64,000 nucleotides of DNA. Origin: Serpula lacrymans var. lacrymans S7.9 (lineage: Eukaryota > Basidiomycota > Agaricomycetes > Boletales > Serpulaceae). Shown here piece by piece: positions 1-64,000 of the stretch (position 1 is its first letter; each line of letters starts with the position of its first letter). The notes under the pieces were generated by a model that searched no databases, was not told the origin of the DNA, and saw nothing but the letters and a program-made list of their open reading frames with translations. The DNA is taken from the NCBI RefSeq assembly GCF_000218685.1, contig NW_006763298.1, positions 1,646,869-1,710,868 on the forward strand, in the 5' to 3' direction. The position numbers and the translations under genes are program-made.

Positions 1-144
1 TACCATCCTCCTTTGCTAATAAGCACTGGCCCCATTCTCAAAAATTCTCTTATTTTTTTCTCTATACGCGACACCACGCTTGTCTACGTCCTTACGAACT
101 CTGATTCCTCCTCTATTTCCATCATATCTTACCTTTATTAACGA

Positions 145-3100
145 ATGTCACGATTACAGCACTCTTCGTCTTCAGAGTCTCCAGCCAGCGCACCTCCTGG
201 TGACTCTCCCATGGATAACAGAGGCTATACTTCCGAACAACCCTCGTCCTCAACTCACCCCAGAGTATCAGAAGGATCAGAGGGTTATCCATCTTGGCTT
301 CCAAAACGTCCCCCTCCTCCAGCTCCAGCGTCTACTTACCATTCGTCAGTAAACATGTTCGAGCGTCCGCCTACCGAACAACTTTTCTCTGGTGGTCGAA
401 AGGCGACTCCTCGCTCTGTTCGTGTCGTCAGTCTCCAAGATGCTGCACAGTCCGGAGGTCCTTTTCATCATCGTGATACGACCGACCAGACACGGGTCAC
501 CAATCCACTGCGCTCGCGTGTATGGTCTCGCGCTACTACAGCAGGTCTCTCGCCTACCCTGTTTTCTGCTGCGAGTCGTGCGCAGGATCATCTCCCTCGC
601 CCAAAGTTCCGCTCGACTGGTTTACATCCAGAGCTTCTTCGAAACCCTTCTCTATTCGCTCGTCTTTACTTTTACTTGCTTCCTCTTATCGCTTTTTATC
701 ACATCCCCTTACAGACTTTTTTCGATTTCAATGCTGTATTTATATTACTGCAGTGAGTTTCATCACCCTCGCGCTCGCTCAGCGATCATCACTGACGACA
801 CTTTCCCAGAGTTGCCAAGCATCCAAACCCTCAGGCTCCCGGCGTGCCGGGTTCAGGAAAGGATTGGGCCTTGGGCGCTGCTGCGTACATTGCTTGCTGG
901 CTTTCATGGATCTTAGTAGTTACTCTTGTTTATGAACTGATTTACTCTTTCTACCGTCGGTGGCGAGTCAGTAAGTATCTCATCCGACCATTCATTTCTA
1001 TACATCAACTCATTTGCAACATCTAGAACGCCCGCTCATCACACCTCTTTATCTGTCCGCGTCTGCTTTCAATCTGGTATCCATGACATCCTACACCAAC
1101 TTTTGTTTCATGAACTACATCCGCTTTTCCGCCTTCTTTGGTGAAAATGGCAGCCTCCGCGATGGTATTGCCGAAACGTTTTGGTTTTACTCTCAGAACC
1201 TTCCGACTGTTGCCCTTCTCCTGCCACGCGCAGCTCTTTCTTTGGCTTTGCTTTTAGCATTCTCTTCACCCCAGTCGGATTACGTTGCACTTGTCGATGC
1301 TGGCATCAGCCCCCGAGATTCGACATTCTTTCGTCCGTCAGATGGCACGTTGACAGATTACGCCCGTGGCGTCCTCATCGCCAATGCCGCTTGGACGGCA
1401 TGGAGGACTCTTGTCCTATTTTGGAGCTGGTGAGCCACCTGCACCCCCACCTAATTCCCTATCTACACAACTGACCCTCTTGCCTCACAGGATCGGACTA
1501 TGGGTAGTTAGTGGACAGGCCTGTGCTGGATTGTGCGGGCCTCGGTACAGATGGGAGGAAGAAGATGCTGAGAAGACGATGTCGGTCTACAGCGACGCAG
1601 CATCCGAGTCGGACGCCCTTTCATGGAGCTGGAAGGCATGCACACGCATGCGCATCCACGAGGCGTACGATTTCTGTCTCACAGTCAAGCCTCCCGCGCG
1701 ATGGAACGCCGGGAAGAAGGATGTGCCTGAGCGCGAGGTCCTGGGCGTGTCCACGGCGCCAGCGTTTGAAGTAGAACAGGTCTTGGCAGCTGTCGGGTTC
1801 CCATCGGTGCCTCCTCCGGCGAGGAGGGGGATGTTGTCAGACGAGCTGTTTGAAAGGCCAAAAGCCGAAATAGGAAGTGTGCCTACACCTCCGCCGGAGT
1901 TGTCGGATATCATTCCAAAGGTTGTCAAGAGGAACTCGAAGGATAGGGAGGTGGTTGGGCCTTCTGGGCCGTTGATGGCTTTGCCGTATCCTTTTAAAGG
2001 GTACGGCGCACAAATCTCATCAGAAGATCAAATTCCTTTCCCTCCCTCGCCTGGGTCTAGGAAAGAGAAGCGTAAACGTCTTAGTGAAAGCGAAGAGGAA
2101 CCTAAAGCAGAAGGAGAGGCAGAGGAAGGGGGTGATCAAGGTGAGCAGGAGGAGGAGCAAGGGGAAGAGGACGACGACGACGAGGAAGAAGAGGAAGAGG
2201 AAGAAGACGGAGGGGAAGAAAGCAGTGAAGCTCAACCACGAACTTCTGGTTCAATGTCAAGCCTCGGGCAGCCGATTGTGTCTCGTTATCCCTTCCAGTT
2301 CCGTCGGCCCACTCGTGGGCACAGCTACTCGTCATCTGCACCTACGCATTCGACACCGTCCAAGAGCACGCCTTCCTCAAACTCGCGGTCTAGTAATTCG
2401 CGAGTTTCGCATTCAACGCAATCTACAGGCAATCGCGATACTTCGTCCGATTCTCCCATGTCTCACGATTTGAGTTCGAACATGTCTAGCCCTACGTCTG
2501 GCTATGGAATTCCAATTCCGATGCCTCCACGACACCCTCAGTATGGTCGAGGTCGCGCCCGCGCTGGAACTGTGCCATCTGCATTCCCACCATCGCCATC
2601 CCCTATCACTTTCCCTAGTGCAATCCATCGAGCGCGAGCAAATACTCGTGTGGACAATAACTATACAGAAGCTTTTGGCCGCGCCGAACCTACCGTGCAC
2701 GATTCGTACCTTGCTGAAGATCCTTATGATGATGATGACGAAGAGCACGAAATGGAAATGATGGAACAGCCCGAGCCGGAAGGCCCGCACGAAGCCGCTG
2801 AAGGCGAGGATAGTGTTGGGCTCCTGGGAGTACCCGCTCGTAGCCCTCGATCGTCTCTCGTCAGCAGTCACCGTCGCCGTGGCAAGGGCTTCCCCTCTGG
2901 TACTAGCTCACGAACAAGCTCTCAATCAGGCTCCTCGTCTTCACGCTCTCGTACTGGCTCAGCTGTGCGCTCCCGCACGCAGTCTTTGATCCAGAGTATC
3001 GGAGCTGCATCGCGCTCATCGCTCGATCTAGTTCAAGCGATCCGCTCGCGTGCGAACTCGTCGGTAGCGCGGCTTGAGGAAGAAGTGGTCTACTCTTCTG

Positions 3101-3567
3101 ACGCTCGTTCACATTCTGGGAGTGCATCAGATGGCATGCTTAGTAGCGCTGAAAACTATACGTTTGGGCACCCGTTGAGGACTGAGTTGCACGAGGAGGC
3201 TGCCGTTGATGAACCTCGGGTTGAAGTGCCAGAGTTATCGTCGCGCTTGCATGAAGCTCCATCTGCCGCTTCTATATCTGCGCCATCAGAACGACCTTCG
3301 GAAGTGACTGTATCGCGCTCTCCGGAACGAGCACAATCTCCAGAGCATCAACCTGAGCGCCTTGGAATCCCAATTCCCACTACGGGCGTGACTGGAGGTG
3401 CAGAAAGTGGCAGTAGTCACCCTGATATCAGCACTGCTGCCCAATCCTTTGTGACTGCACCTGCCACTATAGTTGGCACATCATCGAGTGGACGAACCCA
3501 AGCAAGTTGGGCTGCAGAGGATTCGCACATGGTGGACAGATCCGAGTCGACATGGAATCCTGCATGA
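145..3567 (+). CDS. Conserved fungal multi-pass membrane protein with long disordered acidic/serine-rich tail
   Basis: Four-exon model: 145-752, 810-970, 1027-1429, 1491-3567 (1082 aa). All introns are GT-AG, 56-61 nt, and each junction restores the frame. The start is the first ATG giving a continuous frame. Residues about 1-170 are polar, Ser/Pro-rich. Several hydrophobic segments follow: one at the end of exon 1 (LYFYLLPLIAFYHI), one in exon 2 (AAYIACWLSWILVVTLVYEL), one or two in exon 3, and one spanning the exon 3/4 junction and ending in WVVSGQACAGLCGP. After about residue 400 the protein is soluble and apparently disordered, with a Glu/Asp run (about 2150-2220) and a long Ser/Arg-rich stretch. 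I do not recognise a named domain. The membrane topology and splice model are well supported, the function is not. The disordered tail probably faces the cytosol (inference). Confidence 0.75.
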
Positions 3568-4078
3568 GGATCGACGGTAGTTTGAAGTGAATGATAAAGA
3601 CGTTGAAACATGGATCCGTCTTCATGCTGACGCACTACTTTCATTTTTTCTCCCTCGTTCAATTGACACTTGGCTTTTTTCCAGTTCCACGTAATTATTA
3701 GATTCATCACTATTTTTAGGTTATATCTTCCGCATCTATCCGTCCCATTCACCTTGCATACATATTATCTCAGGCTGTTCCCACTATTCTACCGATTACT
3801 TGGAATTCCTTCATTTTCCGTGCGACACCCTTAACAACCTAATCCGATGTTATCTTCTAGTACTAACACGTTTGTCATGCTCCAAGCAATCAATAGTTTC
3901 TTTTCATATCAGTTATTTCAGCTTTTGTTTTTGTCCAACACCAGGACCCTCGAGGTATCCTGATGAACTTGATCATCGAGGAGTTGCAAGATCAACTAAG
4001 ATACAGCAATCTGACTTTTACATCGCACACACAAAGTCGATAACGAAAGCAGATAGGAAATAAACAACGACGATATCA
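3568..4078. other. Intergenic region between convergent genes
   Basis: Shared 3' flank of the membrane-protein gene (+) and the SUMO gene (-). It is T-rich. No credible coding exon, RNA gene or repeat is visible. Confidence 0.6.
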
Positions 4079-4759
4079 TTATGAACAATGTTGGTGTGAA
4101 TACCCCAGTACAAATGACCCTCCAACCTCTGGGTAAAGACACCAGGATCAGATAATGGATAAGAGTAGGTGGGAAAGATAAAATACACGTACGTTCTACC
4201 ATTACATCGATAGTATCTGATAATAGGGGTGGAAAACACGGTTTAAATAAATGCCTGCAAATTTACAAAAGGGACGAGACACTGACCATTGTCTTCCATG
4301 TCAAGTGACGAAGGCGTGTCATCGTCGTTTATTCTGGAACCATCGTACAGAAATCTAGACGATGAAGCCGATATCCACCAGAACGAGTTGAAAAATGACC
4401 AGCATCGACACAAAATTGGGTAGCCAGAGCGTATCAAAAAGAATGAGTAGACATAAACGTTTAGACACTGGTGGAACAAAGAGAGAAGACTGCAAGAGCT
4501 TACCGGATACTAGCTACATCTTTTCCAACCTTGTTGGCGTAAGCGCCCTGAAGCTTGCTCAGCTTCGTGTTGCGTTTGATCTTGAAGAAGACTTCATCCC
4601 CCGTGGATGTAACAACCTGGAGAAACAAAACATGAGGATCACATCTTACGCTGATACGTATTCGGACTCTCGTACCTTTACATTAATCGGCGCGTTATCG
4701 TCGGCTGGCTTAACCTCATCCTGAGTTTGAGGTGGGACTTGTTGATCTTCTTCAGACAT
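4079..4759 (-). CDS. SMT3: SUMO precursor (ubiquitin-like modifier, Smt3/Pmt3)
   Basis: Five exons on the minus strand: 4676-4759, 4504-4616, 4287-4354, 4193-4216, 4079-4128 (112 aa). All introns are GT-AG and phases match. The product is a ubiquitin-like protein with the SUMO landmarks: an acidic flexible N-terminus, FFKIKRNTKLSKL, LYDGSRINDDDTPSSLDMED and DTIDVMVEQVGG. The di-glycine at residues 99-100 is followed by a 12-residue propeptide (SFVLGYSHQHCS) that a Ulp/SENP protease must remove before conjugation through E1 (Aos1-Uba2) and E2 (Ubc9). Sumoylation acts mainly in the nucleus on DNA repair, transcription and the cell cycle. Exon 4 is only 24 nt, so automatic prediction may miss it. 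Family assignment is essentially certain; exon edges are very likely right. Confidence 0.95.
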
Positions 4760-5231
4760 TCTTCTTCAGTTGTTACAACGCTTTTTTTGCAAGACAATGC
4801 AATCTTTTGGCTTCAAAAAAAGAGAACTTTGAGCCAAAGGCGACAAAACGAACTTTGTGGAATGAAAAGAACGCCTTCCGAGGTCGCTGGGCTCAAGTCT
4901 GCATAGATTGTAGATGTTTGCCTGCGTCATTTTGAGATTATGTAAGCTCTTCAATTTTATGATCTGGATATCATCCATCGAACGCTGGCAAGGGACTGCA
5001 TCAGATAGTGAACGTCTTTGCTACATAGCGGTAGTATAGGTAAAGGGTTGCAGGGTCATGAGAAGAAAAGAAGAAGAAAAGAGAAAGGAGAAAAGCATAG
5101 CATCATATGGATATTACACAAATACAACGCAAATATGATAATGACAGCTGGGAGCAAGAAGATAAAATTGGATGGAGGATTTCAAGTCGTGTCTTGCAAA
5201 ACTTCTTCGCCCTTGGAATTCGCCTCCAACT
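4760..5231. promoter_or_regulatory. SUMO upstream region and MYND gene 3' flank
   Basis: This 472-bp space lies between the SUMO start codon (4759, minus strand) and the stop codon of the upstream minus-strand MYND gene (5232). It must hold the SUMO promoter and 5'UTR. I see no clear TATA box. A purine-rich run (about 5060-5095) lies near the middle. Confidence 0.4.
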
Positions 5232-7215
5232 CTAGCGGATATGTATGAGTTTTAGTAAAATATCGTCCTGATTAAACTTATTTGATATCGACGTACTCTG
5301 GCAGAAACGTTCTGAGAAATCAGGTGGAAAAGTGAAAGCAAAGCTTTCATTCTCGTGCCAATATGCGCCAAGTACAGGGGATCTTGTTTGAACGGTGATT
5401 TTCCCTCCCTTACTTGCTTTCACTTCTCGGACGATTTTAGCGTCGTTCTCGAGGTTTTTATTATCAAACCACGTCATTTGAGGAGATATCTTCTGTGAAG
5501 GAGTAAATTGTGCTGTCTTCCCGATTGAAATTTTCATGGGGAAAGCTTGATAATCAAAACCAACGATGAAATTAGAAACTTGAGGTATTTTGATAACCTT
5601 CCAGCTTATCAATAAGTCTATGATCTCGTCCAGACGAGTTTCGAAGTAGTGTTGGTTCAGAAACTGGAAGAATCTGTGGTCGGCCTCCGCCGTCACAGGA
5701 TTTGAGTCTGGTCCTACACATTGGGTGAATTTTAATCATGGAGTATTTTATCTGTACATAGCCACGAACCCGAGCTTTTTTCCCGTAACTTGGTGCAGAG
5801 GAATCGATGTGCTGACCATGCATTCCGTTGACAATCCTTTGAGCAGTAATACACTGTGAAACAACCGGTGCACCGCATAGCCTTATTTTCATCAGTTCCA
5901 ATGAAGTATCTATGGGGACACTAAGGGACAAGGTTAGGAGGTGATCTCGCTGACGAGCCGTTCGGAGCTGAACACTTACATGTTGAAACCCACAAATCTT
6001 CGTCATCTTCGGGTTCTTTTGAGCATCGTATACTTTTAATACTGCTAATCTCTCTTGAGCTTCATCTCTGAACAGCAGCCAGCTTTCCCATAAAGGCCCC
6101 GCGACAGTGGGGTTCGCAATGTCTGCGTCAAGGATGTCTCGGAGCTGCTGCTTGAACACCCGGAGAACAGTGCGACATGCCAAATATTGTCCAAGACGGT
6201 TGAACAATTTGACGGCTCGTTCGACGCACTCTACAGCACTTTGCTCTTTCACAAAAGCTCCTGTGAGCAACATGGACTGTATGAGTTTGCCATCAAACGC
6301 TTGGGCTACCCATGACGGCCCTATCTGCGTAAGATGCATGATCGAGAAGATCGAATAGCACATTCTCATAGTAGATTCAACCTCACGGCTCGGAGGTTCA
6401 AGCCGGTTTATACAGGAATAAAATGCCTTTGTCACTCCGCCAGCAACGCCTTCCCGCATCAAGGCCCAGAAAAAACTATCCTGGTGCCAGTGACTGTAGA
6501 AAGAGATGATAAGAAGCAGTATATTGCAGCCTTGGACCAAATTCGCAGTGGGAGTAGCGTCGAGAGCTGCATGGAGCTTTTTCATGGTATGGGCTGCGAC
6601 GATATCCACCGATCCGTTAGCTCCCTCTACAATCCCAGCCACAACTATATCGTCTGAGCCTCCAATAGTAAATTCAGTGTTCATCATTTTGGATAAAAGG
6701 AGGGAAAAGGGGCTTCCCCCTCTGGCTGATTTAATGCGTGCATATTTCAAACAGTATTCTTCTTCGTGCAGCCACAGCCTGGTGATGAGGGCAATATATC
6801 CGGGTGTCGTGATCGCGGCTTGTTTAGTTTCCTCGTCCAAAATGACCAAAAAGCCAAACAAGGTAATTTCTGCTGCGGCCATGTCTTCGATCGCGATGGG
6901 ATATTCATGTTGGACAATACAGTGCTTCTCAAAGTACTTTATCCACTCCCAAACACCATTCCAGTTGGCAAGAACCCTGGAATCCATGGGATTCTTGACT
7001 ATTGCACAGGATTCGCCGAGCTGACGGAGAGTGTTCATCGCCGTTAGCGCGCGGTTAAGAGCAGACTTGTCCTCTGGCCTGGGTGGATCAGAACGATGAG
7101 GGGGTATCTTGTCTGGTGAAAGATCCGAGAGAATGTGTTCATATCCTTGCTTGGGTTTTAGAGTGGCGCGAACATTTGTGGTTTTCTTATGGATCCGATA
7201 AGTACGGGTGGGCAT
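5232..7215 (-). CDS. MYND-type zinc-finger protein (agaricomycete-type)
   Basis: Three exons: 5980-7215, 5770-5920, 5232-5713 (622 aa), introns 59 and 56 nt. The start is the first ATG (MPTRTYRIHKK), although the frame is open further upstream. The first 400 residues are mostly alpha-helical in character with no recognised domain. The MYND finger is split by intron 1: KICGFQH ends exon 1 and the metal ligands follow in exon 2 as RCTGCFTVYYCSKDCQ and AHRFLC, matching C-x2-C ... C-x3-C ... H-x3-C. The C-terminal 160 residues are unrecognised. MYND fingers mediate protein-protein contacts; the partner is unknown. Large families of such helical-MYND proteins are typical of mushroom genomes. The second donor is GTTCGT, which is non-consensus, but it is the only choice found that keeps the frame open. 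Confidence 0.78.
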
Positions 7216-7923
7216 TGTGTACAGGATTTCCTGAATTCGTAGTGCTCGTAGTACTTCAACTTCGAGCAATCCATGAAATATGAAATAGACATACTAGAAG
7301 AGCGGCTGGTAGATTATCGAGGTATAGGGTTAATGAGACCTTTTCTTATTTTTCAGGTGATCATGTGCCAAGAGTAAGATAGTTTAGTTCAACGACAGCG
7401 AAACCAGATAAAAAGAGTAACATACGGGATTTCGTTTGTGAACTGGACAACGTTGTGGCTCTTTTAACGGGTGCTGAAGCGCTAAGCTGGGGACTGGGAA
7501 CCTGCAGGAGACACTAAAGATAGATCGTGGACTGATTGTAATGAACACAAGCGCTATACCTGAGCGCTGAGCGCTGAAGAGTACTTGCCAATTACTATAA
7601 TCGCAAGCCACCTTGGTTTGCCATCAAACGAGCCTAAACGCCCAGATATCCTATTGTGTCAACACATACTTTTTATGGTTAAGCGCGCGCAATATACCAG
7701 GTAATATCCCTCCCAGTAGGCGGACGTCAAATCTGAGGCAAAAAAACTCGATTAACATTCCATAAAGCTATCGAACAAGTAACCAGTGTAAGGGTGTACT
7801 TCTAAAATTTCGATGTTACAGTAAAGTGAGACTGGTGCATTGGTGACGTAAAATAATAAACACGAATGACCAACAACAGGCAAACGAACAATTTTAAAAG
7901 CAGAGGAATCGATGTCAAGAGGT
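7216..7923. other. Intergenic region upstream of the MYND gene
   Basis: This contains the upstream region of the MYND gene and the 3' flank of the FHA kinase gene, both on the minus strand. The short open frames here (for example 7384-7611 on minus) have no splice context or recognisable motif. Nothing else identified. Confidence 0.5.
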
Positions 7924-10069
7924 CTATGGCGTGGAGCATATTCGTTCTTGATACGCTTGTTCCAATTCTTCAAGGTCGCTGACAATCCACGGACTATTGA
8001 CAGCCGAGTAGACGGTAGCGCGACGGAGAGGATCGGGAATAAGAAGATGGACAACGAGATGCTTCGCTATAAAAAAACAAAGTGAGTTTCTGAGCACTAG
8101 AGACCATAGATGTGTGTCTCATGATGACAGAGCTCATTTGCTAGTAAGAAACAAATACACGTCAGCGTATGGACATACCGTCAGGCAGTGAGCTCCAGAT
8201 TTGCTCGCAAAAGGGGACATGGCCTTCGAGGATCCTGTGTTTAATTATTTCGTCTTGTGCCATTGACCTTGGCGACAGCACGAAGCCTTGAGAGTCCAGA
8301 AACGAAACTGATTGAGAAGATGGACCTTCAAAATCAAAAGGATGACATCCCCTTGTGGGCAAGGACAGTGGACGTATTAGTCGGTGGATAAAGCCTTTTT
8401 GATTACACTAACGAGATCATCGCAAACATGGTAACCCCGGCGCTCCAACAATCTGCCGGCATTCCAACATATCCTAGCGTCTTGTTATTGAGGGCCAGTA
8501 TACCTTCCGGGGGTAAGTAAGATATTGTTCCGCATACATGCAATGTTTCCTGATAAGCCTTGGGTCGTGCCAGTCCGAAGTCCGCGATCTGGATACGGGG
8601 ATAGGGACCAGGGGAGAATAGGAGAATGTTCTCAGGCTGACACGATGAGCAGACGTCAACGTGATTAAATCTTAGTCCTTAATGACACACCTTCAAATCT
8701 GAACTTCGGGTGTGAGCAGTCGTAAAGATGCGGGGAAGGGACTGATCGTACCACGATGCGAGATCATTCTAATGTGCAAGTACTTCAAACCTTTTAAAAG
8801 CTGATACATGATATACTTCGCTTCCCCTTCGCAAAGGCGATTTCCAGAGTGAGTAGTAATGTACGTGAATAAATCACCACCAGTAGAAAGTTGCAGCATG
8901 ATATATCTGCGTGCAACGTCGTGATAAGTACATAGAGAATAAGATAACCACTTACAAAAACCCTGAATCAGAGTCGACATCGTATACCTGGTTTATATTG
9001 GGCTGAAATGTTCGCTGAATAAGTCAAGAAATGAATGTAAGCGTGGAATCATACGTGATGCAAGTTCATCAAAAGGGTAGCTTCTTTCATCTCTTTCCTA
9101 AGGTCAACACCTTCTTTCCTCTTGATTATCTTGCACGCTGCTTGTCTATGTGCACTAGTATCTAACGCCAGCTGAACAGTCGCATAACTACCACTTCCCA
9201 GACAATGTGAAGTAATGAGATAATTTCCAATACTCTGTCAGATTGAGCTGAGAGATAAGCAAATATCACATCGATACTTCCTACCTTTCTGGCCTCTGGC
9301 TGGGAGGAAGCTGTATCAGAGTCCGGCTTTTTACTAATTAATTTTTTCCATTTCAGGAAGCACTGGAACGCTGTGCCTTGTATATCAGCAAAAACAAATA
9401 TTTAAGAGAGGGTCTATATTAACTTTGTGACGCGGGTATTTTGATGATATCACCATCCATGATAATTGCGGAGGTTTTCCGGATTTTGTGGCCATTTAAG
9501 ATAAGGCCGTTAGTTGACATATCCTAACAATGAAAGTGATGTAAGAATGGGGCATAGAACGTGTTTTTCATAGCGATATCGCATGAAAAATAAAAGTACT
9601 TGGCACGATATAATGACTCCTCCTGTACATGATTGAACCCTGTTGGGAATAGTCACCAATTGCAAGTGAGTGAAAAAAAAAACCCCCTATTAACGCATAT
9701 ATCTTGCAGTGCAGGCTTGAAACTACAACGTCAGGAATAATGTATGAGCTGTTGATCAGAAAAAAAAGAAAACAGTCAAAAACTGCTAGACATCGCCATT
9801 GAAGCGGATAAAGATACCAGATAGCGGGGTTCCTTCCTATGGTTACAGGTTTCCCGATGCTAAGCGTCAATGCTGAAAACCGTTTCAAAACCATTGTCTC
9901 AGAGGTGTAGTGTATATAAAGAACCTTCTGTGCGGCCGCCCTTCGTTGTAGTAACGAATTTGGCGCATATATCTGATGAAATCTTGGGACGAACGGACAA
10001 AGATGAAGCAATGGACGGAACTGGTTGTGTAGAAGCAAAGGAGCCTCTACGACCTCGATTTTCTGACAT
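7924..10069 (-). CDS. FHA-domain serine/threonine protein kinase (Chk2/Cds1/Rad53-like)
   Basis: Thirteen exons (471 aa): 9925-10069, 9818-9872, 9695-9748, 9600-9639, 9424-9523, 9285-9376, 9055-9234, 8956-9002, 8752-8906, 8691-8698, 8413-8636, 8179-8351, 7924-8066. An N-terminal FHA domain, which binds phosphothreonine, shows TIGRNPA, VVVSSLHCKIYA and DMSTNGLILNGHKIR. The kinase domain has the glycine loop GSGSYATV, the ATP-binding lysine in AACKII, HRDLKPEN, DFGLA and CGTISYLPPE, and ends with AKHLVVHLLIPDP. FHA plus kinase is the architecture of the DNA-damage checkpoint kinases Chk2/Cds1/Rad53. There is one FHA and almost no N-terminal SQ/TQ cluster, so a Dun1-like or expanded agaricomycete FHA-kinase role is also possible. 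Exon 10 is only 8 nt and supplies the D-L-K of HRDLK. Several donors are GTT rather than GTA/GTG. Confidence 0.85.
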
Positions 10070-10251
10070 ACTTTACCAAGGACCAGGTAATTAGGCGTGA
10101 CAGTGAGAATGGTAGGATAAATGTCAGAGAACCAATTTGGAGGACCTTACAGGTCAGATGTTGAGTCGGAGTTTAAATGCAGTATTGTATTGGCGTTCCA
10201 AAACAGAAGAGAGAGACACAGAGAGAATTCTCAGAATCAGCAAATTTCGAG

Positions 10252-12463
10252 TCAACTTGAACCACTTTGACTGATGATGTGGTGCAGTTTCTCGAGTGTC
10301 ATACCTAGTGAGCGTGACTCCATGCGACACGCAAATGGAAGTGGGCGACTGAAAAAATACAGCATTTATTGTTGAGCACTGGTGGGCAAAGTGGATACAA
10401 CGTCTACTCACATTGCTAGTCCAGCTGTTCATTGTGGCTCAATATCAATTTCGATCCCTTGATCATCCTTTGCCTTTATAAGTTTGAAAACCGCTAGAAT
10501 TGAAACTACAGCTGCCCATACAGCTGCATCAGCTAGGTTTTGACCAACGCAAATACGCCGACCAAATCCGAACGCATAATTGACCTTGTCGTCATTGAGC
10601 TTGCCCTCAGCAGTAAAAAACCTCTCTGGAATGAATTCCGAGGGATTGGGATACTTGGCTTCATTGCGTGACATTGCCCTGTTGAGTACTGGCGGTTAGT
10701 TTGTGATAGAATGGTATGGGGATAAACCAAACCAAGCATTTGCGACCACAGTTGCTCCTGAAAAAAAATTAAATAAGAAAATTCTCTGCTATTGGATGCG
10801 TGACTGAACCTTTTGGTATAAGGAATCCCTCTTAGATATCGCTATCCACTGCGGCATGTGCCATACCTGGCGAGGAATTTTACTCAGTTCAGTGTCAACT
10901 GGCCTTGATCATGATAGTGCTCAACTTTTAACTCACCCAAAGGTCCAACAGGTTGCCATCTAAGTGTCTCACGGACCACAGCTTCTACATAAGGCAAGGA
11001 ATGGCGATCATCGAAGGTAGGTAACCTTTCCTTGCCTATAAAGGAATCGATTTCTGCTTGCGCCCGAACTTGAACATGCGGGTAAAGTACCATTGCAAGG
11101 ACGAAGATGAGGAGAGTGGAGGTGGTCTGAAGATGATTTCAGGATTTACACCGAAAATTTTTTGAAAGTACTTACAGTCTCTGATGCCGCTGACAGAAAG
11201 CAAATTGTAGAAAAGAGTGTTAAAACTAGAAGTGTAAGGATAGTGTCCTCACCAATAACTGAAGTAGAAGCGACACTTTTGATGACTTTTTCAAGTTCGT
11301 CATAGTTATCCTCACCCTTTATTCGATTCAACAGGTTGGTGACCATACAAGTTGGGGCGCTATTAGAATCCTATGATACTATCAGATTGAATAAAATGGC
11401 TGCGGAACTAGAGAACGTACCATGAGCTTTTTTGTATGTAGAAATGGCCTCTCTATCATCTCGTTTGTTATTTTATAGCATTTTCGTGCTCGTCGTTTGA
11501 AGCCTGCTCCAGGAAACCAAGATGGAAGGTGTAAAACTACCATAGAGAGTAATTACTATAGATTATGCGTGTAATTATCAAGAAACGTACGGAGTGGCCA
11601 GGCACCCAGGACGGCAGATGCCTCAGGTGTCACAACTTCAAAGCCTCGCGCTGCAGCCTCCTCAATAACTGCCACGAGGGGATCATTCCAATGCTCGATT
11701 TCATAACCATATATGATCGACATGATAGTGGAAGCAGTCATTCTAAAGTTTCGAGTTACATATCGCAAGGTTTATTAGCTATTTGGACAACGAGATATTT
11801 CGACGAGTTCATAAACTTACGCTTGTAAGTGGTGTGCAAATGCTTTAGGTGCTTCAAGTATATCGATGAGCAGTTGGTGTGTTTTTTGCATATGCAAAGG
11901 ACGATAGGAAAGTGCCGCAACGGGCCTCAACTGTTCATGGAATAATCGCCTGTGTTGTCTCCACTTGTGCCCATAGCGCAAGAATGCGGAATTGAAAGTC
12001 CAACCAAACCTGTAGAAAATCAAGCAATCTGGTTATATGTGAAGCACAATGTACTGACATTTCTATAGTAATAATAAAGGGCCTATCTGAATAGTTGGTC
12101 GAGCGCTTTTCCAAGAGGTCTTTTGCTATTTTCTCCGAATTGATAACGATGATATCCTGGTTGAAGAGACGAGAGTATATGATGTCACCTTCCAGGATAA
12201 AACGCAAATAATCAGTTATACGGAAATCTGGTGATAATAATAATATTGATACCATAGGTATTTCCCCATTGCTTGTAAGTAATCCAAGGGGCAGCAGAGT
12301 CGATTCCGAGGGCATTTCCCACTATAGGCAGCTGTGGAGGACCAGGGGGGAACGGCGGGCTGTTCCTAGTCGCTGTCTTCCGGAGTAGATACCTCGTAAC
12401 ACCGACGAAAACAGCAAACAAGAGAGCAACAGCTGTGGAGCGTAAATTTACTGCTTCAAACAT
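10252..12463 (-). pseudogene. Cytochrome P450 gene with two in-frame stop codons
   Basis: The start at 12463 gives an N-terminal membrane anchor followed by PPFPPGPPQLPIVGNALG. Exons can be followed through the C-helix (GHKWRQHRRLFHEQ), the I-helix region (AASET), the ExxR motif (VVRETLRWQP), the PERF segment (PSEFIPERFF) and the heme-binding loop FGFGRRICVG, so every hallmark of a microsomal monooxygenase is present. Two stops lie in the conserved frame: TAA at 10832-10834 (AAVDSDI-stop-EGFLIPKG) and TGA at 10429-10431 (IDIEPQ-stop-TAGLA). Conserved coding sequence resumes after each, including a last exon with RPLPFACRMESRS ending at 10252. The neighbouring decayed copy has a tyrosine codon at the first stop position. 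It is therefore either a recent pseudogene or carries sequencing errors. Substrate unknown. Confidence 0.8.
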
Positions 12464-13835
12464 GATTATATCACTATAATGTGGGGATTAGCAACATCGT
12501 TGCACAAAGGGATATATATACAATGCTTACAGCCCTGATAACAGCACTATTGGATGAGTGGTGTATGTCTCTCTTTGGTTCGTTCTTACTATCATGTTGG
12601 GTCCCTCATTGATTCTGTTCTGCCTGATATCAGTACCTCAGCATGTTCACTGCCTTGCTAAAACTGAATACCAGATTTCTGATTCCTATTCCACGTCTTC
12701 TAGAGATGTGAGCCTGTGCATTCCAGACACAGCCGGCGGTCCTTCCCGGGATATGTAACCAATGGAAGGATGGATTCTTCCTTCACCACGATTGCTGACG
12801 ATTGAATTGCGATTGACGCGTGTGGCCTTCATAGGCAGTTACAAAGTGGACATTATATATGGACTTAACTTTTGGAGTGCTCTTTCCCTGGCGGCTTCAC
12901 GTGTGCTTTCTATGGTCCCCATCGTCACAGAAATGCTGAACTTGAGATATGCTGAGACGTGGGATTATTACACTTGTATATAAGGCCTACTTTGCTGCAA
13001 GTCATTGCAATCAGCGGCAACGAGCAAAGTAAGGATGGTTGAGATAATCTTCCGTTATAAAACCGTGAAAGGAACCTTTTGATATGTATCCATCCACAGT
13101 ACATAAATAATGCAAGTACTCACACTGCCAATGTGCCAAGCGACTATCACGAGGTCAGCTGAATTCGCTTTTTCCTAATTTGTTCCTGCCTTCCTCTGCC
13201 ATATAAATCGCGATTGATGCTTGCGATGATGGGTATGGTCCAAGGCTTTACACGTTAGCTATTATAATGTAATAACACTGGATGTTAAACTTCAAGAAAT
13301 CCTCAGATCATAGGTCAGTCATTTGGCGACCTTGTTTTCAATTACTCCGTGAGTCACGTAATAGTCTTCCCTCAACTTCTGGTGATCGTGATTTCACAAG
13401 GCTCATGTGCGGCACCAATACCAATCAACAGAATATATGATCATTTCTGTTGTCCCGACAAGCTGGCATTGTTGACATATCAATGGTTCGATGAGATGAC
13501 ATAGGAGACGAACTCACGTTACTCACCTCTCTTCTTTTGACGTGTACATGTGACATACTCTACGGTTTCCAATGATGCGAAGTTGTGCAAAGCCCAAAGT
13601 TTCCCAAAATGTAGACGGCCATCAAACTTATGACGAGGCATGATCACATCACGATAAGAGAGTACAGTATACGTGTATGCACTAGGAAAACTGCTTTCAG
13701 CTCGAACAAATCTTATACAAGCTAAGTGGCTGACCATGTGATGCAACTTCTCTTTGGTAATAGCAAATAACCGCGGCTGGATATGGCGAGCAAACGGAAA
13801 AGATGAGCGAAATTCTAACAGAAGATATGAGCTGA
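12464..13835. other. Intergenic region between the two P450 copies
   Basis: This 1.4 kb includes the upstream region of the first P450. No exon-like structure, RNA gene or transposon terminus recognised. Short open frames (for example 13519-13746 on minus) show no family motif. Confidence 0.5.
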
Positions 13836-14960
13836 TTAGTTTAATGTCATTAATGTGTCAGCTACGTAACGACCGGCACAAATGCGCATGCCAGACTCGA
13901 GTGCTTGAAGGGCCATGTCATCACTGAGCGTGCTATCAGTCGTGAAAGAGCTATCAGATTCGAAATTTGAGGTACTAGGGTACTTGACCCCATCGCGTGA
14001 CATAGCCCTTAAGTGCTGGCTGATCAGTACATGAAGTAATGAGCATATTAACAGGACACCAGACATTTGCAATGGCTGTGGGGCTCCTGAAAAGAAACGT
14101 CAGCTGGAGATTTGTCAGATATAGGACGCAGGATTATTAACCTTTTGGTATATTATATTCCTCATAGATGACATCATCCACTGCCGCATGAACGACACCT
14201 AATTCAAACTATATCAACATCAATGGCTCTGATCATGGGCGGTACTCACACAGTGGAATGTACAGGATACCATTTATGTGACTCGCGAACTACAACTTCG
14301 ATGTAGGACAAGGAATCTCGATCGCCAAAGTTGGACAACCTATCCCTACCCACGACAGTCTATCTATGCTTGCGTCCGCTATTGAACGGGTGAAAAAGGG
14401 ACCATTGCTAAAATAAAGTTGGCTAGTCGCGACCAACAGCTAACCAAGGGAAAATGTAAACCTCATCAGCAAATGAAGTAGAGAATACATTTTTGACTCA
14501 CGTTTTTATCGACCTTCTCAAGTGCATTGCAATTATTTTTATCCTTTACTTGACCGAGTAGGTCAGAAACCATGCGTAATGTAGCCTCGTCAGAACCCTA
14601 AAACGAGATACGTGACTCTTGGAATCAGAGCAAAAGGTTTCTCAGCCATCTTGGTCAACAATGTACAGTTTCGTCCGCTCTTCGTTTAAACCATTCTCCA
14701 GGAAACTTAGAGGGAAGATATCATACTATTACAGAACAATATCACGTTCCGAATATTCATAGTGCTTCACGCATTTTACAGGACGCAAGCGCGGCAGTGG
14801 ACCGCAGTGTGTCGTGCAATAATCGACCATATTGTCCCCAGTTATCGCCATAGTGCACAAGGCCGACATTGAACCAAAACTATGGAGAATGATTAGGCTA
14901 CCAGTTGCAGTCGTGTTCGTATGTGGAAGAGAAAGCACGTAAGGAATTGAAAGTAACAGT
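13836..14960 (-). pseudogene. Degenerate second cytochrome P450 copy
   Basis: Fragments line up in order with the P450 at 10252-12463. Near 14790-14870 a C-helix remnant reads HYGDNWGQYGRLLHDTLRST. Near 14510-14600 DLLGQVKDKNNCNALEKV matches the pre-I-helix region. Near 14290-14330 VVVRESHKW corresponds to VVRETLRW with the ExxR arginine lost. Near 14160-14200 VHAAVDDVIYEEYNIPKG matches the exon that carries the stop in the first copy. At 13850-13920 SGMRICAG is a damaged heme loop with the FGFG lead-in gone. Frames are broken and no full exon set exists. It is an old tandem duplicate that has lost function. Confidence 0.75.
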
Positions 14961-15347
14961 TTGCCTGAGTTATGCGCCACGTGATCGTCAACTCTCGTTC
15001 TGGAGATGAACGCGTACTAACTTGAATAGATTTACTTCCACCTTACAGTCTTCGTACATAAGAGAAGCCCCGCATTGGAGTCGGTTGTATTTAAACACAC
15101 ATGTTGTACGCATCACAGGGCATATACAGCCGGTAAGCAGGTTTCTTTTCGTCCTCGAGGTACCACTGAGTATTCCTACAAAGGAAACTGGCATCCTATC
15201 AATACTGCATGTGTTGTCATACTCCCAAGCGCATGACGTAGTAGTGTCTCAATTTTGCTGCGGTGCGTTCCTCAGAAGGTATAAAGACCCAGTCAGGTTA
15301 GCATCTCGTTCACTCATCCCCCAATCAACTTCCCCTCACACCTCTCA

Positions 15348-15981
15348 ATGGCATCCATTCGATCTGGTCAGATCTATAAATGCACCAATGTCAAAGGGGG
15401 TACCACCATGGACCTGTCTGGGGGCGATAACAAATCCAGTATGTAATGCACTGGCAGTTCGGCCACCTACGATAAACAGACTGCTTACCACGACTCTCCA
15501 GTTATTGGATACGGGTTTCACAGTGGACCTAATCAGGCTGTACGCGCTCTGATCATCAAGGGAGACGAATCTCGCTGACTCGTTCTATCTAATGTTCTCA
15601 GTGGATCTTTGACCAAGCATCTGACAATGGTTGGACGATTAAATCCGTCGGATCGGGCAAATATCTTGGTATCGAGGAATCTCCCAGAGACGGATTGCCT
15701 GTCGTCGCTGTGTCTGAACGTTTCGAATGGTACATATTCCCAGATGAGGAAGACATGACAGTTTACCGGTATGATTTTACTTTCTACTCCTTGATATATG
15801 CCAACGTGTACCCCGCAGAATATATGTACCCAATACACCTTTCAACCTCGATCTATCCGATCACGGAAACCCCACGCCTGGTACCACGGTGACGTTGTGG
15901 GGTAAATGGAATGGGAGAAACCAGTGCTGGAGAATTGATCCAGTACAGCAGTGGTACGTCGCCTCTGATCATTCGGTATGA
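15348..15981 (+). CDS. Ricin-B-like (beta-trefoil) lectin, mushroom type
   Basis: Four exons: 15348-15438, 15502-15539, 15602-15768, 15819-15981 (152 aa), three GT-AG introns of 50-63 nt. There is no signal peptide. The protein opens MASIRSGQIYKCTNV and carries TTMDLSGGDNKSIIGY, GPNQAWIFDQ, WTIKSVGSGKYLGIE and WGKWNGRNQCWRID. These are the repeated beta-trefoil features (L-D-L-S-G-G-D, N-Q-x-W, S-G-K-Y-L-G-I) of small intracellular mushroom lectins such as Clitocybe nebularis lectin (about 149 aa). Such proteins bind glycans and are usually seen as fruiting-body or defence proteins against grazers. Sugar specificity cannot be read from sequence. The last exon could use another splice near its end, so the final 8-10 residues are less certain. 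Confidence 0.8.
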
Positions 15982-16340
15982 ATCACAAATGTGGCTGAAT
16001 GGTATCAATGTTTCACAGATCCAAGCTGCAGTTGCAATGTACAGATGTTTAATGCCTTGCATACGCGAATTCAAAAATTATATTCCATCATCGGCAGCTC
16101 TTTCTTGTCCTTTTGCTCTTACTGTATTACATATCTGCGAATGATTATGTATTGCATCTGAACCTTCCTGAGTGATTCAGAACACGTCGTAGAAGATGGC
16201 ATACAAACATCATCTCAGACCCTCTTGGGTCATCAGGCGCATAACTTTAACATTCATGCTCATCGAGTATCTTTATACGTGTCTATAGCCATCCCCCGTC
16301 CCCGTTGTCGCCCATACTACGAAATCATGTTGTCTACTAG
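15982..16340. other. Intergenic region between convergent lectin and 497-aa gene
   Basis: Shared 3' flank of the lectin gene (+) and the 497-aa gene (-). No feature recognised. Confidence 0.5.
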
Positions 16341-17898
16341 TTATACCTCGGAGAGACTGGCATTGTCTTTGACGTCACCCATAAGAAGTACATCATAAGG
16401 TGCAAGTAGTCCTCTCTTCGTGTCGATATTGATAACCTGTTTACCAGGGGCGAATATGTTTGTCGTGGCAAAGAAATCGACTTGGAGGTCATGGCTAAAA
16501 GCCATAGAAGCCCATTGTTCCAACCACTCTGTGACTACCCCAAGATTGGCATCATTGTTTTTGTGCCAGGAAGACGCTGTGACACCCAAACTAGCATTGA
16601 TAGTGTGTTGATCAACTTGCATGATACGCGTCTTCTGGTCGAGAGTCAAGGTGCAAGTGCATTTTACTGTGTATGGATCGGGGAAGCCGTTGGAAAACAC
16701 GATGTGACCCTTAGACGTCATGGACCATTGACTGGACCCATCCGGCGTGATAACCAGTGTCGCTGGAGTTTTGGATAAAGACCAGTCGCGAGACTTGATT
16801 TGAAAGAATGGGTCTGAAGGGTCCGGAAGTATCAGGTCGGCATCGTTAAGCGTCAACAATAATTTGAACCCTGAATTAGTGGGTTGTGTGGCTACGTCAC
16901 TGAATGCTTTCTGCAACCAAAAATAAGGAGTGCTTTCAAGGGCCTGTTTCAGGCACGACTCGAAAAGCTCGTGTCGAATGATGATGCTGGCGTCATAACC
17001 TTGTGGGATGGGATAAGTATTCTTGCCACTGGCATTTGGGAGCCGGAAAGCACGAGTGATATTTCCAACATCGTTGCCCGATTCTTTCGTCTTTATGTAG
17101 ACGCTGAGGCACCCAACATCTCCAGAAGAGTAGACGGTAAATGATAAAGATTCCGGAGTGAGATATAATGCGCCAGTAGACGGTGTCTGATCAATGATGG
17201 CAAGGGAATAGTTGATAAAGCTGATGTTCAATGGATCAGCCAGCCATGCAGCCAGCGTGGCTCTGAGACCGACCGCAAACATGTCACCGGACGGATCTGA
17301 GCCTGAACCCGTATAGTCGATACTGCACGAGCCCAACGTTGATGTGGTGAACTGAAATACGATGTGGATCTTAGCATTCGAGTCATCTCCAAAACTTATA
17401 ACTTCGCCAGATGTCTTTAGTAAACCAAATATTTATTTATTTAGTTAGCAGCACTAAAACGTGTTCTGAGCAACTCACAGAAGCATTGGATCCTGTAGTG
17501 TCTCCTTCAACCGCGCTGACAGACACCAGAGGTATAATTGCATTGAAAACGTATGATCCCTCGGGGATGTCGATTACGGGAAGCTCTTTCCCATCTACGG
17601 GTTGCACCTGATGGGTTCCAGAGAGGGACATGGTAAGAGACGCTCTGCTGTCAAGGGTGAAAGCGAGTGAAGGAGATCCGAGGGTTAGCACCCAATCAAT
17701 ATAGTAAGTCTCTCCATAAGGATCCAAACCCGTGGTGGTGAGCCTGACGTTGCTCGCAGTAGAGTCTGCGGCCCAAACGGTCAGCAGAAGATGGTTCAGT
17801 TTGTCAACGGAGAAACTGACCACAATGTCCCAAAGATCAGTCGTGCTCCCCATCTGCATACCATCAGTGAGCTCATCAATGGTTGGATATGCATCCAT
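16341..17898 (-). CDS. Uncharacterised 497-aa protein
   Basis: Two exons: 17479-17898 and 16341-17414, separated by a 64-nt GT-AG intron, phase 0. It begins MDAYPTIDELTDGMQMG and has no signal peptide or obvious membrane segment, so it is probably cytosolic. The pattern TTDLWDIVVSFSVDKLNHLL near the N-terminus, followed by long alternating beta-type stretches and a late FFATTNIFAPGKQVI, faintly resembles proteins with TULIP/P47-like lipid-binding folds, but I see no diagnostic motif and do not assign that family. The gene is convergent with the lectin gene, with 359 bp between stop codons. The gene model is well supported, the function unknown. Confidence 0.7.
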
Positions 17899-19310
17899 TG
17901 CGTGTTATCTCGTGTAAGAAGAGATAGATGCTGAAGGCTGAGATAAACGATGCGTGTCGCCGGAGGGAATGTGGCGACGAGAGCTCTAAGGATGGGAGAA
18001 CAACTCTTTATATCAGTCTAGTGAAATCAATTATGGTTATATTTACCTATCAGTGCATATATCAGCGAGGTTCGAATGGACTTACCTGTATCTAATCGGT
18101 TTTGCCGCATTCACCAGAGAAGCCTAGTTAAGCTGGTAATCAAGAAGAACTGCAATCAAGCATCAATGCATCACCCCCTTGACACTTCTGTTTCCTTTCT
18201 CAGTAACCTTGCGGTAAGTAATAGCCGCTCACATTGAGGATATGTCGTATTCCACGTTCTCCTTTGGTGTTGTCTTAAAAAGCTTCTCCATGTTTTATCG
18301 TGACAGTTCGTCATCGCTTATGATCGTCTAGCGGACTATACAAGCCTGTCATAATGAGTTTAAAGCTGGGGTCCGCAATCAATATCTTGATTCAGGAAGA
18401 ATCAGATAAAGGATGGGGTTCTTTCATTGCCGTCATGTTCGGCTCGGAGAATCACCCTTTTGTGATGGCAGATTCTACTAGTATCTGTGAAAGCATTGGG
18501 ATTTCAACCTCCTTTTGTCCAACTCAGCCTTCAAGAAAGGGGTGGGTAAAGCCTAGGTCGTCTAGAGACACCGCTGTCCTGTTGTCGTATAGGCTAATTG
18601 GTGCGAGAAATTTTGTTTTCAGCGAAAGATGGATACCCTTACTGTTCCTAAAGCCAATGCGAGTCTTGTTATATGGCGCAGTTGGTGCCTCCACTAATGA
18701 TGATGCTTTTCCTGGATTGAGGACAGGTACGTTACGAGACGTGAAAATGATCTAATACATACATGTCTCGCAGTTTAACGATATGAAGATACGTGTTGGT
18801 AAACATTGAAATGACAGGCTCACATTAAAAATTTAGGGCCAGTCATTTATTCCAGACACGAGGTACTTATAAGATGTCACATGAAGCCTGTGCAACAATG
18901 GAGGATATGACCGTCAGAACCTTCTTGTGATCATTAGCCTTGTTGGGTCTTCACCAGATCACATATGAAAAGTTTTGGTTATTGTCCGGGTGATTGCTGC
19001 TACGCAGATGAAAGTAGGTTAGAAAGCATATCATGCACGTAATCACTTCATCGACGGACGGTGTTAAAGAGATTGAGACAGTGCACCATCATCCTAGCTT
19101 TCAAGCGAGATCAGTACAGATAACGACCTGGATGCCACCTACATAGTACAGTACTAAGAAAAATGTAGGCACATAATCACACAGAACTCCCAACTAAGGA
19201 ACATTACAGGAAGAACTTGAGGACTTTTGATCCGGAACTCGCACGACATGATGCAAGTAACTGTAACATGGGGTGCCGAAACACAGTTATAGTTCTGGAG
19301 ATCTGGATGC

Positions 19311-19342
19311 CAGGCTCCTCCCCATCCACTGTTTCGAGGTTC
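19311..19342 (+). repeat. Inverted repeat, left copy (32 bp)
   Basis: Perfect reverse complement of 19490-19521; the arms are 147 bp apart. The sequence starts CAGGCTCCTCC and ends TTCGAGGTTC. Flanks are unrelated. Confidence 0.85.
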
Positions 19343-19489
19343 AGAATGTATCCTAGAGAATAGAGACAATTGATCATCCCGACATCGCAAGAAAGCACGT
19401 GATGAGAAAATTTTTGAAAGTCAGCTGAACTTTGAAAAAATTATCTTATCATTTATCTAATCTAATCTACATGTCCCTAGGATAAATTC

Positions 19490-19521
19490 GAACCTCGAAA
19501 CAGTGGATGGGGAGGAGCCTG
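19490..19521 (-). repeat. Inverted repeat, right copy (32 bp)
   Basis: Perfect reverse complement of 19311-19342. Too long to be chance; it may be a local inverted duplication or a relic of a small foldback element. Confidence 0.85.
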
Positions 19522-20103
19522 TCTGGATGCCCGCACTCGTGTTTTCTTTAAAAAGTTGGATTCTTGACATACAGCATGAAGTTTCCCTTCTGAATTACTC
19601 CAAAGTATGGAGAGGTGCTCTTCTATTTCAAAATGGAACTGAACAACAACCTTTGTCAATCAAGCCACTGCCAGTGACCCTATACTTACATGCATGTTGT
19701 CAGCTCCCCGCGGAAAAAGACCACATGAAAACACACCATCATAGTATAAGCTGGAGAATCCGGATGCCGAGGAAAGCTATATGAAATTTCCAGTGGAATG
19801 AGTACCCACAAACCCAGCTTAACCCCATTCAAATGCACAACAACGAGAACATACCTACTCTCCTGCACATTCCATCAAGAACATGCAGAAACTGGTGTCT
19901 TATGTTCTTAGCAAGAGTCGGTGTTCCTACCATTACAAGTTTTTCCTTTTTTCCGTATATGAAAATGGTATTGATTGCTGCCCCGCAAATGAGACCCACA
20001 TGTGAATTCGTAAATAACCCAATAATAAAATCCAATAAATAAATAAAGTGCAAAGACAACTGTGCACGTTAACTCGCATACATCGCAACTTGTGCCGAGT
20101 TGC

Positions 20104-22484
20104 TTAGTTTGGGGCCGCGTACCACCAGAGGGTGGTGACACCCACAGGGAAAGTGTAGGTAGCCTAGGAAAAAACAAATATGAATGAAGTGCGAATTCGG
20201 AGAGATACTGAGTTATTCGTACCTGCATGCCTCTGAATTCGATGGTGGCTTCGACAGGGACAGGGTTCCAAGTAGTAGTGGAGCTGTCGTCCCTGTAAGA
20301 AGGTTGTTAGTGGTTACAAGAAAGAGGAATCCACGAATAACGCTTCTTACCAGTTGAGAACTACGATAGCATAACGGTTCCAGTCTGTCGAGGAAACACG
20401 TCCAGTAACATATGCCCCAACGATGAGCGACCAGCTAAGCGAGCCAGATACTGAAACGCCGATACGCTGGCCGAATGGACCACCGACGTCTTTGGGGATG
20501 ATGGCCTTGGAAGCCTGGGCCATGGAGTAGACTGAGGAAAGACCGAATGTGTTAGATTCGAAGGGTTATTGATGTGAGGAGATACATACACTCCTGGTTG
20601 AGGCTGTAGCTCCCATCACTGTTGATCTGTGCGACACCACGGCATCCGGGGCTGGCGCAGCTGTTTGTGCCGGAAAGGATGGGGTCCCCATTGCCATCAA
20701 GAGCCAAGTTCCACATGAGACCATTCGATGCTCCGTATTGGGGCCCTACAATGAAGCTGGAGGCACTAAAATCAGATGGCTAGGCCTTCGCATCAACTAA
20801 GGTTTTAATCTTACAGGTTGTCCATGTACCACTGCCAACTGTTTCAGTAATTCGGTGCTTTGACATATAATATCCATATCTTACCTTGATATCACTCCAC
20901 CAGTCTGATCCAATCGTTCCGGTGCACTCGGTAAGATAAACTTCCTGTTTTTGTATCACATATCTAAACAATATTCCACAAAAGCTCAATGAATGAGAAA
21001 CTGACCTTGCTGGGATATTGGGAAGTGAAGGACGACATATCGCTGACTGCACCTTCGTAGCAGTGGAAGGACACTCCGTCGAAAGAACTGCCAGCTTGTT
21101 GCATCTGCAAAGCCCAGTAAGTCGCTGAGAACCTGATCAAGCTCGTGTAAAAAAACTGCTCACAAGCTGTACGGGGTAGTTGGCAGCGTCACTCCAGTTA
21201 TGCTCGTATCCAATGAGTTTGGTGCTGGTAAAACCATTGCTGTTCATGAGGCTCCTCAAGGCTGTACCAATCGCCGCTTCTTGCGCTACTGGCATGCTGC
21301 AGCTGGGATAAGTTGGGTTGCTGTTTTCAGGTTCGTTCTGCAAGATCGTTAGCAATTATTTTAAGAAGAGGTAAAAAGAAAAGAAGATATACCTGGATCG
21401 AGAGGGCATAGACGGGAATGTTCTTACTCTGGAAACCTTGCAAGCTCTTGAGAAGATAATTGGCCACTGGATGTGAATCAAAGTGAGTATGCGAAGATCG
21501 ATAGGTAAAGACGGTAACTTACTCGTGTCAACGTACTGGCTGTCCAATGTACCACCGTCCATCGTTGATCCAGATTTCATCCAGCCTGGCTATAAAGTTG
21601 TCGTTCTCGTTATCATCCTACTATCACAGTCGCGCTAGGGAAAAATAAGCTTACTGGTGACCAAGGCAAGATGTGCACGCTTAGTCGATTATTGATCGAA
21701 AGGATATCGGTGAGCGTGGAGAATACATAACTAGGAGCAGCGTCGATGTTGAAGCTGCCGAGGGAAGTGTCTCCACTTGTGTCATCTAAACTGTATACTA
21801 AACAGGGAAACAGTCAGAAACCACCATTACGGATATAAAAGGGAGTGTAGTACAGCTTGCCGAGAAATCAGATGCGCCGAGAGGTACACGGATATAGGAG
21901 AATCCAGCGGCGTTCGCTCCGTCGGTGACTATCAAAAGAGAGTAAAAAATATCGCATAAATGACGGTTGCCACCAAAATGGATATGATCACGTTACCATT
22001 GAAAAGGTAGTCCATGAGCTCCCAGTAGTTGGCAGAGTTTTGAGTCTAAGTGAGATGTGAGCTATACAGGACACAAAGAGAGTGATGCGATCCGCACTTT
22101 CAAGTTGCTCAGCAATTGTGCCGAGGAGTCAGCTTTAGTATGTGTTAGCCGTAGTGACCTGATGTGAATCCGAAGACCGTTTGCTCACTGAGGGATGCAC
22201 CGAAACCGTAGATAGTTTGGTATACAGAAGAGTCATCAACAGAAATGTCAGCACTTGCGGCCGCTCCAGGCGTTACAAAGTCGATTGGGTCGGGGGTGGG
22301 CTGAAAGTAAGTAAAGAGGTTACTTCTGTCCCAGGTCGTTTGCCACTACAAAAAGGACACAATATATCGCGTCAGCCATACATATAAACCAGCGAGCACG
22401 ATGGGCACATACTATGTCGTAAATTTGCTGAGCAGCTGCCCCCTGCAAAATAGCGAGGGGAGCGATGAAGGCTATTGAACGCAT
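20104..22484 (-). CDS. Secreted GH30 glucan endo-1,6-beta-glucosidase
   Basis: About 15 small exons on the minus strand, from the ATG at 22484 to TAA at 20104. A signal peptide (MRSIAFIAPLAILQGAAA) is followed by the GH30 TIM barrel and a C-terminal beta-domain ending TTLWWYAAPN. Readable exon segments in order: YQTIYGFGASL, FSYIRVPLGASDFS, LSVHILPWSPPGWMKS, YALSIQNEPENSNPTYP, TKLIGYEHNW, SFHCYEGAVSDMSSF, EVYLTECTGTIGSDWW and NGLMWNLALDGNGDP. The acid/base glutamate is the E of NEPE (exon starting at 21337) and the nucleophile is the E of LTECTG (codon 20927-20929). The family cleaves beta-1,6-glucan of fungal cell walls, so roles in wall remodelling, autolysis or mycoparasitism fit. I did not settle every exon edge. 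Confidence 0.88.
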
Positions 22485-25400
22485 CGCTGAAACCAAGGGC
22501 CACTTGAGGCGAACCAGGGACTTTTTTGTGAATGTGAGGATTCCATGACAAGGATTTATATGTGAAACGAAAGGTTCGGCATGAAAAGGCGCGGCGGGCG
22601 GAAAGCCTGCATGCTATATGCCGCAAGACGGACAACGGCACAGGCATAATCTGGGGAAGTGAAAGAGAGAAGCAGGTGAGAGCCAGGTACAGATCCAGAA
22701 AGGCGATATACGGTTGCTTACCGGGTGGACCACACTGCGAACATGATGGCAGGATCCATGGTAGCAGGATGGTAGCTCATGGTCCAGATGCTATGTATAG
22801 ACAGCCTGCGTGTTTCTCCCGTGGCAGGTCCAGCTCAGGGGACCACGATTGGCCCACCAGAGTCTCGCTAATTAAATGCCACCCTAGCTCAGACAAACAG
22901 AATGGAAATAGGACCTAAAAAGACACAAAGTAAGACATATCATATCAGAATTCGAATTCGGTCTTTATCATAGCCATCCGTCACGAGACCATCGGTACCT
23001 AATGCACAACAAAAAGGATGCCAGACTAGTCGCCATTTCCCTCATCTCATCCTAGAAGGATGCAGTCCACATTGTTTTCTCAAAAGAAGCCCTTGTAAGT
23101 GCTACAAGGAATGACGGTCTCAAATGCGTACAGAACCTTTTTGCAGACACATGACTCGCACAATTGCTAGACTATACGCAAGCCTCTCACTGTCATTTGA
23201 ACAACGTGCCCGTGTGCCTCGCGATGAGGCCAGCTTCAAATATGCGATCGATATCGTGCAATCGCATACATCAACGGACCGGGCCCCTTTGTGCAGTCGC
23301 ACATTCAGAGGTTTTTCAGGACATGTCATATCAGAGACGTCTGGCGCAGGAATCTTCATCTATCAAGGCCATTTGACGGAACTAGGACGAAACGATGATG
23401 GATGATGGATAACATGACTGCAATAGTGACTTTTGACATATGCCAGCGCGGTGGCACGGGGCGAGGTCAAGTCCATATGAGCAAAAGCCAGTGTGACCTG
23501 CCGCTGCTTCGCACGCCTGATATCGATTCACTCAAGCTCAGCGAATCTGCCTCACAAAATCCGACTTGGCCGGAAAAGTAAGATGAGATATATGTGCTGG
23601 CAACCTGTACCCCTCGTGTACCTCAAACTAGTAGTATGGCACTGCCAGAATCATGCAAACAAAGCGTTTATACGAAAGAAAGTCTAACTTGTGCGGTCCG
23701 ACAATTCTGATCTGACGCTTTGCATCAAGTACTAACAGTGACAGAAAACACCCGCAGGCACGCCAAGCTGCGATCTCAGGACACACCCAAATGATCATTC
23801 TAGTGCTTCTGAGGGAGAACAGGTGAGCTGGCACGCACCCCATACTGACCACAAGACCTAACATAGTAGGTGCTACGACTACCCTGTTCACACTACCTAC
23901 AATTGCACCACATGGATACAACGTCATGCAGAAGATGGGACTAGAATTGGTGGACGGAAGCCGCAAAGCTTGATGCGACGTCTACTGTCGAGCTGTCATT
24001 GGAATCGAGCAAGGTCTGCTTGTTGGCCGACAGTGACATTTGCATCACCTTTCGATAATGTCTCTCAGATCTCAGGCAGTGAAACCTGACAAGAAAGTGT
24101 CGTATGTTTGAGTCGATGTGAGTCTGAAGTCTCTGCATTTCGAGCATCCCCTGTTGACGTGGTTTCAGGCGGTGTGCGAGTCGTGATGGACGCCGGCCAG
24201 AACGGAAAATTCTCCAAGAAACTCTCAGAAGCAAGGTTAAGACCAATGGCCTCGAACCAGGTATAAACGACATAGACAGCCTGCGCTGCGTCTAGAATCG
24301 CTCCTCGCAGGGGCTTGCTTCAAAGAGGATTTATGATGATAGCAAACGCTATTCTGAAATAGCGAGATACCCACGATGGCTATTGGCGGAGCAGTAGACA
24401 ACTTCCGCACCAAGTCTCAGCCTCGCGTCGGGGAAACCACATTCATATTGAGCTAAGCCGGATGACGAGCGTGTTTCTCCTCTTCCAAGAATAGCTGACA
24501 ACAGTCGTGGGTATCTTATGTATTTTTACCTAGAACAAAACAAGATTTAGCACCACACAGTACATCGATCGAAGAAATGCCGTTGCTACTGATCTACCAA
24601 TCGAATTAATCAAAGGTGGCTGCTTAACATGAAGATGACATTGGAGAGTATACATTATAACTTTATAAAAAGGACCTGCGTATCGATGTTAGGTTTCGCC
24701 AGGTTTGTAGTATCCATACCTCGATGAATGCCACGGACTCGACTCTCCAATTTCGATGAGTCGCAGGAGTATATCTTCATATGGTCTTGTAGCAGCACCG
24801 GTTTCGAAAACGATTTGCTCCCGTTTGCAAGCTATGCCACACTACGATCGTGAAAGATGGCGTACATTGCAAGGAGAGATGGGTATCCTAGCGTCTTTGC
24901 AGCAACACCTTGATGAATTTTGAGGCTGAGCTTCCGGCTGAAACGTATAGGCAGAAGGAGCAAAATCTGAAGAAGGCAGAGAAACCGTTGCTGCGACGGG
25001 CAATCATAATCAGCATGGTCGACAACTTATGAAAAAGCCACACATGGCTGGATGATAAGCATCGAGCACTGCTTACGATGGGAACTCCCGTCCAACACCC
25101 ATCTCTGGCAACCCTGTTCGCAGAAATCTCTATCAATGAACAGCCCCAGCCCTCAAAGCACATGGTTCCATGATGATGATGATGGCGGGCGTTGGCACCT
25201 TCCGGATCTCGGTCGTCTCTTTCGACTTTTGTTCGACTCTGGTCATCAGAATGATAGTTAATAGCTGATTCGGAATCACTAGGCAACTCGATAGACTGAT
25301 TGAGACGGACGCGACTACACCGCCTTGTCGTTTTTGTGTTTAGAAGCCTGATGCAGAATGCAAAAAGCGTGCACTACACTTATTCAAGTTATTGATGTCT

Positions 25401-26733
25401 CACGCAGGCCATGTAACTCGAGAGATGGATAGTACAAACGTCCCCCACAGACCTTTGGGCGGCTATGGCCATGATCGTTCCATCGGCGTCAACTCGGTTC
25501 CTGCCACGGGATTTCATTTACCATGACAGCGATATGAACGCGATTGTCAGCAGCAAATCAGAGGAGGCTAGCGTAACAGACAGAGAAGAACTGACAGAAT
25601 GTGGCAGAGACTATTATTAGAGGCGGTGGAAAGTCAAAGATGAGGCTGTGTGAAGGAAAGATTCTGAGGGGGCTTGCCAGGTAAACGTCCTGGAAGTGGA
25701 GGGAAAATGACTGCTGTAGAGTAAGGTTTTACTGTAAGATGATCGTGACCAATTCATAGATCATGCGATGCCGGTGGATCATTGATTCCATTCATCTTCG
25801 ATTTTGTTTCCAGCGGGGAGCTTGGTTTTGCAATCCTGTGGGAAGATGGAAGATGGTAGGGCTGATGCGCGGTTCCGAGGATAGAGTGAGGAGCGTCTAG
25901 CAGCCGAACAGCAACTTAAGCATACTGGTATATGCACCATCGACGAGTTGAACAGTCCAAGTTGTGGTCTGAGGTTAGGAAGATGTGACTGACACTACCC
26001 AAATTACGTACGTCTCTGATCAAGATGATAGTTGTGGGCGCTAACTACGTTCCTTACTTGTACTCCAGACCAATGCATGCATCGATGATGGTTTGTTCCC
26101 GAATTACATCTTTGATGTTACTGAAACAAGTCATGCGTTGGAGCTAGGTGGGTCAAAGAGCTTTTTGGATGATGATATCTCACTCGCTCACTGTGCACAT
26201 CTTTGAAATTCTCTGCTTTCAGACACAGCCCCCTCTCCACGAAGCCACACAGAGTCCATTTCGTGCATCGCTCGTGGGTACACCATCGACTTGTATATCT
26301 CCTTCTCGCCATTCGTGAGCTCAATACGGACGCCAGCCAAAGCAATGCCAATGATCCTCTGCGACGATTTGACGAGACGTAGATAGATGCGAACGGTTGC
26401 CAATGTCCAGTGATACATATTTCAAGAAGTTGTCTCTTCCACTTCTACAAAGAGCCATGGCCAAGTCTCATCAGAAGATGGCACAGCTGTAAGTAGAGTT
26501 CACGAGTCCAAACACGACATGATCTTCTCAGCATGTCACCGGTGGAGACATCCCGGCAACCCGGCCCACTCGCATTTCTCCCCTATAGCGCCTTGCCCAG
26601 TATGGCTATCATGAGCTCTTTGCAAATGCATGTCCTTTTATGTACTTAAAGTTATCTCTAGTAAAGCGCTCGTTCATATAGCGTCTGGAGTAAAAAGGCT
26701 CTATGCCGCGCTCTAACCACCCAGGTATCTCCC
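22485..26733. other. Gene-poor 4.2-kb region
   Basis: This includes the GH30 promoter and the upstream region of the DUF6533-type gene. I searched both strands. Open frames reach 143 aa, but none shows a domain, a run of joinable exons or a transposon motif (for example 23941-24273, 24888-25286 with a His run, and 26118-26418, all on minus). It may hold an unrecognised gene or noncoding RNA. Confidence 0.45.
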
Positions 26734-28889
26734 ATGTCTAATACTCAGTGCGTTTCTCTTCGATATTGCAAGCCTCTGAGTTTCAGGCATCGCTGACGGG
26801 TTTCATCCAAGCTTCATACAGTTTTGTATCCAATACTCCAGCATCGGTCAGTTTGTTCTCTACCCTCCCCACCCGTTCGAACGACGCGCTTATATCTGAC
26901 CGCAGCTCTCCTCTACTACGACTACTACCTCACCTTTCCCGCAGAGGTGAAGTACATCTGGGGTGCAAAATTCAAAACATCAACGGTCCTCTACGTGTGC
27001 TGTCGATACGCGTTGCTGGCGAATGTGCTCTATCTACTGGCTATTGCGCATGTCCTCAAAGAGGTGACGAGATCCTTACTTTGCTTTGGACTATGTTGAC
27101 GATGTCTTCCCCCTCTCCTTTGTTTAGTGCGGCTTTTTCATTTTTGGTTTCTCAGCACTTGTCGCGTCTGACCATGTAGCTCCGTAGTTGCAACGTTTGG
27201 TATACAGTCAACGGCTATCTGAGTATAGTCGGTCGAGCGGCCGTCCTCGGTAAGTCCTCCTCTCCTTTCCTCACTTCTTTCACCCACCCCCACTCCACAG
27301 CCATCTTCGCAGCGCGCACTTGGGCGGTCTGCAGTCGAAGCAAAGCGGTCCTCTTCGCGCTCGGATCTCTAGCGACGGCGTGTATTGGGTTGGATTTTGT
27401 GGGTATCGTCCTTTTTTATTTGTTTATTTTCTCCCCGTTCATACGAGTGCGGGCGGTGATGAATGAGACTCACCAAGGCTTTGTTGTTAGTGGCACGTCA
27501 CCGGCGTCAAGTGTTCGGGGCCGAGTTCACCTAGTAGCCATATGTAAGTTCATTTTTGTTTTTTTACCGGTTTGACTTTATGCTGACACTTTCTTAACCT
27601 TGACAGATGTACGTCGTTCATTTTCTCTCTTGGACACTATCGAGAACCGAGGCTAAACACTTAATCTACAAACAGCCAACACCTCGCTATCCATCCTCGT
27701 CTGCATCTTCGAATGCACCGCAACGGTCATCACCATCGTTCGATGCATGCAAGCCCTGCAGATGCTGAAGAAAAACGGGCGTCGTCCCCAGGAGAGTAAT
27801 ATCATGTATTTTATGCTCAAAGAAGGTGTGTGCATCCCACCGCCTACCATCTACTTTCTAACGCTATGGGCGCTGTGGATAGGTCTATTGTACTTTTGGT
27901 GAGTAACCTTCTTCCCCGCGTCCCGTGACCTAATGCTAATGACGTCAATGGCGATGACAGCGGTGTGTTCATATTCACGTTCACAGCTGTCGTTTTAAAC
28001 TTTGTGAGTGCCTCATAGCTATTTTTCTCTGTTTGGCACGGCGACCTGATGCTGATGACGGTGATCTGCAGGAAGAACCCGTACGTCTTTCTCACCCACT
28101 CTAACTTTAGTTTATGTCCATGCTCATTAACCCCGCCTTTTCCATTCGCCGCTCGCTGATCTCCCTTGCGCCCTCCCCTTTCTTTATTCGATCCCCCTGA
28201 CAGACCGGCTTTTTTGGAAGCCTGCTCAACGCGCTCACTCTCCCGTACGTCCGCCAGTCCCCTTGTCGTCATTAGCACTACCCTAGCTCACCTCGCCCCC
28301 AACCAGCATCTCAGGCCTCCTCTCCGCCCGCCTCCTCCTCCACCTCCGCGCATGGAGCCAGCGCCACCTCGTCTCGCTATCGCGGGACGAGCACGGTCTG
28401 GGGGACGCCGATGGCGGGAACCCGCACGAACCCCGCACCCGCCGCAAGGGCGCTCGCGGTGGGTATGCACACGGGCACGACAAGGGGCAGCTCCCGTCGT
28501 TCCACGCCGCCACTGTGCGCACGGAGTCGGATGTGGAGATGGATGTGGGGATGGACGGGTTTGGGGGAGATCCGGTGGGGAATGTGATGCGTGACCCGGA
28601 GCTGTCGATGGGGTGGGGTGTGGCGGGGCCTTCGGGGCCGGGTTCGAAGCCGGAGGCGTCGAGGTGGAGGGAGGGGGGTGGGGAGGTGAGGCAGGTGAGG
28701 AGGGGCGAGAAAGAGGACGGTGGGAGTGGTGGCGCGGAGGGTGTAGAGTCGATCTCGTTGAGATCCATCGACGCGGATTTGGAGGGGGTTGGTGTGTGTG
28801 ATTCATATGACAGCACTGCGAAGCGGGAAGGGAAGAGGAGGGATATGGGAGAAGGGCCGGTGCATGTGGTGATTCCGTCTGATGTCTGA
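26734..28889 (+). CDS. DUF6533-type multi-pass membrane protein
   Basis: Twelve exons (438 aa): 26734-26747, 26812-26846, 26906-27063, 27180-27249, 27301-27402, 27448-27543, 27676-27825, 27883-27898, 27961-28003, 28072-28080, 28204-28244, 28307-28889. The N-terminal motif IALLYYDYYLTFPAEVKYIW is the signature of the agaricomycete DUF6533 family. Further segments, GYLSIVGRAAVLAIFAARTW and SLSILVCIFECTATVITIV, are typical of its 6-7 transmembrane-helix body. A Gly/Glu/Arg-rich cytosolic tail follows. The family is very large in mushrooms and has no known function. Exons of 14, 16 and 9 nt are present; the 9-nt exon encodes E-E-P. The first exon and the 27544-27675 intron are the least certain parts. 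Confidence 0.78.
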
Positions 28890-29773
28890 ATGCTCGACGC
28901 TCGGGCTTATATTTTCACTTGATTTGGATTAAACTATATAACTTGAGACACTCAATACGTCCCTCCCTCCTTCTCGCATTTCCTACACACGCTACGATAC
29001 GATGCCATGTAGATGCATACTCAAACTCTTAACTCTTGACGAAAATAAGGGTTTGTATTGGATTTTTTGTGCTTTGGATAATGTATAGAACCTTGTGTTA
29101 TGCCTTCTTGTTATTTAGACGTCATATCGAGCTCCTTTGACAACTTCAACGTAGCGAGAGTCAACTCTAGCAGGCGTGGCCAAGTAGGGTATTCAAGAAG
29201 GGAAGCATCTATATGCCGTTGGTGGGAGGAAATCACATGGACTAGTCATGATGACATGGAGTGGGAGTAAACGTCGAGTGTAAGCAAAGCATTTGGAAGC
29301 GTCAAAACATTGAAAAGTGTACAAACACACTACACCCCGCTGTGATCTGTGGATGTAGGCAAAGGATGGGTGGCTGTCGTGGTGGGTGATGGCGAGGGTG
29401 CGCCAGCGAGAGCAGACAGAGGAGACGAGCAGCTCAAAGTCGGGTGTGGCTGTGCTGTGACATCACAGGTTATTCATCGATGTCCTTGTACCGACAACAC
29501 ACAACTTGAGTTGACGTCATGCGACATCACGCTACATCATTGCTACCTCTCTGGAATTCTGTCGAGTCTATATAACCCTCACGTTCGCTGCCATGTACCG
29601 TACACTGTTCTTTTCCCTCTTTTCTATTACAGATTCCAATGCCTTATACGGCTGTGTGTGAATTTCCCTGATCCCTGAGGACATGGTGTCGTGTGGCTGT
29701 GGTGTGACATGACACGGACTATTGCAGTGATGTTTGCGTGAGGATAAGGCTGGAGAGTTGCTTCCTATCCATC
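28890..29773. other. Intergenic region
   Basis: 3' flank of the DUF6533-type gene and upstream region of the 979-aa gene. A sequence reading TATATAA lies at about 29568-29575, some 200 bp before the start codon, and could be its TATA element. Nothing else seen. Confidence 0.4.
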
Positions 29774-32765
29774 ATGCAGCCACACTCTCCCGTAGAGTCT
29801 GGCTTTATGCCCAGGAAAGAGTTCATCCGCGACCAACGAACAACAAACGCTTTCTGTCTCCTCGCTTTCTCTGCATCCAGCCTCATCAGACTCTATTCCT
29901 TCCCCGTCCCCCTCATCGACGCCCTCCGCGTCCTCTTTGACCACTTCTATCTCTCCGTCGCATTCCGCCAGGACTCCGCTCAGAACCTCTGCGAGTTCAC
30001 CCTCGACGCAAAACCATGGGCGTCCCCAAAGAGCGTAAAGACAGAGCGCATCATCGTCGACATCCTTGCAACCATATACAGACACGGCTACTCCTATGTC
30101 TCCACCATCGACTATGGCCGTGAGCACGACGATCGTCTCGCAATCGCCTTCTCAAGGCCCTCCTCTCCCACTCCCTCCCCGCCCCATTCCATGTATCCCA
30201 TCCCTGCTGGCTCAGGGAGCAACATATCCCATCAGACTGGCTCTAAACCCGAGAAACGTGTCCCCTTTGCCATCTCCTTCGTCTCTGCTAAAATACTTCG
30301 TGTCATATACCCCCCCCTCCACTCCACCCCCGCCATCCTACAGGCAGTCAGGGCCTCTTGGCCTCGTGGCGTCGTCTCAGAGAAAAAAGTAGGTGACGCG
30401 TCATACGAATTCAAGCTCAAGGGCTACAAATGTCCGTCCTTCTCGCCCCTTCCCTTGTCCTATATTGACCTATGCTACTCCAGGGTTCCAGGAAGACACC
30501 TTTGCAACTGACTCCCTCCGCCACATCCTCTCCCTCCTCTCCTCCCTCGACACACACGCCTTTTCCCTCGTCGCATCCCTCTCCCTCTCAAACCGCTCCC
30601 GCGTCAAGGACCTCTGGATATTCACAGGCGCAGGCTCTTCCGATATCCCAGACCAACAATGCTGGCCAGAGTCTCCCATCGCTACCATGAGCCATTCCGG
30701 TTCCTACCCAGAGCTCAAACCGAACCCCCTCTCTATACCGGAGCCTCCCGTCTACACGCCGGAGAAAGGCCTCCAGCCATCGCATCGGAGGATGGTCACA
30801 GCGCCCTCGGCCCCCTACCACGACCAGCAGGGCCCCTTTGCCCCATCACACACACCCCACTTCCTCTCGCGGGCACCGACGGAGAAGATCAAGCCACCAG
30901 CCCTCATCACCACCTCTGGTCTCTCCTCCCCAGGCCCCGCAGCGCTGCGCAAACCAGCGCCCAGAGCCCAGCTCCCCGTCTCTGTCGACCTCGACGCACG
31001 TGAGGAAGAGGACGAAGACGGAGAGGGAGAGCAACACGACCACTTCAACGCCGACCTCCCCAGCACCATTCCCAGCCCCGTCGAGAACATGACAGGCATA
31101 GGCACCATGGCAGCCTCCGCCCGCCGGCGCTTCTCCTCCCACCTCGCTTATGCGACGTCCACGCCTGCTGCTGCGGAGATGGACGACGACGACGAGGTGT
31201 TTGAGCAGCAGACGATTGACGTGAACGATTCGCGGTACCCCACGTTCCAGAACGGGAATGCCAGAGCCCGCTCACGTTCGCCCTCCTTCCAGCGCCGGCT
31301 CAGCGCCTTCAGACCAGCCTCGCGCCTGCGGATGTCCCTCACGCAATCAATGCACCACACCTCACAAAGCCTCGATTCGATGCCGCCTCACGCACGACAG
31401 TCGACGACCTCACGGGATGCCTCGCCCCCCTCGGCTGCCGCATCGCCACCACCACGACACGAAGAGGCGGGGATGCTGTTGAGCGCGGGGGCGTTTGGGG
31501 CGGACGAGGGGGATATGAGGGTTTCGGCGTTTTCGGCGAGGACGGATGCGACGTGTGAGATTCCTATCAAGTGGACGGGAACGGGGGTGGGGGCGAAGGA
31601 GGCGGGGATGGGGCAGGGTCAGGGACAGGGGTTGCATCGGACTTCGACGACGACGCCTGCGTTTCCGGGGGGCTGGGCCTCCTCTCCATCGCCTCATCCC
31701 GATGCCTCTAAAGTCAACAAGGGTGACAGAGATAGAACACCCTCCCCGCCCACCAACCCCAAACGCCCCAAACACGACGTCCCAGGGGCGGAAAGGTACA
31801 CGGACAGAGCGCTGCAGGACGTGGATGCGCGCGTTGCTTCGCCTGAGGTAGTGTGCGAGAGTGGGGAGGGGGCGAGGAGGAGCGAAGCTGGGTTTGTGGG
31901 GATGATGAGGTCGCCGGGGGTGTCGCCGACGAAGTCGACTTTTGACAGGTCTAGGGCGGGGACGAATCAGACGTTTGGTTCGAGCGAGCAGTATCAGTAC
32001 CCACACTCACACTTGCAGCACCAACATCAACAACCGCAGCACCAACCACAACAACCGCAACAGCAGCAACCACAACAGCCCCCACGTTCACCTACGAAAG
32101 GAGCCAGCGGGTGTAGCACGGGGACGGGGCATGGGTGGGTGTTGGTGAATGTAGAGGCGAGGGCGAATGTTGAGGAGCATGGTGGGCAGTCGCATACGCA
32201 TTCGAGGACGCACTCGCCGTCGCCTGCTGCGAATGGGCGGGTTCCGAAGGGGCAGGGAGGACAGGGACAGGGACACGCCTCGTCGATGGCGGCAGCTGCT
32301 AAAGCGACTGTGGTCATTGATGCTAAAGGCGCTGCGAAGAAGTCTTCCAATGGTGGTGCCAAGGAGAAGGAAAAGGACAGGGGGAAGGAGAAAGGGAAGG
32401 AGAAGCAAAAAAGCAAGGAGAAGTCGCCATCGTCGGGTTTACGAGGTTTTCTTTCTTTGTCGCCGCGGATGGGGAAGACGGGGAATGTGATGGGGAATGG
32501 AAATGGGAGTGGGAATGGGAATGGGAATGGACATGGGGAGCCTAGGCTGAAGTCGCGTGTGGATTATGATCATGCGAGACCGAAGTCGACGGAGCCGTTT
32601 GCGAATGGGGAGGGGGGACGGAGGGTGGGGGAGAGGGAGAGAGAGAAAGGCGAGAGGGATAAAGGAGAAGGGGAGAAGGGGAAGATACGGAATAAACTGA
32701 TGCGCATCGGGGTGAATGAGGTGTCGCCGAGGAGAGCAGATGAAAAGCGGCTCATGATTGACTGA
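29774..32765 (+). CDS. Conserved basidiomycete protein with low-complexity C-terminus
   Basis: Two exons, 29774-30431 and 30484-32765 (979 aa), with a 52-nt GT-AG intron that joins GYK to WFQEDTF in frame. The start chosen is the first ATG (MQPHSPVESGF). The first 330 residues look globular and evolutionarily constrained (NAFCLLAFSASSLIRLYSFP, SKSV-type KPWASPKSVKTERIIVDIL, STIDYGREHDDRLAIAFS, ILQAVRASWPRGVVSEKKVG, SRVKDLWIFTG). The remainder is Ser/Pro/Arg-rich and includes a Gln/His tract (about 31990-32080), a Lys/Glu repeat (about 32360-32420) and a Gly/Asn repeat (about 32490-32535). I do not recognise a named domain. The architecture suggests a scaffold or regulatory protein (inference). 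The long antisense frames here are shadows of the GC-rich repeats. Confidence 0.75.
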
Positions 32766-33623
32766 CGCGCCTCCTCCCACCCATCCCCTCCCTCTCCATC
32801 TCTCTTCGCATCCAACCCATCACATCGTTTTTCGTTAACGTCGCGGCATTATAATATGCCCTAGGACATTTTTTTAATCATACGGACCAGGAATAGGAAT
32901 CAGGACACATCCATTCTACCATTTTCCACTTCTACCATATTCCCTTCAACACAAGCACATCTCTTTTCATCGAGCCACTGGCAAAGGCTCCTCATACTCC
33001 ATATCTCACTATTATACCTATGCATCGATTTTTAGTATGTTTTTTTCGTTTATCTTAATCTTAGCTTAATCACGTTCGTTCTTTCTTTGGGTTTGACATG
33101 GTGTTCATCACAGTGTCGCCCGTTCACGCTCTTTTACTCGTCCTGTTTACTTGTCGCTTGCTTGCTTTTGCTTTTGTTTCTAGTCTGTCACTTTCATGCG
33201 GGTTTTTGATTTCTTGATTTTCACGACTCACGACCGCTCATGCTTGATTTACGAACCATGATACATATACTTGCCATTTCCCTTCTCCACTGGCTTCAAA
33301 GTCCATTCTTCACTTTTCTGCGCTGCGCAGGCTTCAGGCTTTTTTCGCCTTTTGATTTTTTTCGACGTGTATACTAGCTTAATAGCTTCAGCCACGGTTT
33401 AGATATGAAAATCTGGCATTACATACGATACGATATACTACGACAATGCATATGCATTGACATCATCATGGTTTTTGAATGCACGCGTCAAGCCATTTTC
33501 GGTTTTAACAGCATGTCATCATTATATTGAATTAGCTCGAAATCCAACCGCATTTCACACAAAAGCATATACTTTACCAACATCCAAGCTGCAATAAAGC
33601 ACTTATCACACAAAGCACAACTA
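32766..33623. other. Intergenic region at the edge of the transposon island
   Basis: 3' flank of the 979-aa gene, with T-rich stretches. No gene or repeat recognised until the inverted repeat starting at 33624. Confidence 0.5.
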
Positions 33624-33668
33624 ACTTTTGTCACACCCAAAATTGATGAAAAAGTCTGAAAGTAGATA

Positions 33669-34108
33669 CTTTGAGTGCAAAGACGCACAAAAAAGGAAGC
33701 CTCTGTTTGATGTCCGAGAGTTCTTATAAAAGATGACGAAATAGGAAAGGGAAAAACTCCTTGAGGGTTTTTAAAGAGGCCAATGGGACCGCATCGACCG
33801 ACTGAGCCTAAAGACGTTTTGAATCGGTTTCTTCCTTTGACAGTAGATACATGTGACTCAGAATTGTTAAGCTGCAGCTATAGCGCGGATAACAATAAAA
33901 TTATTTCCACTCAGACAAGGAAAGAAATCCCAAGCGATCAAGATGCAGCTAGAGTGAAAGCGGCGCAGAGTGATAAGACATCCGCAGGTACGACGAGCGG
34001 GGCAAATCACTAACAAGCGCAGCAGTTTACGATAGAACTCTCAGATTCCTACACGTCCATGCGGAGCACTCTACGTGAGGAAAACGCAAGAGGAGACTGT
34101 AGAATAAA
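33669..34108 (+). pseudogene. Fragment of gypsy gag 3' end and pol 5' end
   Basis: Closely related to 58340-58780 of the intact element: end of the zinc-knuckle region (FECKDAQKRKP), the gag stop, then PHRPTEPKDVLNRFLPLTVDT. Several substitutions and frameshifts are present, for example a stop inside the gag tail and small indels after 33990. Truncated by the gap. Confidence 0.8.
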
Positions 34109-34208
34109 NNNNNNNNNNNNNNNNNNNNNNNNNNNNNNNNNNNNNNNNNNNNNNNNNNNNNNNNNNNNNNNNNNNNNNNNNNNNNNNNNNNNNNNNNNNN
34201 NNNNNNNN
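34109..34208. other. Assembly gap (100 N)
   Basis: Run of N of a round length, so true size is probably unknown. It lies within the inverted-repeat element. Confidence 0.99.
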
Positions 34209-34654
34209 TGATGATGTTCACCTCATAGTCCACTTTTTCTATTCAAACAGTGTTTGAGGCGATGTTTTTGATATTGTCAAAAATGCTTTACATTCTTGTT
34301 TCCGGCAATTTTTTTAGATGTAGTCTTTTGCTGAGAAAAGAGAACATTGCCGCACAAAACATAGTATCAATGGAAATATGTCAATAAAATTACAGTATTC
34401 TGACAATCTTGTAGGTCCAAAAATACAATCAAATATTTTAACTACTTTCAGACTTTTTCATCAATTTTGGGTGTGACAAAAGTCTGTTATGCTTGGTGTG
34501 TATTAACTAAATAAGGTTGAGTATATGGCCACCAAACTCTTGCAACATAGGCCTGAGGTGGCACCATTGCACAAGTATAGGGGTAAACCGGTCCAAGCAT
34601 AGAGGGTACAAGTTGCACTTGTCACAGCTTTGCTGCAACTGTCAGGTGCCTGCG

Positions 34655-34735
34655 GCACCTTAGGCAGAACTTTGAGGAGGCTCTCAGGGTCTTTCAGATG
34701 GGGTTTTTATGTTGTGAGAAATAGGTCTCAGAGAC
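34655..34735 (-). repeat. Half of a dispersed repeat (R3), split by the gypsy insertion
   Basis: Reverse complement of part of the intact copy at 43741-43950 (AGACCTATTTCTCAC ... CCCATCTGAAAGACC). It ends at the gypsy LTR with target-site bases GAGAC (34731-34735). The other half lies at 56110-56201. Confidence 0.75.
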
Positions 34736-35121
34736 TGTAAAACCTCTATCCCCTATACCGAGTTAACGGAGGGATAAAAGCTTAAATCAAACAAGTAGCG
34801 TTTTTCAAGTAGCGATTGAGAATTAATCAACAACTGAGGAAAGTATGTACATGATGGTCTACTATATATATGTTTCTGAAAGTCAGCCATGAGGCGCTGA
34901 CTGAGCTAACATGCAGTAGCCATGAGGCGCTGACTGATGTTCTTTGTAATAATTCTAGACTCGTGTCACGTGGTGGTCACGTGATCTGATATAACTATGT
35001 ATTATGTTATCCGCGCTAAAGCAGCAGCTTAACATATCTTATCTGTCATGTGATCAGATGTAAAAGAAAAAGAAAAAGAAACTTAGCGCTTAGACTAGCG
35101 CTTCTGGTTCAAGTCGTGACA
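34736..35121 (-). repeat. 3' LTR of copy 1 (386-bp variant)
   Basis: Sense LTR begins TGTCACGACTTGAACC and ends GGTTTTACA. It is 34 bp longer than the other LTR of the same element because a segment around CAGTCAGCGCCTCATGGCT is tandemly duplicated. The last codons and stop of pol (35090) lie inside it. Confidence 0.93.
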
Positions 35122-38100
35122 TTACCCCCTCCTTAGGACTTTCGTCCCGAAAGTAGGGGTCCATCTTTCCGTTTTCCCAATTGAACAGTTGTTTTCGGAC
35201 TCTAGTCGTTGTGAAGTTTTCGAAGGGTTGGAAATGTAATTGAAATCGGATCCGTCGGGGTGCACTAGGGTTGTTATCGTGGAATGTTTTTACTTTATCG
35301 GGTGAGTTGTTTAGATGTTGTTCGGGTTCCCACGTGCGTTCCTCTTTTGGATAGTTCTTCCAGTGTACTAAGTATTCCAATTTCCCCTTTTTTAGACGTG
35401 AGTCTAGAACTTCTTCGACTTCGTATTCTTCTTGTCCGTCCACTATTATCGGCGGTATTGGTTTAGGTTTCTGTTGGGAAGGGAATTGTGGTTCTTTGTA
35501 CGGTGTAAGCTTTATCTCGTTGAAAACTGGATGAATAGGTCGCCATGTCGGTGGTAGCGCTAATTTATATGCCGATTCGCCTATTTTTTCCAGTATTTCA
35601 AACGGACCGTGTCTCTTGTCGTCCAGTTTCTTCGCTGGTCGATCTGTTGAGATATTGGTCGCTTCTACGTACACCTTATCTCCTACTCTATATTCTACTG
35701 CTTCTCTTTTCTTCTTATCGTACTGCTTCTTCATCTGTTCAGCTGCCTTTTGCAGCGACTTTTCTGCTCTCTTCCTTGTTTCTGTCATTCTCTTTACGAA
35801 ATCTTCTGCATTTTCGTTCTTTACCCCCACTTTCACTACTTCCTGTGTTCTCGGATGATGTCCATGATTCAGGTAGAACGGGCTATATCCCGTCGCAGAA
35901 TGTTGTTTGTTATTGTAAGAGAATTCTGCTAGGGTAAGCCATTCTGCCCAATCATCTTGTTTGTGGTTTACGAAGATTCTGAGATACTGTTCTATCTCTT
36001 GATTGATCCTCTCTGTCTGTCCATCCGTTTGTGGATGCCAAGCCGTTGATGGGTTCGCTTTTATCTGAAGGAGTGTATGTAGATCTTTCATGAATTTCGA
36101 AACGAATTGCGGTCCCCGATCTGAGATGATCTTTTTGGGTATGCCATGGTTCCTGAATACATGATCTCTAAATAGTCGTGCCACTCCTTCTGATGTGATC
36201 TCCATCTGCGTGGGAATTACCTTGATCATTTTTGTGAACCGATCTACTATTACCATTATCATGTTATATCCATTTGATTCTGGTAATGGTCCGATCAGAT
36301 CTACCGATATGATCTGCCACGGTTTATCCGGGATCTCATTTGGATGAAGCGGTGCTGCTTTCTTTTTGTGGTCTGTTTTGGTTCTTTGGCAGACTTCGCA
36401 TCCATCTACGTATCTCGTGATATCTCTGTCCATATAGGGCCACCAGTATTGTCGAGTAATTAGCTCCTTTGTCTTATATCTTCCTGGATGGCCTGCAATA
36501 ACAGAGTCGTGGTTTCGTCGGATAATTTCTTCCCTTAACGCGGCATCCTTCGGTACATAGATCCTGCCTTTGAATACTATGCAACCGTCTTCGTCTAGCC
36601 AACCATCCTCTCTCCTCTCTATCTTTCCTTTCATCTTTTTTATCAGCTCATCTACATTTCCCTTTCTTTTTGTAATCCACTTTGAAATCTCCAATTCTTT
36701 CTCTTGACTGTCTGCGATCTCTTGTCTTTGTTCCGGAGAGAGAGTCATTCTTACAAATAGTTTCTCATCCAGTAGTATGACGTCTTCGTTGTCGTTTTCT
36801 CCTTTGTTATGATCTGATCGCCTTGAGAGAAGATCTGCTTTTATATGCTTCCTTCCTGGCATATGATGTATCGTGAAATGATACTGGCTCAACTCTGTCA
36901 TCCACCGCGCCTGTCTCCTGTTCAACTTCTTGGGTTCTTTGAAATACAGCAGATTTTGATGATCTGTCCATATTTCAAATTCCTCTTCTGCGTCTATTAA
37001 GTAATGTCTCCATTCGTTAAGTGCCGTCATGATGGCAAGAAGTTCTTTGTCATAGATCTCGTAATTGCGTTCTGTGGGGTTTAACGCTTTGGAGAGATAT
37101 GCAATTGGCTTCCAGTCATCTTTTTGTCTTTGTGATAAGACAGCACCCATAGCGAAGTCACTACTATCTGCTTCTACTTTGTATTGGCCATGTGGTACTG
37201 GGAGAGCTAACACCGGGGCTGAAGCTACACGTTGTTTTAATGTGTTAAATGCTTCTTGTTGTTCATTTCCCCAAATGAAGTCCTCTTTTCCCGTTAACTT
37301 GGTCAATGGTTTGGCTACTTCCCCGAAGCCCTCTATGAACCTTTGATAGAAATTTACAAATCCCAAGAATGCTTGTATGTCTTTCTTATTTTTGCATTCT
37401 GGCCATTTGCTAATTCCTTCTACTTTCACCGGATCCATGCAAATTTCGTTTTCTGAGATGATCAGTCCCAGGTATTCTACTTTTGTCTGTTCGAAATCGC
37501 ATTTTTCTGGTTTAAGATAGAGATGATTTTTTCTCAGGATTTCTAACACACGTCGCGTCGTTGCTCGGTGCGTTTCTATATCCTTTGTGAATATCATGAT
37601 ATCATCTAGATATATGATTACTAATCCTTCATCTATCAACTCTCTAAAAAGCGTGTTCATCATCATTTGGAACGTGGCGGGGGAGTTTGTCAGTCCGAAG
37701 AACATGACTAGTGGTTCAAATAATCCCCGATTTGTCCTAAACGCCGCTTTATGCTCATCTCCTTCTCTCATTCGGATGTTATTATATCCCCATCTTACAT
37801 CCAACTTTGTGAAGTATTTGGCCCCACTCAATTTGTCTACTAGTTCCCCGATCAACGGAAGTGGATATCTATTTTTGATGGTGATATCGTTTAGCTTCCT
37901 ATAATCTTGAACTGGTCTCAACTTCCCGTCTTTCTTTTTAATGAAGAAGAATGGTGATGCGAACGGGGACTTCGATGGTCTTATCTGTCCCGATTCCAGA
38001 TTCTCTTTTAGGAACGCATCTAGTTCTTCTTGCTCTCCTCTTGCCAATGGATAGATCTTGCAATCTAGGGAGTGATCTCCCGGTATTAGTTCGATTGCGT

Positions 38101-39340
38101 GATCCCATTGTCTTCTTTCAGGTAATGTGTCAAACTCCTTTTTGTCAAATACGTCTTTGTATTGATGAAGGTGTTTTGGCACTATCTTTTCGAATCCTCC
38201 TTCTTTTTGATCTTTGCCTGCGGCTTCTGCTAGCTTCTGTGCCATTGTGCCTTGGGCTCTAATATGGTAATATTGATCGTCGATCGTGGCATCTTCGAAA
38301 TTATGGAGATTCACCTGTATCATCCTCTCATCTTCTCGTAGCTCCTCAAAGAATATTTCCGGATCCTCCTCTGGATCAGAGATTCGGATTCTCGGTCTAC
38401 ATTCTTCAGGACACCTTTCAAAGGTCAACTTCGATTCTTTCCAGTCTATTTTAGGATTATGTTTGTTCAACCACTCATGCCCTAGAAACATTTTTCCGTT
38501 ACCCAGATTGGTTACGGCAAGATGTATCTTCTCGACGTGTCCGTCGATTTCCATGAGCAGTATTACAAATTCATTGATGGCTCCGTTTTTATTAAGAGTT
38601 CCATCTGCATTATAGACTGGAATAGGTCTCGGTATCTTCCTTGTCTCATATCTTTTGTCTTTCACAAATTGGGAGTCGATGCAACTCCACGTGCATCCAC
38701 TGTCCAATAGTGCTTCGACTATTTCTGATTGGAGAGTATCTAATGTAGTAAGCTTACATTTTACGTTCATTTGATTGCCTTGGGTGCCCCTAATGTACTT
38801 TTTTGGGGAGGCAATTTCTATGATCGCTTGTATAGCTTCTACCTTTGGTAACCGGTTGATTTCTTTTATCGTTTCCCGGGTTACTTCTCTCGCTCTCTTT
38901 TTATGTGTCCAGGCACTTAGAATCCCAATGGATCTTTCTTCCTTTTGGTCTCTTAGCCTATCTACTACCCACTCTGGGGTCCAAACTTCTGTTCTAGGTT
39001 TTTTTAAAGGGGTTCCTGACCTTTCTTCTACAGTCTCTGCTGCGTTTTCCTCCGTAGAGTTCGCCGCATCGGGTGTAGGAATCTTAGGTTCTATCGTAAA
39101 TGCTGCGCTTTTTAGTGATTTGCCCGCCGTCGTAACTGCGGATGTCTTATCACTCTGCGCCGCTTTTACTCTAGCTGCATCTTTTTCGTTTCGGATTTCT
39201 TTCTTTGTCTGAGTGGAAATAATTTTATTGTTATCCGCGCTAAAGCTGCAGCTTAACAATTCTGAGTCACATGTATCTACTGTCAAAGGAAGAAACCGAT
39301 TCAAAACGTCTTTAGGCTCAGTCGGTCGATGCGGTACCAC
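35090..39340 (-). CDS. Gypsy Pol polyprotein, copy 1
   Basis: 1416-codon open frame without stops. Order: aspartic protease (ALLDSGCTWSCID), reverse transcriptase (LVIIYLDDIMIFT), RNase H (EADSSDFAMGAVLSQ), integrase zinc site (IAGHPGRYKTKELI, CEVCQRTK), integrase core (SVDLIGPLPESNGY, SDRGPQFVSKF, DGQTERINQEIEQY) and C-terminal chromodomain (EYEVEEVLDSRLKKGKLEYL, ERTWEPEQHLNN). The frame has no ATG at its start (the first listed codon is GTG). Pol is presumably made by -1 frameshifting from Gag. The chromodomain likely steers integration to marked chromatin (family knowledge). Coding capacity is intact, but this copy's Gag is not. Confidence 0.95.
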   Translation of the reverse strand: MVPHRPTEPKDVLNRFLPLTVDTCDSELLSCSFSADNNKIISTQTKKEIRNEKDAARVKAAQSDKTSAVTTAGKSLKSAAFTIEPKIPTPDAANSTEENAAETVEERSGTPLKKPRTEVWTPEWVVDRLRDQKEERSIGILSAWTHKKRAREVTRETIKEINRLPKVEAIQAIIEIASPKKYIRGTQGNQMNVKCKLTTLDTLQSEIVEALLDSGCTWSCIDSQFVKDKRYETRKIPRPIPVYNADGTLNKNGAINEFVILLMEIDGHVEKIHLAVTNLGNGKMFLGHEWLNKHNPKIDWKESKLTFERCPEECRPRIRISDPEEDPEIFFEELREDERMIQVNLHNFEDATIDDQYYHIRAQGTMAQKLAEAAGKDQKEGGFEKIVPKHLHQYKDVFDKKEFDTLPERRQWDHAIELIPGDHSLDCKIYPLARGEQEELDAFLKENLESGQIRPSKSPFASPFFFIKKKDGKLRPVQDYRKLNDITIKNRYPLPLIGELVDKLSGAKYFTKLDVRWGYNNIRMREGDEHKAAFRTNRGLFEPLVMFFGLTNSPATFQMMMNTLFRELIDEGLVIIYLDDIMIFTKDIETHRATTRRVLEILRKNHLYLKPEKCDFEQTKVEYLGLIISENEICMDPVKVEGISKWPECKNKKDIQAFLGFVNFYQRFIEGFGEVAKPLTKLTGKEDFIWGNEQQEAFNTLKQRVASAPVLALPVPHGQYKVEADSSDFAMGAVLSQRQKDDWKPIAYLSKALNPTERNYEIYDKELLAIMTALNEWRHYLIDAEEEFEIWTDHQNLLYFKEPKKLNRRQARWMTELSQYHFTIHHMPGRKHIKADLLSRRSDHNKGENDNEDVILLDEKLFVRMTLSPEQRQEIADSQEKELEISKWITKRKGNVDELIKKMKGKIERREDGWLDEDGCIVFKGRIYVPKDAALREEIIRRNHDSVIAGHPGRYKTKELITRQYWWPYMDRDITRYVDGCEVCQRTKTDHKKKAAPLHPNEIPDKPWQIISVDLIGPLPESNGYNMIMVIVDRFTKMIKVIPTQMEITSEGVARLFRDHVFRNHGIPKKIISDRGPQFVSKFMKDLHTLLQIKANPSTAWHPQTDGQTERINQEIEQYLRIFVNHKQDDWAEWLTLAEFSYNNKQHSATGYSPFYLNHGHHPRTQEVVKVGVKNENAEDFVKRMTETRKRAEKSLQKAAEQMKKQYDKKKREAVEYRVGDKVYVEATNISTDRPAKKLDDKRHGPFEILEKIGESAYKLALPPTWRPIHPVFNEIKLTPYKEPQFPSQQKPKPIPPIIVDGQEEYEVEEVLDSRLKKGKLEYLVHWKNYPKEERTWEPEQHLNNSPDKVKTFHDNNPSAPRRIRFQLHFQPFENFTTTRVRKQLFNWENGKMDPYFRDESPKEGVMSRLEPEALV

Positions 39341-39348
39341 TGGCCTCT

Positions 39349-40854
39349 TTAAAAACCCTCAAGGAGTTTTTCCCTTTCCTCTTTCGTCATCTTTTCTAAG
39401 AACTCTCGGACATTAAATTGTGGCTTCCTTTTTTGTGCGTCTTTGCACTCAAAGCTTCTATGTCCCTTTTCTCCGCATCGGTAGCATCGTCCCTCAGTGC
39501 GGAACTTTGCTTTGTCCACCTCCATTCTTTCTCTGCTACCGGTATAGGTATACCCGGTTCCGTCCTTTTTCTTCTCTCCTTCTTTCTTTTGTTCCGAATA
39601 GGGTTTCTTCCCGATATCGGAACCTTTCTTCTCTTTTTCTCTCTCTCTCCAAATATAGTCTATTCTGATGAGTTCCTTTTTCCACTCTTGGTAATCTCTG
39701 GGAATGTGCCCGCCGTAGATCACCCTGTCTACTAGCGGCTTGTTCATGTTCCTTCTGAGTAGAGATATTAGGAACTCTTTGTTTATTCTATTTGTATATC
39801 CCGCCCATCTTTTCTTCTCCTCAAACCTTTCAAAGAAGGCTTGGGCGGTTTCATTGCCCTGTCTCAGGGTGTTACGATAACACAATTTCCGGACATCTCC
39901 TTTCCTTTTTATTCTCCGCTTTAACCTTATACTTTAAGTACCACGCGGCATTTCCCTTTCTCGCGCCGCGTTGCCTTTCTTTTACTTAACTCTCTCACGC
40001 AGTGGAGCTGGCCATACGGGCTAGACCCTATGACATCATCAGCCACTGCCTTCATCAACTGTATAGTACACATGTACAAACAAACCTGTAGTAGTATATA
40101 TACCCCAATAGATCCAGGAGACTCCTCAGCGAGTCCTCCTGTTGTATACCAACTAACTCACTGCAGCCCAAGGGGTACCCACTCCCCATCTTTCACTACC
40201 TTTACAGTGTGTTCCTGTGTGCGCCAGAGTAACTAACTCTTGGTTGTTACACAGGGTCAATATTTCGTTCTTGGCAGTTTCTTTTTCAAAGCTGTCCTTG
40301 AACCTTTCTTCCATTTTGTCCGCGAAGTACGGCCAACTTCCGTATGTGTTCGTAATATCGAGCCCCAGCTGTTGGGCATCGACTCGGTTCTCTAGCCAAT
40401 CGGTCCGGAAGGCCGCGGCTTCTCCTTCTTTCATAAAAGATAGCACAAAGCTTATCTTTTTTCGGTCATCTTTGAAATATACGGCATCGTCTTCGAAATG
40501 TAGTAATAAGGACTCTCTAAAGGCCCTATACTTTTTCTTATCTCCGGAGAAGTTCTCGGGTTTCTCCAATGCCGTTCTACTTCTTTCCACCTTTTCTGGA
40601 GGTGGTGGTATCTGCCTCTTTAATTTTCTTTGCAAGACGCTCACTTCTTCGAGCGCCTCGTCTAGCTGTGATTGGTAATGCATTTGTGTTTGTCTTATTG
40701 CTTTTTCTACTTCTTGTTTTACGTATGCTTCCAATCGCGCTTCTTTCGGGGGGGGAGTGTCTATTCTGGGTAATGAATCCATCATTTCCCTGGTAAATGC
40801 GCTGTCCGTGCTGTTGGATGGCTCGGGCAGATCGCGATATTCTAGGTTTGACAT
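39349..40854 (-). pseudogene. Gypsy gag, copy 1, interrupted by a solo LTR
   Basis: The N-terminal part (40854 down to about 40252) and C-terminal part (39869 down to 39349) join to match the intact 372-aa Gag of copy 2. The second part has the CCHC knuckle CYRCGEKGHRSFEC. A 382-bp solo LTR with 5-bp duplication sits between them, so no full Gag can be made. This copy would depend on Gag from elsewhere to move. Confidence 0.9.
39870..40251 (-). repeat. Solo LTR of gypsy family B inside gag
   Basis: 382 bp, TGTTACGATAAC ... GGTTGTTACA as written on the plus strand, flanked by the target duplication CAGGG (39865-39869 and 40252-40256). It matches the LTR at 55204-55618 in inverse orientation. 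The insertion post-dates the gypsy copy. Confidence 0.93.
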
Positions 40855-41014
40855 CGAATGTGAGTTGGGGAGGAGGGGGAGTTTCGGATTTAATCAAAGG
40901 GGATGGAATTCTGATGGGTTCTATTTCTGGTAGGGGGAATTGCCCTTTGAATACGTAATCTTGAGAGTAAATGTGTTGCTCTCCGATCCAAATGTAAAAA
41001 TCTCTACTAAGCAT
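40577..41014 (-). CDS. Leader ORF overlapping gag, copy 1 (145 aa)
   Basis: Same ORF as 57170-57607 in copy 2, same length, about 90% amino-acid identity. It begins MLSRDFYIWIGEQHIYSQ and ends KGGKK, overlapping gag in another frame. No known domain; the C-terminal part is basic. Whether it is translated is uncertain. Confidence 0.4.
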   Translation of the reverse strand: MLSRDFYIWIGEQHIYSQDYVFKGQFPLPEIEPIRIPSPLIKSETPPPPQLTFDVKPRISRSARAIQQHGQRIYQGNDGFITQNRHSPPERSAIGSIRKTRSRKSNKTNTNALPITARRGARRSERLAKKIKEADTTTSRKGGKK

Positions 41015-41358
41015 AGAAAGGAGTTCACCAGTGATAAGCTGGATCGATACACCGCTTTCTAGGATCCTAATAGTCTATCTGTTCTCTTTGAGTCAAAGTG
41101 GTCCTCTTCAGCCCACTACTGACTGTGTATGTATGGTAACTATTTTGTATTTTACGAATTTTATGTAAAAAGTATAGTGATAAATTGGGGTCCGAACGGT
41201 TGTCCCAATGTGACCAGCTTATTAAGCTTTCAGTCCTTCTCCCGACTGGTGGACGCAAATGCGCGGCCTGGTCAGAGGAAATCGAAAATGAAACTATGTA
41301 AAACCGAGAAAATCCCAATGGTTCCACACCAAAGAGATTATAGTGATATAAAATGTAT

Positions 41359-41568
41359 TTACAGGGGGATGGTTACGAACGAGTCTTGGGATGAGGAGGG
41401 GGAGACGTTGGCAGGGAAAAATGATAAAATGGTGTTGGGGCGAGTGGGTAGGTGATGAAGTGGGAGGGTAGTGGTAGTTTGGTTTGAGCATTTAAGTAGG
41501 TTTAGGATGAGGATGATGATGATGACGGTGACGATGATGGTGGTTAGGATTGTTGCTGTTATATTCAT
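41359..41568 (-). CDS. Small membrane-peptide ORF in retrotransposon leader, copy 1 (69 aa)
   Basis: ATG lies about 25 nt downstream of the LTR/PBS. Product: MNITATILTTIIVTVIIIIL, a hydrophobic helix, then a polar tail ending SQDSFVTIPL. It aligns without gaps to 56616-56825 in copy 2: 18 codons differ silently and 8 differ in amino acid, with only 2 replacements in the last 40 codons. This points to protein-level constraint. Function unknown. Confidence 0.55.
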   Translation of the reverse strand: MNITATILTTIIVTVIIIILILNLLKCSNQTTTTLPLHHLPTRPNTILSFFPANVSPSSSQDSFVTIPL

Positions 41569-41596
41569 AAACGGTACTTGTGGCAGTTGTTGATTG

Positions 41597-41948
41597 TGTA
41601 AAACCCTTATCCCCTATACCGAGTTAACGGAGGGATGAAGGCTCAAATCAAACAAGTAGCGTTACAAATAGCGATTGAGAATTAATCAACAACTGAGGAA
41701 AGTATGTACATGTTGGTCTACTATATATATGTTTCTGAAAGTCAGCCATGAGGCGCTGACTGATGTTCTTTGTAATGGTTCTAGACTTTGGTCACGTGAT
41801 GGCCACGTGATCTGATATAACTACGTATTATGTTATCCGCGCTAAAGCAGCAGCTTAACATATCTTATCTGTCATGTGATCAGATATCAAAGAAAATGAA
41901 AAAAGGAAACTAGCGCTCAGACTAGCGCTTCTGGTTCAAGTCGTGACA
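41597..41948 (-). repeat. 5' LTR of copy 1 (352-bp variant)
   Basis: Same ends as the 386-bp variant but without the 34-bp tandem duplication. Flanked on the outside by TCATC (41949-41953). Confidence 0.93.
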
Positions 41949-43690
41949 TCATCCCTTTATGGTAAACTTCTGTGCTATCATAACCTCACTGTGAGCCTCT
42001 CCCTCACTACATCAAAGAAGAGTCTCCCAAATAAGGATATATACTGTCCCTTTATGGTAAGTTTCCGCACTACCACCCAAAACATATCTGCTTTTGGATA
42101 TGCTGATATAACCCCTATTTTAAAACAAATCTATTTACTGCCCTACTTGATATTTCTCAGGCTAATTTATGTAAAGTATGTGGAGCCAACATACTAACTA
42201 CTATTCTTAGTGAATATAGGATCAATTCACATTGGGAATAGATTGTAAAATCCAATGTTATGTTTTTTTGACATATAAACATATGTTTGTTTTCCAATTT
42301 CTAGGGGAGAATTAGCTCATGGAGGCTTGCTGTAGTGATGGAAATTGCTCCCAAGCATAAACAGGCTTGACTGGACACCATGATTGGCAGGATATATCTG
42401 AGAGATCTCACAGTATGTTTGCAATTATGCATAAATTGACATCTGACCTAGAATTAGACATACAGATGCTCTGGGAGCCTTTGAAAGATATGCAGGCCTT
42501 CCCAGACAACACATAAGTGTGTCTGAACCACTATAACACCATAATTATGGGTAGGTATACCCTTATCATGTATCCTGAAACATATGAGGATATCACTGCA
42601 AAAATAACATAAAAAGTGAAACAATGCATGATATATAACACAACAGGAGCTTCTTGCATGATGGAAATATGCAGGAGACTTATAAATTTGATTCTATAAT
42701 GCTTGTGGAGCATCTGGATCAGTACAGTAGCCTTGGGTATGGAAAATGTTATTAGAAGCTATGTTTGATCTACAACTTGTATATTATCTACTATTAACAT
42801 ACATATAGTGTTCCTATAGCTGACATACAGCAATCTACACTTTATGAGCATTATAGAATAAATCAAATTTATAAATCTCCTGCATATTTCCATCATGCAA
42901 GAAGCTCCTGTTGTGTTATATATCATGCATTGTTTCACTTTTTATGTTATTTTTGCAGTGATATCCTCATATGTTTCAGGATACATGATAAGGGTATACC
43001 TACCCATAATTATGGTGTTATAGTGGTTCAGACACACTTATGTGTTGTCTGGGAAGGCCTGCATATCTTTCAAAGGCTCCCAGAGCATCTGTATGTCTAA
43101 TTCTAGGTCAGATGTCAATTTATGCATAATTGCAAACATACTGTGAGATCTCTCAGATATATCCTGCCAATCATGGTGTCCAGTCAAGCCTGTTTATGCT
43201 TGGGAGCAATTTCCATCACTACAGCAAGCCTCCATGAGCTAATTCTCCCCTAGAAATTGGAAAACAAACATATGTTTATATGTCAAAAAAACATAACATT
43301 GGATTTTACAATCTATTCCCAATGTGAATTGATCCTATATTCACTAAGAATAGTAGTTAGTATGTTGGCTCCACATACTTTACATAAATTAGCCTGAGAA
43401 ATATCAAGTAGGGCAGTAAATAGATTTGTTTTAAAATAGGGGTTATATCAGCATATCCAAAAGCAGATATGTTTTGGGTGGTAGTGCGGAAACTTACCAT
43501 AAAGGGACAGTATATATCCTTATTTGGGAGACTCTTCTTTGATGTAGTGAGGGAGAGGCTCACAGTGAGGTTATGATAGCACAGAAGTTTACCATAAAGG
43601 GATGATTTATATCCATATTTGGGACATTCTTCTGGAACATTCCTTTGATGTATTGATGGGGAGGCTCCCACAGAGGCTCTCAAAGAGCAT
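41949..43690. repeat. Long palindromic (foldback) repeat
   Basis: Left arm about 41949-42705 and right arm about 42850-43607 are near-perfect reverse complements around a spacer of about 140 bp. The distal part of the left arm was cut off by the gypsy insertion and now lies at 63028-63120, which matches 43603-43690. Both arms contain small mirror-image open frames that I do not believe are genes. The structure is that of a foldback element or a very large MITE. Confidence 0.8.
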
Positions 43691-43740
43691 ACAAATAGTG
43701 CAAAAGAGGCTTTCAGGGAGTGCACAAGGAGTGTCAATAT

Positions 43741-43950
43741 TTTAGAAATTATAGATTAAACCTCTGAAGAGGCTCTTGGCAGTGATTTTGGCTATATGCC
43801 AAGTATAGTAATCCAATTGCTACTGGGGACTACAGAGGCTGGAGGGATGGTGGGCCTCTGAGACCTATTTCTCACGACATAAAAACCCCATCTGAAAGAC
43901 CCCGAGAGCTTCCTCAAAGTTCTGCCTAAGGTGATCTGGCCAAGGTCCGA
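43741..43950 (+). repeat. Dispersed repeat R3, intact copy
   Basis: Starts near AAACCTCTGAAGAGGCTC and runs through GGCTGGAGGGATGGTGGG and CCCATCTGAAAGACC. The halves at 34655-34735 and 56110-56201 are together equivalent to this copy. A diverged copy lies near 63240-63355. Confidence 0.65.
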
Positions 43951-44156
43951 AGGCTTCAAATTTATTAGATGGTAAGAGTTATTCACGAAATAGTCGACAC
44001 CGTATCAAAACTTGTGCCAAGATAGCATGTGCAAAAAAGATCAATATGCTGCAGTCGCAAGGCAAAAGTACATCATAGCGATGGGAGGATTCGATGAATA
44101 CCAGTTGATGAGGCTGACATATATACGGGCGACTTATGAGGACTCCACAGAACTTC

Positions 44157-45743
<1,587 letters not shown>

Positions 45744-45894
45744 AGAGCGTAAGATAATGTCACAAAAGAATGACCGTTGGACTGAAGGCTACAAGCCTGA
45801 GACGCCCAAACCTGATGACATGGTGTGACCGGATATCTGGACCTCTGAAGACCCGAAACGGGATTCATTAGCCTGAACTAATCTTCCTGCACCC
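45744..45894. promoter_or_regulatory. Thiolase upstream region
   Basis: Only 151 bp separate the thiolase start from the decayed integrase fragment at 45895. Any further promoter elements must lie within or beyond transposon sequence. Confidence 0.4.
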
Positions 45895-47550
45895 ATGGGC
45901 CCTCTAGCACAACAAGTAGTCATGTGGTTGATGCAAATTCTTTGCCATGGCACATCTCAGACAGGATTGTACGTATTCCTGTATGTCTTTGACCATGCCA
46001 GGCCACATGTAATTTCTGGAGATCAACTCTATGGTTCGTTGCCACCCAGGGTGCCCAGCCACTGGAGTGTCGTCTATTGCCTTGATCCTTGCTGACTCAG
46101 GCAAATATATTTTATCTTTGTAATGGAAGAGCCCATCTTCCCATAAATAATGTAAATTGCCATCAAGGCGTGCCTTCTCTTCTGAGGAGAGGTCTTTCCT
46201 GAAAACTTCTAGAAGTTCGGAATCCTGCCCGATTCAAATATTGGCCACCCTGGATTGATCTATTAGGGTGACACCTTTGTTGTCATCTTCAATGCCATTG
46301 GCATGATCCTCTCTTCTGGATAAAGCATCCGCTTTTCCCATAGAAGCACCATGCTTATGAATTAGTTTATAATTACACCTAGACAAGTACACCGCATAGC
46401 GGGCCTGTCTTTGGTTCAAGTCTCGGGCCATCATAAAATACTCCAGATTTTTATGATCGGTCCAAATTTCGAATTGGTGTCTAGCACCTTCTAAGTAGTG
46501 CTGCCATGCTCTATAGAGCTCTAATGATGGCCAGCATCTCTTTATCGTAAATTTGATAGTTGTGCTCTGTAGGCGACAAGCTATGCAATAAATAGGCACA
46601 AGGCCTCCAAAGATTATCAGGGCATTTAATTGACAGAACAGCCCCAGTAGCAAAATCAGAAGAGTCAGTTTCTAGCCGGAACTCTTTGTCTAATTCTGGA
46701 AATGCTAATATGGGTGCTGTTGTAAATGCCTATTTAAGCTTATCAAAAGCTTCTTGTTCCTTGGCACCATAGTGCCAGACAACGTCCTTTTTAGTGAGAT
46801 TGTTCAACGGTCTTGTTATTTTTACGAAGTTTTCAACAAACCTTCGGTAGAAATTGCCTAAGCCCAGGAAGGCCCTAACTCCTTCGATGCGAGTAGGTTC
46901 TGTGACAACACCAACAAGACACAGCCTTGGGGCACTGGAGCACAACCACAATAATAACTCAGTGGAGGAAAGGGAAGTGTACAACCTATCAAAGGAGGGA
47001 ACTTGTCATACTAATGTTGGTATACACTAGAAGAGGACTTGCTGAGTCTCTCCCCATGTATTGCTCCAGTATATATACTAAAATACATGAGGTACTGTAC
47101 AGTTGTAAATAAAGTTTAAAGTCCAATGTCTAGCATGTGACTATGAAAAGTCCGAAAATGTAAAGTAAAGTAAATGGTCACATGATCAGTCATGTGACTT
47201 GGAAAAAGAAAAGTAAAAGTACAAAAAGTGAAGCGTAAGTAGATGCTGGTATGTCAATTGTAACAGGTTCAGGCCAATTCAGTATAGCTTGAACTTTCTC
47301 AGGATCCATCCTGATTCCATTCTGGCCAATTATCATAACAAGGGAATCTACTTCCTTTGCTTTAAAATTACATTTTTTGGGTTTGACAAATAGGTCCCAT
47401 TCCTGTAAGCGTTGAAGGACTTCTTGCATGATCCTGTATCATACTCAGCCTCATCGTCCAACTTTGTAAATATCAATAGGTCGTCAATGTAAATGATGAC
47501 ACAGTTTTCCATATCTGCAAAGATCTTGTTCATTATGCTTTGGAAGGTTG
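45895..47550 (-). mobile_element. Old gypsy element (family C): RT, RNase H and integrase remnant
   Basis: Minus-strand pieces in order: ATFQSIMNKIFADMENCVII, YIDDLLIFTKL (RT), KPKKCNFKAKEV, IEGVRAFLGLGNFYRRFVEN, then RNase H/connection (FEIWTDHKNLEYFMMARDLN, KADALSRR) and an integrase zinc region (HPGWQRTIELISRNYMWPGM, SCLRCAMAK). Frames are broken by several indels and a solo LTR (46901-47265). It continues in inverted orientation at 49384-50300 and again at 52129-52546. Clearly non-functional. Confidence 0.88.
46901..47265. repeat. Solo LTR of a third family, with target duplication
   Basis: 365 bp, TGTGACAACACC ... CAATTGTAACA, flanked by GGTTC on both sides (46896-46900, 47266-47270). 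Removing it and one duplication rejoins the pol frame (LNWPEP-TRIEGVRAFLG). Confidence 0.9.
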
Positions 47551-47865
47551 CCGGTGTCATGCACCAAAGTTGATTGGTAGCATGGACAGGTGTCAATAAC
47601 GAAGCGAATATTCAAAAAGACTCGCCTTTGCGCCACACAGGCACAGTGCCACATGGAATAGTAATTAATATTGCCCTTTTCAAACTTGTGGCTGATCAGC
47701 ACCACCTCTATTAGGCAATCCAGTCACGCTCACCTTTGCTTTTCCATCCGGTACTTTCCGCATTTCGGCATTTCGGCAAATTTTCGCGTCGCCACTGGCT
47801 ACACATTGCATTGCGCCCTCGCTTTTGTCGTTTCCCTTGCTCCCCTTCCTTTGCCTAGCCCCACC

Positions 47866-48408
47866 ATGGGCCCCTTCCTCTCCTTTTTATTCTCACCTGA
47901 CAGTCGTTTCTGGATCCCCATTCTAATCCACTTTTCCATCACCTCCACCCTCCTCCTCCTCATCTTACTTGCACCCCCACCATTTCTGATGTCACCACTT
48001 CCTGTCCGCTTCCGTCGCCGATCCGTTGACTACCACGTGCCACTGCTGATATCAGCAAAGCCCCGGCGGCCGGTCCAAATAGGGCAACAGGTCCATCTTC
48101 ATGACGTCGATCTGCCATCATATACTATCAAAACATCGGTCGCTCGTCTTGCCTGGTTGGAGCGTGGGTGGGTAGTTTTTGAGCTGGAGAAGGTTCATCC
48201 CCTTGCGTCGCCCATGTTTATTGCTGTCCCATTCACTTGGGTACACTTATCTTTTGTCCATCGTCTTCACTACAGCTACACCTATCACACGCTGCCTGGG
48301 ACTCACTTGTTCCAAATTGGAACTACTCCTCTCCCTCCCTCGTTTGATCAGGTGGTCCAACACAACCAGTCCATTGGTAAGGCCATGGAACTGTCGGATT
48401 TGGACTAG
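47866..48408 (+). CDS. ORF in repeat X, copy 1 (180 aa)
   Basis: Starts at an ATG in a strong context (CCACCATGGG). The N-terminus has a hydrophobic helix (SITSTLLLLILLAPPPF); the rest is soluble (RFRRRSVDYHVPLLISAKP, VARLAWLERGWVVFELEKVH). The frame is open upstream to 47671. Identical to the ORF of copy 2. No domain recognised; function unknown. Confidence 0.45.
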   Translation: MGPFLSFLFSPDSRFWIPILIHFSITSTLLLLILLAPPPFLMSPLPVRFRRRSVDYHVPLLISAKPRRPVQIGQQVHLHDVDLPSYTIKTSVARLAWLERGWVVFELEKVHPLASPMFIAVPFTWVHLSFVHRLHYSYTYHTLPGTHLFQIGTTPLPPSFDQVVQHNQSIGKAMELSDLD

Positions 48409-48979
48409 GTGGTGGACCGGTGGCTCCAGTTTCTTTTTCTTCAGCAGAACATTCATTTACAGTGCAATTATTTTTGATTTTTGAATCATTTTTATGGACA
48501 CATATTTTTTTAGAATGCCTGACTGACAATAAAGGAACTGTGTTGATACTGATAGTGTTTTGCCTTGCCCTTTTTTTTTACTGCATCTTCTCATGACATC
48601 ATGATTTTCCTGCTCTCTTTTTGCTATTGGACTTTACTTTATGGCTGTACAAACCTGTGACATTACTCACAGCATTTATTGTTCTATCCCTTTCTTTTCC
48701 TTTTTTTGACAATCTTATCCTGTACTACCTACGCAGGATTTGTCAGCGTACATTCCTTCCTTCATATTCTTTCTCATTCTTTTTGCACAGCTATACTGTG
48801 CATAGCCTACTTTTCTTTTACTATATAAACCCCTGTATTTTACCTTGTAAAAAAAAAAAAAACAGAACAAGAAAAAAAAACTCCAATCCAGACTTCTTCT
48901 CTACTCTCAAGTTCACTACTCTGCTACTTGTGATCCAGTGTGGTCACAACACCTTTCCGGAACTAAGAATTTCAACTGC

Positions 48980-49371
48980 NNNNNNNNNNNNNNNNNNNNN
49001 NNNNNNNNNNNNNNNNNNNNNNNNNNNNNNNNNNNNNNNNNNNNNNNNNNNNNNNNNNNNNNNNNNNNNNNNNNNNNNNNNNNNNNNNNNNNNNNNNNNN
49101 NNNNNNNNNNNNNNNNNNNNNNNNNNNNNNNNNNNNNNNNNNNNNNNNNNNNNNNNNNNNNNNNNNNNNNNNNNNNNNNNNNNNNNNNNNNNNNNNNNNN
49201 NNNNNNNNNNNNNNNNNNNNNNNNNNNNNNNNNNNNNNNNNNNNNNNNNNNNNNNNNNNNNNNNNNNNNNNNNNNNNNNNNNNNNNNNNNNNNNNNNNNN
49301 NNNNNNNNNNNNNNNNNNNNNNNNNNNNNNNNNNNNNNNNNNNNNNNNNNNNNNNNNNNNNNNNNNNNNNN
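48980..49371. other. Assembly gap (392 N)
   Basis: Falls inside repeat X copy 1, where the identical copy 2 sequence would be expected. The non-round length suggests it was sized from mate pairs. Confidence 0.99.
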
Positions 49372-49383
49372 TCATCATCGACA

Positions 49384-50300
49384 GCAGGTGGCTGCATTAT
49401 ATACAAGTGTTCTTTTGTAGTTGAGTACCAAGGACACAGAGAACAAGTCACCGCTGAGGCTACCCAACTAGGGAAGATTGATTTAATATTAGGCTGGACC
49501 TGGCTATTAAAACACAACCCTGAGATCAACTGGCAGACAGGGGTTGTCACACTGTCACGTTGCCCTCAGGAGTGTGTAAACTTGGGTAAACCGAATCATG
49601 TCCATCACAATGAGCGTCTTGAGAAGATAAATGCTGGTCACGTTTATGAGCTCAGATCTTTAGAAAAGATCAACGATGACAATGATGAGGTAAAACCCGA
49701 AGAAGAGATTAAGAGGCTGGTACCTCCCGAGTACCATGACTTCTGGAAAGTCTTTTCAAAACATAAATTAGAGCGCTTCCCAGAGGCTAAGCCTTGGGAC
49801 CATGCTATAGATTTGAAGAACAACTTCAAATCGAGGAAAGGACACATGATCCCCCTTTCTGCTCCAGAAAGAGATGAGGTTTCAAGTTTCATAGATGAAC
49901 AGCTTAGGAAGGGTTACATCAGACCTTCCAAAAGCCCTATGACATCCCCAGTGTTCTTCATCCCTAAAAAGGATGGTAAGAAGTGTATGATTATGGACTA
50001 TTGTTACTTAAATGAGTACACGGTTAAAATGTGTATCCGCTGCCTCTGATTAGTCAGCCAGTGATAATTATGGACTATTTTTACTTAAATGGGTACACGG
50101 TTAAAACGCGTATCCGCTGCCTCTGATTAGTCAGCCAGTGGACAAATTGGCCGGCGCCAAAATCTTAACAAAGATGGATCTCAGATGGGGGTACAATAAT
50201 GTACAAATCAAAGAAGAAGATGCTTAGAAGGCCGTGTTCACATGCCACCGAGGATCCTTCAAACCCCTTGTTATGTTCTTTGGGCTGACTAATTCACCGG
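49384..50300 (+). mobile_element. Inverted internal piece of gypsy family C (protease end and RT start)
   Basis: Plus-strand frame VEYQGHREQVTAEATQLGK, LILGWTWLLKHNPEINW, AKPWDHAIDLK, SFIDEQLRKGYIRPSKSPM, VFFIPKKDGKKCMIMDY, then [20 protein letters not shown] and VMFFGLTNSP. It is exactly the segment missing between 52129 (protease) and 47550 (RT) of the minus-strand element, but reversed. A diverged tandem duplication of about 75 bp lies at 49994-50140. Confidence 0.85.
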
Positions 50301-52128
50301 TGTCGATGATGAGAACTGTTGTTAGAAAACCACACACAAAACAAACTAACACACAATCCTCCCAGATTCCATGGAACTTGTTTATGGGCTTTGCCTCCTA
50401 GAACAGTGGAGTGGTCTGGTTGTTCGTGGGGTGGTACGTATAAAGATCCTTCAAAGTAAAACCCAGAGGTGTATGAGTGTGGGTTTTGAGGAGGAGGGAT
50501 AGTTGAATTTATAGAAGGATAGGGGCTTTGTGACGAGTATAGACGAGCACTACCTTGCTAATCGTAGCACAAGGTAGGTTTGAGAACGACAATATGACGA
50601 GGTTCCCAGTGATAGCAGGCTCCTGACGCACATACTGTAGTGCTCAGAAGGACTCTAATTGAAAGGGATGACAATGACTTCAAAAGTGGGAAGTGACGAT
50701 GACAGCAGTTGACAGTGGTAAAAGTGGGAAGTGTTGTGACCACACTGGATCACAAGTAGCAGAGTAGTGAACTTGAGAGTAGAGAAGAAGTCTGGATTGG
50801 AGTTTTTTTTTCTTGTTCTGTTTTTTTTTTTTTTACAAGGTAAAATACAGGGGTTTATATAGTAAAAGAAAAGTAGGCTATGCACAGTATAGCTGTGCAA
50901 AAAGAATGAGAAAGAATATGAAGGAAGGAATGTACGCTGACAAATCCTGCGTAGGTAGTACAGGATAAGATTGTCAAAAAAAGGAAAAGAAAGGGATAGA
51001 ACAATAAATGCTGTGAGTAATGTCACAGGTTTGTACAGCCATAAAGTAAAGTCCAATAGCAAAAAGAGAGCAGGAAAATCATGATGTCATGAGAAGATGC
51101 AGTAAAAAAAAAGGGCAAGGCAAAACACTATCAGTATCAACACAGTTCCTTTATTGTCAGTCAGGCATTCTAAAAAAATATGTGTCCATAAAAATGATTC
51201 AAAAATCAAAAATAATTGCACTGTAAATGAATGTTCTGCTGAAGAAAAAGAAACTGGAGCCACCGGTCCACCACCTAGTCCAAATCCGACAGTTCCATGG
51301 CCTTACCAATGGACTGGTTGTGTTGGACCACCTGATCAAACGAGGGAGGGAGAGGAGTAGTTCCAATTTGGAACAAGTGAGTCCCAGGCAGCGTGTGATA
51401 GGTGTAGCTGTAGTGAAGACGATGGACAAAAGATAAGTGTACCCAAGTGAATGGGACAGCAATAAACATGGGCGACGCAAGGGGATGAACCTTCTCCAGC
51501 TCAAAAACTACCCACCCACGCTCCAACCAGGCAAGACGAGCGACCGATGTTTTGATAGTATATGATGGCAGATCGACGTCATGAAGATGGACCTGTTGCC
51601 CTATTTGGACCGGCCGCCGGGGCTTTGCTGATATCAGCAGTGGCACGTGGTAGTCAACGGATCGGCGACGGAAGCGGACAGGAAGTGGTGACATCAGAAA
51701 TGGTGGGGGTGCAAGTAAGATGAGGAGGAGGAGGGTGGAGGTGATGGAAAAGTGGATTAGAATGGGGATCCAGAAACGACTGTCAGGTGAGAATAAAAAG
51801 GAGAGGAAGGGGCCCATGGTGGGGCTAGGCAAAGGAAGGGGAGCAAGGGAAACGACAAAAGCGAGGGCGCAATGCAATGTGTAGCCAGTGGCGACGCGAA
51901 AATTTGCCGAAATGCCGAAATGCGGAAAGTACCGGATGGAAAAGCAAAGGTGAGCGTGACTGGATTGCCTAATAGAGGTGGTGCTGATCAGCCACAAGTT
52001 TGAAAAGGGCAATATTAATTACTATTCCATGTGGCACTGTGCCTGTGTGGCGCAAAGGCGAGTCTTTTTGAATATTCGCTTCGTTATTGACACCTGTCCA
52101 TGCTACCAATCAACTTTGGTGCATGACA
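50301..52128 (-). mobile_element. Repeat X, copy 2
   Basis: Reverse complement of copy 1, ending on the plus strand ...GCATGACA at 52128 and beginning TGTCGATGATGAG at 50301. Near-identical to copy 1 wherever both are sequenced, apart from a tract at the gap edge. Flanked by CCGG on the left and CCGC on the right. Confidence 0.75.
51275..51817 (-). CDS. ORF in repeat X, copy 2 (180 aa)
   Basis: Identical protein to 47866-48408, same ATG context (CCACCATGGG), N-terminal hydrophobic helix. The frame is open upstream to 52012. Unknown function. Confidence 0.45.
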   Translation of the reverse strand: MGPFLSFLFSPDSRFWIPILIHFSITSTLLLLILLAPPPFLMSPLPVRFRRRSVDYHVPLLISAKPRRPVQIGQQVHLHDVDLPSYTIKTSVARLAWLERGWVVFELEKVHPLASPMFIAVPFTWVHLSFVHRLHYSYTYHTLPGTHLFQIGTTPLPPSFDQVVQHNQSIGKAMELSDLD

Positions 52129-52546
52129 CCGCGTTAAGTGTACTGTCAATGTTATAGATGGGAATAGACATATCCAATTTTACAAGGGGGAGTCCAATTT
52201 TCTCCGCCCAGACCTGGTCTATGAAGATTCTGTTAGCGCCTGAATCAAGCAGTGCGCTGGTTGGGTGTACTATGCCCCAGGCAAGGTTTTCCACACCAAT
52301 ATCTAAATGGATCTCCTTTTGGAATAAATATGTGCGCATCAACACACACTTTGGGATTTCAGGGGAAGGTGGCTCCAAAGAAGAAGAATCGAGAGAAACA
52401 TGTTTTTCTACCTTAATATTTTCTATGTTTTTATTTTTATTTTTACCAGAATCAAGCACCCTAGTAGTTGTCTTGCCGGGGCCACGCTCCAAGGGAGACG
52501 CTGATGCAGAGGTAGTATCATAAATATTACAGTGACAATTTCTCAT
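52129..52546 (-). mobile_element. Gypsy family C fragment: protease region
   Basis: Minus-strand frame includes the aspartic protease site SALLDSGANRIFIDQVWAEK and MSIPIYNIDSTLNA, where it is cut by repeat X. It continues in the inverted piece that starts at 49384. Confidence 0.82.
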
Positions 52547-54633
52547 ACAAGTACATGTTTCGGATAATGGATTAAAAAGTGGCTGGCTTGAGGTGCAGGA
52601 AAGTGTTACAATCGGAGTTTAAATGTCTCAAAAAGCGGTCAGATCTCTCTATAATGCCTATAGTGTTGAGCAAAATGTGTTGTCAACTGTGGGAAAGTGC
52701 TACTGTGCTGCAGTGCACTCCCGCCCTCTATTATGGCTTACCACTGTGGCACACAGTGTCAAAATATGGGAATTTTATTTACCTTTTCACATTGTCATTT
52801 CAATACTATACCAAACCAAAATAAAAACTCAAATGGGTTCAACCATTCGGGCTGCAAATAGACCAGTCTTTCTCAGTACTTGTAAAGAAGGGCCTTGGTG
52901 CATTGGATTTGGTATATTTTCACTGTCATATTCTCCCTATATTGGTGTGCAAGGATTTTTCACCTGCTGAAACTATTATTTTAGATTTGTATTTGTTTGT
53001 ATCATTTGTATTTTTCATCTTTGCCACGTATACTGAATTTGTATCATTGGCTTGGTTTTCAGGACTCCAATACCTAGGATTATACATTCTAAACAATGCA
53101 GTTATCTGATGGCCAGGGGCAGAGCTGCAAAAAGTACTCCTTCTCCATCATCACCACCTTCAAACTAAAACAGTGACATGATCAAATTTATTTATGTTGG
53201 TGTTATTTGATATTACTATTCACAATTTCTAGGCTACTTCTGAAAGACCTTTGGCTCTAGTAGCATGCTCTGTAAGTGTTCATATCTTTTTTTGAATAAA
53301 ATTAACAATCAATATTGTTTACCAGATTGAATGTGCTTTGCTAGGTGCTATCAACAATGCCACAATAGAATTCTCAGAGACAGCATTTTCTGCTAGGTAC
53401 GTCACCTCAATCACTATAAATCTGTACTTATTATACTTTTACAAGGTGGGATCATCATATGAGGTTGCTGGACAACTTTCAGAAATGTTCTCCTACATAC
53501 CTGGTGGCTGTGGTTGGTGGGGTTGATGAATATATTTGGTAAGAGCTTACTACATATTTATATTAAAATGTTTTCTTAACCTCAAGTATGATTGTAGGAA
53601 TAGTTGTATAACAGTGGGGGGAGGGGGCAAGCTGATGTTTCTGAGCTTATATTTGATTTTGATGCTTTAGAGGAAGCAGCAAAAGTGTCAAAATCATTTT
53701 TATAAATATTACTGCTGCAGCGTTTTTAAAAATCAATATAATTAATTTGCTTTATTAGTGCTTTTTTTGGATATGATTGAGTATGGATTGATACAATTGC
53801 ATTTAGAGTAAATTATAGTGAAAAAGTGCAAAGTCATTTTTGTTTTAACGACTGTGCTATAAACCACTTTTTATGATATAGCAATACTCTAAACTGGTAT
53901 TTATTGATAATCATGCATTTAGAGTAGGGGACTTTGCAAGGATCACACTTATAGATATAACAGATATTTTTGCTATTATAGCATATATTTTGCAATTTAT
54001 TGTATTTATATCTAAGTCACGTTTTCCTGATGTCCATGCTTAAGATAAGGTTGACAGAGATGGAACATGACAGGGCGGGATAAGTTTTTTGAAGTCCGCA
54101 TATTTGGTTTCATTTGGCACTGACCCAAAGTTTTGCTTATGGCTTCAGTCCTGGGTGTCTGAACGAGCTCTAAAGTTTGGTAAGATCCAGAATAATTTCC
54201 TAGTATCCACACATGTTATTGAAAGGAATCAGCCCAGCTATGAAGGGAGAACCTGCAGGCTGATAGCACTGATGGACTCATGTTGAAAAATAATGATGGC
54301 ATAAACATGCATGACTAAATACAAAAAGGTCTGTAGAAATCACTGCAGACAATTGGCATTTGGAAACCTGGAACCTATGGGTCCAGGAAAAAGGTCAATG
54401 GCATTTAATATTTTCAGGGGAAGATAACCGCATGACAATAATGCTCAAATAAGATGGAAAGAATTTTAGCCATTTGCAACATCAGATATGAAGTGTGATA
54501 ATGTTACCATGTGTAGCAATGTAGTTGTAAATTCAGTGATTTCATTTCAGGTTTTACATTTATCACAGTAAATTTGCGTCGACTTTGACGGCATTTTATT
54601 GATATTATCACAAGGCTGGAAATATCTACTTAT
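52547..54633. other. AT-rich region without recognised genes
   Basis: About 2 kb of AT-rich sequence. Open frames up to 115 aa on plus (52623-52970, 53338-53526, 54089-54286) have no recognisable motif. It may be decayed transposon or a spliced gene I cannot recognise. A short motif (GCATTTAGAGTA) occurs twice near 53800-53930. Confidence 0.4.
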
Positions 54634-55203
54634 TGTCCATGATGAGTACTGTTGTTAGAAAATCACACACAAAAAATAAACTAACACACAATCCTCCTAG
54701 ATTCCATGGAACTTGTTTATGGACTCTGCCTCCTAAAACAGTGGAGTGGTCTGGTTGTTTGTGGGGTGGTACATAAAAAAATGATCCTTCAAAGTAAAAC
54801 CCAGAGATGTATGGGTGTGGGTTTTGAGGAGGAGGGATAGTTGGAAGATAGAAAATAGGGGCTTTGGGATGAGTATGAACAAGCACTACCTGGCTAATTA
54901 TAGCACAAGGTAAGTTTGAGAATGACGAGGTGATGAGGTTCCCAGTGATAGCAGGTTTCTGATGCACAGAATGTAGTGCTCAGAAGGACTCTAATTGAAA
55001 TGGATAACAATGACTTCAGAAGTGGAGAGTGACAATGACAGCAGTTAACAGTAGTAGCAGTGGGAAGGGCTGTGACCACACTGGATCACAAGTAGCAGTG
55101 AGTAGTGAACTTGAGATTAGAGAAGAAGTCTGGATTGGATTTTTTGTTGTTTACAAGGTAGAATACAGGGGTTTATATAGTAAAGGAAAGGTAGGCTATG
55201 CAC
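54634..55203 (-). mobile_element. Repeat X, copy 3 (partial)
   Basis: Diverged match to 50301-50885 (TGTCCATGATGAG..., TTCCATGGAACTTG, TGGATCACAAGTAGC, GGGGTTTATATAGTAAA). Cut at 55204 by a family B LTR; the rest of the unit is absent here. Confidence 0.75.
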
Positions 55204-55618
55204 TGTAACAACCAAGAGTGACTTACTCTGGCGCACACAGAAACACACTATAAAGAAGATGATGGGGGTGGTTACCCCTTAGGCTGCAGTGAGTTTGTTG
55301 GTTAACAACAAGAGGACTCGCTGAGGAGTCTCCTGGATCTATTGGGGTATATATACTAATACAGAGTGTTTGTACTTATGTACTGTACAGTTTGATAAAA
55401 ACAGTGGCTGATAATGTCATGGGGTCTAAACCGCATGATCAGCTCCACTGCGTGAGAGAGTTGTATCTAAGATAAGAAGAAAGGTAACGCGGCGCGAGAA
55501 AGAGGAGTTTGAACAAAAGGGGAAGTGCCGCGTGGCACCCTGTGTGAAAGCTAAAGTACAAGGTTATAGCGGAGATTGAAAATGAAAGGAAAGGTCCGAA
55601 AATTGTGTTATCGTAACA
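55204..55618 (-). repeat. 3' LTR of gypsy family B
   Basis: 415 bp, TGTAACAACC ... TCGTAACA on plus. Followed by the polypurine tract of the minus-strand element (complement of CCCCCCCTCTAAG). Same family as the solo LTR at 39870-40251. Confidence 0.88.
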
Positions 55619-56109
55619 CTACCCCCCCTCTAAGGTTCGACTTCCAGGCGAGACCAAATACCGGAGGTAGTGGTTAAATTTTCGGGCATAGTTCGAAAAA
55701 GAGAATTAAAAAGTTTTGAATCCATGCCTCTAAGCTTCCTAGGAGCTGAGGGATTCTTAGAATAAAAGTTGCAAACAGCGTTGTGGGAGTTATCCAGATG
55801 GGCTTCTGGCTCCCACGTTCTGTCCTCGTCTCCATAGCCCTTCCATAGGACTAGGAACTCTAATTTACCATGCTTCAAGTGTGCATCCACCACCCGTTCG
55901 ACTTTGAACTCTTCTTCACCTTCCTGGGTGACTACAACCGGTCCGGGCCAATCTACGCGCTGTCCCGGCAGCAGCCCTTTGTAAGGTTTCACACGGCTAA
56001 TATTGACCGTGGGTACTACCCTCATTCTTTTTGGGAGTTCCAGCTCCACTGTGTTGGGTTTGACTTCCTTAATCCGGTAAGGGCCAATCCACTTTTTGGT
56101 CAGTTTTCT
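55619..56109 (-). mobile_element. Gypsy family B fragment: integrase C-terminus with chromodomain
   Basis: Minus-strand frame (from 56049) VNISRVKPYKGLLPGQRVDW, EEFKVERVVDAHLKHGKLEF, DRTWEPEAHLDNSHNAV and a tail to the stop at 55630. Only the last part of pol remains; upstream it breaks into repeat R3. A dead fragment. Confidence 0.88.
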
Positions 56110-56201
56110 AGAAACCTCTGAAGAGGCTCTCGGCAGTGATTTTGGGTATAGTAATCCAATTGCTACTGGGGACTACAGAGGCTGGAGGGATGGTGGGTCT
56201 C
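56110..56201 (+). repeat. Other half of dispersed repeat R3
   Basis: Matches 43759-43854 (CTCTGAAGAGGCTC ... GGCTGGAGGGATGGTGGG) and ends in GTCTC (56197-56201) at the gypsy LTR. Its continuation, by comparison with the intact copy, is at 34655-34735. Confidence 0.8.
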
Positions 56202-56339
56202 TGTCACGACTTGAACCAGAAGCGCTAGTCTAAGCGCTAAGTTTCTTTTTCTTTTTCTTTTACATCTGATCACATGACAGATAAGATATGTTAAGCTGCT
56301 GCTTTAGCGCGGATAACATAATACGTAGTTATATCAGAT

Positions 56340-56356
56340 CACGTGACCACCACGTG
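56340..56356 (+). promoter_or_regulatory. Paired CACGTG E-boxes in the LTR
   Basis: Two perfect palindromic CACGTG hexamers exactly 11 bp apart, one helical turn, about 100 bp upstream of the TATA element. The same pair and spacing occurs in the 352-bp LTR (62815-62820, 62826-62831). They are candidate bHLH-factor sites. Confidence 0.55.
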
Positions 56357-56452
56357 ACACGAGTCTAGAATTATTACAAAGAACATCAGTCAGCGCCTCA
56401 TGGCTACTGCATGTTAGCTCAGTCAGCGCCTCATGGCTGACTTTCAGAAACA

Positions 56453-56498
56453 TATATATAGTAGACCATCATGTACATACTTTCCTCAGTTGTTGATT
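56453..56498 (+). promoter_or_regulatory. LTR TATA box and predicted transcript 5' end
   Basis: TATATATA (56453-56460) lies 34 bp before CAGTTGTTGATT (56487-56498). That 12-mer is the exact complement of the sequence just after the LTR, so it is the expected start of the R region in a self-primed element. Confidence 0.6.
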
Positions 56499-56588
56499 AA
56501 TTCTCAATCGCTACTTGAAAAACGCTACTTGTTTGATTTAAGCTTTTATCCCTCCGTTAACTCGGTATAGGGGATAGAGGTTTTACAC

Positions 56589-56600
56589 AATCAACAACTG
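56589..56600 (+). other. Self-priming primer-binding site
   Basis: AATCAACAACTG, one base after the 5' LTR, is perfectly complementary to 56487-56498 inside the LTR. Copy 1 has the same pair. This is the arrangement of Tf1-type self-priming; no tRNA-like PBS (for example TGG...) is present at this place. Confidence 0.65.
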
Positions 56601-56615
56601 CTACAAGTACCGTTT

Positions 56616-56825
56616 ATGAACTTAACAGCAACAATCCTAACAACCATCATCGTCACCATCATCATCATCCTACTAATCCTAACCCTACTCAAACACTCAA
56701 CCCAAACTACCACTACTCTTCCACTCCATCACATCCCTACTCGCCCCGACACCATCTTATCTTTCTTTCCCGCCAACGTATCACCTTCCTCATCCCAAGA
56801 CTCCTTCGTAACCATCCCCCTATAA
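56616..56825 (+). CDS. Small membrane-peptide ORF in retrotransposon leader, copy 2 (69 aa)
   Basis: MNLTATILTTIIVTIIIILL forms a single hydrophobic helix; the tail is Thr/Ser/Pro-rich and ends SQDSFVTIPL. It begins about 28 nt after the LTR, upstream of all other ORFs, so it would be met first by scanning ribosomes. The pattern of differences to copy 1 (18 silent codons, 8 replacements, no gaps) indicates selection on the protein. No similarity to a known envelope or accessory protein is evident to me. Confidence 0.55.
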   Translation: MNLTATILTTIIVTIIIILLILTLLKHSTQTTTTLPLHHIPTRPDTILSFFPANVSPSSSQDSFVTIPL

Positions 56826-57169
56826 ATACATTTATATCACTATAATCTCTTTGGTGTGGAACCATTGGGATTTTCTCGGTTTTACCTAGTTTCATTTTCG
56901 ATTTCCTCTGACCAGGCCGCGCATTTGCGTCCGCCAGTCGGGAGAAGGACTGAAAGCTTAATAAGCTGGTCACATTGGGACAACCGTTCGGACCCCAATT
57001 TATCACTATACTTTTTACATAAAATTCATAAAATACAAAAATAGTTACCATACCTACATAGTCAGTAGTGGGCTGAAGAGGACCACTTTGACTCAAAGAG
57101 AATAGATAGACTACTAGGATCTTAGAAAGCGGTGTATCGATCCAGCTTATCACTGGTGAACTCCTTTCT

Positions 57170-57607
57170 ATGCTTAGTAGAGACTTTTACATTTGGATCG
57201 GAGAGCAACACATTTACTCTCAAGATTACGTATTCAAAGGGAAATTCCCTTTACCAGAAATAGAACCCATCAGAATACCATCCCCTTTAATCAAATCCGA
57301 AACTCCCCCTCCTCCCCAACTCACGTTTAATGTCCAACCTAGAATATCGCGATCTGCCCGAGCCATCCAACAGCACGGACAGTGCATTTACCAGGGAAAT
57401 GATGGACGCATTACCCAGAATAGACACTCCCCCCCCGAAAGAAGCGCGATTGGAAGCATACGTAAAACAAGAAGTAGAAAAGGCGATAAGACAAACGCAA
57501 ATGCATTACCAATCGCAGCTAGACGAGGCACTCGAAGAAGTGAGCGTCTTGCAAAGAAAACTAAAGAAACAGATACCGCCACCTCCAGAAAAGGTGGAAA
57601 GAAGTAG
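57170..57607 (+). CDS. Leader ORF overlapping gag, copy 2 (145 aa)
   Basis: ATG at 57170, stop at 57607, overlapping the first 278 nt of gag in another frame. Product MLSRDFYIWIGEQHIYSQDY ... RRSERLAKK ... KGGKK, with a basic tail. Conserved in length and position in copy 1. It could be a real overlapping gene, or a read-in leader to Gag. Uncertain. Confidence 0.4.
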   Translation: MLSRDFYIWIGEQHIYSQDYVFKGKFPLPEIEPIRIPSPLIKSETPPPPQLTFNVQPRISRSARAIQQHGQCIYQGNDGRITQNRHSPPERSAIGSIRKTRSRKGDKTNANALPIAARRGTRRSERLAKKTKETDTATSRKGGKK

Positions 57608-58448
57608 AACGGCACTGGAGAAACCCGAGAACTTCTCCGGAGATAAGAAAAAGTACAGGGCCTTTAGAGAGTCCTTATTACTGCATTTCGAAGATGATGC
57701 GGTATATTTCAAAGATGATCGAAAGAAGATAAGCTTTGTGCTATCTTTTATGAAAGAAGGAGAAGCCGCGGCCTTCCGGACCGATTGGCTAGAGAACCGA
57801 GTCGATGCCCAACAGTTGGGGCTCGATATTACAAACACGTACGGAAGTTGGCCGTATTTTGCGGACAAAATGGAAGAAAGGTTCAAGGACAGTTTTGAAA
57901 AAGAAACTGCCAAGAACGAAATACTGACCCTGAGACAGGGCAATGAAACCGCCCAAGCCTTCTTTGAAAGGTTTGAGGAGAAGAAAAGATGGGCGGGATA
58001 CACAAATAGAATAAATGAAGAGTTCCTAGTATCTTTACTCAGAAGGAATATGAACAAGCCGCTAGTAGATAGGGTGATCTACGGCGGGCACATTCCAAGA
58101 GATTACCAAGAATGGAAAAGGGAACTCATCAGAATAGACTATATTTGGAGAGAGAGAGAAAAAGAGAAAAAAGGTTCCGATATCGGGAAGAAACCCTATT
58201 CGGAACAAAAGAAAGAAGGAGAGAAGAAAAAGGACGGAACCGGGTATACCTATACCGGTAGCGGAGAAAGAATGGAGGTAGATAAAGCAAAGTTCCGCAC
58301 GGAGGGACGATGCTACCGATGCGGAGAAAAGGGACATAGAAGCTTCGAGTGCAAAGACGCACAAAAAAGGAAGCCACAATTTAATGTCCGAGAGTTCTTA
58401 GAAAAGATGACGAAAGAGGAAAGGGAAAAACTCCTTGAGGGTTTTTAA
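57330..58448 (+). CDS. Gypsy Gag (capsid-nucleocapsid), copy 2
   Basis: 372 aa from ATG 57330 (MSNLEYRDLPEPSN). A coiled-coil-prone N-terminus (about 45-85) precedes the retrotransposon capsid region (KPENFSGDKKKYRAFRESLL, YGSWPYFADKMEERFKDSF, RQGNETAQAFFERFEEKKRW). A Lys/Glu linker follows, then one CCHC zinc knuckle (CYRCGEKGHRSFEC, about residue 326-339). It assembles the particle that carries the RNA and Pol. The stop TAA at 58446 directly follows a slippery-type GGGTTTT. Intact, unlike copy 1. Confidence 0.93.
   Translation: MSNLEYRDLPEPSNSTDSAFTREMMDALPRIDTPPPKEARLEAYVKQEVEKAIRQTQMHYQSQLDEALEEVSVLQRKLKKQIPPPPEKVERSRTALEKPENFSGDKKKYRAFRESLLLHFEDDAVYFKDDRKKISFVLSFMKEGEAAAFRTDWLENRVDAQQLGLDITNTYGSWPYFADKMEERFKDSFEKETAKNEILTLRQGNETAQAFFERFEEKKRWAGYTNRINEEFLVSLLRRNMNKPLVDRVIYGGHIPRDYQEWKRELIRIDYIWREREKEKKGSDIGKKPYSEQKKEGEKKKDGTGYTYTGSGERMEVDKAKFRTEGRCYRCGEKGHRSFECKDAQKRKPQFNVREFLEKMTKEEREKLLEGF
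58439..58445 (+). other. Candidate -1 ribosomal frameshift site
   Basis: GGGTTTT, read G GGT TTT in the gag frame and followed at once by the gag stop TAA. It fits X-XXY-YYZ, and a -1 slip enters the long pol frame (TTA AAG AGG CCA ...). The same heptamer is at the same place in copy 1. No downstream stem was verified. Confidence 0.55.
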
Positions 58449-61400
58449 AGAGGCCAGCGGTACCACATCGACCGACTGAGCCTAAAGACGTTTCGAATCA
58501 ATTTTTTCCTTTGACTGTAGATACATATGACTCAGAATTGTTACGCTGCAGCTTTAGCGCGGATGACAATAAAACTATTTTTACTCAGACAAAGAAAGAA
58601 ATCCGAAACGAAAAAGATGCAACTAGAGTAAAAGCGGCGCAGAGTGATAAGACATCCGCAGTTTCGACGGCGGGCGAATCACTAAAAAGCGCAGCATTTA
58701 CGATAGAACCTAAGATTCCTACACCCGATGCGGCGAGCTCTACGGAGAAAAACGCAGCAGAGACTGTAGAAGAGAGGTCAGGAGCCCCTCTAAAAAAACC
58801 TAGAACGGAGGTCTGGACCCCAGAATGGGTAGTAGACAGGCTAAGAGACCAAAAGGAAGAAAGATCCATTGGGATTCTGAGTGCCTGGACACATAAAAAG
58901 AGAGCAAGAGAAGTAACCCGGGAAACAATAAAAGAAATCAACCGGTTACCAAAAGTAGAAGCTATACAAGCGATCATAGAAATTGCCTCCCCAAAAAAGT
59001 ACATTAGGGGCACCCAAGGCAATCAAATGAACGTAAAATGTAAGCTTACTACATTAGATACTCTCCAATCAGAAACAGTCGAAGCACTATTGGACAGTGG
59101 ATGTATGGGGAGTTGCATTGACTCCCAATTTGTGAAAGACAAAAGATATGAGACAAGGAAGATACCGAGACCTATTCCAGTCTATAATGCAGATGGAACT
59201 CTTAATAAAAACGGAGCCATCAATGAATTTGTAATACTGCTCATGGAAATCGACGGACACGTCGAGAAGATATATCTTGCCGTAACCAATCTAGGTAACG
59301 GAAAAATGTTTCTAGGACATGAATGGTTGAACAAACATAATCCTAAAATAGACTGGAAAGAATCAAAGTTGACCTTTGAAAGATGTCCTGAAGAATGCAG
59401 ACCGAGAATCCGAGTCTCTGATCCAGAGGAGGATCCGGAAATATTCTTTGAGGAACTAAGAGAAGACGAGAGGATGATACAGGTGAATCTCCATAATTCC
59501 GAAGATGCCACGATCGACGATCAATATTACCATATCAGAGCCCAAGGCACAATGGCACAGAAGCTAGCAGAAGCCGCAGGCAAAGATCAAAAAGAAGGAG
59601 GATTCGAAAAGATAGTGCCAAAACACCTTCATCAATACAAAGACGTATTTGATAAAAAGGAGTTTGACACGTTACCTGAAAGAAGGCAATGGGATCACGC
59701 AATCGAACTGATACCGGGAGATCACTCCCTAGATTGCAAGATCTATCCATTGGCAAGAGGAGAGCAAGAAGAGCTAGATGCGTTCCTAAAAGAGAATCTA
59801 GAATTGGGACGAATAAGACCATCAAAATCCCCATTCGCATCACCATTCTTCTTCATTAAAAAGAAAGACGGGAAGTTGAGACCAGTTCAAGATTATAGGA
59901 AGCTAAACAATATCACTATAAAAAATAGATATCCACTTCCGTTGATCGGGGAACTAGTAGACAAATTGAGTGGAGCAAAATACTTCACAAAGTTGGATGT
60001 AAGATGGGGATATAGCAATATACGAATGAGGGAAGGAGACGAGCATAAGGCGGCGTTTAGGACAAACCGGGGATTATTCGAACCATTAGTCATGTTCTTC
60101 GGACTGACAAATTCCCCCGCCACGTTCCAAATGATGATGAACACGCTTTTCAAAGAGTTGATAGATGAAGGATTAGTAATCATATATCTAGATGATATCA
60201 TGATATTCACAAAGGATATAGAAATGCACCGAGCAACGACGCGACGTGTGTTAGAAATCCTAAGAAAGAATCATCTCTATCTTAAACCAGAGAAATGCGA
60301 TTTCGAACAGACAGAAGTAGAATACCTGGGACTGATCATCTCAGAGAATGAAATTCGCATGGATCCGGTAAAAGTAGAAGGAATTAGCAAATGGCCAGAA
60401 TGCAAAAATAAAAAGGATATACAGGCATTCTTGGGATTTGTAAATTTCTATCGAAGATTCATAGAGGGCTTCGGGGAAGTAGCCAAACCATTGACCAAGT
60501 TAACGGGAAAAGAGGACTTCATTTGGGGAAATGAACAACAAGAAGCATTTAACACATTAAAACAACGTGTAGCTTCAGCCCCAGTGTTAGCTCTCCCAGT
60601 ACCACATGGCCAATACAAAGTAGAAGCAGACAGTAGTGACTTCGCTATGGGTGCTGTCTTATCACAAAGACAAAAGGATGACTGGAAGCCAATTGCATAC
60701 CTCTCCAAAGCGTTAAACCCCACAGAACGCAATTACGAGATCTATGACAAAGAACTTCTTGCCATCATGACGGCACTTAACGAATGGAGACATTACTTAA
60801 TAGACGCAGAAGAGGAATTTGAGATATGGACAGATCATCAAAATCTGCTGTATTTCAAAGAACCAAAGAAGTTGAACAGGAGACAGGCGCGGTGGATGAC
60901 GGAGTTGAGCCAGTATCATTTCACGATACATCATATGCCAGGAAGGAAGCATATAAAAGCAGATCTTCTCTCAAGGCGATCAGATCATAACAAAGGAGAA
61001 AACGACAACGAAGACGTCGTGCTACTGGATGAGAAACTATTTGTAAGAATGACTCTCTCCCCAGAACAAAGACAAAGGATCGCAGACAGTCAAGAGAAAG
61101 AATTGGAGATTTCAAAGTGGATTACAAAGAGAAAAGGAAATGTAGATGAGCTGATAAAAAAGATGAAAGGAAAGATAGAGAGGAGAGAGGATGGCTGGCT
61201 AGACGAAGACGGTTGCATAGTATTCAAAGGCAGGATCTATGTACCGAAAGATGCCGCATTAAGGGAAGAAATCATCCGACGAAACCACGACTCCGTCATT
61301 GCAGGTCATCCAGGAAGATATAAGACAAAAGAGCTAATCACTCAACAATACTGGTGGCCCTATATGGACAGAGATATCACGAGATACGTAGATGGATGCG

Positions 61401-62707
61401 AAGTCTGCCAAAGAACCAAGACAGACCATAAAAAGAAAGCAGCACCGCTCCATCCAAATGAAATCCCGGATAAACCGTGGCAGATCATATCGGTAGATCT
61501 GATCGGACCATTACCAGAATCAAATGGATATAACATGATAATGGTAATAGTAGATCGGTTCACAAAAATGATCAAGGTAATTCCCACGCAGATGGAAATC
61601 ACATCGGAAGGAGTGGCACGATTATTTAGAGATCATGTATTCAGAAACCACGGCATACCCGAAAAGATCATCTCAGATCGAGGACCGCAGTTCGTTTCAA
61701 AATTCATGAAAGATCTACATACGCTTCTTCAGATAAAAGCAAACCCATCAACGGCTTGGCACCCACAAACGGATGGACAAACGGAGAGGATCAATCAAGA
61801 GATAGAGCAGTATCTCAGAATCTTCGTAAACCATAAACAAGATGATTGGGCAGAATGGCTTACCCTAGCAGAATTCTCTTACAATAACAAACAACATTCT
61901 GCAACGGGATATAGCCCGTTCTACTTGAATCATGGACATCATCCGAGAACACAGGAAGTAGTGAAAGTGGGGGTGAAGAACGAAAATGCGGAAGATTTCG
62001 TAAAAAGAATGACAGAAACGAGAAAGAAAGCAGAAGAGTCGCTGCAAAAGGCAGCTGAACAGATGAAGAGGCAGTACGATAAGAAGAAAAGAGAAGCAGT
62101 GGAATATAGAGTAGGAGATAAGGTGTATGTGGAAGCAACAAATATCTCAACGGATCGACCAGCTAAGAAACTGGACGATAAGAGACATGGCCCGTTCGAG
62201 ATACTGGAAAAGATAGGCGAATCGGCCTATAAACTAGCATTACCACCGACATGGCAGCCCATTCATCCGGTCTTTAACGAGATAAAACTCACGCCGTACA
62301 AAGAACCACAGTTCCCTTCCCAACAGAAACCTAAACCGATACCGCCGGTAATAGTAGACGGACAAGAAGAATACGAAGTCGAAGAAGTTCTAGACTCACG
62401 ACTAAAACGAGGGAAATTAGAATACTTAGTACATTGGAAGAACTATCCAAAAGAGGAACGCATGTGGGAACCCGAACAACACCTAAACAACTCACCTGAC
62501 AAAGTAAAAACATTCCACGATAACAACCCCAGTGCACCCCGACGGATCCGATTTCAATTACATTTCCAACCCTTCAAAAATTTCACAATGACCAGAGTCC
62601 GAAAACAATTGTTTAATTGGGAAAACGGAAAGATGGACCCCTACTTTCAGGACGAAAGTCCTAAGGAGGGGGTAATGTCACGACTTGAACCAGAAGCGCT
62701 AGTCTGA
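58445..62707 (+). CDS. Gypsy Pol polyprotein, copy 2
   Basis: The frame is open from the gag stop to 62707 (1420 residues; no ATG near its start, so expression presumably follows a -1 frameshift). Positions below count from codon 58511: protease DSGC near 194, RT YLDDIMIF near 558, RNase H ADSSDFAMGAV near 706, integrase zinc region near 930-960, catalytic aspartates in SVDLIGPL and SDRGPQF and the glutamate in DGQTERINQE near 995, 1055 and 1091, chromodomain about 1285-1335. The last ten codons lie inside the 3' LTR. Compared with copy 1 it has DSGCMGSCID for DSGCTWSCID and ERMWEPEQ for ERTWEPEQ. All catalytic residues are present. Confidence 0.95.
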   Translation, partial: LKRPAVPHRPTEPKDVSNQFFPLTVDTYDSELLRCSFSADDNKTIFTQTKKEIRNEKDATRVKAAQSDKTSAVSTAGESLKSAAFTIEPKIPTPDAASSTEKNAAETVEERSGAPLKKPRTEVWTPEWVVDRLRDQKEERSIGILSAWTHKKRAREVTRETIKEINRLPKVEAIQAIIEIASPKKYIRGTQGNQMNVKCKLTTLDTLQSETVEALLDSGCMGSCIDSQFVKDKRYETRKIPRPIPVYNADGTLNKNGAINEFVILLMEIDGHVEKIYLAVTNLGNGKMFLGHEWLNKHNPKIDWKESKLTFERCPEECRPRIRVSDPEEDPEIFFEELREDERMIQVNLHNSEDATIDDQYYHIRAQGTMAQKLAEAAGKDQKEGGFEKIVPKHLHQYKDVFDKKEFDTLPERRQWDHAIELIPGDHSLDCKIYPLARGEQEELDAFLKENLELGRIRPSKSPFASPFFFIKKKDGKLRPVQDYRKLNNITIKNRYPLPLIGELVDKLSGAKYFTKLDVRWGYSNIRMREGDEHKAAFRTNRGLFEPLVMFFGLTNSPATFQMMMNTLFKELIDEGLVIIYLDDIMIFTKDIEMHRATTRRVLEILRKNHLYLKPEKCDFEQTEVEYLGLIISENEIRMDPVKVEGISKWPECKNKKDIQAFLGFVNFYRRFIEGFGEVAKPLTKLTGKEDFIWGNEQQEAFNTLKQRVASAPVLALPVPHGQYKVEADSSDFAMGAVLSQRQKDDWKPIAYLSKALNPTERNYEIYDKELLAIMTALNEWRHYLIDAEEEFEIWTDHQNLLYFKEPKKLNRRQARWMTELSQYHFTIHHMPGRKHIKADLLSRRSDHNKGENDNEDVVLLDEKLFVRMTLSPEQRQRIADSQEKELEISKWITKRKGNVDELIKKMKGKIERREDGWLDEDGCIVFKGRIYVPKDAALREEIIRRNHDSVIAGHPGRYKTKELITQQYWWPYMDRDITRYVDGCEVCQRTKTDHKKKAAPLHPNEIPDKPWQIISVDLIGPLPESNGYNMIMVIVDRFTKMIKVIPTQMEITSEGVARLFRDHVFRNHGIPEKIISDRGPQFVSKFMKDLHTLLQIKANPSTAWHPQTDGQTERINQEIEQYLRIFVNHKQDDWAEWLTLAEFSYNNKQHSATGYSPFYLNHGHHPRTQEVVKVGVKNENAEDFVKRMTETRKKAEESLQKAAEQMKRQYDKKKREAVEYRVGDKVYVEATNISTDRPAKKLDDKRHGPFEILEKIGESAYKLALPPTWQPIHPVFNEIKLTPYKEPQFPSQQKPKPIPPVIVDGQEEYEVEEVLDSRLKRGKLEYLVHWKNYPKEERMWEPEQHLNNSPDKVKTFHDNNPSAPRRIRFQLHFQPFKNFTMTRVRKQLFNWENGKMDPYFQDESPKEGVMSRLEPEALV

Positions 62708-63027
62708 GCGCTAGTTTCCTTTTTTCATTTTCTTTGATATCTGATCACATGACAGATAAGATATGTTAAGCTGCTGCTTTAGCGCGGATAACATAATATG
62801 TAGTTATATCAGATCACGTGGCCATCACGTGACCAAAGTCTAGAACCATTACAAAGAACATCAGTCAGCGCCTCATGGCTGACTTTCAGAAACATATATA
62901 TAGTAGACCACCATGTACATACTTTCCTCAGTTGTTGATTAATTCTCAATCGCTATTTGTAACGCTACTTGTTTGATTTGAGCCTTCATCCCTCCGTTAA
63001 CTCGGTATAGGGGATAAGGGTTTTACA
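62676..63027 (+). repeat. 3' LTR of copy 2 (352-bp variant)
   Basis: Lacks the 34-bp duplication of the 5' LTR of the same element. Preceded by a purine tract (AAGGAGGGGGTAA) that serves as the polypurine primer. Confidence 0.94.
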
Positions 63028-64000
63028 GATGATTTATATCCATATTTGGGACATTCTTCTGGAACATTCCTTTGATGTATTGATGGGGAGGCTCCCACAG
63101 AGGCTCTCAAAGAGCATACAAAGAGGGTAACATTTTGGTGTATTATAGCAATGATCATAATAATATGGAGATACTCTCCACATATATTTATGTAAATCCT
63201 TGAAACAACAATTTGAGGACAAAAAATATATTGGGATTTTAGGGGGACCCTCTTCAGAGAGGGTGGTCTTTCAGATGGGTTATCGCTAACATAGAAACCC
63301 CATCTGTAAGACATGGGAGCCTCTTGAAAGTGCTGCCAAGGGTGGGCCAGATTCACAATTTTGGTTTTGAGCACAGAACCCTACAAAAATTACAATACAA
63401 TATGACAAGATGGTGTAAGAGAGAAAAGCACAGATAGTGTTTGGATTAGTTACCAGACATCATGCATTACCTAGCCCAAAGACGACTATACACCAACAAC
63501 ATACATCCGCATCATCATACTTTCATTTACATAGCTACATAGCTCAACTGTGTGTGTAGTGTATTTACTAAGACTGCAAGGTAGCATATATCAATCTTGC
63601 TTTGATTCTTGCCTATACTTGCATCCTCGACTTGCCGGGGCCAACAACATATATATTTGTATATTTTAGTAGTCTACCTACTGTGGAGCAATGTGTTTAA
63701 AGTGTTTTGCATGCAAGATAAAGCAAGTCATATATGACTTCTAATGGGCTTCAATCCCAGAATAGGGTCTAATCATCACCACAGTTGCATTTGAAGTGCA
63801 CCATATAGTGTAATTACTGCCAATTAGCAAGGCCTGAGTGGGGGATACCGCCTCCTGTTGGGTGCGGCCCTATATCCTCTTAACATAGCCCAGTCAAAAG
63901 ATGTCTGGGCACAATAAGAACACGAAGTCACAAACCTGCCGCTATTGGATGATTCTTTAGTGGGTAATGGTTCTGGCAGCGGATTGGTGCTTTCAGTTGG
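63028..64000. other. Palindrome end, repeat fragments and unassigned flank
   Basis: 63028-63120 equals 43603-43690, the distal end of the foldback repeat, and starts with the target bases GATGA. A diverged R3 copy lies near 63240-63355 (TCTTTCAGATGGG..., AACCCCATCTGTAAGAC). From 63360 to 64000 I see no gene, RNA or repeat. Confidence 0.55.

Follow-up and report, generated by a model that had tools for sequence, protein, structure and literature searches.

Probable inversion by recombination between two opposed Ty3/gypsy retrotransposons in Serpula lacrymans S7.9

The window, by which we mean the whole stretch of 64,000 nucleotides that was analysed (G000:C9:1646869-1710868), belongs to the 42.6-Mb genome of Serpula lacrymans var. 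lacrymans S7.9, represented by 29 contigs in a draft that we take to be a Sanger assembly. It holds two copies of a Ty3/gypsy chromovirus, the interrupted repeats in which they lie, and a thiolase-like gene between them. The features are as follows, with positions counted from the first base of the window.

34655-34735, minus strand: right half of repeat R3, interrupted, ending in the duplication GAGAC
34736-41948, minus strand: copy 1, a chimeric Ty3/gypsy chromovirus (5' part of lineage B, 3' part of lineage A)
34736-35121, minus strand: 3' LTR of copy 1, 386 bp, lineage A
39296-39496, minus strand: crossover interval in copy 1, including 111 bp identical to copy 2 (39340-39450)
41597-41948, minus strand: 5' LTR of copy 1, 352 bp, lineage B
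41949-43605, no strand assigned: foldback palindrome, 95%, with its outer arm broken by element B (TCATC/GATGA)
43741-43950, plus strand: uninterrupted copy of R3, used as reference
44157-45743, minus strand: intron-containing gene resembling those of peroxisomal 3-ketoacyl-CoA thiolases (start and stop codons set from the Serpula protein, exon limits provisional)
56110-56201, plus strand: left half of R3, interrupted, ending in the duplication GTCTC
56202-63027, plus strand: copy 2, a chimeric Ty3/gypsy chromovirus (5' part of lineage A, 3' part of lineage B)
56202-56587, plus strand: 5' LTR of copy 2, 386 bp, lineage A
58301-58501, plus strand: crossover interval in copy 2, across the gag-pol boundary
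62676-63027, plus strand: 3' LTR of copy 2, 352 bp, lineage B
63028-63125, plus strand: outer part of the foldback arm, interrupted, starting with the duplication GATGA

Copies 1 and 2 are 92-95% similar and opposite in orientation. RT and RNase H are followed by integrase and a C-terminal chromodomain, which is the order of a Ty3/gypsy chromovirus. A gag domain is present in the copy 2 ORF, and none was found in the single copy 1 ORF tested there (40153-40893). The gag region of copy 1 holds about 380 additional bases (approximately 39870-40252) that are missing in copy 2 and are 80% similar to 55204-55619.

The segment between the copies does carry a thiolase gene, as had been claimed in the preliminary description of this DNA. 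Its exons cover a protein of S. lacrymans S7.3: the longest exon stretch matches 190 residues of that protein without a change, and four differences lie at the exon edges. The closest solved structures to its central piece are peroxisomal 3-ketoacyl-CoA thiolases, and other thiolase matches in the genome reach 40-53% identity. Judged from its sequence, the gene looks intact. A homologue search with a 573-aa ORF of the window yielded none. In a search of the genome for STE3 pheromone receptors, 110 exon-level matches were obtained, spread over many contigs and reaching well outside the MAT B cluster; those at C3:2698420-2717363 were grouped into five genes and agree with the place given for S7.9 MAT B in the part of the published account considered here (scaffold 3:2697701-2719838; PMC3564976).

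The LTRs of this gypsy family have TG...CA ends and are accompanied by a 5-bp target duplication. Direct reading bore out that both window copies have mismatched 5-bp flanks: GAGAC and TCATC enclose copy 1, GTCTC and GATGA enclose copy 2. In element orientation these become GATGA...GTCTC for copy 1 and GTCTC...GATGA for copy 2, so that the target duplications are exchanged between the copies. For each of the two swapped 5-mers a chance match has a probability of about 1/1024, by arithmetic with equal base use. Homologous copies in opposed orientation are found at both ends of the inverted segment.

The repeats that were interrupted by the insertions tell the same exchange. R3 occurs dispersed in the genome. 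Its halves in the window correspond to reference positions 18-120 and 116-193, sharing exactly 5 bp; unbroken copies exist elsewhere in the genome, for example on contig C20 (96% over positions 1-194). On a second reference, the two foldback parts take up positions 1-106 and 101-198, overlapping by the 5 bp and one LTR base, and copies that span the insertion site unbroken are present on contigs C20, C5, and C3. The claims that a flip rejoins both the halves of R3 and the parts of the foldback arm were therefore confirmed. On C20 and C5 the matches to the R3 and foldback references adjoin, which suggests that a single larger repeat contains R3 and the foldback arm side by side.

We then compared the LTRs. 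Across the copies, the 386-bp LTRs differ from each other at 1 site and the 352-bp LTRs at 2 sites, whereas within either window copy the two LTRs are separated by 24 differences over 351 aligned sites, in addition to indels. That the LTRs of one element do not cluster in a tree has been named, in the portion of that paper considered, as a sign of inter-element recombination (PMC2672092), and the window copies show this pattern.

The family was surveyed across the genome with one 27-base pattern allowing up to 2 mismatches, which located LTR starts at 85 places; the census is a lower bound. LTRs were counted as a pair if they shared a strand and stood 2.5-13.5 kb apart, and on this definition the starts resolved into 34 pairs and 17 singles. 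One pair, C7:2492772, has an internal deletion and measures 3.3 kb, and four extend over 11-13 kb; 22 of the 34 paired elements were read whole and the other 12 by their ends alone. Within each of the 32 control pairs outside the window the LTRs differ by 0-6 SNPs, and the duplications are identical in 31 of them, the remaining one (C2:2251201) having one mismatch. Among the 34 pairs, mismatched duplications together with diverged LTRs occur in the two window copies only, and the exchange signature was found in none (0/32) of the other census LTR pairs. The window copies, 14 kb apart, are also the only census elements closer to each other than 100 kb; the next-closest two, on C1, are 109 kb apart and likewise opposed, with matching duplications. 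Matching duplications were found around 15 of the 17 single LTRs, as expected from recombination within one element, and the other 2 are truncated. For one family, this sets a scale of 15 within-element recombinations, seen as single LTRs, versus one exchange between elements.

The preliminary description had taken the two LTR lengths in each copy as a further mark of recombination. The lengths of 386 and 352 bp are correct, but their value as a mark did not hold up: in 14 of the 32 control pairs one LTR has an extra unit of 33 bp that the other lacks, and their duplications are identical (one further control pair differs by 17 bp). We considered whether all elements with unequal LTRs are recombinants, and dropped the idea since their duplications match. 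LTR length alone is thus no sign of recombination. Written with the 5' end first, the 32 control pairs comprise 10 long/long, 8 short/short, 8 short/long, and 6 long/short, with no association between the two ends in the presence of the unit (Fisher p 0.72). The long form contains a 20-bp direct repeat with a spacing of 13 bp, directly upstream of a TATA-like stretch, and simple deletion turns it into the short form. The long forms differ among themselves in their spacer variants, and different variants were found in unequal pairs; therefore, loss of the unit seems to recur. Unequal pairs are about equally common among those without an LTR SNP (4/10) and among the rest (10/22), which, in these small numbers, suggests that the unit is lost between the two 20-bp direct repeats while the element is reverse transcribed, and not by slow decay. 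Possibly, then, this promoter-side unit is kept or lost by each LTR independently and insertions are often born with unequal LTRs, a reading that we put forward tentatively; loss after insertion is possible too. A literature search on unequal-length LTRs from reverse transcription found nothing evidently to the point.

Where the lineages switch within the copies was mapped by alignment and trees of 18 of the 22 whole elements, the 4 longer than 7600 bases being left out. Copies 1 and 2 differ at 334 ungapped sites in this alignment. On the 5' side of the switch (up to column 2508) the element C2:392236 has the base of copy 2 at 110 of 112 differing sites, and on the 3' side (from column 2709) it has that of copy 1 at 206 of 217; the 5 differing sites between these columns are mixed. 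Outside the interval, 13 of 329 sites contradict a single switch, 4 of them private to one copy and 9 present in 1-3 of the 16 other copies. The trees changed partners in the same way. On the 5' side, copy 2 grouped with C2:392236 (support 0.999) and copy 1 with C2:235555 (0.984), whereas on the 3' side copy 1 grouped with C2:392236 (1.0) and copy 2 with C1:1172540 (0.997). C2:392236 is a single reference, and on the B side no relative is as close, the nearest being about 3-5% away. This pattern of site agreement and trees is that of one reciprocal exchange between the copies.

Since the reciprocal switch lies inside the elements, the inverted tract is about 19 kb and not 14.2 kb, as had been stated before. 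Its length between the crossovers is 18.8-19.2 kb, to which each element contributes about 2-2.7 kb. If 41949-56201 alone is flipped, the duplications are mended, as had been described, but the LTR pairs are not. Both crossovers fall within retrotransposons, and therefore neither of them breaks a host gene.

Both copies are chimeric, their duplications are swapped, their target halves are complementary, and there is one switch point. We consider it very likely that the inversion arose by ectopic homologous recombination between the two opposed gypsy copies, in a single reciprocal crossover. Elements A and B would have been related, distinct copies of one chromovirus family that lay opposed to each other on one chromosome. 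Element A, with 386-bp LTRs, would have inserted into an R3 repeat with the duplication GTCTC, and element B, with 352-bp LTRs, into a foldback arm with the duplication GATGA. A single crossover, confined to some 200 bp at the gag-pol boundary, would then have fused each element's 5' part with its partner's 3' part and turned round the intervening 19 kb or so. Target duplications of LTR retrotransposons arise at insertion, and for this reason the arrangement in which the duplications match is the older one. Because the matched LTRs differ so little (1/386 and 2/352 sites), the two insertions appear recent, as does the inversion that followed them.

The same signature could have been left by a misjoin, in which reads of similar elements were exchanged during assembly, so that the draft would show two chimeric elements and an inversion that does not exist. 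The four marks listed in the preliminary description had been called independent, which they are not with respect to misassembly: a single exchange or a single misjoin yields all of them, and their agreement therefore does not exclude an assembly fault. The local assembly is not clean either, because of an error-rich duplicated contig end and a gap beside an identical 1401-bp inverted repeat. Runs of N occur at 34109-34208 (100 N, 527 bases to the left of copy 1) and at 48980-49371 (392 N, inside the segment). The last 446 bases before the 100-N gap (33663-34108) are an error-rich duplicate, at 92%, of the interior of copy 1 (39460 to 39022), and carry rare alleles of copy 1; the one at 39451 is shared by both and absent from 14 other copies compared. 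These shared alleles led us to reject the piece as a third gypsy copy. The duplicate is preceded by an inverted 62-bp piece resembling 34439-34500, and this contig end (33607-34108) is perhaps a chimeric or misplaced read. The inverted repeat (47552-48952 and 50731-52131) is identical over 1401 bp and adjoins the 392-N gap. Scoring of the best 40 among 943 candidates gave about 40 long genomic matches, a figure that counts the two copies of this repeat themselves; among the matches listed, the other copies are about 96-97% alike. Swapped duplications were sought around this pair, and its 5-bp flanks mismatch in either arrangement; a second inversion, gene conversion, or an assembly fault may account for it. 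Despite these surroundings, a misjoin that produced the gypsy exchange is unlikely. Neither N run lies within an element or a crossover, and the switch falls in continuous sequence. The two copies differ at 334 sites, and seven identical runs of 116-153 bp, longer than the 111 bp of the interval, are without a switch. None of the 32 other LTR pairs has a fault of this kind, though each has similar relatives, and the only census elements within 100 kb of each other are the affected ones.

Two other histories have very little probability. If there had been no inversion, the elements would have been inserted as mosaics, or their LTRs altered by gene conversion, and the frequency of unequal LTRs in the family (14/32) could be cited in favour. 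This account leaves unexplained the exchanged duplications and target halves as well as the one reciprocal switch point in both copies, and the 14 unequal pairs otherwise differ by 0-6 SNPs, not 24. Equally improbable is an interchromosomal exchange followed by a scaffold placement that resembles an inversion. The copies do lie on different contigs, joined over the 392 N, but one decayed gypsy has nearly complementary pieces on either side of that gap (pol 258-573 on one strand and 559-998 on the other), and because of this the scaffold join appears supported. This decayed element is interrupted by the 1401-bp repeat, and its middle piece is itself turned round. We infer that the exchange took place in the organism, not in the assembly, and that it was intrachromosomal. 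Recombination between opposed copies, as first proposed, remains the best reading and its crossover is now mapped, while LTR length as a mark, the independence of the marks, and the 14.2-kb extent had to be given up.

Gypsy chromoviruses of Boletales, including those of S. lacrymans S7.3, have been described (PMC5689174), and the part of that account considered here is without a rearrangement of the present kind. Reports on two other systems are used here within the parts considered. For the LTR retrotransposon crapaud of Podospora anserina, disparate ends were reported in 7 of 150 full copies and ascribed to gene conversion or ectopic recombination (PMC10787394). There the reciprocal partner was not matched, whereas for Serpula the analysis identifies the two partners, the duplication of each, and the interval of the switch. 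Ectopic recombination was also inferred for the Galileo inversion 2z3 of Drosophila buzzatii, which is like the Serpula pair in the opposite orientation of the copies, the exchanged duplications, and the chimerism of both copies (PMC2775673). The three Galileo criteria hold for the Serpula inversion, which is a transposon-mediated inversion of an already known kind. The two cases differ in that Galileo is a DNA transposon for which non-inverted chromosomes were also sequenced (PMC2775673), while the Serpula elements are LTR retrotransposons, with about 19 kb inverted in one assembly. Serpula thus adds a well-marked LTR-retrotransposon inversion in a basidiomycete, in which that one assembly suffices to read the two insertion sites with their duplications and to place the crossover within about 200 bp.
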